A stretch of DNA of 64,000 nt from Nocardioides seonyuensis (GTDB lineage Bacteria > Actinomycetota > Actinomycetes > Propionibacteriales > Nocardioidaceae): positions 3,224,001-3,288,000 of the forward strand of contig NZ_CP038436.1 in NCBI RefSeq assembly GCF_004683965.1. Reading direction: 5' to 3'. Below are positions 1 through 64,000 of the stretch, piece by piece; the stretch's first letter is position 1; every line of letters starts with the position of its first letter. The notes under the pieces are model-generated. The model was not told where the DNA came from. It did no database searches and saw nothing but the letters and a program-made list of their open reading frames with translations. The position numbers were made by a program, and so were the translations under genes.

Positions 1-1
1 G

Positions 2-691
2 CAGCTCGAACGGCTCAGGGAGGCCGGTGCCCTCATCGCCATGGACGATGCCGGGGCAGGGCATGCAGGCCTGAACACCATGCTGCGACTCCGACCTGAC
101 CTCATCAAGCTGGACCGTGACCTCGTGACCGACGTGCACCAGGACGAAGCCAAGCGCGTGCTGCTGGAGATGGTGGGCACCCTGGCCGATCGGCTGGACG
201 CCTGGCTGCTTGCGGAGGGCATCGAGACCTGGGCCGAGACCGAAGTGCTGGCCCGGATGGGGATCCCGCTCGGACAGGGCTACTTCCTGGCTCGACCGGC
301 CCCACCGTGGGCAGGGCTCGACCCGGACACCGCGCTCAAGCTCATGTCGCTGGCGCGGGAGAGCGATGCCTCCAGCCTGCGCTACCTGCTGCAGACCTGC
401 GCCACCGCGTCCGCCGACGACCCCGCCGCCTCGGACAGCCCGGGCCCGGTCGTCGTACTGGACGTGCACAGTCGACCGGTGGCGCTGCGCGACGCGACCG
501 GCGTGACCACCGCACTGTGGGACGACATCAAGGTCAACCTCGACACGCCCATCGCGCAAGCGGCCCGACGTGCCCTCACCCGGACCGACGGGCGGTGGTC
601 GGAGCTCGTGGTCTGCACCGACAACGCCGGGAGGTACGTCGGAGTGGTTCCCATGCCCAGCATCGTGCGCCACCTCGCGGGGGAGGGTTAG
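2..691 (+). CDS. EAL-domain protein, C-terminal part (5' end outside window)
   Basis: The reading frame is already open at base 2 and ends at a TAG at 689. It is the C-terminal half of an EAL-type (cyclic-di-GMP phosphodiesterase) domain. Visible hallmarks are a DDAGAG segment matching the usual DDFGTG metal-binding loop, LIKLDR matching the KID-type strand, EGIET matching EGVET, and GQGYFLARP matching the QGYxxxRP end motif. The EAL tripeptide itself would lie upstream of the window. About 110 residues follow the domain, with a VVVLDVHSRPVALRD stretch typical of a small regulatory or CBS-like add-on. The key acidic, lysine and glutamine residues in the visible part are kept, so activity is plausible. 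Upstream domains (GGDEF, PAS) cannot be judged. Confidence 0.85.
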   Translation, partial: QLERLREAGALIAMDDAGAGHAGLNTMLRLRPDLIKLDRDLVTDVHQDEAKRVLLEMVGTLADRLDAWLLAEGIETWAETEVLARMGIPLGQGYFLARPAPPWAGLDPDTALKLMSLARESDASSLRYLLQTCATASADDPAASDSPGPVVVLDVHSRPVALRDATGVTTALWDDIKVNLDTPIAQAARRALTRTDGRWSELVVCTDNAGRYVGVVPMPSIVRHLAGEG

Positions 692-722
692 TCGTCGGAC
701 CGGTCAGGGCGCGCGGGTGACC

Positions 723-1475
723 TCAGGCCCGATCCAAGCGGTAGCCGATGCCCCGAATGGTGCGCAGCCAGGACCTGTCGGAGTGCCTGCTCACCTTGGC
801 GCGGAGGTTGGCGACGTGGACGTCGACCAGGTGGTGGTCGTGGACCAGCGGACTGTTCCAGATGGCGCTGACCATCTCCTCGCGGGTGCACACCGTCCCG
901 AGGCGCTCAGCAAGGTGGGCGAGGATCTCGTACTCGATGCGCGTGAGGTCGAGCGTCTTGCCGTCGATCTGGACCTCGCGGCGATCGGCGTCGACGAGCA
1001 GACCGGCACCGCAGTCGATGACGGCTGACCGGGTATCGGCGGAGCGGTCCGGCTCCGAGCCCGCTGGACGGTCGGGTTCGGTGCTGGACCCGTCCGGTCC
1101 GACGCTGCCGCGCGGTCGCCGGAAGAGGGCGGCGACCCGAGCCCGTAGCTCGCGAGGCGAGAACGGCTTGACGATGTAGTCGTCGCCGCCGACCTCGAGC
1201 CCGACAAGCCTGTCGATCTCGTCGGTACGGGCGGACACGATCACGACGTAGCAGTCGTTGGTCTCGCGAAGATGCCGCAAGACCTCGATGCCGTCCATCT
1301 GCGGCAGGGTGATGTCGAGCGTCACGAGGTCGGGCGGGCGGCTGCGCGCAGCCTCGACGGCGGCTCGCCCATCAGCGGCGCAGGTCACCTCGAAGCCCGC
1401 CGCAGCGAGTGTCTCCTCGATGACGGAGGCGATGTCGGGGTCGTCCTCCACCACCAGAGCGTGCAAGCCTTGCAT
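723..1475 (-). CDS. OmpR/PhoB-family response regulator (orphan)
   Basis: This is a DNA-binding response regulator of about 250 residues. The receiver domain (about 4-120) has the acidic pair at 10-12, the phospho-acceptor Asp54 in VTLDITLP, and the KPF motif (IVKPFSPRELRAR). A charged Pro/Ser/Asp-rich linker of about 35 residues leads to a winged-helix effector domain ending in RTIRGIGYRLDRA. I chose the ATG at 1475 because GGGAGG lies 6 nt upstream; the longer upstream extension is not protein-like. No histidine kinase lies beside it in the window, so its partner is unknown. Its C-terminal DNA-binding part resembles that of the regulator at 22734 (HLVDVHV shared), but the receivers differ. 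Confidence 0.9.
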   Translation of the reverse strand: MQGLHALVVEDDPDIASVIEETLAAAGFEVTCAADGRAAVEAARSRPPDLVTLDITLPQMDGIEVLRHLRETNDCYVVIVSARTDEIDRLVGLEVGGDDYIVKPFSPRELRARVAALFRRPRGSVGPDGSSTEPDRPAGSEPDRSADTRSAVIDCGAGLLVDADRREVQIDGKTLDLTRIEYEILAHLAERLGTVCTREEMVSAIWNSPLVHDHHLVDVHVANLRAKVSRHSDRSWLRTIRGIGYRLDRA

Positions 1476-1709
1476 CGGGCCTCCCGGCACGTCGTCGTCG
1501 TGCTGGGGTGCGCAGGAGCACGAAGCCCTCCGGGAAAGATGCCACCTTGCAAGCCATCTGTTGCGCAGTCCTGAGTGTAAGCCCTGGGCGTGCGTGACAC
1601 GTGCAAACCTTTGCGAGCGCGCGTGGGGGCGCCGAGCGTAGGGTTCAGGCGAGTGACCGGCGACGAGGCCTCCGCCCGGGAGGTCGGTGACGGTCGAGAG
1701 GCGGACGTC

Positions 1710-1955
1710 ATGACGACGTCGAACGGGTCCGCGGCCGGAGTGGTTCTGCGTGTGAGGCTGGTCAGCGGCGACAGCATCGACGTCACCTACGAGGACCCGG
1801 GCGCGGAGGACGACGATGCGCTGGTCGACCACGTCGTGTCCACGCTGTCGGGCGATTCAGGCGTCCTGCGTTGCAGGCACGGCGACCGTCTGCTGGTGTT
1901 GTACGCGAGGGGAGTGGCCGTCATCGAGGTCGCTCCTCGTGGCGCCGTCCTCTGA
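1710..1955 (+). CDS. small hypothetical protein
   Basis: An 81-residue protein transcribed divergently from the response regulator at 723-1475. The middle is acidic (EDPGAEDDDALVDHV) and the end is a beta-rich segment (DRLLVLYARGVAVIEVAP). There is no signal peptide, membrane segment or recognisable catalytic motif. The ATG at 1710 is the most sensible start; the frame is open further upstream to about 1590, but that extension runs into the regulator's promoter. I do not recognise the family. The end lies only 15 nt from the convergent gene at 1970. Confidence 0.5.
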   Translation: MTTSNGSAAGVVLRVRLVSGDSIDVTYEDPGAEDDDALVDHVVSTLSGDSGVLRCRHGDRLLVLYARGVAVIEVAPRGAVL

Positions 1956-1969
1956 GACTGCTCCGCCGA

Positions 1970-2224
1970 TCACCGCTGACGTCTGGTGCTGAACATCGCG
2001 CGGTACATCGCGAGCTCGTCGCGCATCCGGTAGGGCATCGGGCTTCCTTGGCGGGACAGCGCGGCGGCGTACTGCTCCAGTGCCTCCAGCAGCACCCGTT
2101 GCTCGGCAGCGACCGGCGCGGACCCGGGCGCGGCCCTGAGGCGTCGTGCGTCTTCGACCTCCGAGCGTGCTGCGCTGACGGCCCTCAGCAGCACCGACAA
2201 GTTCGTGGAAGTCTGATCGGTCAT
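1970..2224 (-). CDS. small helical hypothetical protein
   Basis: An 84-residue protein predicted to be almost entirely helical, with long Ala/Arg/Glu/Leu runs (AARSEVEDARRLRAA, LLEALEQYAAALS) and a basic C-terminus. It has no Cys and no membrane segment. It could be a small coiled-coil regulator or a WhiB-associated protein; the WhiB gene starts about 350 nt away on the same strand and its 3' end lies 25 nt upstream of this start, so the two may be co-transcribed. Function unknown. Confidence 0.55.
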   Translation of the reverse strand: MTDQTSTNLSVLLRAVSAARSEVEDARRLRAAPGSAPVAAEQRVLLEALEQYAAALSRQGSPMPYRMRDELAMYRAMFSTRRQR

Positions 2225-2249
2225 GGTGACGCCTCTCGTTCAGGCGAGC

Positions 2250-2576
2250 CTACGCCACGCTCCCCGCTGACCCTGCTTGTTCGGTCTGGTCGCGCCGAGG
2301 TCGACCGCGATAGCGCTTCCGAGCCACCAGGGTGCCGCTCTCGAACAGCTCTCCACCCCACACTCCCGACGCGCCCTCGGTGTTGAGGGCGACGTCCAGG
2401 CACGGCCTCAGGATCGGGCACGTCCGACACAGCGCCTTGGCGCGGCGGGCCGTCTCGGCGTTCTTCGGGAACCAGAGCTCCGGATCGTGGTGCTGGCACG
2501 GCATCCGGATCTCTTCTTCGGACTCCTCGACGAGTGCAGCCAGTCGTGCGGGCTCCTGCATCGGTGGATCGAGCAT
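2250..2576 (-). CDS. WhiB-family iron-sulfur transcription regulator
   Basis: A 108-residue WhiB-like protein. Four cysteines are arranged as in the family: one in MPCQHHDPELWFP, then LCRTCPILRPC with C-x2-C-x5-C spacing, the ligands of the 4Fe-4S cluster. The GVWGGE turn follows, then a basic DNA-binding tail (RKRYRGRPRR). WhiB proteins act with sigma factor region 4 and sense redox state or nitric oxide. I favour the ATG at 2576, preceded by GGAGGT; an in-frame ATG at 2594 is also possible. The gene is divergent from the MFS transporter at 2669, and the short gap holds that transporter's promoter and operators. Confidence 0.92.
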   Translation of the reverse strand: MLDPPMQEPARLAALVEESEEEIRMPCQHHDPELWFPKNAETARRAKALCRTCPILRPCLDVALNTEGASGVWGGELFESGTLVARKRYRGRPRRDQTEQAGSAGSVA

Positions 2577-2593
2577 CACACCTCCAATGTGCA

Positions 2594-2658
2594 TTGTCAG
2601 ACACCAGTGTTCAAGTTAAGGTGCCGAGCAATACCCGAACACCGATGTTCAAGTTAGC
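2594..2658 (+). promoter_or_regulatory. MFS promoter with two TetR-type operator copies
   Basis: A promoter TTGTCA (2594-2599), 17-nt spacer, TAAGGT (2617-2622) precedes the transporter start at 2669. The spacer is filled by ACACCAGTGTTCAAGTTAAG (2601-2620). A near copy, ACACCGATGTTCAAGTTAGC (2639-2658), begins exactly 38 bp further on. The second copy centres on GAACACCGATGTTC, palindromic at six of seven base pairs. A related element lies before the TetR gene (5427-5447). The arrangement suggests steric repression by that TetR protein. Confidence 0.65.
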
Positions 2659-2668
2659 AGGAGTTGAG

Positions 2669-4072
2669 ATGGACGAGAAGTCGTTTGCGGCAGAGCCGGA
2701 CGGAGCGGCGACACCCGTCACAGATGCCCATCCGCAGCGCTGGCGACTGCTTGCGCTGCTCGGCGTGGCCCAGCTGATGCTGATCGTCGACGTGACAGTC
2801 GTGGCGATCGCGCTGCCCCGGATGGGTGCGGACCTGGAGCTGAGCAGATCGGCGCTCACCTGGGTGGTCAGCGCCTACACGCTGGCCTTCGGCGGCCTGC
2901 TCCTCCTGGGCGGCCGGCTCGCCGACCTCTGGGGGAGCAGGGTCGTGGTGCTGACAGGCTTGACGATCTTCACCACTGCCTCGTTGGTCACCGGACTCTC
3001 GGGGAACGCGGAGGTCCTGATCGGTGGTCGAGTCGGGCAGGGCCTCGGCGCCGCCTTGATGTCGCCTGCCGCGCTGTCCCTGGTGGTGAAGCTCTTCGAC
3101 GGCGAGGAGCGCAACAAGGCACTGGGCATCTGGTCGTCCCTCGGTGGCACGGGCGCTGCACTGGGCGTCCTGCTCGGAGGTGTGCTCACCGCCGGTCCCG
3201 GATGGTCGTGGGTGTTCTACGTCAACGTCCCGATCGGTGTGGTGATCCTGCTGGTCCTCGGGCAGACGCTCGAGAGCGATCGACCGAGGGCCGCCACCGC
3301 TCGGCTGGACGTCGTGGGTGCACTGCTGGTGACCCTCGGCACCGGCAGTGCGGCGTACGGGCTGATCAACGCAGGTGAGCGCGGGTGGTGGTCCGGTGCG
3401 ACGCTGCTGCCCGTGGGGGCGGCTGTCGTCCTCTACATCGTCCTCGCTGTTCACCAGAGGACAGTCGACGCCCCGCTCATCGACCCCGCGCTGCTCGGTC
3501 GGCGTTCAGTCGCGACGGGAACGTTCCTCATCATGGTGGCCACGGCAGTGATGATCTCGCTGTTCTTCATCGGCACCTTCTCGTTGCAGCACTTGCGCGG
3601 GTTCGGTGCGTTGGCCACCGGTCTGCTGTTCCTGCCGGTCGCCGCAGGCAGCATCGCCGGAGCCAACGCGGCCGGGAGGCTGATCGGCAGCCAAGGACCG
3701 CGGCGTGTCTCCGCGGTCGGCATGCTCCTCGCTGCGGCCGGGAGCGGCGTTCCGCTGCTCATGGACGGCAGCGCGATGCTGGTGGTCGGCATGAGCCTGG
3801 CTGCTGTAGGGCTCGGCGCGGTCTTCGTGGGTGCGTCGGTCACCACGCTCTCCCACGTCGGACACCACGAGGCAGGGATCGCTTCTGGCGTCCTGAGCAC
3901 CTTCCACGAGCTCGGGGCCGCCCTCGGGGTGGCTGCCACCTCCAGCCTCGCGGCGGCCAGTATCAGCGGCGCGAGCGACGACGGCATCGCCAGGGCGCTC
4001 GCCGGAGTCGTGGCAGTCTCACTCGTCGCCGCGGCGCTCGTGTCCATCGTGATGCGCAGACCCGAGGTCTGA
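2669..4072 (+). CDS. MFS drug exporter, DHA2 (EmrB/QacA-like) family
   Basis: A 467-residue multidrug-type exporter with about 14 predicted membrane helices, the usual length for DHA2 permeases. After a 30-residue hydrophilic N-terminus comes TM1 (LLALLGVAQLMLIVDVTVVAIALP), whose D-x-T-V-V-A-I-A-L-P pattern is characteristic. The loop 2-3 signature GGRLADLWGSR follows, then motif C-like glycines in TM5 (GGTGAALGVLLGGVL). The ATG at 2669 is set by AGGAG 6 nt upstream. The next gene (VTT domain) overlaps by one base (TGATG), so the two are one transcript. Regulation by the TetR protein at 4751-5395 is inferred from shared operator-like repeats. Substrate unknown. Confidence 0.9.
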   Translation: MDEKSFAAEPDGAATPVTDAHPQRWRLLALLGVAQLMLIVDVTVVAIALPRMGADLELSRSALTWVVSAYTLAFGGLLLLGGRLADLWGSRVVVLTGLTIFTTASLVTGLSGNAEVLIGGRVGQGLGAALMSPAALSLVVKLFDGEERNKALGIWSSLGGTGAALGVLLGGVLTAGPGWSWVFYVNVPIGVVILLVLGQTLESDRPRAATARLDVVGALLVTLGTGSAAYGLINAGERGWWSGATLLPVGAAVVLYIVLAVHQRTVDAPLIDPALLGRRSVATGTFLIMVATAVMISLFFIGTFSLQHLRGFGALATGLLFLPVAAGSIAGANAAGRLIGSQGPRRVSAVGMLLAAAGSGVPLLMDGSAMLVVGMSLAAVGLGAVFVGASVTTLSHVGHHEAGIASGVLSTFHELGAALGVAATSSLAAASISGASDDGIARALAGVVAVSLVAAALVSIVMRRPEV

Positions 4073-4935
4073 TGGGAGCACAGTCGGAGGCAGGCGCGAC
4101 CGATGGCGGCGAGCCGACCGGGGGAGTGCGCCGATGGCTGTCTGTGCCGTGGCCCGAGAGGTACCGGCTGTGGGAAGGCAGAGCCACGCGCGCCGACAGG
4201 TTCCTGGTCGGTGCGTTCATCGGCATCGTGGTGCTCGGCGTCGTGACCCGGCCGCTGAAGCCGTTCCTGCTCGCCTCGCACCCGGTCGCGCTGGAGCTCC
4301 TCACGGGTGACCTGATGGCGGTCGGCGCCGCAGCCGCCTTTGCCCGCGTGGGTGAGGCCCCGCTGTGGCTGGTGGTCGTCGCCGGCATCGTGGGCATGGC
4401 CAAGTTCGACTGGCTGATGTGGTGGGCCGGGCGGCAGTGGAACGTCCGCATCGTCGAGGTCTTCACCACCCGTGAGCGAGCACGGCAGTACGTCCAGCGC
4501 GCGGCGGGGCTGAGTCCCTGGATCCTGGGCGTGGCCGTGGTCGCGGCCGTCCTGCCCGGCATCCCGACGCCCATCGTCTACGCCATCGCAGGCATGGCCG
4601 GAATGCGGCTCGTCACGTTCGTGCTCTGCGACGTCGCTGGTGCCGTGCTCGTGACCAGCCTGGTCGCCGGCCTCGGCTACTCCCTGGGCCACCGCGCGGT
4701 CGACGTGGTCCTGCTCATCGACAGGTACGCCGGTCAGGTCAGCCTGGGCGTCATCGTGGCGATGTTCGTGGTGCCTTGGCTGAAGAGGAGGTGGCGAGCG
4801 CGCTCGAGGGGTCGGCAGGAGGACGGAGGGCCCCGAGGGCGGACGCGACGACGAGCCGCGCTGCTTCGCTGGGCGAGTGCTCGCCCCTGTAGACGGCCCC
4901 GGACGCCCCGTGCAGGATGCTCTGGACAAGGGTGA
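4072..4935 (+). CDS. VTT/DedA-type membrane protein
   Basis: Translationally coupled to the MFS exporter (TGATG overlap). About 220 residues form a membrane protein with 5 to 6 helices; the central segment contains the proline-glycine pattern LPGIPTPIVYAIAGMAGM typical of the VTT (DedA, SNARE-associated) core. DedA proteins contribute to lipid flipping and proton-dependent drug tolerance. The last roughly 40 residues are very basic and Arg/Pro-rich, and they are encoded where the convergent tetR gene overlaps for 185 bp. That tail is probably run-through after loss of the original stop, not a functional domain. Confidence 0.75.
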   Translation: MGAQSEAGATDGGEPTGGVRRWLSVPWPERYRLWEGRATRADRFLVGAFIGIVVLGVVTRPLKPFLLASHPVALELLTGDLMAVGAAAAFARVGEAPLWLVVVAGIVGMAKFDWLMWWAGRQWNVRIVEVFTTRERARQYVQRAAGLSPWILGVAVVAAVLPGIPTPIVYAIAGMAGMRLVTFVLCDVAGAVLVTSLVAGLGYSLGHRAVDVVLLIDRYAGQVSLGVIVAMFVVPWLKRRWRARSRGRQEDGGPRGRTRRRAALLRWASARPCRRPRTPRAGCSGQG

Positions 4936-5395
4936 CCTGCCACGCCACCGGCATGTCGTTGCGGAAGCACCCGGCTCGCCGACCGCGACGCAGGAGCGTG
5001 CGCATGCGTGTGACGGCCTGCTCGTGCGCCGCCTTGAGATCGTGGGGCTCCAGTGTCTTCTCGGCAGCCTGGACGAGGGCACCGTGGCGATGAGTCATCC
5101 GCCAGGAGGCAGCCAGCAGCCGCTCCATGGCCTCCACGGGGTCACCGCCGAGGTCGACACCGCCGACCTCCTCCTCCGTACGTGCCATGGCTTCGTCCAG
5201 AGCTCGCGCGATCAGTGTCGCGCGCGAGTCGAAGTGGCCGTAGAGAGTCACCCGCCCCACCCCTGCCTCGCGTGCGATCTCGGCAAGGCTGGAGTCCGGA
5301 TCGCGCGCCAGGCAGCGGGTGGCGGCGTCGAGGATCGCGGCGACGTTCTTGCGCGCGTCGGCGCGTTTGGGGGAGGTGTCCGACTGCTGCTCCAT
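4751..5395 (-). CDS. TetR-family repressor
   Basis: A 214-residue TetR-type regulator. The N-terminal helix-turn-helix reads DPDSSLAEIAREAGVGRVTLYGHFDSRATLI (residues about 32-62), followed by a helical ligand-binding domain (MTHRHGALVQAAE, WQVTLVQSILHGASGAVYRGEHS). The C-terminal 20 residues are Ser/Ala-rich and overlap the convergent VTT gene. It lies directly downstream of the MFS/VTT pair, and the operator-like sequence before the MFS gene recurs before its own start. It probably represses both the exporter operon and itself. Confidence 0.9.
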   Translation of the reverse strand: MEQQSDTSPKRADARKNVAAILDAATRCLARDPDSSLAEIAREAGVGRVTLYGHFDSRATLIARALDEAMARTEEEVGGVDLGGDPVEAMERLLAASWRMTHRHGALVQAAEKTLEPHDLKAAHEQAVTRMRTLLRRGRRAGCFRNDMPVAWQVTLVQSILHGASGAVYRGEHSPSEAARLVVASALGALRPPADPSSALATSSSAKAPRTSPR

Positions 5396-5426
5396 GCGGC
5401 ACAGTCTGACCCATCCGTGCCATCTC

Positions 5427-5447
5427 GGACGTCGGTGTTCCAGTTCC
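5427..5447 (-). promoter_or_regulatory. TetR operator-like site before tetR
   Basis: The 14-mer GGACGTCGGTGTTC continues as CAGTTCC, which matches the CGRTGTTCMAGTT core found twice before the MFS gene (2601 and 2639). It sits 32-52 nt upstream of the tetR start codon, a usual position for autoregulation. The palindrome is weaker here than at 2637-2650. Confidence 0.5.
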
Positions 5448-5451
5448 GTGA

Positions 5452-6561
5452 TGTCGGGCTGGGCGGGGTCAGTGCCTCTCGTCCTGGTTCGGCGGAGTGC
5501 TCGGGGCCCGGGTGCCGCGGGCGGTGCTGCTCCAAGGGTCGGCGCTTGGTGCCTCCCTCACGCAGGCCTTCATAGCGTCGAGCCTGATCGGTGGCTGGTC
5601 CAGCATCACCCTGCTCGGTGCCGTCGGCATGCTCAACGGGGCGCTGTCGGCCCTGAGCGGGCCGTCGTCGGCCGCCCTCACCCGGCAGACCGTGCCCGCC
5701 GAAGTCCTGCCCTCGGCCGTGGCTCTGAGGCGGTTGCTGCAGAACACCGCCATGATCATCGGTTTCGCCGGAGCCGGCATCCTCGTCGCGGTGGCGGGCT
5801 CGGGGTGGGCGATCGCCGTGGACGCCGTGACGTTCGCGGTGGCGGCGGCCTGCTTCCACCGTCTCGACGTCCCGCCGACCACGGCGTCGGGACAGGGGTC
5901 GCTCCTCCACGACCTAGGGGAGGGCGCGCGCGAGGTGGCCCGACACAGCTGGTTGTGGGTGCTGATCCTCCAGGCGACGCTGTACCACCTGTTCTACGGC
6001 GGCGTTCAGGGTGTGCTCGGACCGATCGTGGTGCGTGACACCTGGGACGAGGTGGCCTGGGGATGGGCACTGGCCGCGCTGATGTCAGGCTTCATGGCAG
6101 GGGGCCTGCTGTCCCTTCGCTTCCGGCCGCGCCGCGGTCTGTTGGTCGGGACAGTGCTTCTCGCGCTGACCGCGTGCTTCCCGGCCGCCATCGCCCTCGG
6201 GGGAAGCATGACGGTGCTGCTCGTCGGCGCGTTCCTGCACGGCTTCGGACTCGAGATCTTCTCGGTTAACTGGGACCTGTCGATCCAGCAGAACATCGCT
6301 CCCGACAAGCTGGCGCGGGTCTACGCCTTCGACCTCATGGGCTCCTTCCTCGCCCGGCCGGTGGGGCTGGCGCTGGTCGGACCCATCAGTGCGACCACTG
6401 GCGTCGTGCCTTGGCTCTGGGTGTGCGCGGCTGTCATGGCCGGAGGATCGTTGCTGGTCGCCTTGCTCCCGTCAGTACGTCGGCTGGAGCGGACTCGTGC
6501 GGGATCATCAGGCGCCACGGCGGACGCCGCTGGTGTCGCCGCCCCCGCCCCTCCGGCCTGA
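5452..6561 (+). pseudogene. MFS transporter lacking its N-terminal helices
   Basis: The frame encodes about 350 residues of a 12-helix MFS permease of the macrolide/enterobactin-exporter style. It starts inside the family: the loop 2-3 signature appears at once as FGGVLGARVPRAVLL, where homologues have 50 to 60 residues (TM1, TM2) ahead of it. In-frame stops at 5407 and 5449 close the frame upstream, and those bases form the tetR promoter. All later segments look intact (SVNWDLSIQQNIAPDKLARVYAFD is typical of the family). A GTG at 5497 could start translation, but the product would lack TM1 and TM2. I read it as a 5'-truncated remnant. A real short protein is less likely. Confidence 0.65.
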
Positions 6562-7121
6562 GGGACTCGTGTCGTACCGCGTCAGGACCACCCCTCCGGG
6601 GAAGGTGCGCGTCTCCACGAGGCTCAGGCTCACCGGGTGGTCCAGCGCTGTGAAGAACGGCGTGCCGCCCCCACCAGGACCGGGTGGGTGACGATGGCGT
6701 ACTCGTCGATGAGACCGGCCCTCGCGGCCACGGCGGCGAGGTTGGCCCCGCCGATGTCCATGGGGCCGCCGTCCTCGGTCTTGAGTCGCTCGATCTCGGC
6801 GATCGCGTCACCGAGGGCCATGCGCGCGTTCCAGTCGACCTCGGTGATCGTCGAGGAGAAGACCACCTTCGGCATGTCCCGCCAGCGGTGGGCGAACTCT
6901 GTCGCTGCCGGTGTGGCACCAGGCTGTTGGTCGGCGGTCGGCCAGTGGGAGCTCATGTTCTCCCACAGCATCCGCCCGTACAGCGCCGTGCCGGTCGCCG
7001 CCACACGGTCCGACCACCACTGGAACAGCTCGTCGCTCGGCGTGCCCCAGCTGATGTCGCCGCCGGGTGCTGCGATGTAGCCGTCCAGGCTCACGTTCAT
7101 GCCACAGGTCAGTCTCCGCAT
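6508..7121 (-). pseudogene. DHFR/RibD-like reductase with one-base frameshift
   Basis: The protein begins MRRLTCGMNVSLDGYIAAPG, the hallmark of the dihydrofolate-reductase-like (RibD C-terminal) family, and continues through LYGRMLWENM, KVVFSSTITEVDW and GGPMDIGGANLAA. At THPVLVG the frame breaks: the expected GGTPFF is encoded one frame over, because the G run at 6668-6672 has five bases where six would keep the frame. The second frame continues through TPFFTALDHPVSLSLVETRTF to a stop at 6508, so the product would be of normal length. The 3' end overlaps the convergent MFS remnant. Either a recent pseudogene or a base-call error; the rest of the sequence shows no decay. Confidence 0.8.
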
Positions 7122-7264
7122 CGTGCCAGCCTCTCGATCGTCGTACTCCGGAACGAACCAGCCCGGGTGGACCGTCGTCGCTGTCGCAACGAACGGGCGG
7201 CGGTGAAATCGACAGTGTGGGCGCAAGAGTGCGGCGGCACCCGCTCAAGGGCACCCGGGGGGAG

Positions 7265-7756
7265 TCAGGCGAGGGAGAGGCGCAGCGCACCATCCGTGGG
7301 GGCATGACCGCCGAGGTGCTCGGACCTCAGCTCGTCCATGAAGCGTGCCTGCAGCTCCGGTCCGCCGTCGTCCAGCGCCTCGGCGATGGCAGTGGTGCTC
7401 GGATCGACGGGAAGCCACCTGGAGGCCCACATGCTGATGGCGACGAGCACGGGCAGGAAGTCGATGGCTGGTTCGGCAAGGCAGTAGTCGAAGCGCTGGG
7501 CGTGCGTCGGGTCGGCGCGCTTCGTCAGCATCCCGGCAGCGGTGAGCTTTCTCAGCCGTCCGGACAAGATGTTCGTCGCGATCGACTCGGTGGAGCCGGC
7601 GAGCAGCTCCCGGTAGTGGCGCGGCCCGCCGAATGCGAGGTCCCGCAGGACCAGCAGGCTCCATCGGTCACCGAGAAGCTCAGCGGTGAGGTTGATGGGG
7701 CACCCGGACCGAGGAGTGGCAACTGCCAGTCTGGACATTCCATCCGCTTGCGTCAT
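7265..7756 (-). CDS. HxlR-family transcription regulator
   Basis: A 163-residue winged-helix regulator of the HxlR (DUF24) class. The family core is plain: CPINLTAELLGDRWSLLVLRDL near residues 19-40, then FGGPRHYRELLAGSTESIATNILSGRLRKLTAAGM. The conserved Cys19 of the family is present. Unlike short HxlR proteins (about 110 residues), it carries about 50 extra C-terminal residues. Its start codon lies inside a palindromic element that recurs twice before the divergent YCII gene, so autorepression and control of the neighbour are likely. Confidence 0.92.
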   Translation of the reverse strand: MTQADGMSRLAVATPRSGCPINLTAELLGDRWSLLVLRDLAFGGPRHYRELLAGSTESIATNILSGRLRKLTAAGMLTKRADPTHAQRFDYCLAEPAIDFLPVLVAISMWASRWLPVDPSTTAIAEALDDGGPELQARFMDELRSEHLGGHAPTDGALRLSLA

Positions 7757-7764
7757 GCAATCAG
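7744..7764. promoter_or_regulatory. HxlR operator copy over hxlR start codon
   Basis: CCGCTTGCG, a TCA spacer, then TGCAATCAG. The left arm matches the consensus arm of the two sites at 7837-7895 in eight of nine bases; the right arm is weaker. It covers the start codon of the HxlR gene (7754-7756), consistent with autorepression. Confidence 0.55.
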
Positions 7765-7836
7765 TTTACGTCGAGACGCCCACTCGTCGACAAGGTGCAG
7801 CGAACCGGATCGGGAGTGAGATCAGGGTGGGTTAAT

Positions 7837-7895
7837 CCGTTTGCATCATGCAAGCGGTCTTGCCTACGGTGATTCCGCTTGCAAGGTGCAAGCGG
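7837..7895. promoter_or_regulatory. Two HxlR-type palindromes bracketing a promoter
   Basis: Site 1 (7837-7857) is CCGTTTGCA, TCA, TGCAAGCGG. Site 2 (7875-7895) is CCGCTTGCA, AGG, TGCAAGCGG, a perfect 9-bp inverted repeat. Their starts are 38 bp apart. A -35-like TTGCAT (7841-7846) lies in site 1 and a -10-like TACGGT (7865-7870) between the sites. They face the YCII gene at 7916. Two dimers bound here would shut the promoter. Confidence 0.75.
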
Positions 7896-7915
7896 GTGTG
7901 CTGAAAGGTGATTCG

Positions 7916-8275
7916 ATGCCGCGCTACGTGTTGGTCAACCGATTCCGTGAGGGTCAGGGTCCTGTGGAGGGATCGCCTGCGCATGACGACGAGATGAGGG
8001 ACTGGGGCCTGTTCAACAAGTCCCTGAGTGACTCCGGGGACCTCGTCTGGTCCCTGGCTCTGGACGATGTGCAGCACGCGACGGCATGCACGTCGGACGA
8101 GCGCGGCCGGCCTGTTCGGCTGTCGGGTCGAGACGCCACTCCCGAGGGCATGTTCGCCCTCTACCTGGTGGAGGTGGCCGACGCGTCAGCTGCCGAGCAG
8201 TGGGCCGCGCGGATGCCGACGGCGGCGTACGGCGCTGTGGAGGTGCGAGCGGTGATGAGCGAGGAGCACGGGTGA
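7916..8275 (+). CDS. YCII-related domain protein
   Basis: A 119-residue protein of the YCII/DGPF type. It starts MPRYVLVNRFREGQGP, with the small polar residues and Asp/His pairs usual for these ferredoxin-like alpha-beta barrels, and includes SALDDVQHAT and MFALYLVEVADASAAEQWAARMP. Members are small enzymes or sigma-factor-linked proteins with a conserved His-Asp pair; their substrate is rarely known. The ATG at 7916 is preceded by GAAAGG. It is divergent from the HxlR regulator, and two HxlR-type palindromes lie over its promoter. Confidence 0.75.
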   Translation: MPRYVLVNRFREGQGPVEGSPAHDDEMRDWGLFNKSLSDSGDLVWSLALDDVQHATACTSDERGRPVRLSGRDATPEGMFALYLVEVADASAAEQWAARMPTAAYGAVEVRAVMSEEHG

Positions 8276-8296
8276 GTCGGCGACGCGAGTGGTCAG

Positions 8297-8317
8297 GACC
8301 CCTGGCGGCTCGGGGTC
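8297..8317. terminator. Weak hairpin between convergent genes
   Basis: GACCCC (8297-8302) pairs with GGGGTC (8312-8317) across a 9-nt loop. It lies in the 45-nt gap between the YCII gene and the convergent MarR gene. No T tract follows, so efficiency is uncertain. Confidence 0.4.
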
Positions 8318-8320
8318 ACC

Positions 8321-8803
8321 TCACAGGTCGACCACGATCTTTCGGAGGAGCTCAGCAAGCTGGTTCTTCTCGGCATCGGTCAGTGGAGCAAGGACCGCAA
8401 GCTCGCGCTGCTCCTCCCGCTCGAGCATCGTCTCCACGTGACGGTGCCCGGCCGCGGTGAGAGCGACGGTGACGCGCCGACGGTCCACGTGGTCGTGGTG
8501 GCGCACGACATGGCCCCGGTCCTCCAGCAGTGCGAGGCGACTCGAGATCGCTCCGCGGGTGAGGCCGAGCTGCTCTGCCAGCCGGGATGGGCTCAGCTCA
8601 TAGGGCGGGCCCTGCTTGCGCAGGGTGAGCAGGGTCTTGTACTGCCACAGGGCGGACTCGTTGGCGGCGAAAGTCTCGGCTCGTCCGGCGTTGACGTGTC
8701 CGGCGATGCGGTCGATCCGGGAAAGGACCTCTTCCTTGACGGGGTCGAGCCACGGCAGCTCCTTCACCCAGACATCGACGTGGCTGTCGACTGCATCGTG
8801 CAT
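8321..8803 (-). CDS. MarR-family transcription regulator
   Basis: A 160-residue winged-helix repressor. It has an N-terminal helical dimerisation segment, then LSPSRLAEQLGLTRGAISSRLALLEDRGHV (recognition helix about residues 80-100), and the wing VRHHDHVDRRRVTVALTAAGH, whose DxRRxxVxLTxxG pattern defines the family. It is divergent from the acetyltransferase at 8937. The AT-rich gap contains AAAATCATTTT (8830-8840), an 11-bp palindrome that may be its operator. Confidence 0.9.
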   Translation of the reverse strand: MHDAVDSHVDVWVKELPWLDPVKEEVLSRIDRIAGHVNAGRAETFAANESALWQYKTLLTLRKQGPPYELSPSRLAEQLGLTRGAISSRLALLEDRGHVVRHHDHVDRRRVTVALTAAGHRHVETMLEREEQRELAVLAPLTDAEKNQLAELLRKIVVDL

Positions 8804-8936
8804 GCGCGGACCCCACCTAGTTTGAGGGAAAAATCATTTTGTCGCGAATTGTTTCACACCTCACTACCGTGCTCGTCATGATGGCGACGGCATCACTCCC
8901 GGCCGAGGTCGGCCTCCCGATCGAGGAGCAGCGAAC

Positions 8937-9530
8937 ATGAGTCGCTTCAGCGTGAAGCTCCCGCTGGTGACCGATCGGCTGAGAATCCGGCCGTTCGACG
9001 GCGAGCGCGATCTCCTGGCCTTCCACGCCTACAGGTCGCTTCCGGAGGTGTGCCGCTACGCGCCCATCGAGCCGGCCACGCGCGCCCAGATCTCCAGCAG
9101 GCTCGAAGGCGACACCTACACGCGCTCCGAGCTGCGCGAGGACGGCGATGCGTGGATGCTGGCAGTCGAGGAGACGGCCACCGGCGAGATGATCGGGGAC
9201 GTCATCTTGTTCTGGCGCAGCACCGCGCACGAGCAGTGCGAGGTCGGATGGACGATCAATCCCGCCGCCCAAGGGCGCGGCTACGCCACCGAGGCCGCTC
9301 GTGCCCTTGCGGGAGCGGCCTTCGAACACATGCCCGTGCATCGGCTCTCCGCGGTCATCGATGAGCGCAACGAGGCCTCGGTCAAGGTGGCCCGTCGGCT
9401 TGGCATGCGCCAAGAGGCGCGACGAGTGGACTGTGAGTGGCTCAAGGGACAGTGGGTGACGCTCACCGAGTGGGCGGTGCTCGAGCACGAGTGGGCGATG
9501 CTCCGGGAGGAGCACCAGGTGGCCCGATGA
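8937..9530 (+). CDS. GNAT acetyltransferase, RimJ/RimL-like
   Basis: A 197-residue N-acetyltransferase. The N-terminus (LVTDRLRIRPFDGERD) is typical of the RimJ/RimL group. The acetyl-CoA loop is EVGWTINPAAQGRGYATEAARAL (about 104-126), with the Q-G-R-G-Y-A motif A, followed by RLSAVIDERNEASVKVARRLGM. These enzymes acetylate protein N-termini or small amines, and the substrate cannot be told here. If the island were absent, this gene would converge on glnA across the hairpin at 9595-9636. Confidence 0.88.
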   Translation: MSRFSVKLPLVTDRLRIRPFDGERDLLAFHAYRSLPEVCRYAPIEPATRAQISSRLEGDTYTRSELREDGDAWMLAVEETATGEMIGDVILFWRSTAHEQCEVGWTINPAAQGRGYATEAARALAGAAFEHMPVHRLSAVIDERNEASVKVARRLGMRQEARRVDCEWLKGQWVTLTEWAVLEHEWAMLREEHQVAR

Positions 9531-9594
9531 GCCAGCGACAGTCCTCGACCGCGCGAGCTCAGGTCATTCCAGAGGTGGTGCCACACACAAGAAC

Positions 9595-9636
9595 CGAAAC
9601 GTCCCTGGACGCTGAGGGCAGTCCAGGGACGTTTCG
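9595..9636. terminator. Strong hairpin, likely bidirectional terminator
   Basis: A perfect 16-bp inverted repeat: CGAAACGTCCCTGGAC (9595-9610) and GTCCAGGGACGTTTCG (9621-9636) with a 10-nt loop. It lies 65 nt after the acetyltransferase stop and 53 nt before the left att copy. In the empty chromosome it would stand between convergent GNAT and glnA genes and serve both. Confidence 0.8.
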
Positions 9637-9688
9637 TAGGTGAGACGCGGATCAGTAGGCGAACCTGCAGGTCAGCGAGACCACCGGA

Positions 9689-9704
9689 TCAGATGTCGTA
9701 GTAG
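9689..9704. other. attL core, copy of glnA 3' end
   Basis: TCAGATGTCGTAGTAG, identical to 40831-40846, where it encodes the last four residues and stop of glutamine synthetase on the minus strand. Element sequence to the right keeps patchy similarity to glnA (CGAAACTC against CGAACTC). This makes an open minus-strand frame (9689-10024) end in a glnA-like YYDI; I do not count that frame as a gene. Confidence 0.85.
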
Positions 9705-9742
9705 CACCGAAACTCCACTCGTGCTGATGGCGGATTCCCGCT

Positions 9743-9842
9743 GTTTGCGCAGGTCAGAACCGCATTGTGCCAGGTTCCGTTGCCGTCACAATCGGTTTCG
9801 TAGCCGTCTGTGAAGACACGTTTCGGGGGAAACTCGGGGGAA
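9743..9842. other. Left-end putative integrase arm sites
   Basis: GTTTGCGCAGGTCAGA (9743-9758) matches 40795-40810 in 15 of 16 bases, same orientation. Two CGGGGGAA boxes follow at 9824 and 9835 (11 bp apart), matching the pair at 40758 and 40768. They lie inside the element beside attL. Beyond them, up to 10030, I see no gene. Confidence 0.6.
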
Positions 9843-10030
9843 GACCGCCGACTGTCACCCCCCAGCCAGTGCGGCGAGGCTCCCACCCTCGAGCACCGAG
9901 CGGACGGACGAGGACCCTGCCGTTGCGGGACGGCCGAGGTCTGCCGTCCAGACCAAACCGCGGTCCTGCTGTCAGGCGCCAGCACGAGGAGGGTCAGGCG
10001 CCACGTCAGGGGCGCCACACGCAAGTGCAG

Positions 10031-11776
10031 CTAGCGGCGGCCGGGCACGTCGATGGTCGAACGGGAGACTGCGGGTTGGACGAGGTCGGTACCGCGGTAG
10101 CGCACGACCAGCGGCTTCGTGCCAGAGCCCAGCTTGCGCACGACCAGTCGGGCGCGTCCGTGGGTGAGCTGCCCCTCGACGACCCGTCCGCCGATTCGCA
10201 CCGACACCACGCCTTCCGGTCGGCGTACGCCGGGAGCGCGCACACGCACGTCGACAGCGACGCGTCCGCGGCGTGCGTCGGAGCGGACCCGCATGGTGGG
10301 AACTGTCGTGATCGAAGCCGACAGCGGAACGGTGTCGGTGGTGGCACGGAAGTTCCGTTGGGTCAAGGTGACTTCGACTGCGAGGCTCCGACCGACGTCC
10401 TTGCGCCGGAGGGTGTACCTCCCGTTCCTGGCCTTGGCGATGGGTTGTCCGTCTCGTAGCCACCGGTAGGTGGCGGAGGCGTTGCTCGGCCGTACGACGC
10501 CCGGCCGGGCGACCAGGGTGCGCCCCACCTCGGCTCGGCCCGTGATCGAGAACGGCCGGGTGATCGTGACGGGCTTGGCCAGGACGGGCCCGGTCTCCAC
10601 CGCGTCCGAGATCGACTTCCGGTAGCCCTTCGCGGTCCCGGTGACGCGCGCGCTGATGCGGCTGCCGACGTGGTCCCGGGTGAGCACGAGGGTCGTCCCG
10701 TTCTCGCCCCGGAGCGGAGCTCCATCGGCGAACCACTGCGTCTTGGTCCTGGCTGGCTGTGGCGACCAGGAGGGCGCGCTGAGCGTCAGCGTCTGGCCCA
10801 CCTCCGGGTTTCCCTGGATGGCTGGGAGCCCGGCGGCCTGAAGGAGGCCGGGGGCCACGGCCTCGGTCGTCAGGACAGCCACTCCCGGGGAGTAGCCCTC
10901 GAGGGCGGCAGTGACTTCGACGGCGAGTGCCTGGCCCTTGACCTCGGGGGTGGGTACGTAGGTCGTGCTGGTGGCGCCGGGGATCGCGACCCCGTCGGCG
11001 AGCCACTGGAGCGCGACCTGGGTGGGTGCGGGGGACCACGTCCCTGTCGACACCTCGACTGGAGCCCCCACGACGGGCGCTCCGGCGATCGCCGGTGCGG
11101 TCGTCGCCTCGACCGCGCGATCGTTGAAGTGGATGAAGCCTCTGGGCCAGCCCGACCCGGTCTGGGTGATGCGCCGCCAGTGGAAGTCGCCGCCCCAGTA
11201 GTCCTCCGAGACGATGATCTCGGTGGGGGAGATGACCTGCTCCACGTAGGCGACGTGTCCGGCAGGTCCGGCGGGGGAGACGTTGGCCGGGTACCACGCC
11301 ACGGAGCCGACCCGCGGGACCTGGTCCATGAGGGAAGCCATCTCCACGCCCCAGTGGCGCGCGTTGCCACCTCCGTCCCACGGGCGACTGTTCGGCATGC
11401 CGTTCTGGATCAGCCGGTAGGCGACGTAGTTGGTGCAGTTGTGCCCTGCGTACATGCGCCAGTACATCGTCGAGGATGCCTGTTTGTAGCCGGCGTGGGT
11501 GTAGCCCGCCGCCTGGCACTCCGCGTACCCCGTGCACAGGTAGGTCGATCCGCTCAGGCTGACCTTCACCATTGACTGGGGGAGTGCCAGCAACGCGACG
11601 ACCGTCAGCAGCGCAAGCCAGGTCGTGCTCCGGACAACGCGGCGCCCGATGCATAGCGTGCTCGACCAGGCGTTGAGTGACGCTTGTGACTGCAGGGACA
11701 ACTGTGGCTCATGGGGCACGATGAGAGAGCCTATGAGCCGTTCGTCAAGCGCGCCACGCCGATGAAGGAAGAACAA
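10031..11776 (-). CDS. Secreted CHAP-domain protein with Ig-like repeats
   Basis: The frame gives 581 residues; the true start is unsure and may be nearer the hydrophobic segment at 51-68, which looks like a signal or anchor helix. A CHAP amidase/peptidase domain follows (about 80-220): Cys114 in HNCTNYVAYRL, His174 in GHVAYVE, and an acidic third position in IIVSEDYWGG. Three immunoglobulin-like repeats come next (about 226-310, 320-400, 405-490), each with the pattern VG-x-P/T-L-x-V, W-x-P and an aromatic pair. A basic all-beta tail ends the protein. CHAP enzymes cut peptidoglycan; the repeats probably hold it at the cell surface. First gene inside the left end of the island and its only evident non-metal cargo. 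Confidence 0.8.
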   Translation of the reverse strand: MFFLHRRGALDERLIGSLIVPHEPQLSLQSQASLNAWSSTLCIGRRVVRSTTWLALLTVVALLALPQSMVKVSLSGSTYLCTGYAECQAAGYTHAGYKQASSTMYWRMYAGHNCTNYVAYRLIQNGMPNSRPWDGGGNARHWGVEMASLMDQVPRVGSVAWYPANVSPAGPAGHVAYVEQVISPTEIIVSEDYWGGDFHWRRITQTGSGWPRGFIHFNDRAVEATTAPAIAGAPVVGAPVEVSTGTWSPAPTQVALQWLADGVAIPGATSTTYVPTPEVKGQALAVEVTAALEGYSPGVAVLTTEAVAPGLLQAAGLPAIQGNPEVGQTLTLSAPSWSPQPARTKTQWFADGAPLRGENGTTLVLTRDHVGSRISARVTGTAKGYRKSISDAVETGPVLAKPVTITRPFSITGRAEVGRTLVARPGVVRPSNASATYRWLRDGQPIAKARNGRYTLRRKDVGRSLAVEVTLTQRNFRATTDTVPLSASITTVPTMRVRSDARRGRVAVDVRVRAPGVRRPEGVVSVRIGGRVVEGQLTHGRARLVVRKLGSGTKPLVVRYRGTDLVQPAVSRSTIDVPGRR

Positions 11777-12104
11777 TCATGTAATTCTCAGACCGAGTTA
11801 CGGGAAACCTCTTGGGCCTTCCTCGGGCATCCGACGGATGAACTGCACGTCGCGGCGGCTACGGCCGTAGGCGCCCTCCATGGTGCCGTGGTGAGCAGGC
11901 AGATGAAGATCGCCAGCCGGCTGCGCCCGCTGGTTGCAACAAACGCACGGCTCGGGGACGCCATGTCGGTCCTCGGGGAGCTCGGTCTCCAATGCCCTGA
12001 GGGATCGGTCAGCGGCTGAAGATCCAGAAGCGTCATCGTCAACGCGCTGCGCCGACGGACCCACAGGCCGGGCTGAGAACGGATGCTCCGTACCATTGAC
12101 AGCG
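11777..12104. other. Intergenic stretch without a supported gene
   Basis: It holds the 5' side of the CHAP gene and the upstream region of the DUF6153 gene at 12105. Frames on both strands stay open, as is common at this GC content, but none has a convincing ribosome site plus protein-like composition. The bases near 11780-11800 are AT-rich, which suits a promoter. A decayed gene cannot be excluded. Confidence 0.4.
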
Positions 12105-12626
12105 ATGATCACCGTGGCCGCGACCGTCGGCACCCGCAGGCCCCTGCGGGCGCCGACGGCTGCGCGGGCCGCGAGCCCCATGGGACTTGCCGTGCTCATT
12201 GCCGCGCTGGTCGTGGGCATCCTCGGCATGCACGCCCTGGCCAGCCACGGCACCCCCGCAGCTCCGGCGGCGTCGAACGCGACGAGCATGACCGGCACGA
12301 CCTCTGATCACCACCCGGCGATGCCCTCAGTGGACTCCCATGAGGGGCATGTCCCCTCTGCTGGGCCGCACTCCACGGACGCAGTCACCGGGGGTGGCGG
12401 CGACCCCGGCTCCGGCCCGGGTCACGACATGGCGAGCATGGTGATGCAGTGCATCGGCATGCTCGCCGCCGCCGCGCTGCCGTTGCTGGCGCGTCTTGCG
12501 GTCGGCTTCGTCCGTCCGCTTCGACCGGCCGTGTTCCTCCCGGCCGACGTCCTCGAGCGGACGTTCCACTGGGTACGCAGCACCGGCCCGCCCTCGGTGT
12601 GGCAGTTCTCCGTCATCAGGTGCTGA
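12105..12626 (+). CDS. DUF6153-type membrane protein, His/Met-rich
   Basis: A 173-residue protein. TM1 (PMGLAVLIAALVVGILGMHAL) is followed by an extracytoplasmic His/Met/Gly-rich segment (TSDHHPAMP, HEGHVPSAGPHSTD, GPGHDMASMVMQC) and a second helix (IGMLAAAALPLLARLAVGF). This TM-His/Met loop-TM plan is that of DUF6153, a family common beside actinobacterial copper genes; its role is not established. The loop could bind Cu(I) or Cu(II). First of four same-strand genes ending at the terminator at 14585. A protein of similar plan lies at 33699-34169. Confidence 0.7.
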   Translation: MITVAATVGTRRPLRAPTAARAASPMGLAVLIAALVVGILGMHALASHGTPAAPAASNATSMTGTTSDHHPAMPSVDSHEGHVPSAGPHSTDAVTGGGGDPGSGPGHDMASMVMQCIGMLAAAALPLLARLAVGFVRPLRPAVFLPADVLERTFHWVRSTGPPSVWQFSVIRC

Positions 12627-12729
12627 CAGGCCCTCCACCCCGGTCACCGCTGCGCGCCACGGGCAGCCGCGCGCCGGGTGTAGCCGTTGCCTGCCCCACC
12701 CGCATCTGACACACATCCAGGAGAACCCC

Positions 12730-13377
12730 ATGCTCAGCAAGACCAGGACCCGCACGCGCGCCCTCGGCGCCCTCGCGCTCACCCTCACCCTCGGCGCCGG
12801 CCTCTCCGCCTGCGGAGACGACACCGACGCCGGCGGTGCCGGCGGCTCGGCCGAGGTGAGCACCACCGAGCACAACGACGCCGACGTCACCTTCGCCAGC
12901 GACATGATCACCCACCACGCCCAAGCACTGTCGATGGTCGACCTGACCCTCGACCGGCCCTTGGACCCGGAGGTCCAGGCGCTCGCCGAAGACATCCGGG
13001 CCGCGCAGGGCCCGGAGATCGAGACGATGGCGGACTGGCTCACCGAGTGGGACGAGGAAGTGCCGGAAACCATGCGCGATCACGCCAACGCCGGCCACGA
13101 CATGGGCGACATGTCGGACACCATGGACGACATGGGCCACAGCGACATGCCGGGCATGATGACCTCCGAGGACATGGACGCCCTCGAGAACGCCTCCGAC
13201 GAGGAGTTCCAGGACATGTGGCTCGAGATGATGGTCGAGCACCACGAGGGGGCAGTCGAGATGGCCGAGACCGAGCAGGAGGACGGTCAGTTCAAGGACG
13301 CCGTCGAGCTCGCCGGCCAGATCATCGACGCCCAGAACAAGGAAATCGAGACCATGAACGGCCTTCTGGACTCCTGA
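12730..13377 (+). CDS. DUF305 lipoprotein, Met/His-rich
   Basis: A 215-residue lipoprotein. The signal peptide ends in the lipobox LSAC at residues about 24-27. Two DUF305 half-repeats follow. The first has FASDMITHHAQALSMVDL and EIETMADWL; the second has EMMVEHHEGAVEMAETE and KEIETMNGLL. Between them is an Asp/Met/His-rich insert (HDMGDMSDTMDDMGHSDM). DUF305 is a four-helix ferritin-like fold with paired HH and M residues that suit copper binding. It is probably anchored outside the membrane as a copper-buffering protein. One of three DUF305 genes in the island; preceded by a GGAG site. Confidence 0.85.
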   Translation: MLSKTRTRTRALGALALTLTLGAGLSACGDDTDAGGAGGSAEVSTTEHNDADVTFASDMITHHAQALSMVDLTLDRPLDPEVQALAEDIRAAQGPEIETMADWLTEWDEEVPETMRDHANAGHDMGDMSDTMDDMGHSDMPGMMTSEDMDALENASDEEFQDMWLEMMVEHHEGAVEMAETEQEDGQFKDAVELAGQIIDAQNKEIETMNGLLDS

Positions 13378-13508
13378 ACCGGAGGCAGGCGGACGTCACC
13401 CGCACATCGGCGACGTCCGCTCGGCTCGGCTTCCCCTTGCCCACCGCCTCGTGGTCCTGCGCCCGCTCGCACGCTGCGCCTTGGCCCACCCGCACAGAGA
13501 AGACCCTG

Positions 13509-14099
13509 ATGAATAGACCCACCCACGTACAACTGGCGGCCGTCGCCGTCACAGCCGCCCTGTCCCTGACGCTGGGTGCATGTAGCGACCAAGACCCCAG
13601 CACCGCCAGCACTCGCTCGAACTCCGCCGGCGTCTCGGACTCGACCGGCTCCGGGGACGCCTCTCCGGACAACACGTCAGTTCCGCCGTGGCCGGCGCCC
13701 AGCGACGTCCGAGAGCGCGTTGCGGCCGCTGGGCTCGACCTCGGCCCGATGGGCACGGCCGAGCACTACCACCCCGTCCTGAGCATCGACATCGCTGGAC
13801 AGCCGGTGCCCCTGCCGCCCAACATCGGGGTCGACCCGACCACCGGCGCCATGTCCGCGCTCCACACGCATGAAGGTGACGGCACCATCCACATCGAGGC
13901 CCACTCGGTCGGCGAGAAGTTCACCCTCGGCCAGCTCTTCACCCAGTGGGGCGTTGCCCTCACGCCCACGCAGGTCGGCGGAGTGAAGGCGCCCGTCGGC
14001 CAGAAGGTCACCGTCACCAGCAACGGCACCCGGTTCCCAGGGGACCCAGCCGACCTTCGGCTTGAGCCCGACCAGCGCATCAAACTCACTGTCGGGTGA
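13509..14099 (+). CDS. Lipoprotein with conserved His motifs
   Basis: A 196-residue secreted lipoprotein with lipobox LGAC at about residues 22-25. A Ser/Thr/Asp-rich spacer precedes a domain containing AEHYHPVLSIDIAGQPVPLP, IGVDPTTGAMSALHTHEGDG and IHIEAHS, then FTLGQLFTQWGVALT. The spaced His pairs (HYH, LHTH, IH) resemble metal ligands. I recognise the pattern from uncharacterised actinobacterial proteins but know no function. Its position between DUF305 and other metal genes suggests an extracellular metal-binding role (inference). Confidence 0.7.
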   Translation: MNRPTHVQLAAVAVTAALSLTLGACSDQDPSTASTRSNSAGVSDSTGSGDASPDNTSVPPWPAPSDVRERVAAAGLDLGPMGTAEHYHPVLSIDIAGQPVPLPPNIGVDPTTGAMSALHTHEGDGTIHIEAHSVGEKFTLGQLFTQWGVALTPTQVGGVKAPVGQKVTVTSNGTRFPGDPADLRLEPDQRIKLTVG

Positions 14100-14222
14100 A
14101 CGACAGCACTGACGCCCGTCGACGTGTTCCCGTCGGTCACGACGCCTGTGCCAGGAACTGCTCCCAGCGCTTCAGGGGTGGAGTTGGTTGCGCAGTCGCT
14201 GAAGGCCGTCACCGTCCGTGCC

Positions 14223-14558
14223 ATGACCGAGAACAAGACCCTCACCCTGACCCTGTCCATCCCCGCGCCGCTGACCACCCATCTGTGGTCGAGCGCCGCG
14301 CCCAACTTCATCTCCGACCAGCCCGACCGCTTCTGGACCTACGACTACCCGGAGCTGCCGGATCCGCACTCGCCGATCTTCCGCAACGGGACGATGATGT
14401 GGACGGAGAGCATGTCTGACGCTCTGCTCCTTCGTGCCTGTGAAGACCAGCTCGGCCACGCCACCACCCTTCTCTTCGACGAGGCGGGCTTCTCAGCTGG
14501 GCCAGTCATCCTCTGCAGCCGTCCCTTCTACGCCCAGGAGGAGGGCAAGATGCGCTGA
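14223..14558 (+). CDS. Hypothetical protein
   Basis: 111 residues from the ATG at 14223; the frame is open back to 14124 and the start is unsure. No signal peptide, no membrane helix, and no family that I recognise. It is rich in Thr, Pro and aromatic residues (DRFWTYDYPELPDPHSP). Last gene of the 12105-14558 block, directly before a strong hairpin terminator. Could be a degraded gene; composition looks coding throughout. Confidence 0.45.
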   Translation: MTENKTLTLTLSIPAPLTTHLWSSAAPNFISDQPDRFWTYDYPELPDPHSPIFRNGTMMWTESMSDALLLRACEDQLGHATTLLFDEAGFSAGPVILCSRPFYAQEEGKMR

Positions 14559-14584
14559 GCGGCGTGCCAATCCACAGCACCACA

Positions 14585-14618
14585 CCAGCCCCCTCTCGTC
14601 CACGCGAGAGGGGGCTGG
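14585..14618 (+). terminator. Rho-independent type terminator
   Basis: A perfect 14-bp stem CCAGCCCCCTCTCG / CGAGAGGGGGCTGG with a 6-nt loop (TCCACG), followed by CTTGTT. It lies 27 nt after the hypothetical gene at 14223 and serves the 12105-14558 block. It may also stop the convergent copper-storage gene. Confidence 0.8.
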
Positions 14619-14701
14619 CTTGTTCAGCGGGAGGCCGCGTCGGTGCAGGCCATGTCGTCGGACACCCGGACGGTGCCGTCCGAAGCTGCGGTCTCAGCAC
14701 C

Positions 14702-15106
14702 TCAAGCGAGCGACCCGAGAAGGTCCCGGCAGGCTTTTTCGCAGCGTCGACAGGCCTCAGCACAGATTCGGCAGTGCTCGTGCATGTCGGCATGGCTCTC
14801 GCACTCGTCGCCGCAGGCCTTGCAGGCGGTCGCACAGGCCTCGAGGAAGGCGCGGGTCACATTGGCGTCGTAGCCGGTGTGTCGCGAGAGCGCGTTGCCG
14901 GTGGCCAGGCAGATGTCTGCACAGTCCAGATCGGTGCGGATGCACTTCGCGAGTTCAGCGACCATGTCCTCGGCCAGACATGCGTCGGCACACGCGGTGC
15001 ACACCTGCGCGCACTCGAAGCACGCCGCAATGCACTCGGCCAGTTTGTCCCTGTCGATCTTGCCGACGTCCTTGGGGTAGGCATCCAGCATCTTCGTGTG
15101 AGCCAT
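14702..15106 (-). CDS. Four-helix-bundle copper-storage protein (Csp-like)
   Basis: A 134-residue protein with 18 cysteines in C-x3-C, C-x2-C and C-x6-C spacings along helices (ECIAACFECAQVCTACADAC; EACATACKACGDEC; HEHCRICAEACRRCEKAC). This is the pattern of the DUF326/Csp family, where cysteines line the inside of a four-helix bundle and hold many Cu(I) ions. No Tat or Sec signal is present, so it resembles the cytosolic Csp3 type. It has a paralogue of nearly equal length at 33203-33610. Confidence 0.9.
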   Translation of the reverse strand: MAHTKMLDAYPKDVGKIDRDKLAECIAACFECAQVCTACADACLAEDMVAELAKCIRTDLDCADICLATGNALSRHTGYDANVTRAFLEACATACKACGDECESHADMHEHCRICAEACRRCEKACRDLLGSLA

Positions 15107-15271
15107 CAGTCTCCTCCATCCATGCGTGTCGCCGACCGGCGACGCACATCCTTGTTTGTTGCCAGGTCCAGATAGCCGTACCCATTCGGCTCGTTCCGAC
15201 CAGCCGTCTCGCGCACAGGGCCTCTGCGACCCGATGGCTGACAGGAGGCGACGTCCGTGTGGTGCCGACGA

Positions 15272-16495
15272 TCAGTGACCGCTCTCGTGGCCCTCCTCGT
15301 GCCCATCACCCATCTCGTCGTCAGGCCCTCCTGGCGCATCGGGGACATCGAGTGTGACGTTGTCGCGTTCGGCGTCCAACGCGAGCGAGGAGAAGCTCAC
15401 ACCGTTGGGCTTGTCGCCCACAGGAATTCTGGCCACGACCTTGAGTTCGTCGAGGTCGAGGACTGCGACGTCATCCCCATAGATGTTCGTGATGTAGGCG
15501 TGCCGGCTCGAGGGGTCGATGACGATGCCGTGGGAGCCCTGGCCGGTCTCCACCTCGGCCTTTACGGTGAACGTCTTGGTGTCGATGACAGACACCGTGG
15601 TCCCGGGCGAGTCCTCGGTGCCTTGATTGGCGACGAGGAGGTAGCGGTTGTCGCCGCTGACGTAGGTCTGGATGGGTCCGTCTCCGACAGCGACCGTGTC
15701 GACCAACTCGCGCGTCGTCATGTCGACCTTGGCCACGGCGTCCGCGCCGTTCAGGGAGGCGTAGACGAACCGGCCGTCGGGGGAGAAGGCGACCTGGGCG
15801 GGCGCATTCCCTACTTCGACGTCTGTGACCAGCCGGTTGTTCCTCGTGTCGATGACGCTGAGCGTGGTGTCGGCGACGTTCGCCACAACGAGCCAGCGGC
15901 CGTCCGGGCTGGGTCGGAGGCCGTGCGGGCCCTGGCCCACCTCGACGGTGCTGATGGCCTTCATGGTGGAGGTGTCGATGACCGAGACGGTGTTGTCTGC
16001 GCCGTTCGAGGTGTACGCCGTGGACCCGTCGGGTGAGACCACGACGTGGGCTGGTGCGGAGCCGGTCGGAACCACGCCGTGCAGGTCCAGGCTTTCAGCG
16101 GACAGCATCGCGGCGTATCCGTCGTGGCCGCTCACTGTCCACACCGACGCGCCGTCGGGAGCTACCTGCACGTTGTGTGGTCCCTCGACGCCGGCGACGG
16201 TGGTCGCGACCCGGTTGGTGGCGGCGTCGATCGCCGTGAGGGAGCCGCCTCCCTCGTTGGCGATCCAGACGGTGCCCTCCACCATGCCGCGGTGGCTCGC
16301 GAGGCCTGCCTCGGTCGGGTCCTCGTCTGCGCCGCCGTCGTTGTCGTTGAGCGCGGCAAGTCCACCCATTGCGGCGAGCGTGGCCAGGGCACCTGCGGAC
16401 AGTGCAGCCACGCGCATCCGTCGACTCCGCTCGTGGCGGTCATTCGGGGGCCGGGTAGTGGTCGTGTGGGGATCGGTGCCGGAGGTTGAGCTCAT
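15272..16495 (-). CDS. YVTN-type beta-propeller, membrane-anchored
   Basis: 407 residues. A basic N-terminus and one helix (MRVAALSAGALATLAAMGGLAAL, about 27-49) anchor it. Then come about seven repeats of the YVTN type, with signatures such as NNRLVTDVEVGNAPAQVAFSPDG and NTVSVIDTSTMKAISTVEVG. The tail (GDGHEEGHESGH) is His-rich, which suits metal binding. Similar propellers accompany secreted copper proteins and may act as periplasmic or surface binding scaffolds. Its promoter region contains one of the five TGAAG-N6-TGAAG repeats (16586). Confidence 0.82.
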   Translation of the reverse strand: MSSTSGTDPHTTTTRPPNDRHERSRRMRVAALSAGALATLAAMGGLAALNDNDGGADEDPTEAGLASHRGMVEGTVWIANEGGGSLTAIDAATNRVATTVAGVEGPHNVQVAPDGASVWTVSGHDGYAAMLSAESLDLHGVVPTGSAPAHVVVSPDGSTAYTSNGADNTVSVIDTSTMKAISTVEVGQGPHGLRPSPDGRWLVVANVADTTLSVIDTRNNRLVTDVEVGNAPAQVAFSPDGRFVYASLNGADAVAKVDMTTRELVDTVAVGDGPIQTYVSGDNRYLLVANQGTEDSPGTTVSVIDTKTFTVKAEVETGQGSHGIVIDPSSRHAYITNIYGDDVAVLDLDELKVVARIPVGDKPNGVSFSSLALDAERDNVTLDVPDAPGGPDDEMGDGHEEGHESGH

Positions 16496-16585
16496 GGGTG
16501 AACCTTTCGCAAGGACGAGATCGGCCCGGTCGGGACCGCGTCATCACCCTCCCGGCCTGACCCAGTCGGATTCGCGGGATTTCGC

Positions 16586-16602
16586 TGAAGAACCGATGAA
16601 GG
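16586..16602. promoter_or_regulatory. Direct repeat TGAAG-N6-TGAAG, site 1
   Basis: TGAAGAACCGATGAAGG, two TGAAG half-sites 11 bp apart, 91 bp upstream of the beta-propeller start (16495, minus strand). It belongs to a set of five such repeats in the island and is probably the binding site of the OmpR-type regulator encoded at 22734. Confidence 0.55.
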
Positions 16603-16638
16603 TCGGGCCCCGTCGATGGACACCGAACTGGCCCATCT

Positions 16639-17604
16639 TCAGCTCGAGGTTGGCTCTTGGGGCAGGACGCTCTCGATGGACGTCGCCGGTGGAGCGAACC
16701 GATCCGGCTGGGTGAGGAACTCCCGTCGGCACGCGTCTGAGCAGAACCACCACTGCTGTCCGCCCCAATCGGCGTGGGGTCCGTTCGGTTCGACCTGCAT
16801 GCGACAGACCGGGTCCACAGCGAGGGCGGCGAGGTGGCGGAAATGCCCGTCCTCCAACCAGAGCACGCGATCGGCGATCTCCCGGAGTCGATCGTCGTGG
16901 CTGACGATGATGATCGAGCGGCGGTCCTCGTCGGCTAGCTGGCGAAGCAGTCGGGCGAGGTCTCGGCCGCGGGATGCGTCGAGGTTGGCGGTGGGTTCGT
17001 CCGCGAGCAGAACGGGTGGGTCGTTGGCGAGCGCACGTGCCACGGCGACTCGCTGTTGTTCGCCACCGGACATCTGAGAGGGCCGTGCCGCTGCCCGGTG
17101 CGCAAGGCCCACGCGGTCGAGCAGGTTGCGGGCGCGCTGGCGCGCGGGGAGGCCCTTGACCCCGGCCAGGTTGGCAGCAACGGCGATGTTCTCGGTGGCG
17201 GTGAGCGCGTCGAGCAGGGCGTAGTCCTGGAAGATGAACCCGAAGGTGCGCGACCGCAGCGCGGGGAGCTCCTTTTCACGCGCCGCGGCGATGTCCACTT
17301 CGACGCCGTCACGGGTGGTGACGGTGATGGAGCCTGCGCTCGGCCGCAGCAGTGCGCCGAGCATCAGCAGGAGGGTGGTCTTGCCCGATCCGGACGGTCC
17401 CATCACGAGGAGCACCTCGCCGGAGGCGAGGTCGAGATCGACCGCTCGCACGGCGTCTACGGCGATATCGCCTGACCGGTAGGTCTTTGTGAGCCCTCGA
17501 ACGGTCAGCACTCCGGGCCTGTTCGAATGGCTCGGGGGCCCGCTGCCGCCGGGTGACGAAAGCACCGGGGCGGTGCCGGGGGTGGAGTGCGCGTTGCTGT
17601 TCAT
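16639..17604 (-). CDS. ABC ATPase fused to a C-terminal YHS metal domain
   Basis: 321 residues. The first 240 form a LolD/MacB-type ATPase: Walker A GPSGSGKTTLL, Q-loop FIFQDYALLD, signature MSGGEQQRVAVARAL, Walker B VLLADEPTANLD, switch His in IIVSHDD. It ends with a YHS domain (about 262-305): DPVCRM, then WWFCSDACRREF, three Cys in the arrangement that binds Cu, Zn or other soft metals. Such a fusion is unusual and suggests that transport responds to, or receives, metal. It is coupled by ATGA overlap to two FtsX-like permeases upstream. Confidence 0.88.
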   Translation of the reverse strand: MNSNAHSTPGTAPVLSSPGGSGPPSHSNRPGVLTVRGLTKTYRSGDIAVDAVRAVDLDLASGEVLLVMGPSGSGKTTLLLMLGALLRPSAGSITVTTRDGVEVDIAAAREKELPALRSRTFGFIFQDYALLDALTATENIAVAANLAGVKGLPARQRARNLLDRVGLAHRAAARPSQMSGGEQQRVAVARALANDPPVLLADEPTANLDASRGRDLARLLRQLADEDRRSIIIVSHDDRLREIADRVLWLEDGHFRHLAALAVDPVCRMQVEPNGPHADWGGQQWWFCSDACRREFLTQPDRFAPPATSIESVLPQEPTSS

Positions 17605-18773
17605 CGTGTCTCCCGGAAGGCGGTTGCCGCGTCGAGGGACGCAATGCGGCGCAGCGGCCACAGGGCGGCGATGAGGCCGACCAGGAGCGCTGTGCTGGTG
17701 GTCTGTGCGATGGCGGCGGTGGTGATGGAGATCTGGACCGCTGGCGCGGCGAGTGGCAGCAACCACGCGAGCGCCAGCGCGGCGGTGGTGGCGACGGCGG
17801 AGGCGAGTACGACGGTGAGTAGGACCTGCATCGCCACCGCTGCCGCGAGCCGAGGTATCCGGGCGCCGAGGGCCTTGAGGACGGCGAAGTCCCGCAGTCT
17901 GTTCAAGGTGGCCGTCATCAGCCCGAGGGCAATGACGGCGAGCGCGATAACGAGACCGATGCTGGACATCAGCCGGAGCAGGTCGGCGCTCATGTCGGTG
18001 ACGATGCGGGCCTCGGAGTCGGCGAATTGCTCGCGGGACTGCGCCGTGACCCCGGTGATCTCGGCCTCGATCCGGTCCGCGACCGTTTGTGCGTCGGCGC
18101 CTGGGTCCAGTCCGGTGAGGACGTACGAAACACGGGCGTCGTGGATTCGGGCGAACTCGCTGAGTTCGACGAAGACGGTGGTGTTGGTGATGCTGCTGCC
18201 GCCGGTGGAGAAGCCGACAGCGCGCAGGGACGTGCCCATGACCGTGAACCGGTCGCCGAGCTGGATTCCGAGCTGGTTGGCTGCCTGCTCGTCCAGGATG
18301 GCTTCGCCGGCGATGGGTGTGCGGCCGGCCACGAGCCGTGTGGCGCCGCCCCGGCTGGTGGGGGCGTCGTAGCCGATGAGGTAGGACAACTGCCGGCCCT
18401 GTGGCCCGGCCACCGAGCCTGAGGCGAACGCGATTGGAGAGGCCCAGGCAACTCCCGGTAGGTCGGCTACGCGCTCGGGGGTGTCCGCAGGCAGGGACGA
18501 GGCGGACATGTGCATGGTGCGCACGCCTTCCTGGGAGACGAACACGTCGGCCGGGGAGGTGCGGATGTAGTAGGTGACCCGGTCGACGGCTCCAGCGAAG
18601 ATGCCGCCGAGGACGAGGACCAGCAGCAGGGATGCGGCCACGCCGAGAACGGTCAGCGTGGCACGGCGGCGGTCGGCGAACAGGAAGCGGCGCCCCACGG
18701 GAACGGCTCGCTCCGCGAGGGCGCGTCGTGGGTGATCGGATGGCCGCCGAGTGGGGTGCATGGTGGTGGTCAT
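17601..18773 (-). CDS. FtsX-like ABC permease B
   Basis: 390 residues. One N-terminal helix (TLTVLGVAASLLLVLVLGGIFAGA), a roughly 200-residue extracytoplasmic domain (SPADVFVSQEG onwards), then three C-terminal helices containing the FtsX/MacB core NRLRDFAVLKALGA. It overlaps the preceding permease and the following ATPase by ATGA at both ends. I took the ATG at 18773; a longer frame to 18920 has no ribosome site and runs inside permease A. It probably forms a heterodimeric permease with 18770-19891, moving a lipid, peptide or metal-linked substrate across the membrane. Confidence 0.85.
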   Translation of the reverse strand: MTTTMHPTRRPSDHPRRALAERAVPVGRRFLFADRRRATLTVLGVAASLLLVLVLGGIFAGAVDRVTYYIRTSPADVFVSQEGVRTMHMSASSLPADTPERVADLPGVAWASPIAFASGSVAGPQGRQLSYLIGYDAPTSRGGATRLVAGRTPIAGEAILDEQAANQLGIQLGDRFTVMGTSLRAVGFSTGGSSITNTTVFVELSEFARIHDARVSYVLTGLDPGADAQTVADRIEAEITGVTAQSREQFADSEARIVTDMSADLLRLMSSIGLVIALAVIALGLMTATLNRLRDFAVLKALGARIPRLAAAVAMQVLLTVVLASAVATTAALALAWLLPLAAPAVQISITTAAIAQTTSTALLVGLIAALWPLRRIASLDAATAFRETR

Positions 18774-19891
18774 CGTCCGCTCCGGAATGCGGAGGCTGCG
18801 TCGAGCCCATTGAGTCGGCGTGCCGGGAGCCATGCGGCGAGCAGCGCCATCGTGGCCGCTGCGGCGGCGGTCTGGGCGATGGTGCCGGGGGTGAGCAGCA
18901 CCGGGAACGCGGGTCGCCACCAGGCGAGGAGCTCCCGGGTGATAACCAGCAGGACGATCGCGGCGAGCGTGCCGAGCACCGTGAGGGCCACGGTCTCCGT
19001 CACCGCGATTCGGCGAAGCCGGCCGGGGGTGGCGCCGAGGGCCTTGAGGACGCCCAGGTCCCGCTCTTGCTCGGTGACCCGGGTGTAGGCCACGAGCGCG
19101 ACGATCAGGGCGCCGGCTGCGAAAGCCACGCCCACCATGAGTCGCACCGGCAAGCCGTAGATGTCGGTAGCCAGCCGCAGCGACGCCTCGCGCAGTTCGG
19201 CAGGATTGCGCACGGTGTACCCCTCGTCACGCAGCTGCGCTGCGACGTCATCGGGGTCCTCGGTCGTGACCAGCACCGCCCCGGTGGTGCCGGTAGCCCG
19301 CAGCATCTCGTCCATCCCGGCCGTGGTGGTGAACAGCAGCGGGGTCATGAACAGGGCGGTGTCGTCGGTGAGGCCGACCACCCGCATCGGGTGTCCGAGG
19401 ATGGGCAGCCGATCGCCGAGGGTGAAGTCGTGCTGCTCGGCCCACAAAGCATCGACGGCCACCTCGTCGACGACTTCTGGGGCACGGCCGTCGGCGAAGG
19501 CCCACGGGCCGCCGAGACCGCTGCCGGGGTCATAGGCGACCGCGGCGACGGCAGCCTTGCCGTGGGACAGCTCCAGGATCTGATACATGGTGCGCAGCGG
19601 CGCGGCGTGTGTCACTCCCGGGATCCGGGAGATCGTCGCGACCGTCGGCGCGGGTAGAGCGCCGGGGTCGGCGAAGAGGTTGCGCGTTCCGGCGGGCACC
19701 ACGACCAGGTCAGCGCCGAGGTGGTCGTCGTAGGTAGTGACGCGGTCCTGGACGCCGACCCAGAGTCCGGCAAGCAGGAGCATCAGCATCAGGGCGAGCC
19801 CGATCCCGGCTGCGCCAGCCCCGGTGCGGACCGGGCGCGTCGTGAGGAACCGGCGGGTGACCGGGACCGAGGCTCTAACCCGGGTCTTCAT
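18770..19891 (-). CDS. FtsX-like ABC permease A
   Basis: 373 residues with the same plan as its neighbour: one helix after a basic N-terminus (GAAGIGLALMLMLLLAGLWVGV), a large outside domain (ADLVVVPAGTRNLFADPG), then three helices with the core EQERDLGVLKALGATPGRLRR. First gene of the permease A-permease B-ATPase/YHS transcript. DevC/MacB-like systems of this design do mechanotransmission or lipoprotein release rather than simple uptake. The substrate is not evident. Copper-island context suggests a role in envelope stress or metal export (inference). Confidence 0.85.
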   Translation of the reverse strand: MKTRVRASVPVTRRFLTTRPVRTGAGAAGIGLALMLMLLLAGLWVGVQDRVTTYDDHLGADLVVVPAGTRNLFADPGALPAPTVATISRIPGVTHAAPLRTMYQILELSHGKAAVAAVAYDPGSGLGGPWAFADGRAPEVVDEVAVDALWAEQHDFTLGDRLPILGHPMRVVGLTDDTALFMTPLLFTTTAGMDEMLRATGTTGAVLVTTEDPDDVAAQLRDEGYTVRNPAELREASLRLATDIYGLPVRLMVGVAFAAGALIVALVAYTRVTEQERDLGVLKALGATPGRLRRIAVTETVALTVLGTLAAIVLLVITRELLAWWRPAFPVLLTPGTIAQTAAAAATMALLAAWLPARRLNGLDAASAFRSGR

Positions 19892-19933
19892 GTCGGCTCA
19901 CGTCCCTGTGCCGAGTGTGGCTTGAAGTTCGGG

Positions 19934-20230
19934 CTACTTGTGACCGCCGGGCATCGCGAACATCATGGCGGCCATCATCGCGGTGCACAGCAGGGCGGTG
20001 AAGATGATGCCGGAACCTGCGGCGCCGGTGACGAAGAGCAGGCCGGCGATGACGAGCATCGGGATGCAGCAGGCGATCATCATCAACCCGTGACCACCGT
20101 GCGCGCCGTGAGCGCCGCCGTCGGGCTCCCGCGCGGCGTGGTGGGTCTCAGTGGTCGCAGGCGACTCCGGGTGGGGCCATGCCTGAGGATTGTGGAGGGG
20201 TTCCCGGTCCATGCCGTTCGGGGTGCTCAT
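19934..20230 (-). CDS. Small two-helix membrane protein, His/Met/Cys-rich
   Basis: 98 residues. A His/Pro-rich N-terminus (HPESPATTETHHAA, GGAHGAHGGHG) leads to two hydrophobic segments. The first contains adjacent Met and Cys pairs (LMMIACCIPMLVI), the second MMAAMMFAMPGGHK. The MM, CC and HG clusters are what one expects for a membrane metal-binding or metal-passing peptide. I know no named family with confidence. ATGA overlap with the upstream DUF2892-like gene shows translational coupling. Confidence 0.65.
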   Translation of the reverse strand: MSTPNGMDREPLHNPQAWPHPESPATTETHHAAREPDGGAHGAHGGHGLMMIACCIPMLVIAGLLFVTGAAGSGIIFTALLCTAMMAAMMFAMPGGHK

Positions 20231-20472
20231 GACGTCCTCCCCTTCAGGGATGCGGACACGTGGCCGAGCCTGGCGTAGAGGGGGCAGTGTCCGAGCGCCC
20301 CGGTGACGACCAGGTCGAGGCCGGCCAGCACCAGCAGCAGCTCGAGGACGACCGCCACGGTGGAGGCCGCTCCGCCCAGCAAGAACGCGCCGGCGAACGC
20401 AGCGAGGCCGCCGATGGCGACGCGAGCGACGCGTTCGGCGGGGGTGATGTTGATGCTCCAACGGTTACTCAT
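20227..20472 (-). CDS. DUF2892 (YgaP-like membrane domain) protein
   Basis: 81 residues: SINITPAERVARVAIGGLAA at the N-terminus, then two hydrophobic helices separated by a short turn, ending in the conserved GHCPLYARLG, whose Cys-Pro is typical of DUF2892. In other bacteria this domain is fused to rhodanese (YgaP) or stands alone beside thiol and metal genes. First gene of a pair with 19934-20230. A TGAAG repeat lies 85 bp upstream of its start. Confidence 0.85.
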   Translation of the reverse strand: MSNRWSINITPAERVARVAIGGLAAFAGAFLLGGAASTVAVVLELLLVLAGLDLVVTGALGHCPLYARLGHVSASLKGRTS

Positions 20473-20556
20473 GGTTTCCTCCAACTTCGGGGACCGCTGA
20501 TTTCTGGTCCACTTCGAGGGTCTCGCCGGGCGGTGAAGGTGACCGACGCCGTCTCG

Positions 20557-20572
20557 TGAAGGTTCACTGAAG
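20557..20572. promoter_or_regulatory. Direct repeat TGAAG-N6-TGAAG, site 2
   Basis: TGAAGGTTCACTGAAG, 85 bp upstream of the DUF2892 gene (20472, minus strand). It differs from site 3 (22665) at one position. A further lone half-site, GTGAAGGTGACCG, lies at 20532-20544. Confidence 0.65.
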
Positions 20573-20653
20573 ATCCACTTGGCACCGAGCTGCGGATGGG
20601 CGGTAGGGCTCCGCGACAACCGGCAGAGACAGGTTAGGTGGGAGGAATGATGG

Positions 20654-20806
20654 GTGCCGCGGTCACTTCTAGGCGGCTGGCTCACCCGGCTGCGCGGACG
20701 CCTGTCCAGCGAGCTCGACGTTGGACGGGAGCCCCATCCGGTGCGCCGCCACCGCCCCGCGGACCCGCAACGCGTCCGCGGCCGCCGGTTCAACTTCCCT
20801 GAGTAG
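20654..20806 (+). CDS. Possible 50-residue basic protein
   Basis: GTG start with GGGAGG about 8 nt upstream, ending at TAG 20804. The product is basic (13 Arg in 50 residues) and begins MPRSLLGGWLTRLRGRLSSE, an amphipathic helix, followed by a Pro/His/Arg-rich tail ending RFNFPE. No known family. The ribosome site and the non-random helix make it worth listing, but chance is possible. The flanks 20573-20653 and 20807-20887 show nothing further. Confidence 0.35.
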   Translation: MPRSLLGGWLTRLRGRLSSELDVGREPHPVRRHRPADPQRVRGRRFNFPE

Positions 20807-20887
20807 GCCCTGGCTTGGTCAGGGCCGGTCCCGGCCCAGGGCAACCTGATGCTCCGCGACGTGCGCTCGGTGCCCGCGCGGGAAGAC

Positions 20888-21030
20888 CTAGCGGCACACG
20901 ATCAGGCCGGGGCGTCGGCACCAGAAGTCATCGCCGCAGTCGCAGGCGGTGGCCCCAACTGCTCGGCGACCCGGCTCCCAACGGCGGCCAACAGGTAGGT
21001 GCCGCCGAGCACTAGCAGTAGCCGATTCAC
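20888..21030 (-). pseudogene. Small membrane protein with one-base frameshift
   Basis: Starts at GTG 21030, overlapping the stop of the thioredoxin-like gene (GTGA). The first frame encodes a helix (NRLLLVLGGTYLLAAVGSRV) and then loses sense. One extra G in the G run of TTGGGGCC (about 20950-20956) would join it to TACDCGDDFWCRRPGLIVCR and a TAG at 20888. That gives a 47-residue protein with a C-x-C and C-x-RRPGL tail, a pattern I recognise from small actinobacterial proteins beside this thioredoxin type. Either a base-call error or a fresh frameshift. Confidence 0.6.
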
Positions 21031-21326
21031 GCCAGCACATGCACCAGCTGGTCCGTGGTCGGGGAGCCCCCGAGCCCGCCCGGGGTCGAGTAGACTCGGC
21101 ACGCCAGCCCCACCTGCTCGCCACCGGACGCGAACGGGTCCACACCGTCGACACGGATGGTCGGCGAACCGATGAACCCGAGCTCCTCCGCCTCCTGAGC
21201 GCTACCGACGCGCACCTTGGCCACGTGGACGTCATCGCGGTCCACAGACCGCAGCGCCTCGTGGAGCCGTTCCTCAGCCACCGTCCAGTTCGGGCAGCCA
21301 TCGAAGTAGAGCAGTTCAACACGCAC
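21027..21326 (-). CDS. Thioredoxin/glutaredoxin-like protein
   Basis: 99 residues starting at GTG 21326, with GGAGG 8 nt upstream. It opens VRVELLYFDGCPNWTVAEERL, with a single Cys in the position of the redox-active site. Then come VRVGSAQEAEELGFIGSPTIRVDGVDPF, containing the cis-proline, and GLACRVYSTPGGLGGSPT with a second Cys. This is the uncharacterised thioredoxin-fold family often found next to mercury, arsenic or copper genes. It lacks a CxxC, so disulfide exchange or metal handling would need the distant second Cys. Coupled to the small gene at 20888. Confidence 0.8.
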   Translation of the reverse strand: MRVELLYFDGCPNWTVAEERLHEALRSVDRDDVHVAKVRVGSAQEAEELGFIGSPTIRVDGVDPFASGGEQVGLACRVYSTPGGLGGSPTTDQLVHVLA

Positions 21327-21399
21327 GGGTTGGTTCCTCCTGAATGGGTCGCGTCGTCTTCCACCGTGCCACCCGAGGCAACACATGCTCCAAGTGCCC

Positions 21400-21786
21400 T
21401 CAGTTTCGAGCCCCAGGTGCTCGGCACGCCGGCACCCGCAAGTGCTTGGTCTCACCAACAAGAGCCGCCACGCTGAGTCGACAACGCCGCGCCTGACGGA
21501 GGTGAGGGGCGCGGGGCGGGTGATCGGTTGAGCGGGGCGTAGTTCGCGGGAGGACTCTTACCCACCTACGGCACCTTTCTGCCGAAACTAGGTGCTCGGC
21601 TGCGCGTCGGGCGCTCCGCTGGACGAGGACGTCGCCAGCACCAAGTAGGCGATAGACGAGGAGGTCGAGGTCGGTGACGGTGCGCACCTGGCCACTGTGC
21701 ATCGTCCCCAACACGGGGTGCTCGGCGACGGTGAAGTACCCGTTGACGTGCAGATAGGCCTGCACCAGGGCGACTGCGGTTTCCAT
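21400..21786 (-). pseudogene. Truncated hypothetical protein
   Basis: The first 45 or so residues (METAVALVQAYLHVNGYFTV, then DLDLLVYRLLG) look like the N-terminus of a conserved uncharacterised protein whose members continue for well over 150 residues. After that the frame becomes Arg/Pro-rich and unlike a folded protein up to its stop at 21400. The natural start is the ATG at 21786 behind GGAGGAG. I read it as a 3'-truncated remnant; the replacement sequence leads straight to the thioredoxin gene's promoter. Confidence 0.5.
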
Positions 21787-21823
21787 GGACTCCTCCGTCG
21801 TTCGCTCGGTGTCGGGTGGGATG

Positions 21824-22279
21824 TCAGTCGTGGTGCCTCTCATGCTCGTCAGGATCTGGCGTCTGCACCGGGGTCCGGTCGCGGCCTGGATTCGGCTCGT
21901 CGTCGCTGATGGCGGGGCCGATGAGGAAGGCCGATAGCGAGAACATCAGCGCGAACACGGCCAACGCGAGGGTGGGGGCCTTCCAGGTGCCGAAGCGCCG
22001 GTAGAGGCGCCGGAGAAGGGGCAGGGAGAAGACCAATCCCAATACGGCGAACAGCAGGTTGCCGGTCGCCCCGGTGACCAGTACCGCCCCTCCGAGGAGC
22101 CCGACGTGGTGCAGCAGGTGGGGGAGCAGGCCCATGATGCCGCTGAACACAGCCGTGACGGCACTCCAGACGGTGATCAGAGCGCCCCGACGCTGGGTAG
22201 CTTCATCGGTTGAGTCGTTGGCGCTGGGCTCGTCGAGGCGGTCGTTCGCCACCCCGGTGGCGGTGTGAGGCTCGGACAT
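21824..22279 (-). CDS. Membrane protein of unknown family
   Basis: 151 residues. About 30 polar residues are followed by three to four hydrophobic segments (ALITVWSAVTAVFSGIMGLL; VLVTGATGNLLFAVLGLVFSLPLL; TLALAVFALMFSLSAFLIGPAI) and a charged tail ending DEHERHHD. The His pair HLLHHVG in the first loop and the terminal HHD may bind metal. AGGAG 5 nt before the ATG at 22279 fixes the start. Probably in one transcript with the SHOCT gene upstream. Confidence 0.6.
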   Translation of the reverse strand: MSEPHTATGVANDRLDEPSANDSTDEATQRRGALITVWSAVTAVFSGIMGLLPHLLHHVGLLGGAVLVTGATGNLLFAVLGLVFSLPLLRRLYRRFGTWKAPTLALAVFALMFSLSAFLIGPAISDDEPNPGRDRTPVQTPDPDEHERHHD

Positions 22280-22344
22280 CGTCACTCCTGTGCCTGACGG
22301 AAATGCGTGGTCATCATGCCGCGACGGGGAAGGGGATGAGCGTG

Positions 22345-22590
22345 CTAGTGCAGCGAGCCGCGCAGCACGCTGCTGCGGGCGTGGTACTCGTCCTCGTCGA
22401 TCTCGCCTCGGGCGAACCGCTCGTCAAGGATCTGCATCGGATCGCGGTGGTCCGGGGTGGACCCGCCGGAGCGCTGCGTGCGGAACAAGGCCAGGACCGC
22501 AAAGACCACCAGCGCCCAGAATGCGACCATGGCCATCGTCATGACGATCCAACCGCCCCAACCCATGCCGTCGTGGTACCAGCCCATCAT
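22345..22590 (-). CDS. SHOCT-domain membrane protein
   Basis: 81 residues: MMGWYHDGMGWGGW, a Met/Trp/His-rich start common in this group, one membrane helix (IVMTMAMVAFWALVVFAVLALF), and a C-terminal SHOCT motif (DPMQILDERFARGEIDEDEYHARSSVL). SHOCT domains mediate oligomerisation or contact with partner proteins. It is divergent from the two-component genes, with the TGAAG repeat between them, so it is likely a target of that regulator. Confidence 0.85.
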   Translation of the reverse strand: MMGWYHDGMGWGGWIVMTMAMVAFWALVVFAVLALFRTQRSGGSTPDHRDPMQILDERFARGEIDEDEYHARSSVLRGSLH

Positions 22591-22664
22591 TGTCCTCAGC
22601 TCCTTCGCTCGGCTCGTGGCTCCCACGGTCGCCCGGGCACCACTGCCTCTGGGTCGCGTTCATG

Positions 22665-22680
22665 TGAAGGTTCGCTGAAG
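22665..22680. promoter_or_regulatory. Direct repeat TGAAG-N6-TGAAG, site 3
   Basis: TGAAGGTTCGCTGAAG, 54 bp before the response regulator start (22734) and 75 bp before the divergent SHOCT gene (22590). It can serve both and points to autoregulation. The reverse complement of site 4 (24673) is identical. Confidence 0.7.
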
Positions 22681-22733
22681 AACGTGCCGTCACCGGTGCT
22701 GACCCGCGGTTGACGGGGGGGAGGACTGCCACC

Positions 22734-23510
22734 ATGGCGGGTATGGGCGAAGACGGCAGGGACGAGAAGGCCGGCTCTCCGGCAGCCGGCGCTGCGGGTG
22801 GCCGGCCTCGAAGCGGTCTGCGGGCGATGGTGGTCGAGGACGAGACGCAACTGGCGGGACTCATCGGCAGCTACCTCGAGCGCGACGGCTTCGAGGTGGC
22901 TGTGGTCCATGACGGGCTCGAGGCGGTGGAGGCCGCCCGCGCCGTCGACCCCGACGTCGTGGTGCTGGACCTGGGCCTGCCCGGCCTGGACGGTGTGGAG
23001 GTCTGCCGGCAGCTGCGGACCTTCTCCGATGCCTATGTGGTGATGCTGACAGCGCGCAGCGAGGAGGTCGACACGCTCATCGGACTCTCGGTGGGGGCTG
23101 ATGACTACCTCACCAAGCCGTTCAGCCCGCGGATCTTGATGGCACGGATCCAAGCCATGCTCCGCAGGCCCCGTCCACTGGGCACGTCGTCCGATGCCCT
23201 GGAAGGCGCCCGCACCTTCGGCGCGCTGGTCATCGACCCGCTGGGACGCGACGTGTGGCTCGAGGGCGAACCAGTGGCGTTGACGCGCACCGAGTTCGAG
23301 GTCCTCGCTGCCCTGTCCGAGCGGCCGCGGATGGCGTTCAGCCGCCGCCAGCTCATCGACGCCGTCTGGGGACCCTCGTGGGTCGGTGACGAGCACCTGG
23401 TCGACGTCCACGTCGGTCACCTGCGCCGCAAGCTGGATGACGACGCCACCCAGTCCCGGTTCATCCGGACCGTCCGCGGTGTTGGCTACCGGATGGGCAC
23501 GGGACAGTGA
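22734..23510 (+). CDS. OmpR-family response regulator of the island
   Basis: 258 residues. A 28-residue charged, Gly/Ala-rich N-terminal extension precedes the receiver (MVVEDETQLAGLIG; phospho-acceptor Asp79 in VVVLDLGLPG; Lys in LTKPFSPRIL). The winged-helix domain (ALTRTEFEVLAALSERPRM to FIRTVRGVGYRMGTG) is complete. The ATG at 22734 has a strong GGGGGGAGG behind it. The kinase gene overlaps by GTGA. OmpR-type proteins bind direct repeats with 10-11 bp period, which fits the five TGAAG-N6-TGAAG sites. Signal unknown; gene context suggests copper or thiol stress. Confidence 0.93.
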   Translation: MAGMGEDGRDEKAGSPAAGAAGGRPRSGLRAMVVEDETQLAGLIGSYLERDGFEVAVVHDGLEAVEAARAVDPDVVVLDLGLPGLDGVEVCRQLRTFSDAYVVMLTARSEEVDTLIGLSVGADDYLTKPFSPRILMARIQAMLRRPRPLGTSSDALEGARTFGALVIDPLGRDVWLEGEPVALTRTEFEVLAALSERPRMAFSRRQLIDAVWGPSWVGDEHLVDVHVGHLRRKLDDDATQSRFIRTVRGVGYRMGTGQ

Positions 23511-24631
23511 CCGGCTCCGCACTTCCGGCGGACACGGTCCGTGTCCGGCCGCGGTTCGCCGCGCGGCTCCTCGTCGCCCAAGCCCTGGTGCTGGTGGCCG
23601 GAGCCCTGACCACCTGGCTGGTCGCGTCCGTCGTCGGACCCAGCATCTTCAGCGACCACCTCCAGCAAGCCGGCGACACCCACACCCTCGAGGAGACCCG
23701 TCACGTGGAGGAGGCCTTCGCCTCGGCGCTGGTGGTCTCGTTCTCCCTGGCGCTTCTCGCCTCGGTCCTCGCGGCGCTGGCGGTCTCGTGGTACTTCAGC
23801 CGCCGGGTGCAGCGTTCGATCGGCAACGTGGCCGCGGGGGCAGCACAGATCGCCGCCGGACGGTACGACGCCCGGGTGCCTGATCCCGGTCTGGGTGGCG
23901 AGTTCGCCTCCCTCGCACAGACCTACAACCGCCTCGCGGAGAGGCTCGAGGCGACGGAGTCGACCCGGCGCAGCATGCTGGCCGACCTGGCCCACGAGAT
24001 GCGCACGCCCCTGGCCACGATCGACGCCCACCTGGAGGCAGTCGAGGACGGCGTCCGAGCCCTGGACGACGACACCCTGGGCATCATCCGCGGCTCGACA
24101 GGCCGTCTGCGCCGCCTCGCCGAGGACATGACAGCGGTCTCCCGTGCGGAGGAGGGCCTCGATGTCACGCTGCGCCCGGTCGCCGCGGCCGATGTGGCTG
24201 CTGGGGCCGCCGACGTCGCCCGGGACCGGTACGCCGCCAAGGGGGTGCACCTGCGCACCGAGCTCGCCGACGCCGGCCAGGTCCGCGTGGACGTCGACCG
24301 GTTCGGACAGGTGCTCGGCAACCTTCTCGACAACGCCCTGCGCCACACTCCCGCGGATGGGACCGTGACCCTGTCCTGCCGCCGCATCGACCACTGGGTG
24401 GAGTATCGCGTCGCCGACACCGGTCAGGGGGTGGCGGCCGAGCACCTGCCGCACCTGTTCGACAGGTTCTACCGTGCCGACACCGCCCGCGACCGAGGTC
24501 AAGGTGGCTCGGGCATCGGGCTGGCCATTGCGCGGGCGCTCGTCGAGGCGCACGGTGGCGGGATCTCGGCGTCCAGCGCTGGGCCCGGACTCGGTGCAGT
24601 GTTCACGGTGCGCCTGCCAGGTCTCCGGTAG
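23507..24631 (+). CDS. Sensor histidine kinase
   Basis: 374 residues. TM1 (about 20-43), a short outside loop of about 30 residues with a His and several acids (DHLQQAGDTHTLEETRHVEE), TM2 (about 73-96), HAMP (SRRVQRSIGNVAAGAAQIAAG), HisKA with His163 in LAHEMRTPLATI, then the ATPase boxes: N (NLLDNALRHTP), G1 (VADTGQGV), F (LFDRFYRAD), G2 (GGSGIGLAIA). With so small a sensory loop, the signal may be sensed in the membrane or by bound metal. Starts at GTG 23507, coupled to the regulator. Confidence 0.93.
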   Translation: MTGSALPADTVRVRPRFAARLLVAQALVLVAGALTTWLVASVVGPSIFSDHLQQAGDTHTLEETRHVEEAFASALVVSFSLALLASVLAALAVSWYFSRRVQRSIGNVAAGAAQIAAGRYDARVPDPGLGGEFASLAQTYNRLAERLEATESTRRSMLADLAHEMRTPLATIDAHLEAVEDGVRALDDDTLGIIRGSTGRLRRLAEDMTAVSRAEEGLDVTLRPVAAADVAAGAADVARDRYAAKGVHLRTELADAGQVRVDVDRFGQVLGNLLDNALRHTPADGTVTLSCRRIDHWVEYRVADTGQGVAAEHLPHLFDRFYRADTARDRGQGGSGIGLAIARALVEAHGGGISASSAGPGLGAVFTVRLPGLR

Positions 24632-24672
24632 GGCCATCAGACCCCGGGCCTCGGGGACCAACGGCCGTGCAT

Positions 24673-24688
24673 CTTCAGCGAACCTTCA
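24673..24688. promoter_or_regulatory. Direct repeat site 4 (reverse orientation)
   Basis: CTTCAGCGAACCTTCA, whose reverse complement is TGAAGGTTCGCTGAAG, identical to site 3. It ends 74 bp before the glutaredoxin-like start (24762), which suggests that the redox trio is under the same regulator. Confidence 0.7.
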
Positions 24689-24761
24689 CACAACCTCGCC
24701 GCTTTTCGCCGAGGACCCCTCTGATGCTGGACGCTGTCGAACCAGCGCCTTGGAGGAAGCC

Positions 24762-25088
24762 ATGTCCCCACCCACGCCGGCATCCGAGCCGGTACGGATC
24801 ATCGTCGTGGACAGTGAGGCCTGCCACTTCTGCGAAGACGCGCACCGGGCGCTCGCGGCGCTCGCAGCCAGCTACCCACTGGATGTCGACAACGTGGATG
24901 TGCGCAGCGAGGCGGGACGCGCGTTGATGGCACGCCACCGCGCGCCGATGAGCCCGCTGGTCCTCCTCGACGACACCTTCTTCAGCAGCGGCCGTCTGCC
25001 CCGACGCAAGCTCGAGAAACTCCTGAAGGGCAGGTACGACGAGGCGCAGGGTGCGGTCACCGCTGCGAGGGAGACTCACCATGGGTGA
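24762..25088 (+). CDS. Glutaredoxin-like thiol protein
   Basis: 108 residues with a thioredoxin fold: IIVVDSEACHFCEDAHRALAAL carries the active-site CHFC, then VDNVDVRSEAGRALM and the cis-proline region RAPMSPLVLLDDTFFSSGRLPRRKLEKLL. The ATG at 24762 follows TGGAGGAAG. It overlaps the CcdA-like gene by 8 bp. In such operons the small CxxC protein passes electrons to or from CcdA, or delivers metal. Cytosolic (no signal). Confidence 0.8.
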   Translation: MSPPTPASEPVRIIVVDSEACHFCEDAHRALAALAASYPLDVDNVDVRSEAGRALMARHRAPMSPLVLLDDTFFSSGRLPRRKLEKLLKGRYDEAQGAVTAARETHHG

Positions 25089-26025
25089 TCTGCTGACCAC
25101 CGGCTCGGTCCTCGCCGCGTTCTTCGCCGGAGGCGTCGCCCTGTTCGCGCCGTGCTGCATCGTCTTCCTCGCCCCGTCCTACCTGGCGGTGGCGGTGAAG
25201 AACCGGCGGTGGCGACTGCTGCCGCTCACCTTCGTCTTCGCTGCCGGGCTGGCGCTCGTGCTCGTGCCGATCACGCTCGGCATGAGCCTGGTCGCCTCGA
25301 CCATCGCGAACTACCACGCACCGTTGTACTACGCCGGCGGTGCGCTGATGCTGGCGTTGGCGGGACTCAGCCTGTCCGGCCGGATGCTGAGCATGCCGTC
25401 CTTCCTCCGGGCCCCCGACACCACCGGTGGGGACTCGGCCAGCTTCTTCACCCTCGGGGTCTTCTCCGGAATCGCCAGCTCCTGCTGCGCCCCGGTGCTC
25501 GCTGGCGTGATGACCCTCTCCGCCCTGTCCGGCTCCGCCATCGGAGGAGTGACCCTCGGACTGGCCTACACCTTCGGCATGGTGTTCCCTCTGTTCCTGA
25601 TGGCCCTGTTCTGGGACCGCTTCCGCCTCGGGGAGCGGCGGATCCTGCGGGCCAAGCCGGTCCGCCTCCGGCTGGCGGGCAGGGCGCTGGCCACCAACAC
25701 CATCAACATCGCGGTCGCCGTCGCGTTCACGCTCATGGGTGGCTTCGTCATCTACCTGGCCAACACCGGCCAGATGACCGGTGGTCCGGGGTTCCAGGTC
25801 TCCATCGGCAAGGGACTGTCCGAGATCCTCGGCCGCATCGAGGCCTGGACCGACCCGGTTCCCGAGCCCGTGCTCGGACTCGCCGTCCTGGGCCTCGCCG
25901 CAGTGTTCGTCATCGCGACGCTGCGTGACCGGCACCGACCGGCCCCGTCGACCGGCGTGGAGGCCGACGCGCACGCCGCCTGCCACGCCCCGGCGGCAGA
26001 CGCTCACCCCGAACACCACAGCTGA
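25081..26025 (+). CDS. CcdA/DsbD-like membrane thiol transporter
   Basis: 314 residues with six or more helices. Cysteine pairs lie in two helices, as in CcdA: LFAPCCIVFLAPSYLAV near residue 25 and GIASSCCAPVLAGVM near 145, where the real CcdA pair carries electrons across the membrane. The C-terminus is His/Cys-rich (EADAHAACHAPAADAHPEHHS) and may bind metal. It sits between a CxxC glutaredoxin-like protein inside and a CxxC redoxin outside, so a reducing relay for envelope proteins is likely. Confidence 0.85.
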   Translation: MGDLLTTGSVLAAFFAGGVALFAPCCIVFLAPSYLAVAVKNRRWRLLPLTFVFAAGLALVLVPITLGMSLVASTIANYHAPLYYAGGALMLALAGLSLSGRMLSMPSFLRAPDTTGGDSASFFTLGVFSGIASSCCAPVLAGVMTLSALSGSAIGGVTLGLAYTFGMVFPLFLMALFWDRFRLGERRILRAKPVRLRLAGRALATNTINIAVAVAFTLMGGFVIYLANTGQMTGGPGFQVSIGKGLSEILGRIEAWTDPVPEPVLGLAVLGLAAVFVIATLRDRHRPAPSTGVEADAHAACHAPAADAHPEHHS

Positions 26026-26047
26026 CCAGGACCCTGGAGGAACCGTC

Positions 26048-26671
26048 ATGTCACACAAGGCCGCCGAGCAATCGCGCCATGAACGCCGACTGCACGCCGA
26101 AAAGGCTGCGCGTGCAGCAAGTCGTCGCCGCCGCCTGCGCATCACGATCGGTCTCGTCAGTGCCTTGGCCCTGGTCGCCGTCGTCGCGGCAATGATGCTC
26201 AGCTCACGCCCCGAGTCCTCCAACACGATCCGCACGGCCCCCGACTTCACGCTCACCGACACCGCCGGAAACCAACACACCCTTGCCCGACACCGCGGCG
26301 AGAACGTGCTCCTCTACTTCTCCGAGGGCGCCGGCTGCCAGTCCTGCATCGTCCAGATGGGCGAGATCGAGAAGCAGGCCGACGCCTTGGCACAAGAGGA
26401 CATCACGGTGCTGCCGATCGTCATGAACACCCGTCAGCAGATCACCGCCGACATGGCCGCCAACGGAGTCACCACGCCCTTCCTGCTCGACGACGGCACC
26501 GTCTCCGAGGCCTACGGCACCCTGGGCAACGGCATGCACGCCGGCCTCCCCGGCCACAGCTTCGTGCTCATCGACAAGCAGGGGCGGCAACGCTGGTACG
26601 GCGAGTACCCCTCGATGTGGCTGGACCCCGAGGACCTCCTCGACCAGGTCCGCAGCAAGCTCGGCGCCTGA
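26048..26671 (+). CDS. Membrane-anchored redoxin (AhpC/TSA-like)
   Basis: 207 residues. A very basic N-terminus and one helix (ITIGLVSALALVAVVAAMML, about 37-56) anchor it outside. The thioredoxin domain starts TAPDFTLTDTAGNQHTLARH, with the active site GAGCQSCIVQMGEIEKQ (CxxC), then PIVMNTRQQITADMAANGVTTPFLLDD and GLPGHSFVLIDKQG. It is the extracytoplasmic partner expected for the CcdA-like protein before it. Last gene of the redox trio; csoR begins 132 nt downstream. Confidence 0.85.
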   Translation: MSHKAAEQSRHERRLHAEKAARAASRRRRLRITIGLVSALALVAVVAAMMLSSRPESSNTIRTAPDFTLTDTAGNQHTLARHRGENVLLYFSEGAGCQSCIVQMGEIEKQADALAQEDITVLPIVMNTRQQITADMAANGVTTPFLLDDGTVSEAYGTLGNGMHAGLPGHSFVLIDKQGRQRWYGEYPSMWLDPEDLLDQVRSKLGA

Positions 26672-26696
26672 CCTCCAAGGCAGCGGCCTGGCCTGA

Positions 26697-26712
26697 TGAA
26701 GGTTCGATGAAG
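26697..26712. promoter_or_regulatory. Direct repeat TGAAG-N6-TGAAG, site 5
   Basis: TGAAGGTTCGATGAAG, 92 bp before csoR and 22 bp before the CsoR operator. Activation by the two-component regulator and repression by CsoR may thus meet on the promoter of the copper-export operon. Confidence 0.65.
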
Positions 26713-26734
26713 GTCTCTCCGGCAGCCTTGCTTC

Positions 26735-26753
26735 CGTACCCCTAGGGGGTATC
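26735..26753. promoter_or_regulatory. CsoR operator
   Basis: GTACCCCTAGGGGGTAT: an inverted repeat TACCCC / GGGGTA around CTAG-like centre, the known style of Cu(I)-CsoR operators. It is 50 bp before csoR. A half-site, ATACCC, follows at 26769-26774. Confidence 0.85.
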
Positions 26754-26803
26754 CTCAAATGAGAGCAGATACCCGAGACCGGAACAGGTAGGAGGTGGTC
26801 GCG

Positions 26804-27088
26804 ATGGCTGTCGAACCGGGCTACATCACCGAGAAGCAGGCAGTCCTGACAAGGCTGCGCCGCATCGAGGGCCAGATTCGCGGTCTGCAGCGACTGGTGG
26901 ATGAGGAGCAGTACTGCATCGACATCCTCACCCAGGTCTCGGCCGCTACCAAGGCCCTCGAAGGTGTCGCGCTGGTTCTCCTCGACCAGCACCTCGAGCA
27001 CTGTCTGACGCACGCCACTGACCCCGCCGAGGCCCAGCAGAAGCTCAACGAGGCCTCCGCAGCGATCCGGCGACTCGTCCGCTCATGA
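26804..27088 (+). CDS. csoR: CsoR copper-sensing repressor
   Basis: 94 residues, all helical, DUF156/CsoR fold. The Cu(I) ligands are all present: Cys38 (EEQYCIDIL), His63 and Cys67 (LDQHLEHCLTH). The basic first helix (LTRLRRIEGQIRGLQRLV) binds DNA. Start at ATG 26804 with GGAGG 8 nt upstream. In copper the repressor lets go of the operator at 26735 and opens csoR-copZ-copA. A few other members sense Ni, sulfide or formaldehyde; the C-H-C set and the neighbours make copper most likely. Confidence 0.95.
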   Translation: MAVEPGYITEKQAVLTRLRRIEGQIRGLQRLVDEEQYCIDILTQVSAATKALEGVALVLLDQHLEHCLTHATDPAEAQQKLNEASAAIRRLVRS

Positions 27089-27114
27089 CCGACCCGTTCA
27101 ACGAAGGAGTACTG

Positions 27115-27495
27115 ATGCCCACGACCAAGACCAGCACCGACCTCCAGCTGCTCGACACCTCCGCAGACGGCGGTGGGTGCGGCTGCGGAGGGTGCGGCTG
27201 CGGATCCAGCACCGAGACCAGAAGCTCCACAGGCACCAACACTGAATCGACCGCCACCGCCGCAACGAAGGGAAACCAGATGACCACCAACACCTACGCC
27301 GTCACCGGCATGACCTGCGGTCACTGCGCCAGCGCCGTCACCAGCGAGCTCAGGAGTCTCGATGGGGTCACCGACGTCACCGTCGACCTCGTCGCCGGCG
27401 GCACCTCCTCGGTCACCGTCACCAGCACCCAGCGCCTCGACCAGTCCCAGGTGTCCGCTGCCCTCGACGAGGCCGGCGACTACCAGCTCGCCTGA
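27115..27495 (+). CDS. copZ: Copper chaperone CopZ with Cys-rich N-terminal extension
   Basis: 126 residues from ATG 27115 (AAGGAG 5 nt upstream). The C-terminal 70 residues are a heavy-metal-associated domain: YAVTGMTCGHCASAVTSELRSLDGVTDV, with the Cu(I)-binding C-x2-C. The N-terminal 50 residues are unusual: GGGCGCGGCGCGSS, a cluster of four Cys in C-x-C pairs, followed by a Ser/Thr linker. A second start (ATG 27280, with GAAGGG before it) would yield a plain 71-residue CopZ, so two products are possible. It delivers Cu(I) to the ATPase downstream. Confidence 0.88.
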   Translation: MPTTKTSTDLQLLDTSADGGGCGCGGCGCGSSTETRSSTGTNTESTATAATKGNQMTTNTYAVTGMTCGHCASAVTSELRSLDGVTDVTVDLVAGGTSSVTVTSTQRLDQSQVSAALDEAGDYQLA

Positions 27496-27543
27496 GGCTC
27501 CAACTTTCATACCGAACCCCCGTCCCCTGCAGGAGGCACAGTC

Positions 27544-29885
27544 ATGACACTGAAGGCCAGCACGCCTGGTGCCGTCAACGACGTCGAGCTCGCCATCGGC
27601 GGAATGACCTGTGCCTCCTGCGCCGCCCGCATCGAGAAGAAGCTGAACAAGCTCGACGGAGTCACCGCCACGGTCAACTACGCCACCGAGAAGGCCAAGG
27701 TCAGCTACCCGACGACGCTCAGCCCCTCCGATCTCGTCACCGTGGTCGAAGCCACCGGCTACACCGCCGCTGTGCCCGTCCCGGTGACCGGCGATGAATC
27801 CACCACTGCCGAGCCCGAATCGGACGACCGGGACCGCGAGGCCGCGAGCTGGCGGCAGCGCCTGATCGTCTCCACCGTGCTCACCGCACCGGTCCTGGCC
27901 CTGTCGATGATCCCTGCGCTGCAGTTCGACAACTGGCAGTGGATCTCCCTGACCCTTGCCTCGCCCGTCGTGGTCTGGGGCGCCTGGCCGTTCCACCGCG
28001 CCGCGGTGACCAACGCCCGCCACGGCGCCGCCACTATGGACACCTTGATCTCCGTCGGAGTCACCGCAGCCTGGCTCTGGTCGCTGTGGGCACTGCTGTT
28101 CACCCACGCCGGAATGACCGGGATGCGGATGCCGTTCGACCTCTTCCCCGACGGCGAGGCGGATGTCCACATCTACCTCGAGGTCGCAGCCGCGGTCACC
28201 ACCTTCATCATCGCCGGCCGCTACTTCGAGGCCCGTGCCAAGCGCCAGTCCGGTGCGGCACTGCGCGCCCTGCTCGACATGGGCGCCAAGGACGTCGCCG
28301 TCCTCCGCGACGGCGCAGAAGTACGTGTGCCGGCGAGCCAGCTCGCGGTCGGGGACCGGTTCCTCGTGCGCCCCGGCGAGAAGGTCGCCACCGACGGCGT
28401 CGTCGAGGACGGAACCTCGGCCGTCGACGCCTCCATGCTCACCGGAGAACCAGTCCCCGTCGAGGTGGGCCCTGGTGACGTCGTCGTGGGCGCGACCGTG
28501 AACGCCGGCGGCCGCCTGGTGGTCCGGGCCACCCGCGTCGGAGCCGACACCCAGCTGGCACAGATGGCACGGCTCGTCGAGGACGCCCAGAACGGCAAGG
28601 CCCAGGTCCAGCGCCTCGCAGACCGCGTCTCTGCGGTCTTCGTTCCCATCGTGATCGCCCTCTCCCTGGCCACACTCGCCGGTTGGCTGCTGACCGGCCA
28701 CACCGTCACGGCGGCGTTCACCGCCGCAGTGGCGGTCCTGATCATCGCCTGCCCCTGCGCCCTCGGGCTGGCCACACCCACCGCCCTGCTCGTCGGCACT
28801 GGCCGCGGCGCCCAGCTCGGCGTGCTCATCAAGGGCCCCGAGGTCCTCGAGTCCACCCGGGTGGTCGACACCATCGTCCTGGACAAGACCGGCACCGTGA
28901 CCACCGGACGGATGGAACTCGTCCACGCCGTCCCCGCCGACAACGTCGACGACGCCGACCTGCTCCGGCTGGTCGGAGCCCTCGAGAACGCCTCCGAACA
29001 CCCCATCGGCCAGGCCATCGCCACCGGCGCCAGCCAACAACTCGGAACTCGCCTGCCCGACGTCGAGGGATTCACCTCGACCCAGGGCCTCGGGGTCGCG
29101 GGGATGGTCGAGGGCCATGCGGTCGTCGCGGGACGGCCCGGCTGGCTCGCCCAGGAATGGAGCCAACCCCTCGACGCGCAGCTGGCGCAGGTGGTCGATG
29201 ACGCCGAGCAGCAAGGACGGACCGTGATCGCCGCCGGCTGGGACGGCGCGGCCCGCGGTGTCGTCGTGGTCTCCGACGCCATCAAGCCCACCAGCGCCCA
29301 GGCCGTGGCCGAGCTCAAGGACCTCGGACTGAGGCCGGTGCTGCTCACCGGAGACAACGAACGCGCCGCCCGCGCGGTCGCCGCCGAGGTGGGCATCGAC
29401 GAGGTCATCGCCGAGGTCCTTCCGGCCGACAAGGTCGCCGTCGTCGAACGCCTGCAACGCCAGGGCCGCACCGTCGCCATGGTCGGGGATGGCGTCAACG
29501 ACGCCGCCGCGCTGGCGACATCCGACTTGGGCATCGCCATGGGAACGGGCACCGACGTCGCCATCGAGGCCTCCGACCTCACCCTGGTCCGCGGCGACCT
29601 CCGCGCCGCCGTCGACGCGATCCGGCTCTCCCGCCGCACCCTGCGCACCATCAAGGGCAACCTGTTCTGGGCCTTCGCCTACAACGTCGCGGCACTGCCC
29701 CTGGCCGCCCTCGGCCTGCTCAACCCACTGATCGCCGGCGCCGCGATGGCGTTCTCCTCGGTGTTCGTGGTCTCCAACAGCCTGCGGCTGCGCCGGTTCC
29801 AAGCGGTCTCCACGCAATCAACCGACACCCCGCACCCCGACCCCGACCCGACCAAGACCAACCTTTCCAAGGTGGAGGCACGACG

Positions 29886-29889
<4 letters not shown>
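27544..29889 (+). CDS. copA: Copper-exporting P1B-type ATPase
   Basis: 781 residues. The N-terminal metal-binding domain has [15 protein letters not shown] (Cys23, Cys26). The transport site is CPC (403-405) in [16 protein letters not shown]. Other motifs: TGEPVPVE (actuator), DKTGTVT (phosphorylated Asp447), [11 protein letters not shown] and [12 protein letters not shown]. The last helices ([29 protein letters not shown]) carry the Cu(I)-type N and M-x2-SS residues. It pumps Cu(I) outward. Third gene of csoR-copZ-copA; the next ATPase overlaps by ATGA. Confidence 0.96.
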
Positions 29890-32345
<2,456 letters not shown>

Positions 32346-32356
32346 CTCCCGCAGAT

Positions 32357-32384
32357 GGCTTGCCGGCTCGGACGCCGGCAAGCC
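32357..32384. terminator. Hairpin between convergent genes
   Basis: A perfect 11-bp stem GGCTTGCCGGC / GCCGGCAAGCC with a 6-nt loop. It starts 12 nt after the CPD ATPase stop and lies before the convergent DUF305 gene. It probably ends transcription from both sides. Confidence 0.75.
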
Positions 32385-32395
32385 TCTGCGTTGGG

Positions 32396-33115
32396 TCAGC
32401 GCTGTGCCAAGCCCAGATGAGGGAGGGCCAGCACGAGGTCGAGGATCCCCAGTGCCGTCCACTGATCCTTTGGGGTGCCGGCGGCGGACCCCCCGAACTC
32501 CGGGACGGGGCGTTCGTCGGCCTCCGCCTTCGTGGTGGCCGGTCCGTTCTCCTCGATGTCCTGGACCAGCCAGTCCATCTCCTTGATCTCCTTGCGCTGC
32601 GCCGCCGCGATGCCGTCCGCCAGCTCGCGGACTCGAACGTCCTCGATCCCGGCTCTCTCGCTGGTCAGGATCGCGATCGAGTGGTGGGGGATCATCGCCT
32701 CCATGTAGCTCTCGTCATCGACGAGTGCCTGCGAGCGCGACAGGTACAGCGCAGTTCCACCGAGCACGATGGCGCCGAGGACGATGCCGATGTTCACCGC
32801 GCGGTTCCGGTACATCATTCCCCACATGAAGGCGAGCATGATCAGTGCCATCGCCGCGCCCATCAGGAGCGCCATGTACACGCGCTCCTCGCTGAAGCGG
32901 ACATGATCGGCACTGAACGCATTGGTGTACGTGAGCCCGAACATGACGACAGTGGACGTCGCGATCATGAGCCCGAAGCGCAGGTACATCTTCGCCTCGT
33001 GGTGTCCGCCCGACTCGCGGCCGTGGTCTCCGTTGTTGCTGTCTGCGGGCTCGGAATGTTCGCCGGCCCCGGGATGGCTGGCATTCTGTGGTTCCTTCTG
33101 CTGACGCTGGTTCAT
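32396..33115 (-). CDS. Membrane-bound DUF305 protein
   Basis: 239 residues from ATG 33115. A polar His/Glu-rich N-terminus (about 45 residues), then three helices (MYLRFGLMIATSTVVMFGL; VYMALLMGAAMALIMLAFMWGMMY; NIGIVLGAIVLGGTALYL), then half a DUF305 domain: EAMIPHHSIAILTSERAGIED and RKEIKEMDWL. Met and His residues are concentrated in the helices and the HH motif. Unlike the two secreted DUF305 proteins of the island, it keeps the binding domain next to a membrane bundle. Downstream of the second copper-storage gene, same strand. Confidence 0.82.
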   Translation of the reverse strand: MNQRQQKEPQNASHPGAGEHSEPADSNNGDHGRESGGHHEAKMYLRFGLMIATSTVVMFGLTYTNAFSADHVRFSEERVYMALLMGAAMALIMLAFMWGMMYRNRAVNIGIVLGAIVLGGTALYLSRSQALVDDESYMEAMIPHHSIAILTSERAGIEDVRVRELADGIAAAQRKEIKEMDWLVQDIEENGPATTKAEADERPVPEFGGSAAGTPKDQWTALGILDLVLALPHLGLAQR

Positions 33116-33202
33116 CTTGTCTTCCTCAGGATCGAAGTCGTTGCGGACAGGCGCGCACGGGATGACCGAACCGCTCGGATCCGGCCATCCCACGCGGCCG
33201 CG

Positions 33203-33610
33203 TTAGCCGATGGCGCTGAGGAGGCGGTTGCAGGCGTCCTCGCACCGCCGGCAGGCCTCGGCGCAGATCCGGCAGTGCTCGTGCATCTCGGCGTGCTGCT
33301 CGCACTCCTCGGCGCAGGACTTGCAGGCCTGAGCGCACGCCTGCAACACCGCCCGGGTGATGTTGGCGTCGTAGCCGGTGTGGCGTGACAGCACCCGGCC
33401 AGTCGCCTCGCAGATGTCGGCGCAGTCCGCGTTCGTGCGGATGCACTTGGTCAGTTCCGCGACCATCTCCTCGCTCAGACACGCATCGGCGCACGCCGTG
33501 CACGCCTGAGCGCACTCCACGCATGCTTCGACACATTGCGCCAGGAGTTCGCGGTCGGTGTTGATCTCCGCCGGGTAGGTCTTCATCATGTCGCTGATCG
33601 TGCTGGTCAT
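33203..33610 (-). CDS. Four-helix-bundle copper-storage protein, second copy
   Basis: 135 residues with 18 Cys in the same places as the protein at 14702-15106; the central part (RHTGYDAN, then HEHCRICAEACRRCE) is nearly identical. It begins MTSTISDMMKTYPAEIN with no export signal, so it is cytosolic. Two such paralogues in one island suggest different expression or copper capacity. It starts the 33610-32396 gene pair with the membrane DUF305 protein. Confidence 0.9.
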   Translation of the reverse strand: MTSTISDMMKTYPAEINTDRELLAQCVEACVECAQACTACADACLSEEMVAELTKCIRTNADCADICEATGRVLSRHTGYDANITRAVLQACAQACKSCAEECEQHAEMHEHCRICAEACRRCEDACNRLLSAIG

Positions 33611-33698
33611 GAGTTTCTCCGTCTCTCGTGAATGCGGTCCTGGGTTGGCGAACGGGACTGGGCATCACGTGGTGCGCTGCCCAGCCGCGCTGGAACCC

Positions 33699-34169
33699 CT
33701 ATGTCCGCATCACCGGAGACGTGCGAGGTGGAGCAAGCAGTGGCGGACTTCCACGGGCACTTGCCACCCAGTGAGCGGCCAGGAGCAGCACTCGGCGGAC
33801 GCCGCTGTGCGAGAACGCCGAGACACGCCACCAACCGCGCCGGCACAACAGCAGGACGCCGACACCGAGCAAGGTCAGGCACGCGCCGAGCAGGTGCAGG
33901 AGATGCGCAGCGCTGGCCCCGTCTCCAGCATCATGACCAGATCGGGATCCAGGCCCGTCGCCCTTTCCGCGTCGGACCCCCTGGAATGAGGGGGCGGCGT
34001 CGACGTCACCGGCCACGTCGGAGACCACCGCAGGTGCCGGCGCTGTCATGCCCACGTGGCGGGCGAACACGTTGTCGCCCGACACGCCGGTGAGTACGAA
34101 GAAGCCGGCCATGAGGCACCCGACGAGCGAAGGGGCTCGTCGCGTGAAGGGTCGCTTGCGAGGGACCAT
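33699..34169 (-). CDS. DUF6153-like small membrane protein
   Basis: 156 residues from ATG 34169. TM1 (APSLVGCLMAGFFVLTGVSG), an outside segment with HVGMTAPAPAV and SGHDAGDGASAAH, TM2 (LLHLLGACLTLLGVGVLLLC), then a basic, aromatic tail. The plan resembles the DUF6153 protein at 12105, and both lie next to DUF305 and Csp genes, which suggests that the two ends of the metal region contain paralogous sets. Its tail is longer and odd in composition, so the 3' part could be a frame extension. Confidence 0.5.
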   Translation of the reverse strand: MVPRKRPFTRRAPSLVGCLMAGFFVLTGVSGDNVFARHVGMTAPAPAVVSDVAGDVDAAPSFQGVRRGKGDGPGSRSGHDAGDGASAAHLLHLLGACLTLLGVGVLLLCRRGWWRVSAFSHSGVRRVLLLAAHWVASARGSPPLLAPPRTSPVMRT

Positions 34170-35405
34170 TGCATGACCTATACCCCGATCGGCTCTGGGC
34201 CATACCATCCGTGCCGGACTCTTCGCTGGGGCGGCGCTCGGCTATGACCGTCGTCTGCGTGCGTCAGCGTGTCGTCGTGAGAGTCCCACGCGAGGAACGC
34301 CGGACACTCCCACGAGAACCCGCATGAGATAGGTGGCGACAGGGTGTCGATACGGACTGTCTGCTGCATGAACACCTCCACTCCCACTGACACCACAAGC
34401 CGTAGTGACCGCGTTCGAGGATTCCGTCAGTTGCTGGAGGATCTCGCGGCAGTGTCGGACGGAGCATTCGAAGGAACTGAAGTCGGCGCGCTTCCGCCCG
34501 TCGTCGTCACCGTACGCGTCCACGTTCGCAGGGCTGAGGAGCTAGACGTGGGCGGCGCGAGCGGACGCACGTAGGCGGGGGAGCCCCGAGTGTGCTGCAG
34601 GTGTGCGACCTGTCGCGCATGGGCAGAACCTCCGGGCCTGCTCCGGAAGGTCCGGAGGATGTGTGTGATTGATTGCGTGGGGCAACTGACGCCACACCAT
34701 GCGTCGGGACGACTCCACCGGGGAGTCACTCGCAGAAGGCACGCCGCATGACTCTCTTCACCGATCGCTCCGTGTACAGCCCGCTGGCGGACAAGCTGCC
34801 ACAGCTGCGGCCGCGCTACATCGACGTGGCGCGCTACTCAAAGGCGGGAGAGGGGGGAGTAGCGGGCCAACGGAGCGCTCACTTCTCGCGCTACGCCGAG
34901 GATCCCGACATCCAAGAGCTTCGCCGCATCCCTGAGGCGGCCTGGGATCCGAAGCAACCGGAAGTGGGAGCTTTGCATCGCATCACGTGGCGATGGGGTC
35001 GGGTCGGAGCTCCAGCCGGCCCATACGGGCGGACACCCGCACTCCTGCTGAAGTGGCGACACCTCGGCGGGGCCTGTACGACGGTCTCATCTGCACCGTC
35101 GTTGCCGACGCAGACGGCTACTCCCTCGTCGAGATGTGGGCCGAGGCTGGCCTCTTGGCCCCGCGTAGCCCGGCGCGGCGCTATCAAGACTTCGCCAGCC
35201 AGTCACCGACACGCTGGACTGAGCCACCGTCACAGCCGGCGGAACGGAGTGGCTCTGCCTTCCGACGAGTCGACGAACGTGTAGTGGGTGGCATGGGCGA
35301 CCAGGCCCGAACACGGCAGGAACTCCCCTGAGGACGCCAATGCGTGCGTACCGCCGTCCACCCGGGGACGACACCGACGTTTCGGTGCGCTAACATCGCC
35401 GAACT
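34170..35405. other. 1.2-kb stretch with only weak or broken gene candidates
   Basis: Two plus-strand frames deserve mention. One (34368-34574) encodes 68 residues, mostly polar, with no clear ribosome site. The other (34748-35284) starts MTLFTDRSVYSPLADKLPQL and reads as protein for about 75 residues, but a different frame downstream (around 35060-35200) reads LYDGLICTVVADADGYSLVEM. Together they look like a gene broken by one or more frameshifts near 34990-35060. The rest, including the region before the ArsR-type gene at 35406, shows no recognisable feature. Confidence 0.4.
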
Positions 35406-35798
35406 ATGATGCCAACTACCGATGATGCTGCCGCTACTGCACCGCCCGCGTCCCTCGAACGCGCGGGCCTTGACGCTGCCGCCTGCCTCTTCCACGGCCT
35501 CAGCGACCGGAACCGGCTCATCATCCTCCGCCACCTCGCCCTTGGTGAGCACCGCGTCGTCGACCTGATGGCGCACCTCGGGCTCGCCCAGTCGACGGTG
35601 TCCAAGCACCTCGCCTGTCTCAAGGACTGCGGCCTGGTCGACTCCCGCCCCCAGGGCCGCGCGTCTCTGTTCTCTCTCACCCACCCCGAAGCCGTGCTCG
35701 ACCTGCTCGCCACCGCCGAGCAGCTCCTCGCTCTGACCGGTGACGCGGTCACGCTGTGCCCCAACTTCGGCACCGACACACTCCTCACGGACGCCTGA
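35406..35798 (+). CDS. CmtR-like ArsR-family Cd/Pb sensor
   Basis: 130 residues. A winged-helix core (HGLSDRNRLIILRHLALGEHRVVDLMAHLGLAQSTVSKHLACLKDCGLV) ends in the metal site typical of CmtR: Cys71 and Cys75 in HLACLKDCG, plus Cys118 near the C-terminus (VTLCPNFG), equivalent to the Cys57/61/102 set of mycobacterial CmtR for Cd(II) and Pb(II). Binding of metal releases the DNA. The next gene begins inside its stop (TGATG), so it heads a four-gene transcript of metal exporters. Confidence 0.92.
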   Translation: MMPTTDDAAATAPPASLERAGLDAAACLFHGLSDRNRLIILRHLALGEHRVVDLMAHLGLAQSTVSKHLACLKDCGLVDSRPQGRASLFSLTHPEAVLDLLATAEQLLALTGDAVTLCPNFGTDTLLTDA

Positions 35799-36592
35799 TG
35801 ACCGCCCACGTGCACGCCCCTGCCGCGCTGACGCTTCAGGACAAGGCGCGCCTCGGTCGCCGTGCCCAGCTGCTCGCCGGCGCGTCGGTGACCTACAACC
35901 TCATCGAGGCGGTCATCGCCATCTCCGCCGGCATCATCGCCGGGTCGGTCGCGCTCGTCGGGTTCGGACTCGACTCGATCGTCGAGGTCTCCAGCGGGCT
36001 CATCATCTTGTGGCAGTTCCGCCACCGGCTCCCCGAGTCCCGCGAACAGCAGGCGCTCCGGCTGATGGCGCTGTCGTTCTTCGCGCTCGCCGCCTACGTC
36101 ACCTTCGAGTCAGTCCGGGCACTCTTGGGCGACCACGACCCCGACACATCAACGGTGGGCATCGCGTTGGCTGCAGCGTCGCTGGTCATCATGCCGTTCC
36201 TATCCTGGGCCCAGCGCCGCACCGGCAAGGCCCTCGGCTCCAATGCGGTTGTCGCCGACTCCACGCAGACCCTGCTGTGCACCTACCTGTCCGCAGTCCT
36301 GCTCGTCGGGCTGGTCCTCAACGCCACCCTCGGCTGGTCATGGGCCGACCCCATCGCGGGGCTCATCATCGCCGCCGTCGCGGTCAAGGAGGGCCGCGAG
36401 GCCTGGCGCGGAGAGGGCTGCTGCGCGCCCATGGCCTCGTCCGCTCACGACCACGGCGACGCTGCTTCCGGGTGCGGCTGCGCCGGCGGCACGTGCACCG
36501 ACGGCTGCTGCACACCCGCCGACCAGACCGCCGAGACAGCGCCGGCACCCGAGGTGTTCCAGATCGGCCGCCCGGGCGGTGAGGACCGATGA
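35798..36592 (+). CDS. CDF-family efflux protein with Cys-rich tail
   Basis: 264 residues. Six helices with CDF signatures: ASVTYNLIEAVIAISAGIIAGS, VGFGLDSIVEVSSGLI (the D in helix II), and NAVVADSTQTLLCTYLSA (helix V, D-x3-T). Instead of the usual cytosolic dimer domain it ends in a 60-residue Cys/His tail: EGCCAPMASSAHDHG, GCGCAGGTCTDGCC. The tail has at least eight Cys. It may trap Cd, Pb or Zn before transport. Cotranscribed with the CmtR-type sensor. Confidence 0.85.
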   Translation: MTAHVHAPAALTLQDKARLGRRAQLLAGASVTYNLIEAVIAISAGIIAGSVALVGFGLDSIVEVSSGLIILWQFRHRLPESREQQALRLMALSFFALAAYVTFESVRALLGDHDPDTSTVGIALAAASLVIMPFLSWAQRRTGKALGSNAVVADSTQTLLCTYLSAVLLVGLVLNATLGWSWADPIAGLIIAAVAVKEGREAWRGEGCCAPMASSAHDHGDAASGCGCAGGTCTDGCCTPADQTAETAPAPEVFQIGRPGGEDR

Positions 36593-37251
36593 CGGGCACG
36601 ACGCCCGCGGTCCTGGGGCTGGGCTTCTACGCGGTCTACCTCGGTGTCGGGTTCGGCCTGCGCACGTGGGTGCAGTGGCGCCGTACCGGTGACTCCGGCT
36701 GGCGAGGCATCTCCGGTCGCTTCGGCTCCCCGGAGTGGTGGGCCGGAGTTTTGTTCACCGTCGCGCTCATCGCCGGAGTCCTCGGGCCCGTCACCGCCCT
36801 GCTCGGACTCGACCCGGTCGCAGCCCTCGACGCAGCCCCTGCCCAGCTGCTCGGCGTCTCGGCGGCTCTCGCCGGCATCGCGGCGACCTTCGCCACCCAA
36901 CTCGCCATGGGCACTAGCTGGCGCATCGGCGTCGACGAGACCGAATCCACCGACCTCGTCACCACCGGTCCGTTCGCGCTGGTCCGCAACCCCATCTTCA
37001 CCGCCATGGCCACCACCGGACTCGGCCTCGGGCTCATGGTCCCCAACCTCGTCGCGCTCCTCGGGTTCGTCCTGCTCCTCGTGGCACTGCAGCTACAGGT
37101 CCGCGTCGTCGAAGAGCCCTACCTGCTGCGTGCCCACGGCCAGTCCTACGCCACGTACGCGGCCACCGTCGGCCGGTTCATCCCCGGACTGGGGCACCTC
37201 CCGGCCGCACCCGCTGCCGACCGGCGCCGGCCGACGCAGGAAGCCGTCTGA
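36589..37251 (+). CDS. Isoprenylcysteine-methyltransferase-like membrane protein
   Basis: 220 residues, five helices, of the ICMT/PEMT type. The conserved C-terminal S-adenosylmethionine region is present: LVTTGPFALVRNPIFTAMATTGLGLGL and VRVVEEPYLLRAHGQSYATYAATVGRFIPGLG, with the family's RxPxY-like and E-E-P-x-L patterns. ATGA overlap with the CDF gene before and one-base overlap with the CDF gene after. Such methyltransferase-like proteins often accompany cation exporters; the substrate is unknown and may be a lipid or a thiol-metal adduct (inference). Confidence 0.82.
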   Translation: MTGTTPAVLGLGFYAVYLGVGFGLRTWVQWRRTGDSGWRGISGRFGSPEWWAGVLFTVALIAGVLGPVTALLGLDPVAALDAAPAQLLGVSAALAGIAATFATQLAMGTSWRIGVDETESTDLVTTGPFALVRNPIFTAMATTGLGLGLMVPNLVALLGFVLLLVALQLQVRVVEEPYLLRAHGQSYATYAATVGRFIPGLGHLPAAPAADRRRPTQEAV

Positions 37252-38159
37252 TGGGCGCTGGACAGAGCCACGGCCCCGCGGCTGGGCATGCCGGCGGCCG
37301 GCACCGCTGGCGCCTCGCCGTCTCCTTCGGCCTCATCGCCGTGTTCTTCGTCGTCGAGCTCACCTACGGCCTGCTGTCCGGGTCTCTTGCACTGCTCTCT
37401 GATGCCGGGCACATGGCCGCCGACGTCGTCGCCCTGGGTGCTGCGCTCGTCGCCACCCGCATCGCCACCCGACGTGACACCACCGGACGCCGCACCTACG
37501 GGTCCTACCGTGCCGAGGTCTTCGCCTCCGGTCTGGCCGTTCTCCTGATGCTGGGTGTCGCTGTGTACGTGGTGGTCGAATCCGTCGGCCGCATCGGTGA
37601 GAACGTCACGGTCGAGACCGGCCCGATGCTCGTCGTCGGTGCGCTCGGCCTGCTCGTCAACGTCATCGCGATGGTGCTGCTGCGCGGCGGCGCCGCCGAG
37701 AGCCTCAACGTCAAGGGCGCCTACCTCGAAGTCGTGGCCGACACCGCCGGCTCGGTTGGCGTCATCGCTGCCGGCCTCCTCGTCGCGGCCACCGGCGAGT
37801 CCTACTGGGACACCTTGGTGGCGCTGGCCATCGGCACGTTCGTTGCCGTGCGTGCGGTCATGCTCGGCCGCGAAGTCCTCGCCGTCCTCGGCCAGCACGT
37901 CCCCGCCGGGATGGAGCTGGACAACGTCACCGCCGACCTCGAGGCCATCGACGGCGTCGACGACGTCCACGACCTCCACGTGTGGACCCTCACCTCCGGC
38001 ATGCACGTCGCCACCGCCCACCTCGTCGCCCGCGACACCACCGCAACCTCTGTCCTCACCGAGGCGCGACGGGTGCTGCGCACCGACCACGGCATCGAGC
38101 ACGCCACCTTGCAGGTCGAAGCAGCAGCCGACAACGGCTGCCAAGAGCTCGACTGGTAG
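37251..38159 (+). CDS. CDF-family zinc/cadmium exporter (CzcD/ZitB-like)
   Basis: 302 residues, full-length CDF. The N-terminus has a His motif (GQSHGPAAGHAGGRHRW). Helix II carries HxxxD (LSDAGHMAADVVAL) and helix V HxxxD-like EVVADTAGSVGVI; ZitB usually has HxxxD in both, so the second site is altered (EVVAD). The cytosolic domain has VDDVHDLHVWTLTSGMHVATAHLV, with the family's metal-bridging His. Fourth gene of the cmtR transcript. Exports Zn(II) or Cd(II) in exchange for protons. Confidence 0.92.
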   Translation: MGAGQSHGPAAGHAGGRHRWRLAVSFGLIAVFFVVELTYGLLSGSLALLSDAGHMAADVVALGAALVATRIATRRDTTGRRTYGSYRAEVFASGLAVLLMLGVAVYVVVESVGRIGENVTVETGPMLVVGALGLLVNVIAMVLLRGGAAESLNVKGAYLEVVADTAGSVGVIAAGLLVAATGESYWDTLVALAIGTFVAVRAVMLGREVLAVLGQHVPAGMELDNVTADLEAIDGVDDVHDLHVWTLTSGMHVATAHLVARDTTATSVLTEARRVLRTDHGIEHATLQVEAAADNGCQELDW

Positions 38160-38203
38160 CGGACCGGGCCGACCGTCACTCAGCGTCGGCACCAGCCACG
38201 CCG

Positions 38204-38213
38204 CCCCTAGGGG
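38204..38213. promoter_or_regulatory. CCCCTAGGGG palindrome, possible second CsoR-like site
   Basis: A perfect 10-bp palindrome with the CsoR core, 90 bp before the DUF305 gene at 38303. The outer TA and GTA bases of the full operator (26735) are missing, so binding is doubtful. Confidence 0.35.
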
Positions 38214-38302
38214 ACCCTTCTGAGCAGGGCGCGGGACGTTCGCCTCTGGTCATCGCTTCCCGCCGAGCGCACGGTGGAGGGAGCGAACCTTGGAGGTTTG
38301 AG

Positions 38303-39067
38303 ATGAGACGCCCTGTTGTGTGGCTCGTGGCCGTCGTGACGGTGCTCCTGGTAGGGGCAACCACGGCTGTCGCAGTGAACCTTGCGGACAACGATGACCG
38401 ATGGTCCGGTCCCGGCGGCGCAATGATGATGTCTGACCGGGACGACCGGCCCCATCGAAACTGGCAGCCGGGTGGGGACGGAACTGGACCGATGATGCCC
38501 GGCATGCACGGGGTACGAGTGAGCAGCGAGAACGCCTACCTGGCCGAGATGGTCGCTCACCACGAAGAAGCGGTAGCGGCGGCACGAGAGCTGCGGCGCT
38601 CACCGCTCGCGAAGATGCGTGAGTTCGGTGCCGCCATCGTCACCTCACAGTCCACCCAGATCGACCAGATGCAGCAGTGGCTGGCCGACTGGTACCCGAA
38701 CCGGACCGAGCAACCGGACTATGAGCCGATGATGCGAGACCTGACCGGCCTGTCCGGCCAGCGACTGGACCAGGTGTTCTTGCAGGACATGACCTGGCAC
38801 CACATGGCAGCGGTGATGATGTCGCAGCGGCTGCTGGCGCGGGGACTGGCCCAGCATGACGAGGTCGCGGCGCTAGCTCGAACCATCCGCAACGAACAGC
38901 ACGACGAGATCGTTGAGATGCGCCGGTGGCTGCGAGACTGGTTCGGGGCTGACTGGCATCACGGCCCACGCGATGGCGGATGGCACGGAATGCACGGCAT
39001 GAGCGGCTCGCGTGGCGGCGGATGGAACGGCATGCACCCCATGGTCGGGCCGCGGATGATGGGGTAG
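38303..39067 (+). CDS. Secreted DUF305 protein, Met/His-rich tail
   Basis: 254 residues. An N-terminal helix (VVWLVAVVTVLLVGATTAVAV) serves as signal or anchor. Two DUF305 halves follow: YLAEMVAHHEEAVAAARELRR and QDMTWHHMAAVMMSQRLLARG, with EIVEMRRWLRDW. The C-terminus is an extra Gly/Met/His/Trp-rich tail (GGWHGMHGMSGS, GWNGMHPMVGPRMMG), likely a further copper-binding region. TGGAGG precedes the ATG at 38303. Third DUF305 gene of the island, just inside the integrase. Confidence 0.87.
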   Translation: MRRPVVWLVAVVTVLLVGATTAVAVNLADNDDRWSGPGGAMMMSDRDDRPHRNWQPGGDGTGPMMPGMHGVRVSSENAYLAEMVAHHEEAVAAARELRRSPLAKMREFGAAIVTSQSTQIDQMQQWLADWYPNRTEQPDYEPMMRDLTGLSGQRLDQVFLQDMTWHHMAAVMMSQRLLARGLAQHDEVAALARTIRNEQHDEIVEMRRWLRDWFGADWHHGPRDGGWHGMHGMSGSRGGGWNGMHPMVGPRMMG

Positions 39068-39177
39068 CCAGGCCTGCCGCCGACTCCAAGACGAGCACCA
39101 CCTTCGACTGCGTCTCCCCCTCTGGACTCCGGGGTACAGGATGCAAGACCACTCGTCGCAGGCCACCGTGCGGATGC

Positions 39178-39280
39178 AAGTGTCCCGTTCGGAACGTAAG
39201 TGTCTCGGCCGGAAGCCCGAGTGTCCCGCCCGGAACCAAGTGTCCCGGCTGGGATGCGGACACTCCTTCGAGACTCCGCA
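39178..39280. repeat. Four tandem 18-22 bp repeats, AAGTGTCCCG-type
   Basis: Four direct units starting near 39178, 39198, 39219 and 39238, each of the form AAGTGTCCCGNNCGGAA with an internal inverted TCCCG/CGGGA-like pair, and one reverse half (CGGACACT) at 39267-39274. They lie between the last DUF305 gene and the 3' end of the integrase gene, where no gene is present. They could be protein-binding iterons or the leftover terminal repeats of an insertion sequence. Confidence 0.6.
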
Positions 39281-39341
39281 CCGCCGTTCTGGTCATGAAG
39301 CTGGCCGGCGAGGGATGACCGTCCGACATCGCGGCATCGAG

Positions 39342-40700
39342 TCACTGCCTAGCGAACAGCGCTAGTCCACGTTGGGTGTGCTCGCGGCCGGTGCGGTAGT
39401 AGCGGTGCAGCACGGTGAGCTCGTTCTCCCACCCGCCCAGTGCCATCAGGACCCCGGGGTCGGCTCCGTACAAGTCGATGGCAACCCGCGCGAACCGGTG
39501 GCGGAGCGAGTGCCATGGCATCACCGCCAGAGTTCGGGTCCGGGTCCGGGTCGTGTAGCTCTCGTTACGCGCGTCCCAGACGTCCCGCTCCTCTTCCCAG
39601 ACGCGGAGCGGCCATCCAGCTTCCTCCATCGCGCACCTCAACACGTAGGCCTCGAACGCCGAATGCCACCAGATGCCACCGCGCGGCGCTGGGAACAGCA
39701 GGGCGTCGGGGTTGACGCCGGAGTGCTGCTCAGCCCGCACTGCCTCCAGGCGCGAAACAACCATTGCTTTCAACCGGGTACCCGTGAAGGACTCGGTCGG
39801 CAGGGGCGCGATCCGGGTCTTGTCGCCCTTCGGTCGGGCGCGTCGTCCGTTCGGGCAGTTCGCTGGCGCGCCCGGGTCGACGGCCCAGTCGATGTGGAAG
39901 TGGGGTTGCTGGGCCTCTTCGCACCCGTCGAGATGGACGTCCGGGGCGCGCAGCTGGAACTGCTCACCCCAGCGTGGCCCGCAGTTCGCGGCGAGCTCGG
40001 GCGCGAGGGCGCCCCAAGGGCCCGCCAACCGCTCGAGCGCGGCGGAGAGCGCCCGGACCTGGGCGGCGGAAGGGGCGTCTTCCTCGTGAACGTACTCATC
40101 CGCTTGCCCTACCCGACGCGCCCGGGTCCGTCGCGTCGGTGCCTGGGTGCCCTTCACCGCGGGTGCCGGCATGACGACCCGAGGGGGAAGTAGCTCGGCT
40201 TGGGCGATGGTGAAGAAGCTGGGGGAGTGGCGGTAGCCCCAGAGCAGGAACGCTCGCAGCGCCGTGGTGTTGATCCGGACCATGTGCGGTGTCCCTGCTT
40301 CGGCGCGCATCCGGTCGAGCACCTCGCGGGTGACGTCCATGGCTGCGACGTGAGCGTGTCCGCGCAGGGCACGGCCAAGGTTGTCCTCGATCTGGATACG
40401 GGTCGATCGCTTCCAACGCCGGCCTGTGTACGGGCTGCGTCCCTCGTCGAGGTACCTCGTGAAGAGCTCGCCCAGTGTGGCGGTGGCTTGGGGGCCGGCC
40501 GCCCGGGCGAGCCCGGCGGCGATGTCGGCCGCCTTGGCCCGTGCAGCGCCGAGGTCGCGCCCGCCCGAGGTGTCCGCGCGCCGTCCGTCGAGGCCGGTCC
40601 ACCGCAGCCTGAAGTAGCCGCTGGGCTTCGCGGGGGCGAACACGGCGACACCGCCCAACACCTCCACGGGGCGGCTCCGCGGTCCACCGCGGCCGCTCAC
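39342..40700 (-). CDS. Tyrosine recombinase (integrase) of the island
   Basis: 452 residues. The N-terminal arm-binding part (SGYFRLRWTGLDGRRADTSGG) and core-binding helices (LGELFTRYLDEGRSPYTGRRW) precede the catalytic domain. Catalytic residues visible: Arg243 in NCGPRWGEQFQL, Lys294 in GDKTRI, His397 and Arg400 in HSLRHRF, Trp424 in LGGWENE (in place of the usual His), and the nucleophile Tyr434 or Tyr435 in LHRYYRTG. GTG start at 40700 with GGGAGG 7 nt upstream. It reads away from attR; its promoter overlaps the putative arm sites, so it may repress itself. Confidence 0.92.
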   Translation of the reverse strand: MSGRGGPRSRPVEVLGGVAVFAPAKPSGYFRLRWTGLDGRRADTSGGRDLGAARAKAADIAAGLARAAGPQATATLGELFTRYLDEGRSPYTGRRWKRSTRIQIEDNLGRALRGHAHVAAMDVTREVLDRMRAEAGTPHMVRINTTALRAFLLWGYRHSPSFFTIAQAELLPPRVVMPAPAVKGTQAPTRRTRARRVGQADEYVHEEDAPSAAQVRALSAALERLAGPWGALAPELAANCGPRWGEQFQLRAPDVHLDGCEEAQQPHFHIDWAVDPGAPANCPNGRRARPKGDKTRIAPLPTESFTGTRLKAMVVSRLEAVRAEQHSGVNPDALLFPAPRGGIWWHSAFEAYVLRCAMEEAGWPLRVWEEERDVWDARNESYTTRTRTRTLAVMPWHSLRHRFARVAIDLYGADPGVLMALGGWENELTVLHRYYRTGREHTQRGLALFARQ

Positions 40701-40726
40701 AGCTGCCTCCCGGCACGCAGGCGCGC

Positions 40727-40810
40727 CGAAGCCCCCGCCCGTGGGCCGCCGGATCCTCGGGGGAATCCGGGGGAAACCCGGGCAGGGGCTTCGCGTTTGT
40801 GCAGGTCAGA
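40727..40810. other. Right-end arm sites inside a 15-bp inverted repeat
   Basis: CGAAGCCCCCGCCCG (40727-40741) pairs with CGGGCAGGGGCTTCG (40779-40793), 14 of 15 bases. Between them lie two CGGGGGAA boxes (40758, 40768), and just beyond is GTTTGTGCAGGTCAGA (40795-40810). The boxes and the 16-mer match the left end (9743-9842). The inverted repeat may also end transcription of glnA, whose old terminator is now 31 kb away. Confidence 0.6.
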
Positions 40811-40830
40811 GGCGGTGTCGCCCCTCTTGC

Positions 40831-40846
40831 TCAGATGTCGTAGTAG
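40831..40846. other. attR core within glnA 3' end
   Basis: TCAGATGTCGTAGTAG, the last four sense codons (Tyr-Tyr-Asp-Ile) and the TGA of glnA on the minus strand; identical to 9689-9704. Integration here leaves the glnA protein intact. Confidence 0.85.
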
Positions 40847-42249
40847 AGCTCGAACTCGTGCGGGTGCGGACGCTGCTGCACCGGCAGGATCTCGTTCTGG
40901 CGCTTGTACTGGATCCAGGTCTCGATCAGGTCGGGCGTGAACACGTTGCCGACCGTCAGGAAGTCGTGGTCGCGCTCGAGGTTGTCGAGGACGGCGTCCA
41001 GCGACGTCGGGACCTGGTCGATGTCGGCCATCTCGTCCGGCGGCAGCTCGTAGATGTCCTTGTCGATCGGAGCCGGCGGCTCGATCTTGTTCTGGATGCC
41101 GTCGATACCGGCGAGCAGCAGGGCGGAGAACGCGAGGTAGGGGTTCGCCGAGGGGTCCGGGCAGCGGAACTCGATGCGCTTGGCCTTCGGGTTGGCACCC
41201 GTGATCGGGATCCGCACACAGGCCGAGCGGTTGCGCTGGGAGTAGACCAGCGAGATCGGGGCCTCGAAGCCGGGCACCAGGCGGTGGTAGGAGTTCACCG
41301 TCGGGTTGGTGAAGGCGAGCAGCGACGGCGCGTGCTTGAGGATGCCGCCGATGTAGTAGCGCGCCATGTCGGACAGCCCGCCGTAGCCCGTCTCGTCGAA
41401 GAAGAGCGGGTCTCCCTCGCTCCAGATCGACTGGTGCACGTGCATGCCCGACCCGTTGTCGCCGAAGATCGGCTTCGGCATGAAGGTCGCGGTCTTGCCG
41501 TTGCGCCAGGCGGTGTTCTTGACGATGTACTTGAACTTCATGACGTCGTCGGCGGCCTTGAGCAGCTCGTCGAACTTGTAGTTGATCTCGGCCTGGCCCG
41601 CGGTGCCGACCTCGTGGTGGGCGCGCTCGACCTGCAGGCCGGCCTTCTCGAGCTCGATGACCATCTCGTCGCGGAGCTCGCCGAAGTGGTCGTAGGGAGC
41701 GACGGGGAAGTAGCCGCCCTTGTACTTCACCTTGTAGCCGCGGTTGTTGTCCTCGGAGCCGCTGTTCCAGGCGCCGGCCTCGGAGTCGATGTGGTAGAAC
41801 CCGGCGTTCGCCGAGGTCTCGAAGCGCACGTTGTCGAACACGTAGAACTCGGCCTCAGGAGCGAAGAACGCCTTGTCGCCGATCCCGGTGCTGGCCAGGT
41901 AGGCCATCGCCTTCTTCGCGATGTTACGAGGGTCGCGGCTGTAGGCCTCGCCGGTGATCGGGTCGTGGATGAAGAAGTTCACGACCAGCGTCTTCGCCAC
42001 CCGGAAGGGGTCGATGTAGGCGGTCGTCGGGTCGGGGTAGAGCTGCATGTCGGACTCGTGGATCGCCTGGAAGCCCCGGATCGAGGAGCCGTCGAAGCCG
42101 AGCCCGTCGTCGAAGACCGACTGGTCGAAGGAGGACACGGGCACCGTGAAGTGCTGCATCACGCCGGGAAGGTCACAGAAACGGACGTCGACCATCTCGA
42201 CGCGCTCGTCCTTGATGTACTTGAGCAGCTCTTCGCTGTTGCTGAACAT
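40831..42249 (-). CDS. glnA: Glutamine synthetase type I
   Basis: 472 residues, the usual GSI length. The start [29 protein letters not shown] has GGAGG 6 nt before the ATG. Metal and ATP motifs are present: [40 protein letters not shown] and the arginine-rich NRSACVRIP. The C-terminal [10 protein letters not shown] holds the Tyr that is adenylylated in the GSI-beta class (NLYDLPPEE in E. coli). It makes glutamine from glutamate and ammonia. Its last 16 bp are the island's attachment core. Two GlnR-type boxes lie upstream. Confidence 0.98.
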
Positions 42250-42351
42250 GCATCCTCCTGGGCTGGGGCCTCGGGGGCCGTGCCAGCCGAATGTTGCGGC
42301 CAAGTAGGCAGCGCGACGTTGCGCCGGTGCCCGCGACAGTAGGCGCGGACG

Positions 42352-42389
42352 GTTTCTTGACCGTATCCCGATTGTTTCGGGCATGTAAC
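42352..42389 (-). promoter_or_regulatory. Two GlnR-type boxes before glnA
   Basis: On the minus strand: GTTAC-N6-GAAAC (42389-42374), then 6 nt, then GATAC-N6-GAAAC (42367-42352). Both match the actinobacterial GlnR pattern GTNAC-N6-GAAAC, spaced 22 bp apart, two helix turns. About 105-140 bp before the glnA start, so nitrogen control of glnA is likely. Confidence 0.8.
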
Positions 42390-42472
42390 AGATGCCCGGC
42401 ATGCGTCGAGGTGCACGTGGGCGCACCGACCCGAACGGGAGGCCAACGGGATCCTCCACCTAGGCTGGGGCG

Positions 42473-42823
42473 GTGACCGAGACCGCGTCGTGGGGACGCC
42501 GCATCCTGGCCCTGGTGATCGACTGGGCCGCCTCCAGCCTGGCCGTGATCGCGTTCCAGGGCCTCGACTACAACGAGTGGTTCGTGCTGCTGGTCTTCGT
42601 GGTGGAGACGGCCGTGTTCACGGCACTGCTGGGAGGGTCGTTCGGCAAGCTGGTGACCAGGCTGCGCGTCGTACGACGTGACGGCTCGTCGCAGCCGCTC
42701 GGGCTCATCCCCGCCCTGGTGCGCAGCATCCTCGTCGCACTGGTGGTCCCGCCGCTGGTCTTCAAGGAGGACGGCCGAGGCCTGCACGACCTCGCCGTCA
42801 GGTCGCAGACGGTGGCGCTGTAG
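42473..42823 (+). CDS. RDD-family membrane protein
   Basis: 116 residues from GTG 42473. Two to three helices with the family hallmark RRILALVIDWAASSLAVIAFQGL (Arg and Asp of the RDD name), the middle FTALLGGSFGKLVTRLRVVRRDG, and the C-terminal GRGLHDLAVRSQTV (the last D of the domain). RDD proteins are poorly understood; some exchange sodium or help compatible-solute transport. It is divergent from glnA and converges on the DUF4191 gene, as in related genomes. Confidence 0.9.
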   Translation: MTETASWGRRILALVIDWAASSLAVIAFQGLDYNEWFVLLVFVVETAVFTALLGGSFGKLVTRLRVVRRDGSSQPLGLIPALVRSILVALVVPPLVFKEDGRGLHDLAVRSQTVAL

Positions 42824-42826
42824 GGA

Positions 42827-43534
42827 TCAGCGGCCGCGCTGCTGCGAGCGCATCCCCTTCATCGAGGTGGGGACCGGACCCTTGGGGAGCGGGATCTTGC
42901 CGCGCTGGGCGTCCAGGGCCTTCAGGCGCTGGAGGATGTCGGTCATCTCGCCCGGCTTGACCGAGCGTCCCAGCTTGGTGACCGTGCGGGTGAGCTTGGG
43001 GAGCGGGACCTCGTCCTCGCCGCGCCCGCAGATGAGCTCGTGGATCTGGACCTCGGACGCCACCCGCTCGTGCTTGCGGCGCTCGGTGGCGAGCAGCTGC
43101 TTGACGCGGTTGTGGCTGGTGCCCTCGCCGACGAGGACGATGCCGGGGGGGCCGACGACGCGGTGCACGACGTCCTGCTGCTTGGTGAACCCGACGACGG
43201 GGTCGACCTTCCAGCCGCGGCGCAGCATCTGGAGCGCACCTGCTGCCGCTCCCGGCTGGCCCTCCATCTGGGCGAACGCGGCCTTCTGGGCGCGGCGACC
43301 GAAGATGATCAGGGCGCAGAGGGTGCCGATGAGCAGCGCGCTGACGACCGAGAGGATCGTCGAGAGGAGGCCGTCGCCTGGCAGCAGCCACATGAGCACG
43401 AAGCCGAGGGTGGCGCCCACGACGAAGGCACCCAGCGTCCACAGGCCGATGGCCGGGTCGGACTTCTTCGACATCCGGTAGGTCTGGACGAGCTGCTTGC
43501 GCCGGGAGGTGGGGGGAGCGGCGGGGGTCGACAT
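42827..43534 (-). CDS. DUF4191 membrane protein
   Basis: 235 residues from ATG 43534. Two adjacent N-terminal helices (AIGLWTLGAFVVGATLGFVLMWL; LLSTILSVVSALLIGTLCALIIFG) are followed by a soluble domain with RRGWKVDPVVGFTKQQDVVHRVVGPPGIVLVGEG, the recognised DUF4191 centre. The family is confined to Actinobacteria and is commonly beside lipA. Function unknown. 17 nt separate its start from the lipA stop, so the two are one transcript. Confidence 0.9.
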   Translation of the reverse strand: MSTPAAPPTSRRKQLVQTYRMSKKSDPAIGLWTLGAFVVGATLGFVLMWLLPGDGLLSTILSVVSALLIGTLCALIIFGRRAQKAAFAQMEGQPGAAAGALQMLRRGWKVDPVVGFTKQQDVVHRVVGPPGIVLVGEGTSHNRVKQLLATERRKHERVASEVQIHELICGRGEDEVPLPKLTRTVTKLGRSVKPGEMTDILQRLKALDAQRGKIPLPKGPVPTSMKGMRSQQRGR

Positions 43535-43551
43535 CGAGGTGCCTATCTGGG

Positions 43552-44514
43552 TCAGGAGGTGAGGGACGCGGCGTTGCGCTGGTCCATGGCCTGACGGTAC
43601 AACCGGCCGGCCCGGTAGGACGAACGCACCAGCGGTCCGGACATCACGCCGGAGAAGCCGATCTCCTCGGCCTCCGCCGCGAGCTCCACGAACTCCTCGG
43701 GCTTGACCCAGCGCTCGACCGGGTGGTGCCGGACCGAGGGGCGAAGGTACTGGGTGATGGTGATGAGCTCGCACCCGGCCTCGTGCAGGTCGCGCAGCGC
43801 CTGGCTGACCTCCTCGCGGGTCTCACCCATGCCGAGGATGAGGTTGGACTTGGTGACGAGGCCGAAGTCGCGCGCCTGGGTGATCACGTCGAGGGAGCGG
43901 TCGTAGCGGAAGGCGGGACGGATCCGCTTGAAGATGCGGGGGACGGTCTCCACGTTGTGGGCCAGGACCTCCGGCCTCGACTCGAACACCTCGGTGAGCA
44001 GGTCGGGCTTGCCGTTGAAGTCGGGGATGAGGTTCTCCACCCCGGTGTCGGGGTTGAGCTCGTGGATCGCCCGGACGGTCTCGGCGTAGAGCCAGGCGCC
44101 GCCGTCGGGCAGGTCGTCGCGGGCGACGCCGGTGATGGTGGCGTAGCGCAGCTCCATCTTCTGCACCGACTCGGCGACGCGACGCGGCTCGTCGCGGTCG
44201 AGCGGCTGGGGCTTGCCGGTGTCGATCTGGCAGAAGTCGCAGCGCCGGGTGCACTGGTCCCCACCGATGAGGAACGTCGCCTCGCGGTCCTCCCAGCACT
44301 CGAAGATGTTGGGGCAGCCCGCCTCCTGGCACACGGTGTGGAGGCCTTCGCCCTTCACCAGGCCCTGCAGCTGCTGGTAGGCGGGGCCCATCTTGGCGCG
44401 CGTCTTGATCCACTCAGGCTTGCGCTCGATGGGTGTCTCGGCGTTGCGGATCTCGAGGCGGAGCAGCTTGCGCCCCTCAGCCGTGGGAGAGGCGGGAGTG
44501 GAGGCGGAGGTCAC
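43552..44514 (-). CDS. lipA: Lipoyl synthase
   Basis: 320 residues from GTG 44514. It inserts two sulfurs into protein-bound octanoate. The auxiliary cluster motif is [14 protein letters not shown] (C-x4-C-x5-C), and the radical-SAM cluster is CTRRCDFC (C-x3-C-x2-C). Further family motifs are [30 protein letters not shown] and the C-terminal RSSYRAG, whose Ser binds the auxiliary cluster. Nearby lipB provides the octanoyl group, and sucB carries the lipoylated domains. LipA and LipB flank an ABC transporter pair here. Confidence 0.97.
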
Positions 44515-44567
44515 CTCGTCACTCTACGACCCGGTGACTGTGGTCCCAACTCGCCTGGTGAGCTCCC

Positions 44568-45578
44568 TCACGGCAGGTCGCGGCGCCGGAACGACCACAG
44601 GGAGAGAGCCGTGACCACGGCGAGCACGACGAGCAGGTAGGCCGCACCGGCCTGGAGCGACAGGTGCTGGATGCACGGGTCGACCACGCCCTCCTCCATC
44701 GTCATCTGGCCCATCGTCGTCTGGGCGGCCTCGCAGGCAGGGGTGTAGGCGTAGAACTCGAAGCCGTCGAGGAGCACGGCCATCGCGTTGGTCGGCATCA
44801 GCCACCGCATCGCCCCGTCGCCGAAGATCCCCAGCACCACCAGCGACCCACCCGCGAACACGGCGAAACCGACCGCGAGCGTCGCGACGGTGCTGCGGAA
44901 GAGCATCGTCAGCGAGAAGCCCAAGAATCCGGCGAGCGCCGACAGGACCACGCCCCGCGCGGCAGAACCCAGGGCCGCCGCCCAGGCCTCGCCGGAGGTG
45001 GCGATGCCTCGCTGGTCGGCCAGGAGCGCGGTCGCTCCCCAGAACGCGGCGAGCACCAGTCCTGACACCACGAGGCCGAGCCCGAGGACAGCGAGAGCCT
45101 TCGCGCCCCACACCCGCAGCCGCCTGGGCTCGAAGAGCAGCTGGTTGCTGATGGAGCCGGTGTTCCAGTCATGGCCGACGAAGGTCGTACCGATCAGGAA
45201 CAGCAGCCCCGCCAGCATCGTGACGACTGCGACGGCGTCGTTCTCCCGGATGCTCTCGACCTGGAGGGGCTCACGCCAGAGGTAGTTCTCGGCGCGAGGC
45301 ACGATCATCTCCGCACAGGCCTCGGGAGTCGTCCCGGGACCGCCGAACCGCCCGGGGTTCCGCTCGCAGCGGGCCAGGTCCCGCTGGACCCACGCCGCGC
45401 TCGCGTCCCTGGCTGCCTGGGCCTGCGCGTCCGCGAGGTCTGCGTCGCTGAGAGGCCGGGTGTTCCAGGCCTGGGAGAGCCAGATCAGCGTGGGTACGAG
45501 CACGGCCGCGGCCAGGAGTACGACGACCGCGCGGCGCCAGCGGAGCCTGTCGAGCTCGACGATGAGCAGCCTCCTCAT
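44568..45578 (-). CDS. ABC transporter permease (ABC-2 type)
   Basis: 336 residues from ATG 45578; six helices. TM1 (AVVVLLAAAVLVPTLIWL) is followed by a large outside loop of about 70 residues with three Cys, then five helices (VVTMLAGLLFLIGTTFVGHDW, ALAVLGLGLVVSGLVLAAFWG, and so on). The plan is that of ABC-2/YhaP-like export permeases. ATGA overlap with the ATPase gene. Substrate unknown; the GxxWNTGSISNQLLFEPRR segment is typical of this group. Confidence 0.85.
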   Translation of the reverse strand: MRRLLIVELDRLRWRRAVVVLLAAAVLVPTLIWLSQAWNTRPLSDADLADAQAQAARDASAAWVQRDLARCERNPGRFGGPGTTPEACAEMIVPRAENYLWREPLQVESIRENDAVAVVTMLAGLLFLIGTTFVGHDWNTGSISNQLLFEPRRLRVWGAKALAVLGLGLVVSGLVLAAFWGATALLADQRGIATSGEAWAAALGSAARGVVLSALAGFLGFSLTMLFRSTVATLAVGFAVFAGGSLVVLGIFGDGAMRWLMPTNAMAVLLDGFEFYAYTPACEAAQTTMGQMTMEEGVVDPCIQHLSLQAGAAYLLVVLAVVTALSLWSFRRRDLP

Positions 45579-46537
45579 CGGAAGTCCTCCGGCCTCGGCA
45601 TGGCGCCCATCCGCTCGTCGGCGGTGAGCTCGAGGAAGACCGACTCGAGGTCGGCCCTTGCTGGTGACAGCTGGCTGAGCCAGATGCCGCCCTCGGCGAG
45701 CACGCGGGTGATGTCCGATGCGGGTCGGGCGGTCTCCACCAGGAGGCCGTCGGCCGTCGTGGAGACGGCCAGCTCGGCCGCCTCGAGAAGGCGACGGGCA
45801 CCATCTCGGTCCTCCACGACGACGTGGTGCCCGCCGGTGCCGGCGACCAGCTCGTCGACACGACCGGCGGCGAGCAGACGGCCGTTGCCGATGATGGTCA
45901 CCGAGTCGCACACCTGCTGGACCTCGGCGAGGATGTGGGAGCTCAGCAGGACCGTCACCCCGGTCGCGCCGAGCTCCTTGATCAGGTCCCGGATCTCACG
46001 GATGCCCGCCGGGTCGAGACCGTTGGTCGGCTCGTCGAGGATCAGCAGCTGCGGTCTCTTCAACAGCGTCGCCGCGATCGCCAGGCGCTGCTTCATGCCG
46101 AGTGAGTAGCCCCCGAAGCGGTCGTCGCCGCGCTCGGCGAGCCCGACCTTCGCGAGCGCCTCGTCGACGTCGCCTCGGCCCTTGCCCACACTCCCGGCGA
46201 GGAGACGCAGGTTCTGGCGGCCGGTGAACGTCGGGGAGAACTTGGGGGACTCGACGACGGCCCCGACCCGGTCCATCACCTCTGGCAGCGAGGCCGGGAC
46301 CTCCTGGTCGAACAGGTGCATGGTGCCGGCCGTGGGTGCGGCCAGGCCGAGCAGCATCCGGATCGTCGTGGTCTTGCCCGAGCCGTTCGGCCCGAGGAAT
46401 CCGTGGACTCCACCGACCGGCACGTCGAGGTCGAGGTCCTGGACGGCGATCCGACGACCGCCGCGTCCGCTGAACTCCTTGCGGAGCCCCCTCGTCCTGA
46501 TCACCGTGGCCGAACCCGGTGTCGTACTCGTCGCCAT
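45575..46537 (-). CDS. ABC transporter ATPase (DrrA/CcmA-like)
   Basis: 320 residues from ATG 46537. Walker A GPNGSGKTTTIRMLLG, signature YSLGMKQRLAIAATLL, Walker B LLILDEPTNGLDP, switch His in LLSSHILAEV. A C-terminal domain of about 100 residues follows, as in DrrA-type drug or antibiotic exporters. It works with the permease 44568-45578. Not linked to lipoate by known function despite lying between lipA and lipB. Confidence 0.93.
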   Translation of the reverse strand: MATSTTPGSATVIRTRGLRKEFSGRGGRRIAVQDLDLDVPVGGVHGFLGPNGSGKTTTIRMLLGLAAPTAGTMHLFDQEVPASLPEVMDRVGAVVESPKFSPTFTGRQNLRLLAGSVGKGRGDVDEALAKVGLAERGDDRFGGYSLGMKQRLAIAATLLKRPQLLILDEPTNGLDPAGIREIRDLIKELGATGVTVLLSSHILAEVQQVCDSVTIIGNGRLLAAGRVDELVAGTGGHHVVVEDRDGARRLLEAAELAVSTTADGLLVETARPASDITRVLAEGGIWLSQLSPARADLESVFLELTADERMGAMPRPEDFR

Positions 46538-46647
46538 GCCTGCGCCCCCGCTTCGTCTGCGTGCGCGCACCTGCGTGGTGGCGCCCGGAGAGTCTGGCGG
46601 GTGCCGCGGGCCTCGGCCAGCCTGACGCGCCGTTCCAGCAGTGCGGA

Positions 46648-47385
46648 TCAGACCGAGCCGGCCCCCGGCGTCACGAGCTGGATGCGAGGGGCGCGACCCG
46701 GCTCGGGCCGCGCCTCGTAGTCGGGGGTCGCGTCGTAGGGCTGCCAGGCGAGGTAGCTGGTCAGGTGGGCACGCACGCGTGGGAGCGCCTCCGCGACCGG
46801 CACGTCGCGGCCGAGCTCGGCGCTCAGCGACGTCACCCCAGCATCGGAGATCCCGCACGGGACGAACCGGTCGTACCACCCCAGGTCGACGTCGCAGTTG
46901 AGGGCGAAGCCGTGCATCGTCACGCCGCGGCTCACGCGGATGCCGATGGCACCGATCTTGCGCTCCGGACCCCGGTCGTCCGCGCGAAGCCACACGCCAC
47001 TGCGGCCCGGGACCCGTGCGGTGGCGACGCCGAAGTCGGCGCAGACGTGGATCAGGGCCTCCTCGACGCGGCGCACGTAGTCGACGACCTTGACGTGGTC
47101 GGGAAGTCGCACGACGGGATAGCCGACGAGCTGGCCCGGGCCGTGGAACGTGATCTTGCCGCCACGGTCGACGTCGATGACCTGGGCGCCACCGGGATCG
47201 ACGGGGCGTTCGTGGGGGTCGGTGCGCTTGCCGGCGGTGAAGACGGGTGGGTGCTCGAGCAGCAGCACGGTGTCGGGCGCCGCGCCCGCGACGACCTCCG
47301 CGTGCACCTCGCGCTGGAGCTCCCATGCCGCCAGGTAGTCGACGGCCTCGTCGCCGAGGCCCGCGATCTGGAACTCCAAGGACAT
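46648..47385 (-). CDS. lipB: Octanoyltransferase
   Basis: 245 residues. It moves octanoate from acyl carrier protein to lipoyl domains. Motifs: [33 protein letters not shown] (substrate pocket), the catalytic Lys in [11 protein letters not shown] and the catalytic Cys in [15 protein letters not shown]. Slightly longer than E. coli LipB (213) because of a C-terminal extension (about 25 residues) that is Pro/Arg-rich. Same strand as lipA. Confidence 0.97.
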
Positions 47386-47474
47386 GAGGACGACCCTACG
47401 CCGAGAGGACAGCCGTCACGAGATCACCTGTGGAGAACGCCCCACGCTGCTGCGGGCTGGGCAAGGGTGAGGAC

Positions 47475-48029
47475 GTGGACCCGCGACGCCTCCTCCCCGC
47501 ACTGCTGACCATCGCGGTCGTGTGCCTGTCGATGACCCTCGGCGTGGTGGTCCTGCGCCCGGGTGGTGATGGTGGAGGTGGTGCGCAGGCCCTCACCGGT
47601 ACGACGCCGGCGTCACCACGCTCCTCGCCACAGTCCTCGCCACGCGCAGCCGCCCACGGACCAGCCGACGTCCTGCGCGCCTGGGATCGCACGCGGGCGC
47701 GGGCGTGGGCGCGAGGGGACGGCGCAGGCCTGGCCCGCCTCTACGTGCCGGGCTCACACACCGGCGCAGCGGATGTCGCCGCGCTGCGCCGCTGGACGGC
47801 ACGAGACCTGCGCGTCATCGGGCTCAGGACGCAGGTCCTCGAGATCACGGCCACGTCCGCGACGAGGAGACGCCTGCACCTGGTCGTCACAGATCGGCTC
47901 GTCGGGGGAGTGGCCGTCGGGGAGCGCGGCGTCCGGGTTCCGTTGCCGGTTGACCGCGCCAGCACCAGGGCCATCGCCTTCGAGCGAGTGGGTGGCCGGT
48001 GGCTGGTGGCCGAGGTGCGCCCCGGGTGA
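47475..48029 (+). CDS. Secreted protein with NTF2-like fold (hypothetical)
   Basis: 184 residues from GTG 47475 (frame open to 47430). One N-terminal helix (LLPALLTIAVVCLSMTLGVVVL) is followed by a Ser/Pro/Gly linker and an alpha-beta domain: DVLRAWDRTRARAWARGDGAGLARLYVPGSHTG, whose A-W-x-x-G-D-x-x-x-L-x-x-L-Y pattern is typical of SnoaL/NTF2-like proteins, then beta strands to the C-terminus (ERVGGRWLVAEVRPG). Function unknown. Divergent from lipB. Confidence 0.65.
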   Translation: MDPRRLLPALLTIAVVCLSMTLGVVVLRPGGDGGGGAQALTGTTPASPRSSPQSSPRAAAHGPADVLRAWDRTRARAWARGDGAGLARLYVPGSHTGAADVAALRRWTARDLRVIGLRTQVLEITATSATRRRLHLVVTDRLVGGVAVGERGVRVPLPVDRASTRAIAFERVGGRWLVAEVRPG

Positions 48030-48057
48030 TCCGGACGGTGTGACCTGGGCCGAGCAA

Positions 48058-48948
48058 TCAGGCCAGGGCGGCGGCGAGCACGTCGTCGACGTCCTCGTCC
48101 TCGAAGTCGTAGCCCGCACGCTCGAGAGCGGCCGGCCGAACCCGGACGGAGCCGAGGATCTCGGGGGCCATCCGGCCCAGGGCGGGACGCAACACCGCCG
48201 TGGGCGCTGCCAGCATGGCCGGACGACGCAGCGCGCTTGCCAGAGCGCGGGTGAACTCTGAGTTCGTGGGCGTTTGCGGACAGCAGAGGTTGAAGGGCCC
48301 CGAGAGGTCGTGGGACTCGAGGAGGAAGGCCACCGCGCCGACCCAGTCGCGCAGCGAGATCATCGGCATGTACTGCTCACCGTCGCCGAGCCGGGCGCCG
48401 AGCCCCAGCGAGAAGAGCAGGCGCAGCTGCCTCAAGGGGGATGAGCCGCGGTCCATCACCGGAGCCGTGCGCAGGACGCAGACCCGGGCGCCGGCATCTC
48501 GCGCAGGCTCGGTCGCCGCCTCCCAGTCCCGTGTCACCCGGGTCAGCAGGGCGTCGCCGAGCGACTCGCTGTCCTCGGTGAGCTCATAGGCCCCGTGGTC
48601 GCCGTAGTAGGAGATGCCGTTGCCGGCGAGGAAGGCGGGCGGTCGCTCACACGCAGCGATGGTCTGGGCCAGGAGCGCCGTCGTGTCGACCCGGCTGTCC
48701 CTGACCTCCCGGGCCCAGCGCTTGGAGTGGGGGTTGCCCGCGATGCTCGCGCCGGCGAGGTTCACGACCGCGTCGGCGTCCTCGACCACGCTCGGCTGGA
48801 CGCGCCCGGCGGCGGGGTCCCACTGCGACTCCTGCGGCGACTCTGCGGGGCGGCGCACCAGGTGTACGACCTCGTGACCGTGCACGCGCAGGTGCTCGGA
48901 CAGGTGGGTGCCGAGGAACCCCGAGGCTCCCGCGATCAGGACGCGCAT
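48058..48948 (-). CDS. TIGR01777-family NAD(P)-dependent epimerase
   Basis: 296 residues from ATG 48948. Rossmann fingerprint MRVLIAGASGFLGTHLSEHL, then VNLAGASIAGNPHSKRWAREVRDSRVDTT and GISYYGDHG (the Y-x3 region of the extended short-chain dehydrogenases), ending in VRVRPAALERAGYDFEDEDVDDVLAA, the family's C-terminal signature. Often near lipB/sucB in actinobacteria. Related to the cell-division-associated SulA-like (YfcH) group; the substrate is unknown. Confidence 0.92.
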   Translation of the reverse strand: MRVLIAGASGFLGTHLSEHLRVHGHEVVHLVRRPAESPQESQWDPAAGRVQPSVVEDADAVVNLAGASIAGNPHSKRWAREVRDSRVDTTALLAQTIAACERPPAFLAGNGISYYGDHGAYELTEDSESLGDALLTRVTRDWEAATEPARDAGARVCVLRTAPVMDRGSSPLRQLRLLFSLGLGARLGDGEQYMPMISLRDWVGAVAFLLESHDLSGPFNLCCPQTPTNSEFTRALASALRRPAMLAAPTAVLRPALGRMAPEILGSVRVRPAALERAGYDFEDEDVDDVLAAALA

Positions 48949-48995
48949 GGTCAAACCCAACCAGACGGACCCAACTCACGCCTGCCAGCGCAGCG

Positions 48996-51900
48996 TCACC
49001 CCGCGAGGTGGGACCAGCGGGGCGCGAGCTCGGTCCAGGGGCCCTCGTCGACGACGCGGCCCTCGGCCAGCACCACCACCCGGTCTGCCGAGGCGAGCGC
49101 GGCGGTCTTGTTGGTGGCGCCGATGACGGTCGCTCCGGCTGACCGCAGGGCTGCCCACAGCTCCAGCTCGGTGGCCGCGTCGAGCGCCGAGGACACGTCG
49201 TCGGCGAGCAGGAGGTCGGCCTCCGCAGCCAGCGCTCGGGCCAGTGCGAGCCGTTGCACCTGACCACCCGAGAGACGGACACCTCGGTGTCCCACCAGGG
49301 CGTGTGCGCCGCCGGCGCGCTCGACGTCGAGGCCGAGACGCGCGCGGTCCACGGGCCCGTCGATGTCGCGGGCGTGGTCGAGGGCGATGTTGTCGGCGAA
49401 CGTGCCTGAGAGCACCCGCGGAACCTGGGCGATGTGTGCGACCCGGCGCGGCCGGAGCTGGGCCTGGGGGTCGGTGACGGGTTCGCCGTTCCACTCGATC
49501 GTGCCCTCCGAGTGGATCAGGCCGGCGAGGGCGCCGAGCAGGCTGGACTTCCCCGACCCGACCTGACCCAGCAGCAGCACGAACTCACCGGCCTCGACGC
49601 CGAGGTCGACCCCCTGCACCCCGACGGTGCCGTCGTCGTGGACTGCGTCGACCTGACGGAGCCGGAGCGAGCGCAGCGGCTCCCGCTCGGGGGTCAGCGG
49701 CGCGGGGGCGGTCCCGGAGACGAGGTCGATGTCGTCGGGGACGGCCATCAGGTCCCCGCCACCGGCGAGGTCGCTGGTGGCACGCATCCAGGCGTTGACG
49801 CCGGGCGCCTCGGTGACGACCGCGCCGGCAACCCGGCCGAACCAGTCGAAACCGCTCACGGCATTGGCGACGAGGAGCGCCGTGGCGAGCCCCCACTGTC
49901 CGGTGAGGTAACCCGCCCAGGACGCCACGACGCCGCACTGCACCATCACTCCGGGCACGCCGTCGAGCAGGCTCTGGACCCGGTGCTCGCGGACCGCGGC
50001 ATCCACGCGTCCGCTGTCGACAGAGCGCAGGTGGTGGTGCACCTGGTCGGTGGCGGCCGCCAGCTTGACTGTGCGCACCGACTCCAGCGCCGAGACCAGG
50101 GAACGGCCGAAGCGGGCTCGGGCGGTCGACGCCGCCGCCGCGGAACGCCCCGCGACGCGGCGACCCAGCGAGGACGCCAGGGCCGAGGTCACCATCACCA
50201 CCAGCAGCACGAGCCCAGCGAGCCAGGTGCCGGCGATCAGCGAGGTGATGAGGGTGACGAAGAGACCGTTGACGAAGTCGACCCAGCGGTCGGCGTAGCG
50301 CGCCAGCCTGTCAGCGTCGAGCGTGCGTGCCACGACCTCGCCGGGGGGAGTGCGTGCCAGCCGACGCTGGTTGGTCTGTCCGCGCAGCACGGTCAGCCTG
50401 ACCCGCAGGCGGACGGCGATCCACCAGTGCGGGTAGAGCAGGAACGCCCAGGCCAGGAGCACCGGTCCCACCAGGAGGGACACCACCAGGCCTGCACTCA
50501 GCGGCCAGGGGTCCCCGCCCGTCTGCAGGGTCACCACGATGTGACCCCACACCCAGCCGGTGACGGCGCCGAAGGCTCCGGTGATCGAGGAGAGCAGGAA
50601 GAGCAGGGCGCCGAAGAGGCCCCACCGCGGCTCGATGCGCAGAGCACTCCAGGTGGCGCGCGCCAGGCTGGGGTTGGTGTCGAGCTCGGGCGCGGGGGGA
50701 GGAGAGGTCGAGCGGCGCAGGCTGCCGATGGAGGTCTCCGTGTCAGGCTCCGGGCGCTCCTCGGGCCGGGCGTCCCAGGCCTCGTCGGCGGAGGCTGCCA
50801 ACAGCTGGCTGAACGGACCACCGGCGCGGGCGAGCTCAGGACGGGTGCCCTGCTCCACCACCCTCCCGGAGTCGAGCACGGCGACGTACTCGGCTCGTCG
50901 CGTGGTGCTCAGGCGGTGGGCCACGAGGATGCCGGTGCGTCCCGAGATGAGGCGGTCCGCCGCCCGGACCACCCGGGCCTCGGTGACCGGATCCATGCGA
51001 GCCGTCGCCTCGTCGAGGACGACCACCCGCACGTGGCGGACCAGGAGCCTGGCGAACGCGACGAGCTGCTCCTCACCTGCGGACAAGGTGGTGCCGCCCG
51101 GGCCGAGAAGCGTGTCCAGCCCGTCGGGCAGACCGGCGACCCAGCCGGTGAGGCCCAGCTCGGTGATCGCGGCCTCCACCTCGGAACGCGGCTGGGGGCC
51201 GAACAGGGTGATGTTCTGGGCCAGCGTGCCGGCCAGGATCTCGGTGCGCTGGGTGACGACGCCGACTGCACGGCGCAGCTCCTGCAGGTCGAGGTCGAGC
51301 ACGTCCACCCCACCGAGGAACACGGTGCCGGGCTCAGGCTCGACCGCGCGCGAGAGAAGTGCGGCCAGCGTGGACTTGCCCGACCCGGTGCGGCCGACGA
51401 GGGCACACGTGTGGCCGGCGTGGATCGTGAGGTCGACGTGGCCGAGGGCGAAGGTGCCGGCCTCGTAGGAGAAGTGCAGGTCGCGGAACTCGAGGTCGAG
51501 GAGACCCTCGGGGAGCGAGTCCCCTCCGACCGGCTCGGCGGGCGACGCCATCATGTCGCGCAGGCGCAGCACGGCCCCGAACCCCTCCTGGAGGTCGGGC
51601 AGGTGCCGAGCCAGCATGTCGACCTGTCCGACGAACGTGGTGGTGACGAGGAACAGGGTCACCAGCGCGGCGGTGGAGAGCTGGTCGGCGGTCGCCAGGG
51701 CCACGCCGACGACGCCCACGCCCGCGAGGAACGCGTGCAGCAGCACACCGCTGCGCCGTGTCGCCCGGGTCTCGACCAGCAGCACGCGACGCAGGGCCTT
51801 GTGGATGGTGGCGCTGAGCGCGGCGCTGCGACGCAGCACATGGGCCTGGCCCAGGCTGGTGCGCAGGTCGTCGCGCGCGGCCACGCCCTCCTCGGTAGCG

Positions 51901-52523
51901 GCTGCGTGGTCGGTCCACGCGGCCTCCTCGATGACCTTCAGACGCGTGATCTCGGGGAGCAGGCGTCGTACGACGAGGAAGGTCGCCGCGATCGTCAGCG
52001 GGAACAGGAAGGCCGCGGGCCACCAGGTGAGGCTGGCCACCAGCCACAGCGGACCGGACGCCAGGACGGTGCGAGCGGCCAGCCAGACCCCCCAGCGCAT
52101 CAGCTGGCCGACCTCCCAGGTGTCGTCATCGATGCGGTCGAGCACCTCGCCGACGGCCTGCTCGGTGAGTGCCGAGACGGGTTGGGCCAGGGCCGCGTCG
52201 AGCAGGTCGGCGCGCAGCTGGCCCTCCGCGCGGTCGCACACGGTGGCCCAGATCGTGCGGGCGAGGGTGTCGATGACCGCCGAGCCCACGACACAGATCG
52301 CCAGCAGCGACACCAGCGCCTGCGTGGGGTCCTCTGCCAGCTGTCCGGCGACCACGCTGCCGAGGGAGACACCGGTGGCGCTGACCAACGACATCGCGAA
52401 GGCGAGGTATGTCAAGGGGCGGCGCACGCGTCGCCAGTCGACCGGTCGTCGGTCGGCTGTGGGATCGACCAGCGCGGGGTGCGGGGTGGGCACGGGCGCT
52501 GGAGGCATGGTGGCGGTGCTCAC
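48996..52523 (-). CDS. Fused two-half ABC exporter (1175 residues)
   Basis: Both half-transporters are in one chain: TM domain 1 (30-320), NBD1 (about 350-560), TM domain 2 (about 620-900), NBD2 (about 950-1170). NBD1: Walker A GRTGSGKST, signature LSAGEEQ (degenerate), Walker B VVLDEATARMD. NBD2: Walker A GQVGSGKSS, signature LSGGQVQRLALARAL (normal), Walker B LLLADDVSSALD with Asp in place of the catalytic Glu. Thus one composite ATP site is canonical and one degenerate, as in asymmetric exporters. Substrate unknown. Downstream of sucB on the same strand, but a hairpin stands between. Confidence 0.92.
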   Translation of the reverse strand: MSTATMPPAPVPTPHPALVDPTADRRPVDWRRVRRPLTYLAFAMSLVSATGVSLGSVVAGQLAEDPTQALVSLLAICVVGSAVIDTLARTIWATVCDRAEGQLRADLLDAALAQPVSALTEQAVGEVLDRIDDDTWEVGQLMRWGVWLAARTVLASGPLWLVASLTWWPAAFLFPLTIAATFLVVRRLLPEITRLKVIEEAAWTDHAAATEEGVAARDDLRTSLGQAHVLRRSAALSATIHKALRRVLLVETRATRRSGVLLHAFLAGVGVVGVALATADQLSTAALVTLFLVTTTFVGQVDMLARHLPDLQEGFGAVLRLRDMMASPAEPVGGDSLPEGLLDLEFRDLHFSYEAGTFALGHVDLTIHAGHTCALVGRTGSGKSTLAALLSRAVEPEPGTVFLGGVDVLDLDLQELRRAVGVVTQRTEILAGTLAQNITLFGPQPRSEVEAAITELGLTGWVAGLPDGLDTLLGPGGTTLSAGEEQLVAFARLLVRHVRVVVLDEATARMDPVTEARVVRAADRLISGRTGILVAHRLSTTRRAEYVAVLDSGRVVEQGTRPELARAGGPFSQLLAASADEAWDARPEERPEPDTETSIGSLRRSTSPPPAPELDTNPSLARATWSALRIEPRWGLFGALLFLLSSITGAFGAVTGWVWGHIVVTLQTGGDPWPLSAGLVVSLLVGPVLLAWAFLLYPHWWIAVRLRVRLTVLRGQTNQRRLARTPPGEVVARTLDADRLARYADRWVDFVNGLFVTLITSLIAGTWLAGLVLLVVMVTSALASSLGRRVAGRSAAAASTARARFGRSLVSALESVRTVKLAAATDQVHHHLRSVDSGRVDAAVREHRVQSLLDGVPGVMVQCGVVASWAGYLTGQWGLATALLVANAVSGFDWFGRVAGAVVTEAPGVNAWMRATSDLAGGGDLMAVPDDIDLVSGTAPAPLTPEREPLRSLRLRQVDAVHDDGTVGVQGVDLGVEAGEFVLLLGQVGSGKSSLLGALAGLIHSEGTIEWNGEPVTDPQAQLRPRRVAHIAQVPRVLSGTFADNIALDHARDIDGPVDRARLGLDVERAGGAHALVGHRGVRLSGGQVQRLALARALAAEADLLLADDVSSALDAATELELWAALRSAGATVIGATNKTAALASADRVVVLAEGRVVDEGPWTELAPRWSHLAG

Positions 52524-52568
52524 GGTGGCTTCACGCTATCGGCCGGCACCGACACCCAGCACGTGGTT

Positions 52569-52600
52569 TTCCCGCCTCCCGGCGGACCGAGAGGCGGGAA
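52569..52600. terminator. Hairpin after sucB
   Basis: TTCCCGCCTC (52569-52578) and GAGGCGGGAA (52591-52600), a perfect 10-bp stem with a 12-nt loop, 15 nt beyond the sucB stop on the minus strand. No T run follows. It probably ends the lpdA-sucB transcript. Confidence 0.6.
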
Positions 52601-52614
52601 TCAGGCCACGCGCG

Positions 52615-54618
52615 TCAGATCTCGAACTGCCCGGACTCCAAGCGCTTCTTGATCTCCTGCAGGAAGCGCCCGGCGTCGGCGCCGTCGACCAGGCGGTGGT
52701 CGTAGGTGAGCGCGAGGTAGACCATGTGGCGCACCGCGATCGTCTCGCCCAGGTTGGGGTCGTCGATCACGACAGGACGCTTGACGACCGCACCCGGCCC
52801 CAGGATGGCGACCTGCGGCTTGTTGAGGATCGGGGTGTCGAACAGGGCCCCGACGCTTCCGAGGTTGGTGATCGTGAACGTGCCGCCGGACAGCTCGTCG
52901 GGGCCGATCTTGTTGGTGCGGGTGCGCTCGGCGAGGTCGGCGATCTTCTTGGCCAGCCCTGCGATCGAGAGGTCGCCCGCCTCCTTGACCACCGGGGTCA
53001 GCAGGCCCTTCTCGGTGTCCACCGCGAACGCGACGTTCTCGCGGTCGAAGTAGGTGACCTCGCCCTTCTCGGTGTCGATGGCGGCGTTGAGCTTGGGGTG
53101 CACCTTGAGCGCGTCGATCGCCGCCTTGGCGAAGAACGGCAGGTAGCTCAGCTTCACGCCTTCACGCGCCAGGAAGTCGGCCTTGGCCGCGTCGCGCATC
53201 CGTGCGATGGCGGTGACGTCGACCTCGGTGACCTGGGTGAGCTGCGCCGAGGTCTGCAGCGACTCGACCATGCGCTCCGCGATGATCTTGCGCAGGCGCG
53301 AGACCGGCTCCGTGGTGCCTCGCAGCGGGGACGGCGACGCGCTCGCGGTGGCCTGGCCACTCGGCGCTGCTGCAGCGGGTGCGGCTGCGGGCGAGGCGGA
53401 GGCGGCCGGTGCAGCGGAGGACTCCTTGGCCCTGGCTGCGGCGTCGAGCACGTCCTGCTTGCGGATGCGACCGCCCACGCCGGTGCCCTGGACCGAGCTG
53501 AGGTCGACGTTGTTCTGGGCTGCCATCTTCCGCACCAGCGGGGTGACGTACGCCGACTGGTCGCGACCGCCGGCCTGGCTGCTCTGCTCCTCGCCACCCT
53601 TCTCCTCCGCAGGCTGGGAACTCGCCTGCGGCGCAGCCTCGGGCTTCGCCTGGCTGGGCTCTTCCTGGGTCGGCTGCTCCTGGGCGGTCTGCTCCTGGGC
53701 GGGCTGCTCCTCGGCGGGCTTCTCCTCGGCCGACTGCTCCGCCAGGTCCTCGCGTGCCTGTGCGTCGGCGTCCTCAGCGGCGGGAGCCTGGCGCTGCTCG
53801 TCCTTCTGGGCGCCCTCGTCCTGCTGCGTGCCCTGGTCGCCGGACGGCTCCGAGGAGGCCGACGGGGCGGCGTCGCCCGAGCCGATGATCGCGAGCTCGG
53901 CGCCGACCTCGACCGTCTCGTCCTCCTCGGCCTTGATCTCCAGGAGCGTGCCCGCGACGGGGGAGGGGATCTCGGTGTCGACCTTGTCGGTCGAGACCTC
54001 CAGCAGCGGCTCGTCGACGGCGACCTCGTCGCCGACCTGCTTGAGCCAGCGGGTGACGGTGCCCTCGGTGACCGACTCGCCCAGGGCCGGCAGGGTCACC
54101 GGCGTGCCCGATCCGGAGCCACCGGAGCCCGAGCCGCCGGAGCCCGAGCCGCCGGAGCCCGAGCTGTCGGACGACTCCTGCGCGGCCTGCTGCTCGGCGG
54201 CGGGCTCCTCCTGCGCGGGGGCGTCCTCCTTCTCCGACTCAGGCGTGGAGTCGCCCTCCGGGAGCTCGCCGGTCTCCTCGGCGACCTGCTCCTCCTGCTC
54301 GGCCTTCTTCTCCGACTCGGCCTCGTCCTTGGGCTCGGCCTCGGGCTCTGCAGACTCCTCGGCAGAGCCGCCGCCCTCGCCCTCGTCACCGACGACGGCG
54401 AGCACGGCGCCGACCTCGACGGTGTCGTCCTCGTTGGCCTTGATCTCGAGCAGCGTGCCGGCCACGGGCGAGGGGATCTCGGTGTCGACCTTGTCGGTGG
54501 AGACCTCCAGCAGCGGCTCATCGACGGCGACGGTGTCGCCGACCTGCTTGAGCCAGCGGGTGACGGTGCCCTCGGTGACGGACTCGCCGAGTGCGGGGAG
54601 GGTGACTTCGGAGGCCAT
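52615..54618 (-). CDS. sucB: Dihydrolipoamide acyltransferase (2-oxoacid dehydrogenase E2)
   Basis: 667 residues. Two lipoyl domains with near-identical sequence, each with the modified Lys in [10 protein letters not shown] (Lys43 and Lys212). Linker 1 is Glu-rich and ends in a GSGGS repeat encoded by three 15-bp DNA repeats (54112-54160). Linker 2 is Glu/Gln/Pro-rich. A peripheral-subunit-binding domain ([34 protein letters not shown]) precedes the catalytic domain, which ends in [15 protein letters not shown] with the catalytic H-x3-D-G. Two lipoyl domains fit the actinobacterial SucB style. Partner E3 lies just upstream. Confidence 0.96.
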
Positions 54619-54674
54619 GGGATTCCTTCGCTCGCTGGGGAGGGGCAGTGGTGAGGCTGTCGTCGAATCTAGTG

Positions 54675-56051
54675 TCAGGAGTGCGCGTGCAGGGGCTTGC
54701 CGGCCAGGGCGAGGTGGGCCTCGCCGAGCGCTTCGTTCTGGGTGGGGTGGGCGTGCACGAGCGGCGCGACGTCCTCGGCGTGGGCGTCCCAGTTGTAGAT
54801 CAGCTGGGCCTCCCCGATGAGCTCGCCGACGCGGTCGCCGACCATGTGGACGCCGAGCACGGGCCCGTCCTTGAGCCCGACGAGCTTGACGAAGCCCTGG
54901 GTGCCGAGGATCTGGCTCTTGCCGTTGCCGCCGAGGTCGTAGGTCACGGTCGTGACGTTGTCACCGTGGAGCTCGCGCGCGTCGGCCTCGTCGAGTCCCA
55001 CCGAGGCGATCTCGGGGTGGGAGTAGGTGACGCGCGGGATGCCGGCCTCGTCGATCGGACGGGGCGAGAGCCCGGCGATCTCCTCGGCGACGAAGATGCC
55101 CTGCTGGAACCCGCGGTGGGCCAGCTGCAGGCCGGGAACGATGTCGCCGACGGCGAACACGCCCTCGACGTTGGTGCGGCAGCGGTCGTCGGTCAGGACG
55201 AAGCCACGCTCCATGGCGATTCCCTGCTCGTCGTAGCCCAGCCCGTCGGTGGCCGGGCCGCGGCCCACCGCCACCAGCAGCAGCTCGGCCTCGATGACCT
55301 CGCCGCCCTGGACCGTGACGGCGACGCCGGAGTCGGTGGGCTTGACGCTCTCGAAGGGAGTGCCGGTCATGAAGTTGATCTTGCGCTTGCGGAAGGCGCG
55401 CTCGAGGGCCTTGGAGGAGGCCTCGTCCTCGGCCGCGACCAGGCGGGGCAGGGCCTCGATGATGGTGACCTCGGCCCCGAACGACTTCCACACCGAGGCG
55501 AACTCACACCCGATGACGCCGCCACCCAGGACGATCGCGGACTTCGGCACGCGTTCGAGCCGCAGGGCGTGCTCGGAGGTGATGACGCGCTCTCCGTCGA
55601 CCTCGAGGCCGGGGAGCGTCCGCGAGTAGGAGCCGGAGGCGAGCACCACGGACTGCCCGGAGTACGACGACTCGCCCACCGTGACGGTGCGCGGACCGGT
55701 GAGTCGACCCTCGCCCTCGATGACGGTGATGCCGCGGGACTTGATGAGGCCGGTGAGCCCCTTGAACAGGCGGGCCACGACCTTGTCCTTGTAGGCGTTG
55801 ACCCCCGGCATGTCGATGCCGTCGAGGGTGGCCGAGACGCCGAAGGAGGCCGCGTCACGCGCGGAGTCGGCCACCTCGGCGGCGTGCAGGAGTGCCTTGG
55901 TCGGGATGCAGCCCACGTGCAGGCAGGTGCCCCCGAGGTTGCCCTTCTCGACGAGCCCGACGCTCAGGCCGAGCTGCGACGCGCGCAGGGCACAGGCGTA
56001 ACCACCGGAACCGGCACCCAGGATCAGGACATCGAACTCCGACTCAGCCAC
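54675..56051 (-). CDS. lpdA: Dihydrolipoamide dehydrogenase (E3)
   Basis: 458 residues from GTG 56051. FAD-binding [19 protein letters not shown], redox-active disulfide [16 protein letters not shown] (C-x4-C), NAD fingerprint [15 protein letters not shown], and the C-terminal catalytic pair in [18 protein letters not shown] (His-x4-Glu). It reoxidises the lipoyl groups of SucB and other 2-oxoacid complexes and of the glycine cleavage system, whose T protein is encoded nearby. 56 nt separate it from sucB, so they are one transcript. Confidence 0.97.
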
Positions 56052-56188
56052 CAACACTCCTCCGCACGGGTCTTCGCCCTGAGAATTCAGCTCACTTCGA
56101 GGTGCTGTCCATCCTTGCACTCTTTGTGAGCCTGTCCACACCGGGCCTCGGCAACCCCCGTACCCGGTCACGCGGCACAATGCACGGC

Positions 56189-56548
56189 ATGGGCTTCCTC
56201 GATCGCTTCCGCCGTTCCGGGCGGACCAGCCGCCCGGCGCGTGACGCCGCACGCACCGGCTCGACCACCGTGCGCGCCTCCGACGGGGCCGACGTGCGGC
56301 ACCTCGAGCAGTTCGTGAGCTCCCGTCGCGGGGTCGAGGGGTTCGTCGAGCCGCGCACCGCGGTCAGCGACGTCACGCTCCTGCTGGTCGCGCACGACGG
56401 GGAGTGGACCCGGCGTCGCGTCCCGAGCGTCAAGTGGGCGCACGACTTCGCCAACCAGCACCGCGTGCCGTCCTACGACGCTGCGGTCGTCGGGGTTCCC
56501 CAGCGGATGCGGGACTACAACCGCCGCAAGAAGGCGGGCGGGAAGTAG
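56189..56548 (+). CDS. Small hypothetical protein
   Basis: 119 residues. A basic, Arg/Ser-rich N-terminus (FRRSGRTSRPARDAARTGSTT), then a compact domain: HLEQFVSSRRGVEGFVEPRTAVSDVTLLLVAHDGEWTRRRVPSVKWAHDFANQHRVPSYDAAVVGVPQRM in outline, and a basic end (DYNRRKKAGGK). No membrane helix. The family is known in actinobacteria near lpdA and pepA but has no clear function; the two basic tails suggest nucleic-acid contact (inference). Divergent from lpdA, convergent with pepA. Confidence 0.7.
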   Translation: MGFLDRFRRSGRTSRPARDAARTGSTTVRASDGADVRHLEQFVSSRRGVEGFVEPRTAVSDVTLLLVAHDGEWTRRRVPSVKWAHDFANQHRVPSYDAAVVGVPQRMRDYNRRKKAGGK

Positions 56549-56551
56549 GTC

Positions 56552-58063
56552 CTAGACGCCCTGGTCGGCCACCGACCTCGCGTAGGCCACGAGCGTCGAG
56601 ACTCCGAACCCGGTGCCGCCGGAGGGCACGTGTCCGTAGGGTCCGCCGGTGTTGATCTCCTTGCCTGCGATGTCGAGGTGGGCCCAGGGGATCCCGCCGG
56701 TGAACTCTCGCAGGAACGCGGCGGCATAGAGGCCGCCGCCCCAGCGCACCCAGTCGTGCTGGAGCAGGTCGGCGACCTTGGAGCTGGTGATCCGGTCCGC
56801 CATCTCCTCGGGGATCGGCATCGGCCAGTGCGCCTCGCCGGCCGCCGCGCCCGCGTCGAGCAGGCGTCGTACGACGTCGTCGTCACCGATCACGGCGCCC
56901 ACCTTGTCGCCGAGGGCGACCTGCATGTGGCCGGTGAGGGTGGCGATGTCGACGATGACGTCGGGCTCCTCCTCGACCGCGAGCGCGAGGGCGTCGGCGA
57001 GGAGCATGCGCCCCTCGGCGTCGGTGTTGGCGATCTCGACCGTCCGGCCCGCACGCGTCGACACCACGTCACCGGGGCGCATGGCGGTGCCGGAGACCAT
57101 GTTCTCCGCCATGGGCGCGAAGGTGGTGACCTTGACAGGCAGGCCGAGGCGGGCGATCGCGAACGTCGCCTGGATCGCCGCCGCCGCACCGGCCATGTCG
57201 CCCTTCATGTGGTTCATCCCGGAGGAGGGCTTGATGGTCAGGCCGCCGGAGTCGAAGGTGACCCCCTTGCCCACGAGGGCGAGGTGGGCAACCGGCTTCT
57301 TGGGGGACCAGGTGAGCTTGGCGAGCCGGGCGGGGGAGTCGGAGGAGTCGCCCACGCAGAGGATGCCGCCGCAGCCCATCTCGGCGAGCTGCTCGCGATC
57401 GAACACCTCGAGCGCCACCTTGGGTGCGCCGCGGCCCCTGGTGAGCCGCCCGTGGGCGGTGGTCACGGCGTCCGCGAAGAGCGGGGGCGTCAGGTCGCCG
57501 GGCGGGGTGTTGACCCAGTCGCGGCAGCCGGCCACCACGTCTGCCACGACCTGCGCCTGCTCGAAGGCGGCGGCGGCGGCGGACTGGCGTGCGGCGGGGC
57601 TGAGCACGACGACGTCGCCCGGCCCGGGGGACGACTTCTCGGCCGACTTGTAGACGACGTAGGAGTAGCCGCCGAGGCGGTGTCCCTCGGTCACGGCGGC
57701 GACGAGCGCGGGGGAGTCGGCCGGCAGTGCCAGTGCCACCGAGGCGGCGTTGGGTGTGTTGCGGGCGGCGACCCCGGCTGCCCGGCGCACGGAGGCGTGG
57801 TCGGTCTCGTCGGCACCCAGGCCGACGAGGACGAGCAGCGGAGCGTTGATGGCACCGGCCGTCGGGATCTTCACCGCCTCGCCCGCCTTGCCGGTCACGC
57901 CCAGGTTGGCCAGCAGGGGAAGCCACGCGCGGCCGTAGGCCTGGCTGACCTCGGTCGAGGCCTCGCACGCTCGGGGGCCCGTCGCCGTGGAGACGATGCC
58001 GGCGACCACGGCGTCGGTCCTGGTCTTGGCGGGGTTGGCGTTGCGGAGGGTGTAGGTCGTCAC
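56552..58063 (-). CDS. pepA: Leucyl aminopeptidase (M17)
   Basis: 503 residues. The M17 catalytic half has the two-metal ligands: Lys and Asp in [17 protein letters not shown], Asp in [10 protein letters not shown], and [14 protein letters not shown] with Asp and Glu. The Arg of the bicarbonate site is in EGRM. It removes N-terminal residues from peptides. The N-terminal half is Ala-rich and variable, as usual. It is divergent from gcvT; the 53-nt gap is too small for a glycine riboswitch. Confidence 0.96.
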
Positions 58064-58116
58064 CGTCGCATGCTAGGCGAGGTCTGCGACACCGCTCGCT
58101 GCGGTAGGTTGCGAGC

Positions 58117-59226
58117 ATGGCTGAGCTCAGGATGTCTCCGCTCCACGAACGTCACGAGGCGCTCGGTGCCAAGTTCTCCGAGTTCGGCGGCTGGTCGATG
58201 CCGCTGGAGTACCCCACCGGCGTCGTCAAGGAGCACACCGCGGTCCGCTCATCGGTCGGGATCTTCGACGTCAGCCACCTGGGGAAGGTCATGGTGTCGG
58301 GCCCCGGGGCAGCCGACTTCGTCAACGCCACGCTCTCCAACGACCTGGCCAAGATCCGTCCCGGCAAGGCCCAGTACACCCTCTGCCTCGACGACGAGAC
58401 CGGCGGGATCGTCGATGACCTGATCGCCTACTGGCACGACGACGAGCACGTGCTGCTCGTGCCCAACGCCGCCAACACGGCCGAGGTCGTCCGCCGGCTG
58501 CGCGCCGAGGCCCCGGAGGGTGTCGAGGTCGTCGACCACCACGAGGACTACGCCGTCCTCGCGGTGCAGGGCACGAGGTCCGACGAGGTCCTCGAGCGCG
58601 TGGGCCTCCCGACCGGCCACGAGTACATGTCCTTCGTGGAGGCCGAGTTCGGCACGTCCGGCACCGGGGTCGTGGTGTGCCGCACCGGCTACACCGGCGA
58701 GCGCGGCTACGAGCTCGTGGTGGCCAACTCCGCGGCGCTCGAGCTGTGGGACGAGCTCCTCTCCGCCGGTGCCGAGCACGACATCCTCCCCGCCGGGCTG
58801 GGCGCCCGCGACACGCTTCGCACCGAGATGGGCTACCCCCTCCACGGCCAGGACATCGGTCTCGACACCAACCCGGTCGAGGCCGGCCTCTCCTGGGCGG
58901 TGGGCTGGAAGAAGGAGTCCTTCTGGGGGCGCGAGGCAGTCGCCCGGGTGAAGGAGGAGGGCCCCAGGCGCCGGCTGCGGGGACTGATCGCCACCGGGCG
59001 CGGGATACCTCGACCAGGGATGGGCGTCACGCTCACCCAGGACGTGCCGCTGGCCGACATCACCTCGGGGACGTTCTCGCCGACCCTGAAGAAGGGGATC
59101 GGCCTGGCGTTGATCCCGACGATGGTCGCCGAGGACGCAGAGGTCGGAGTGGACGTGCGCGGACGCCGCGAGATCTTCCAGCTGGTCAAGCCGCCGTTCG
59201 TCGACACCTCCGTCCGGGAGTCGTGA
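58117..59226 (+). CDS. gcvT: Glycine cleavage T protein (aminomethyltransferase)
   Basis: 369 residues. N-terminal [39 protein letters not shown] with the folate-site region, [13 protein letters not shown] (catalytic Asp region), [17 protein letters not shown] [14 protein letters not shown], and a C-terminal GcvT_C domain ([20 protein letters not shown]). It frees ammonia and gives methylenetetrahydrofolate from the aminomethyl-lipoyl H protein. No gcvP or gcvH is in the window. It overlaps the next small gene by one base. Confidence 0.96.
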
Positions 59227-59474
59227 TGCTGCCGGGACAGCCGCCGACCTTCAGGCAGCCCTCGGCCTCCGACCGGCCCTGGTGGTGGGAGCTGCGCGAC
59301 GAGGCAGGCTCGGTGGTGGAGCTCGAGGGCTTCGACCAGCGCTTCCACAACCAGGGCGACGCCGAGTCGTGGGTGGGGGAGATCTGGGCCGAGCTCGCCG
59401 AGCACGGTGTCGCGTCGGTGACCCTCTTCGAGCACGACCGGACCGTCTACGGTCCCATGTCCCTGAGCGCCTGA
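59226..59474 (+). CDS. Small hypothetical protein downstream of gcvT
   Basis: 82 residues, starting in the gcvT stop codon (TGATG). It has a Trp-rich SDRPWWWELRDEAGSVVELEG and an alternating beta-helix pattern to GVASVTLFEHDRTVYGPMSL. No signal or membrane helix. A conserved small companion of gcvT in actinobacteria as far as I can recall; function unknown. Translational coupling supports that it is real. Confidence 0.7.
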   Translation: MLPGQPPTFRQPSASDRPWWWELRDEAGSVVELEGFDQRFHNQGDAESWVGEIWAELAEHGVASVTLFEHDRTVYGPMSLSA

Positions 59475-59510
59475 CCTGCCGCCGGAGCCGGCGACCCGAA
59501 CGGAGGCGAG

Positions 59511-60365
59511 ATGGTCGCCGACGCGGACTTCTCGGACTACCTCCAGGCTCGCTGGCCCCTGCTCGTGGCCGCCCTCGAGCGCGAGGGCGTGGCGTCCGCG
59601 GAGGCGCGCCTGGCCGTCGCGGAGGTGCTCGTCGCCAACCGGCGCGGGTGGCGACGGCTCGTGGACGAGGAGAGCGTCGACGTCCACGTCTGGCGGGCCC
59701 TTCGCGAGCGCACCGGGCTGCCTGACCAGCCCGGCTCGACGCCGCCCGTCACGACCGTCGGGGTCGACCCGACGCGTCCGGTGGATCGTCCTGAGCCCTG
59801 GCTCGAGCAGGCCGAGGCGCTGCGCCGCAGCCGGCGGTGGCGGGACGTCTGGCGATACCTCCTCGGGCTGGTCGCTGCCGCGCTGGTCGTGGCCGCGCTG
59901 GTCTGGTGGGGCTCACGGCCCGACGTGCGGGAGGAGACCAACCCGCTGCCCGTCCCGTGGTACGCCGGGGAGGAGCTCCACCTGGCCGAGGTCGTGGTCG
60001 AGCTGCGCGACGTCGACTCCTTCGTCGCGTTCGGCGACGGGGCCGCGGTGCGGCTCGAGGACGGGGAGGTCATCGAGGTCGACGGTGGCGGCGACGTCTC
60101 TGCCTTGGCCGACCCGCCTCAGGACTTGTTGTTCCCTCCGTCCCTGCCCGACTACCTGCCGTTCGGCCGCTACACCTACGTCGTCCAGGGCACGGTGCTC
60201 CCCGACGGCGGTCGCGCCTTCGTCCTCGACTCACGGCGAGGCGACCGCAACAACTCGCTGCAGATCCCCGCGTCGTCGCACCGCGTGCTCGTCCTGTGCG
60301 AGCCCGACGGGTCGTGCCGGGAGGCCGAGGGCGGCATCCCGGCCGAGGGGTTCCGGCTCAGGTGA
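59511..60365 (+). CDS. Hypothetical protein with one membrane helix
   Basis: 284 residues. A cytosolic N-terminal helical domain of about 110 residues (DADFSDYLQARWPLLVAALEREGV) ends in WRYLLGLVAAALVVAALVWWG, one membrane helix. The outside part is beta-rich (AVRLEDGEVIEVDGGG; YTYVVQGTVLPDGGRAFVLDS) with a single CEPDGSC pair. The plan (helical cytosolic domain, helix, outside beta domain) resembles anti-sigma factors or sensors, but no conserved anti-sigma motif or cognate sigma factor is seen. Unknown. Confidence 0.65.
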   Translation: MVADADFSDYLQARWPLLVAALEREGVASAEARLAVAEVLVANRRGWRRLVDEESVDVHVWRALRERTGLPDQPGSTPPVTTVGVDPTRPVDRPEPWLEQAEALRRSRRWRDVWRYLLGLVAAALVVAALVWWGSRPDVREETNPLPVPWYAGEELHLAEVVVELRDVDSFVAFGDGAAVRLEDGEVIEVDGGGDVSALADPPQDLLFPPSLPDYLPFGRYTYVVQGTVLPDGGRAFVLDSRRGDRNNSLQIPASSHRVLVLCEPDGSCREAEGGIPAEGFRLR

Positions 60366-60431
60366 GGCGAGGCCCCAAGCTGCCGAGCATCCTGGTCGAG
60401 GCTGTCGGGCCGCGGCGTTAACCTCACGGTC

Positions 60432-60917
60432 GTGAACATCCGCCCTGCCGTCCGCGGCGACGTCCCCGTCATCCTCCAGCTGGTGCACGCGCTGGCCGAC
60501 TACGAGCGGGAGCCCGACGCGGTCGAGGCCACGCCGGACGACCTGGCTCGCGCGTTGTTCCCCGAGTCCGGTGAGGCCCACACCTCCTGCCACGTCGCCG
60601 AGGTCGACGGCGAGGTGGTGGGGATGGCCGTGTGGTTCCTGACCTTCTCCACCTGGACCGGCCGCAACGGCATCTGGCTCGAGGACCTCTTCGTGCTGCC
60701 CGAGCACCGCGGAACAGGTCTCGGCAAGGCGCTGCTCGCGGCCCTGGCCCAGGTGTGCGTCGAGCGTGGCCTGCCCCGTCTGGAGTGGACGGTGCTCGAC
60801 TGGAACACCCCGTCTGTGGAGTTCTACCGCTCGCTGGGCGCCAGCCCGCTGGCTGAGTGGACGACCCAGCGGCTGGTCGGCGACGACCTGGCCAGGCTGG
60901 CGGGGGCGGCACGATGA
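60432..60917 (+). CDS. GNAT acetyltransferase
   Basis: 161 residues from GTG 60432. Acetyl-CoA loop LEDLFVLPEHRGTGLGKALLAAL (R-G-T-G-L-G), then CVERGLPRLEWTVLDWNTPSVEFYRSLGASPL, the characteristic motif B of the diamine/spermidine acetyltransferase-like group. The early VRGDVPVILQLVHALADYERE is also shared with that group. Substrate may be a polyamine or amino acid. Overlaps the PhzF gene by four bases. Confidence 0.9.
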   Translation: MNIRPAVRGDVPVILQLVHALADYEREPDAVEATPDDLARALFPESGEAHTSCHVAEVDGEVVGMAVWFLTFSTWTGRNGIWLEDLFVLPEHRGTGLGKALLAALAQVCVERGLPRLEWTVLDWNTPSVEFYRSLGASPLAEWTTQRLVGDDLARLAGAAR

Positions 60918-61744
60918 CCCACGAGCTCCGCCAGGTCGACGTCTTCTCCTCGGTCCCGTTGCTGGGCAACCCCGTGGCCGTCGTGCACGGGGCCGACGAC
61001 CTCACCGACGACCAGATGGCCGCGTTCGCCCGGTGGACCAACCTCAGCGAGACCACCTTCCTCCTGACCCCGACCATGCCCGGGGCTGACTACCGGCTGC
61101 GGATCTTCACCCCCGGTGGTGAGCTGCCCTTCGCGGGCCACCCCACCCTCGGCAGCGCGCACGCGTGGCTCGAGGCCGGGGGCGAGCCGGGCGGCGACGA
61201 CCTCGTCCAGGAGTGCGGTGCGGGTCTGGTGACCGTGCGCCGTGGTGGCGTGCTCGCGTTCGCGGCTCCGCCCCTGCGGCGGTCCGGACCGGCTGACGCC
61301 GACACCGTCGCAGCGATCGCGCGGGCGCTGCGGATCGAGGTCCCCGAGGTCCTCGCTGCGCAGTGGGTCGACAACGGACCCGGGTGGGTGGCTGCGCTGC
61401 TCCGCGACGCCGACGCCGTCCTCGCCCTCGACCCCGACTACGCGGCGATGCGCGACCTCGACCTCGGGGTGGTCGGGCTGCATCCGGCCGGTTCCGAGTG
61501 CGCGATCGAGGTGCGCGGGTTCGCCCCCGAGCTGGCGGTGCCGGAGGACCCCGTGACGGGTTCGCTGAACGCCGGCATCGCGCAGTGGCTGATCGCCGAC
61601 GGCACCCTCCCCTCGTCGTACGTCGCCGCCCAGGGCACCGCCCTGGGGAGGGCCGGCCGCGTCCAGGTGCAGGCCGAGGGTGACGACATCTGGATCGGGG
61701 GAGAGACGCGTACGACCATCAGCGGGCGGGTCGACCTGGGCTGA
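60914..61744 (+). CDS. PhzF-family isomerase-like protein
   Basis: 276 residues. It opens [23 protein letters not shown], with the family's GNP motif and NLSETTFLL, the catalytic Glu in SET. Then come [22 protein letters not shown] (GHPT motif) and, at the C-terminal half, [16 protein letters not shown] (the second G-S-xN motif). PhzF proteins are diaminopimelate-epimerase-fold enzymes; outside phenazine makers the substrate is unknown. Starts in the stop of the acetyltransferase (ATGA), so the two are coupled. Confidence 0.92.
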
Positions 61745-61770
61745 CGGTCGCCGCGGCTAGAGTCTGGCTC

Positions 61771-62580
61771 GTGCAGCAGTACCTCGACCTCCTCCAGCGC
61801 ATCCTCGACGACGGGGTGGAGAAGACCGACCGCACCGGCACCGGCACGCTCAGCGTGTTCGGCCACCAGATGCGCTTCGACCTCTCCCAGGGCTTCCCCC
61901 TGGTGACGACCAAGAAGGTCCACACCCGATCGGTCTTCGGTGAGCTGCTGTGGTTCCTGCGCGGCGACACCAACGTGAAGTGGCTGCAGGACCGCGGCAT
62001 CACGATCTGGGACGAGTGGGCTGACGACAACGGCGACCTCGGCCCCGTCTACGGCTACCAGTGGCGCTCGTGGCCCACGCCCGACGGGCGCCACGTCGAC
62101 CAGGTCAGCCGGCTGGTCGAGGGGATCCGCACCAACCCCGACTCACGCCGTCACATCGTCTCGGCCTGGAACGTCGCCGACGTCGACGACATGGCCCTGC
62201 CGCCGTGCCACACGATGTTCCAGTTCTACGTCGCGCCGTCGGAGTCCGGGCCGGGCCGGCTCTCGTGCCAGCTCTACCAGCGCTCGGCCGACACGTTCCT
62301 CGGCGTGCCGTTCAACATCGCCTCCTACGCGCTGCTCACCCACATGGTCGCCCAGGTGACCGGGCTGGAGGTCGGCGACTTCGTGCACTCCATCGGCGAC
62401 GCCCACCTCTACACCAACCACCTCGAGCAGGCCCGGCTCCAGCTCACCCGCGAGCCCCGAGCACTGCCCAGGCTGGTCCTCAACCCTGCTATCACCGAGA
62501 TCGACGCCTTCGACCTCGACGACATCGCCGTCGAGGGCTACGACCCGCATCCGGGGATCAAGGCCCCCATCGCGGTCTGA
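61771..62580 (+). CDS. thyA: Thymidylate synthase
   Basis: 269 residues from GTG 61771. Standard ThyA signatures: [44 protein letters not shown], the catalytic Cys in [12 protein letters not shown] and [21 protein letters not shown]. It makes dTMP from dUMP with methylenetetrahydrofolate and leaves dihydrofolate, which the next gene product reduces. 11 nt separate them. Confidence 0.98.
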
Positions 62581-62591
62581 GCTGCCCACCC

Positions 62592-63089
62592 ATGACTCGG
62601 CCCCACCAGCGCGTCGTCCTCGTCGCTGCCCTCGCCCGCAACCGCGTCATCGGGCACGAGGGCCGGATCCCCTGGCACCTGCCCCACGACTTCGCCCACT
62701 TCAAGCGGGAGACCCTGGGCCACACCCTGGTGATGGGACGGCTCACCTGGGACTCCATCGGGCGGCCCCTGCCCGGCCGCCGCACCATCGTGATCACGCG
62801 TGACCTGACGTTCGATCCCGGCCATGACGACGTCCACGTGGTCCACTCGCTCGAGACCGCCCTCGAGCTGGCGGCCGACCTGCCCGGTGACGTGATGGTG
62901 GCCGGCGGGGGACAGGTCTACGAGGCTGCCCTGCCCCACGCCACCCACCAGGTCCTGACCGAGGTCGACCTCGAGCCCGAGGGAGACGCCTTCTACCCCG
63001 TCTATGCCGCCGAGGAGTGGGTCGAGACCCGCCGCGAGATCGGCGAGGGGCTCGAGTGGGTCTGGCTGGAGCGCCGGCTGACGGCCTGA
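62592..63089 (+). CDS. folA: Dihydrofolate reductase
   Basis: 165 residues. VVLVAALARNRVIGHEGRIPWHLPHDFAHFKRETLGHTLVMGRLTWDSIGRPLPGRRTIVITR in outline: the IPWHLP loop with the catalytic-site Trp, the Asp in HDFAHFK, and the NADPH motif VMVAGGGQVYEAALPHA. Complete, unlike the broken DHFR-like gene at 6508. One transcript with thyA. Confidence 0.97.
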   Translation: MTRPHQRVVLVAALARNRVIGHEGRIPWHLPHDFAHFKRETLGHTLVMGRLTWDSIGRPLPGRRTIVITRDLTFDPGHDDVHVVHSLETALELAADLPGDVMVAGGGQVYEAALPHATHQVLTEVDLEPEGDAFYPVYAAEEWVETRREIGEGLEWVWLERRLTA

Positions 63090-63099
63090 CCCCTGGTTG

Positions 63100-64000
63100 T
63101 CAGCGCCTCCCGTGCTGCAGCGCCGACCATGTGTCGGCCGTGACCACGCCCGTGGCGTCCAGACCGAGACGCTGCTGGAGCCTGCGCACGGCAGTCGCGG
63201 TGCGGTCGGTGACGACTCCCGTCGGCTTCACCGACCGGAACCCGGCAGCGCGCAAGGACCGCTGCAGGCGCAGGGCCGGCTGGCCCGCAGCGCCGACCTT
63301 CAGCATGGGTGTCGAACCCTTGGCGAAGAGCGCGGTCCAAGTGGCGGCATCGGCCCTTCCCGTGACGCGGAGGTCGTGGCGGCGCTGGAAGGTCCGCACG
63401 GCCTTGAGGACGCCTCGGTCGAACTGACCGTCCAGCTTTCCGCGGTAGCGGGCGTTCTTCCTGAGCACGCACTGCAGCGTCTTGGTCCGGACGCCGCGAC
63501 TGCCGGGCTTCAGTCGCGGATAGGTCCTGAAGTCGACGCGGGTCCTGCCACAGAGGCGGGTGGAGCGAGGAGGCTGCGCGCCGCCGTCGATCTCCATGAA
63601 GTTGCGGTCGATGGTGAGCGAGACGCCGCCGTACGTCGCGCTCGTGTGCGCCTCGTACTGGTGGACGCGCTGGCCTTCCCAGCTGCTCGGCCGCACCCAC
63701 TGCGGGTCGATGGCGACGTCTGCGCGGCCGTTGTACCAGGCGTACCAGACGTGGTCGGGCATCACGTAGGAGCCGGGTGACAGGTTGTCGGCGTTGTCCA
63801 GGGCGTGGATGCCGGCAGAGACGCTGGAGTAGACGCCCGAGCGGTAGCCGAGGTCGTGCAGTGCGGAGGTCCAGCCGCTCAGGAAGCGAAGCGCGGAACG
63901 TCGGCAGTCGTCGTTCGTGACGTCGTAGCCGCCCTCGAGGTCGTACCACAGCGTGCTGGAGGCGGGGAGGCCGAGCTGCTGCGCGCGAGCCACGGCAGCA
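63100..64000 (-). CDS. Secreted DUF1906 protein with peptidoglycan-binding repeats (5' end outside)
   Basis: About 300 residues visible. The N-terminal part is a DUF1906 (Rv2525c-like, glycoside-hydrolase fold) domain: LWYDLEGGYDVTNDDCRRSALRFLSGWTSAL in outline, GVYSSVSAGIHALDN, DHVWYAWYNGRAD, VHQYEAH, ITIDRNFME-like LTIDRNFMEIDGG. Two peptidoglycan-binding_1 repeats follow (VRTKTLQCVLRKNARYRGKLDGQFDRGVLKAVRTFQR; LRLQRSLRAAGF and RRLQQRLGLDATGVVTADTWSAL). The start and signal peptide lie beyond base 64000. Probably a cell-wall-bound enzyme of unknown substrate. Confidence 0.85.
   Translation of the reverse strand, partial: AAVARAQQLGLPASSTLWYDLEGGYDVTNDDCRRSALRFLSGWTSALHDLGYRSGVYSSVSAGIHALDNADNLSPGSYVMPDHVWYAWYNGRADVAIDPQWVRPSSWEGQRVHQYEAHTSATYGGVSLTIDRNFMEIDGGAQPPRSTRLCGRTRVDFRTYPRLKPGSRGVRTKTLQCVLRKNARYRGKLDGQFDRGVLKAVRTFQRRHDLRVTGRADAATWTALFAKGSTPMLKVGAAGQPALRLQRSLRAAGFRSVKPTGVVTDRTATAVRRLQQRLGLDATGVVTADTWSALQHGRR

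Follow-up and report, generated by a model that had tools for sequence, protein, structure and literature searches.

Evidence for an integrative genomic island at the 3′ end of glnA in a Nocardioides genome

The islands of the dusA-specific integrases likewise pair a dedicated integrase family with one coding target that is conserved across many bacteria, and there too the integrase is all that the islands have in common; as reported in PMC4482086, their target is the 5′ end of dusA, whereas the present actinobacterial family uses the glnA 3′ end. PAISt of Streptomyces turgidiscabies is also actinobacterial, with a tyrosine recombinase, a target at the 3′ end of a coding gene (bacA), several att copies and a modular structure, but the account in PMC4057263 gives it an 8-bp palindromic crossover, a length of 674 kb as an ICE, virulence genes and a different target. 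AICEs are tyrosine recombinase elements of actinobacteria too (PMC3218068). Unlike the island at glnA, the vast majority of the tyrosine-integrase AICEs covered there lie at the 3′ ends of tRNA genes. AICEs are also equipped for replication and DNA translocation, and no genes of these kinds were recognised in the island. GInts, as characterized in PMC5385486, have more than one recombinase gene at one end, as do the related elements of zg-1308 and G423; some lie at gene 3′ ends and some favour the end of ssb.

The window, by which we mean the whole 64,000-nucleotide stretch of Nocardioides seonyuensis DNA analysed, very probably holds an integrative genomic island that was placed at the 3′ end of glnA by its own tyrosine recombinase (Table 1). 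Both the mechanism and the kind of island are ordinary. A first-pass annotation, made from the sequence alone, had contrasted this coding target with the usual tRNA sites. The use of glnA stands, but a coding target is not rare in itself: 43.4% of TIGER/Islander islands lie in coding sequences and 33.8% in tRNA/tmRNA genes, by the figures given in PMC12424338. Neither glnA as an integration target nor a widespread glnA-specific integrase family was recognised in the open-access literature searched, and an entry under glnA in the TIGER database is possible. The passages on glnA in PMC11755657 place it in a metabolic context only. No mention of glnA turned up in PMC4482086, PMC5385486, PMC12424338 or PMC4057263, nor of glutamine in PMC3218068 or PMC11706625.

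Table 1. Features of the island and its borders (window coordinates).
Feature	Position	Strand	Basis
Strong bidirectional hairpin, terminator-like, between flanking GNAT gene and glnA end	9595..9636		Fold
Probable native chromosomal flank, next to glnA before insertion; contains GCAGGTCAGCGAGACC	9665..9688		Flank comparison
Distal attachment core, exact copy of glnA end	9689..9704		Sequence, genome uniqueness
Arm motif TTTGCGCAGGTCAG inside left end	9744..9757	+	Motif search
Putative integrase arm sites: two copies of CGGGGGAA, offset by 11 bp	9824..9842	+	Conserved in G423
CHAP-domain protein near left end; Ig-like domains weak	10031..11719	-	Pfam
DUF305 protein	12730..13377	+	Pfam
YNCE/cytochrome D1-like beta-propeller	15272..16495	-	Pfam
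ABC transporter: ATPase with YHS domain (16639-17451), MacB/FtsX permeases (17601-18698, 18770-19891)	16639..19891	-	Pfam
Two-component system: response regulator (22827-23510), histidine kinase (23507-24631)	22827..24631	+	Pfam, NCBIfam
DsbD/CcdA-like membrane protein (25051-26025); AhpC/TSA-type thioredoxin-like protein (26165-26671)	25051..26671	+	Pfam
CsoR/RicR-type metal repressor (26795-27088); CopZ-like metallochaperone (27280-27495)	26795..27495	+	Over Pfam cut-offs
Two P1B-type heavy-metal ATPases (27544-29889, 29886-32345)	27544..32345	+	Pfam, NCBIfam
DUF305 protein (32396-33115); DUF326/Csp1-like copper storage protein (33203-33610)	32396..33610	-	Pfam; Csp1 model below cut-off
Backbone remnant: small ORF and first 81 codons of ~980-aa backbone gene, truncated at 34990	34328..34990	+	G423 homology
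ArsR-type regulator, two CDF efflux proteins, PEMT/ICMT methyltransferase, DUF305 protein	35406..39067	+	Pfam
Tyrosine recombinase (integrase), 441 aa; longer start at 40700 possible	39342..40667	-	PHROGs, profile-profile comparison, conserved residues
Putative integrase arm sites: two copies of CGGGGGAA, offset by 10 bp, right end	40758..40775	+	Conserved in zg-1308 and G423
Arm motif TTTGTGCAGGTCAG, right end	40796..40809	+	Conserved in zg-1308; one base different in G423
glnA-side attachment core TCAGATGTCGTAGTAG	40831..40846		Sequence, genome uniqueness
glnA (glutamine synthetase), target gene; last codons and stop within repeat	40831..42249	-	Sequence, homologues in relatives

Attachment cores, island limits and the probable former empty site

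Reverse-complemented, the core TCAGATGTCGTAGTAG reads as the final codons and stop of glnA. Searching both strands of the window, we found exact matches at 9689–9704 and 40831–40846, both on the forward strand and spaced by exactly 31,142 bp; the reverse strand has no copy. Across the 3,974,362-bp genome, the 13-mer TCAGATGTCGTAG occurs twice, each time at a core position, and its reversed control gives 0 matches. The whole genome holds no third core copy, such as a second element might have left as a trace in the left flank, and there are no tRNA genes in the window. An integrase adjoins one of two direct repeats that equal the end of the target gene, the arrangement of a site-specific integrative island. 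Within the window, TTTGYGCAGGTCAG occurs only at the left-end arm motif (9744–9757) and at 40796; the motifs of the two ends presumably function as integrase arm sites.

Gene synteny failed as evidence for an empty site, because congeners share few genes downstream of glnA. The left neighbours of the island are not conserved beside glnA in relatives: the best homologues of the GNAT neighbour are 46–48% identical and far from glnA, and the relatives' 20-kb glnA loci contain only two GNAT-like matches (~39%), lying 7.8 and 12.5 kb away from the gene. It is thus the flank sequence that speaks for a probable empty site. The 24 bp to the left of 9689 agree with glnA-adjacent sequence at 19 of 24 positions in congeners G002 and G020, a score reached by 0 of 20,000 random window 24-mers set against the flanks of 56 relatives, and at 18 of 24 in G056, a member of another family. 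Both G002 and G020 have an exact 16-mer of this flank next to glnA, at an identical offset. With the island removed, the joined site matches these two genomes at 58 and 57 of 64 positions, respectively, 40 of the positions being glnA itself. G002 has one core copy. In G020, a further core copy lies where a contig ends and a GmrSD-type gene adjoins glnA, so this genome may itself hold an element. The far-side marker glnE lies between ~15 kb (G024) and ~274 kb (G003) from glnA in genomes with both genes on one contig, and ~113 kb away in N. seonyuensis.

Repeat, distal flank and the ends of the G423 element (below) agree on the limits and the glnA target that the first-pass annotation had drawn from the repeated glnA end. 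It had looked to related genomes for sequence joining 9688 to 40831, and to relatives with the same gene content and no empty site as the contrary outcome; what emerged is a distal flank that resembles the glnA-adjoining sequence of G002 and G020. In its picture, excision restores a convergent GNAT–terminator–glnA pair; the GNAT gene is not conserved in that place (above). The 70-nt stretch 9576–9645, which includes the terminator-like hairpin, folds at −34.8/−35.1 kcal/mol.

We propose that a circular form, whose attP carries the last bases of glnA, would have entered the chromosome by recombination at attB, the 3′ end of glnA, with the recombinase encoded at 39342–40667 as the likely catalyst. 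Integration would have split the site into the glnA-side copy at 40831 and the distal copy at 9689. The gene would stay intact because the element supplies its end, stop codon and hairpin.

An integrase family linked to the end of glnA

The recombinase at the glnA end, already picked out in the first-pass annotation, matches integrase in PHROGs (E 1.9e-25), scores weakly against Pfam (19.4 bits, cut-off 27.1) and has no NCBIfam match. Profile-profile comparison with four other integrases (E 8.8e-6, probability 83%) aligns the catalytic motifs. R232, K280 and R389 are invariant across 50 homologues, and H386, W413 and Y423 are present in at least 90%; judged by alignment, these six would form the R-K-H/x-R-H/W-Y catalytic set. 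There are no sequence matches to the integrase in the PDB at E 0.01.

Family members with readable surroundings lie at glnA (11) or at a copy of its tail (3) in 14 of 15 cases, a count that stands apart from 98 homologues without context. The odd member, L100 (43%, from a Dermatophilaceae MAG), shows no glnA over the 2.5 kb that remain to the end of its contig. None of the 11 family loci scanned contains a tRNA gene. Five more distant integrases are without glnA, in G078, G348, G296 and G261 (~1.5 kb flanks) and in G434 (10-kb locus), in a comparison that left out G476 and G425. The glnA-integrase clade has a support of 98/100 in a tree built without G423, G442, G273 and G006. The integrase thus appears to belong to a family specific for the glnA 3′ end in several actinobacterial genera. 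This is where the first-pass annotation had expected the integrase in other actinobacteria; homologues consistently at another target, which it had named as the counter-case, did not appear. Two other integrase lineages occupy the glnA site in 6 of 35 congeners.

The window integrase is 90% identical to that of zg-1308 and 55% to that of N. caldifontis, whereas GlnA is 82% and 89% identical, respectively. This disagreement between integrase and glnA histories fits the expectation for lateral transfer. The genome of zg-1308, the closest relative, contains no second exact core, only a candidate with three mismatches in the 40 kb read. Other members have paired cores (G423, 30,103 bp; G273, 20,070 bp; Mumia, 16,447 bp; G409, 49,932 bp). 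In the glnA elements of G032, G034, G006, G027, G009 and G409, the glnA-side stop codon is not the same as that of a distal copy, a difference that fits element-supplied stop codons.

Cargo, backbone and rival readings

Pfam and NCBIfam domains agree on the metal cargo that the first-pass annotation saw between the repeats. The two P1B-type ATPases exceed the cut-offs of both copper and cadmium subfamily models, copper scoring higher, and are best read as copper pumps; the NCBIfam RicR and CopZ models fall below their own cut-offs for the repressor and the metallochaperone. A metal phenotype may follow from this gene content. Rfam gave no match at gathering scores.

Congener G423 carries a 30.1-kb element with a related integrase, both arms and defence-type cargo. 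Its homology to the left end of the window element begins at most 4 bp from the core and continues through the arm motifs; the right arms are alike and the outer flanks differ. With blastn and tblastn, the two elements have only the ends, the integrase and a 663-bp stretch in common. The backbone remnant is 78.8% identical in nucleotides to the G423 element, and its 81 residues are 91% identical to a 983-aa G423 protein; the backbone protein has no PDB sequence match at E 0.1. Two tandem integrases are present in each of zg-1308 and G423, and the window contains no remnant of a second.

We lean towards a mosaic history, in which the metal cluster later overwrote a resident glnA element and did not enter with integration. 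The backbone gene, whole in G423, is broken off here with metal genes on both sides, and little beyond the ends and integrase is common to the two elements. Stretches 60–90% identical to the metal ATPase block occur on 1,933 plasmid records, of which 0 cover 80% of the query. Against this stands the related G409 element, whose copper genes are similar (CopA 73%, response regulator 64%, histidine kinase 42%, DUF305 44%), so such genes may have travelled with the family for longer. Such a history refines the integrative island explanation and does not replace it: the metal genes would be cargo inside an older glnA-element backbone that elsewhere, in G423, has defence-type cargo. With its truncated backbone gene and no excisionase-like gene found (no homologue in the window at E 1e-4; insignificant matches only, E 0.3–0.5), the window copy looks worn down; the Mumia element does have an excisionase-like gene. 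Without help the window copy probably moves poorly, no excisionase-like or transfer gene having been recognised in it.

ICEs and phages also use integrase modules of this kind, and the locus could in principle be a defective ICE or prophage instead of a stand-alone integrative island. We regard this as improbable. Pfam detects no relaxase, as the first-pass annotation had remarked, and no conjugation, replication or phage structural domains in 33 island ORFs, a set chosen by a simple base-composition script, so that small genes may be missed. These ORFs accordingly include neither the relaxase or FtsK-type transfer gene and replication gene of an ICE, AICE or IME nor the virion genes of a prophage, and no relative of the integrase was found in viral contigs, phage records or plasmids. 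Virion and conjugation modules are likewise absent from the scanned ORFs of the Mumia and G273 elements (10) and of G423 (9). GInts need four genes, three recombinases and ginD; the window has one integrase.

That the 9689 copy is a chance or homologous-recombination duplicate, in a segment without unitary origin, is very improbable: the core does belong to a coding sequence that is conserved, and G013 and G055 have stray copies of the glnA tail at other places, but here the core is unique in the genome, a glnA-type flank lies outside it, arms lie inside both ends, the integrase adjoins, and the same ends in G423 refute a duplicate unless they are an assembly artefact. What the sequences themselves show for the integrative island is the repeat, the distal flank match, the ends in common with G423, the link to glnA across the integrase family and the differing cargo.

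The glnA end as an integration site

glnA is a core nitrogen gene, and PMC2667176 describes it as essential in several organisms. Among the relatives compared, the last codons of the gene are highly conserved and therefore offer a ready-made landing site in many actinobacteria for an integrase that reads them. This would explain how copper resistance, restriction systems and similar cargo pass between distant actinobacteria, and it makes the end of glnA a predictable place to look for such islands. We suggest, tentatively and at slightly less than even confidence, that the glnA 3′ end is a phylum-wide actinobacterial integration hotspot, that tyrosine integrases of three or more lineages use it, and that their elements lie stacked in tandem, alter the stop codon of glnA and exchange metal, defence or other cargo within a shared chassis. 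That chassis would form an element class in its own right, marked by an unclassified backbone protein of ~1,000 aa and, in some members, an inner Xer-like recombinase pair or a tandem second integrase replacing the excisionase gene. An integrase for so conserved a site could also serve as an integration tool in poorly tractable actinobacteria.

Limits and target of the island

The limits drawn by the first-pass annotation hold: a 16-mer, TCAGATGTCGTAGTAG, forms the end of glnA and recurs at the distal boundary, with no other copy in the window, and its 13-mer core occurs at these two sites only in the one-contig genome (reversed control, 0 matches). The proposed target, the glnA 3′ end, was likewise correct; the repeat is the end of that gene, and relatives carry the integrase mostly beside glnA or a copy of its tail.

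Coordinates of features in the window and in relatives (G, genomes; L, loci from them)
Feature	Location	Coordinates	Strand	Remark
Distal core	window	9689	+	TCAGATGTCGTAGTAG
glnA-side core	window	40831	+	TCAGATGTCGTAGTAG
glnA	window	40831–42249	−
Distal flank	window	9665–9688
Integrase ORF	window	39342–40667	−	441 aa
TTTGYGCAGGTCAG	window	9744, 40796		only copies
CGGGGGAA	window	9824, 9835, 40758, 40768; 6198	+	6198 lies outside the island
Stretch common to G423	window	34328–34990		663 bp
Truncated backbone gene	window	34748–34990		81 codons
Whole backbone gene	G423, L159	3087–6038	−	983 codons
glnA; second core	G423	3440934; 3471037
Tandem integrase pair	zg-1308, L096	10001–12783		adjoins glnA
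Tandem integrase pair	G423, L158	2113–4896		adjoins glnA
Xer-like pair	Mumia and G273 elements, C. triticagri	L139 9795–11614; L140 12337–14713; L103 20103–21241		pair inside Mumia and G273 elements; similar sequence in C. triticagri
Same-family element	G409, L142	10825–20000		copper genes
Gene end near the family member not at glnA	L100	1–100
Extra glnA-tail copies	G023	L055, L147		6.5 and 23 kb from glnA
Extra glnA-tail copy	G032, C2	2274177		171 kb from glnA
Extra glnA-tail copy	G034, C39	121034		114 kb from glnA
Direct duplication	G042, L084	17500, 18499 (oriented)		999 bp
glnA-tail copy distant in chromosome	G013, C1	4293164
glnA-tail copies distant in chromosome	G055, C1	6051897, 6141965

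Few genes downstream of glnA are common to relatives, so we compared flanks instead. The distal flank reads GCAGGTCAGCGAGACC, then six bases, then the core; the GCAGGTCAGCGAGACC 16-mer adjoins glnA at identical spacing in two congeners, G002 and G020, where the closest predicted gene beside glnA encodes an alcohol dehydrogenase and a GmrSD-type protein, respectively. No integrase was seen near glnA in the 20-kb loci of either, by two scans of which one missed integrases elsewhere. The distal 24-mer is 19/24 identical to each of them and 18/24 to G056, from another family; in comparisons with the flanks of 56 relatives, none of 20,000 random window 24-mers reached at least 19/24. On the glnA side the flank matched at 13/24 at best, as do 4,478 of 20,000 random 24-mers. 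Joined in silico, the outer flanks match G002 at 58/64 and G020 at 57/64 positions, against 44/64 for the real junction, 40 of the 64 being glnA in both cases. G002 has a single core copy; G020 has a second at a contig end, and this flank reference may itself hold an element.

Both ends of the island carry candidate integrase arm sites, proposed from their sequence, TTTGYGCAGGTCAG and CGGGGGAA. About five CGGGGGAA matches are expected by chance per 64 kb on both strands (estimated from base composition), so the motif is not rare by itself; what counts as evidence is that it stands in pairs at both ends and is conserved. G423 keeps both arms and zg-1308, the closest relative by integrase, the right one.

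An integrase family at glnA

The tyrosine recombinase role assigned in the first-pass annotation is borne out by PHROGs (integrase, E 1.9e-25) and by profile alignment; Pfam gives Phage_integrase at 19.4 bits only, and NCBIfam gives no match. A profile (A1) built on 50 of the 98 homologues that 8,000 scored candidates yielded aligns with four further glnA-side integrases (E 8.8e-6, probability 83%), its motifs RWGE, PKGDKTR, HSLRH, GGWEN and RYY meeting counterparts. R232, K280 and R389 do not vary within A1, and H386, W413 and Y423 show 90% conservation or more; the alignment suggests that these residues are catalytic. The protein is a divergent, apparently intact tyrosine recombinase. Its nearest named homologues are from Nocardioides, which is thus probably the genus of this genome, and it was not found in the plasmid, phage and viral collections searched.

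A contig scan for the family gave 10 loci. In eight, glnA lies upstream of the integrase and is complete or almost so (zg-1308, N. caldifontis, a Micrococcales MAG, Mumia, an Actinomycetes MAG, Oerskovia and two Cellulomonas); the others are C. uda, with a glnA-tail copy only, and a Dermatophilaceae MAG with neither (contig end 2.5 kb away). Genome searches (2/58 relatives, 8/391 in the order and 11/215 in the genus, each figure including the own genome) brought in four more, G423 and G273 next to glnA, G442 and G006 next to a tail copy. Counting the window, 15 members could be placed in context: 11 at glnA, three at a tail copy and one at neither, G257 being taken as the zg-1308 genome because coordinates agree. 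In both G273 and G006 the integrase is broken. In a 20-integrase tree that predates discovery of G423 and G442, the family's glnA-linked integrases group together with 98/100 support, and the Dermatophilaceae MAG falls inside this clade. Five more distant integrases (G078, G348, G296, G261 and G434, 28–33% identical) have no glnA in the loci examined. At L100, the Dermatophilaceae MAG locus, a gene end ~2.4 kb from the integrase also finishes in CGACATCTGA, possibly an alternative integration site; the gene resembles murA.

Paired cores lie 31,142 bp apart in the window, 30,103 in G423, 20,070 in G273, 16,447 in Mumia and 49,932 in G409, an Actinomycetes MAG with an additional core copy 9,145 bp further on. 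The second core of N. caldifontis is on a separate contig; the Micrococcales MAG and zg-1308 have one exact copy each. The window integrase is 90% identical to that of zg-1308 and 55% to that of N. caldifontis, GlnA 81.6% and 89.0%, a discordant order such as would be expected for lateral transfer; at the DNA level the difference for zg-1308 is modest (integrase 87.6%, glnA 84.2%).

Backbone, cargo and mobility

G423, a congener in one contig, has at glnA an integrase 79% identical to the window's and a tandem second one 45% identical. At the left end, homology starts no more than 4 bp from the core and extends 160–170 bp; the outer flanks are unlike, as is the cargo (GmrSD, ResIII helicase, DNA methylase and others). 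Beyond ends and integrase, blastn (E 1e-5) finds a single common stretch; in it lie a small ORF and the start (81 codons, 91% identical) of a gene truncated in the window. The ~983-aa product of this gene belongs to the element backbone; it has no Pfam or PDB match and 34 homologues of ~900–1,050 aa among 7,998 scored, several in named Nocardioides.

The window cargo encodes two P1B metal ATPases (copper models scoring highest), a CsoR/RicR-type repressor, CopZ-like and Csp1-like proteins, three DUF305 proteins, a two-component system, a MacB-like ABC transporter with a YHS domain, an ArsR-type regulator and two CDF pumps. Sequence similar to parts of the ATPase block is present in 1,933 plasmid records (top-ranked, Rhodococcus), none of which spans 80% of the query. 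The copper genes of the G409 element are homologous to window cargo.

The first-pass annotation noted no relaxase, and we recognised no transfer genes in 33 island ORFs scanned with Pfam. In 9/12 single-integrase members, window not counted, a small excisionase-like gene sits close to the integrase (E only 0.0022 against a PHROG excisionase); homologue searches did not find it in the window, zg-1308, G423, C. triticagri, C. uda or G442. The window element is probably unable to move unaided. N. salarius encodes both kinds of tandem integrase, on contigs of equal length; the window retains the first kind only. The Xer-like tyrosine recombinase pair (Pfam) was not found in the window; similar sequence lies ~9–10 kb from the C. 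triticagri integrase.

A shared hotspot at the end of glnA

In six of 35 congeners with loci, a different tyrosine integrase, whole or partial, ends no further than 1.1 kb from the glnA stop (G032, G034, G008, G027 and G033 above the Pfam cut-off, the G006 fragment assigned by similarity), representing two lineages 27–29% identical. TGACTGACTGACC stands one or two bases past the core in five of the distal or tail copies (G034, G032, G006, G023 and G442); in G006 and G442 a window-family integrase adjoins one of them, a stacking of unlike elements. Stop codons differ between the glnA side (TAA/TAG) and the distal copy (TGA) in G032, G034, G006, G027, G009 and G409, pairing being assumed where copies are on separate contigs (G006, G009) or 171 and 114 kb apart (G032, G034).

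Among the extra tail copies, TGACTGACTGACC follows three of four (the far G023 copy, G032 and G034); these copies represent elements, older or stacked, that belong to a different integrase family. The G042 duplication spans the core and takes in 60 bp outside it, and so is perhaps a simple duplication and not an element. The glnE–glnA interval (G000–G036, genes on the same contig, from gene coordinates) ranges from ~15 to ~274 kb across the genus, which would allow for a very large hotspot.

The kind is known: PAISt at bacA (PMC4057263) is a site-specific island at the 3′ end of a coding gene, dusA has a gene-specific integrase family (PMC4482086), and islands often lie in coding genes (43.4%; PMC12424338). 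The other integrases, the stacking and the differing stops make the glnA end a hotspot common to several integrase lineages; this hotspot and its glnA-specific integrase family seem unreported in the literature searched.
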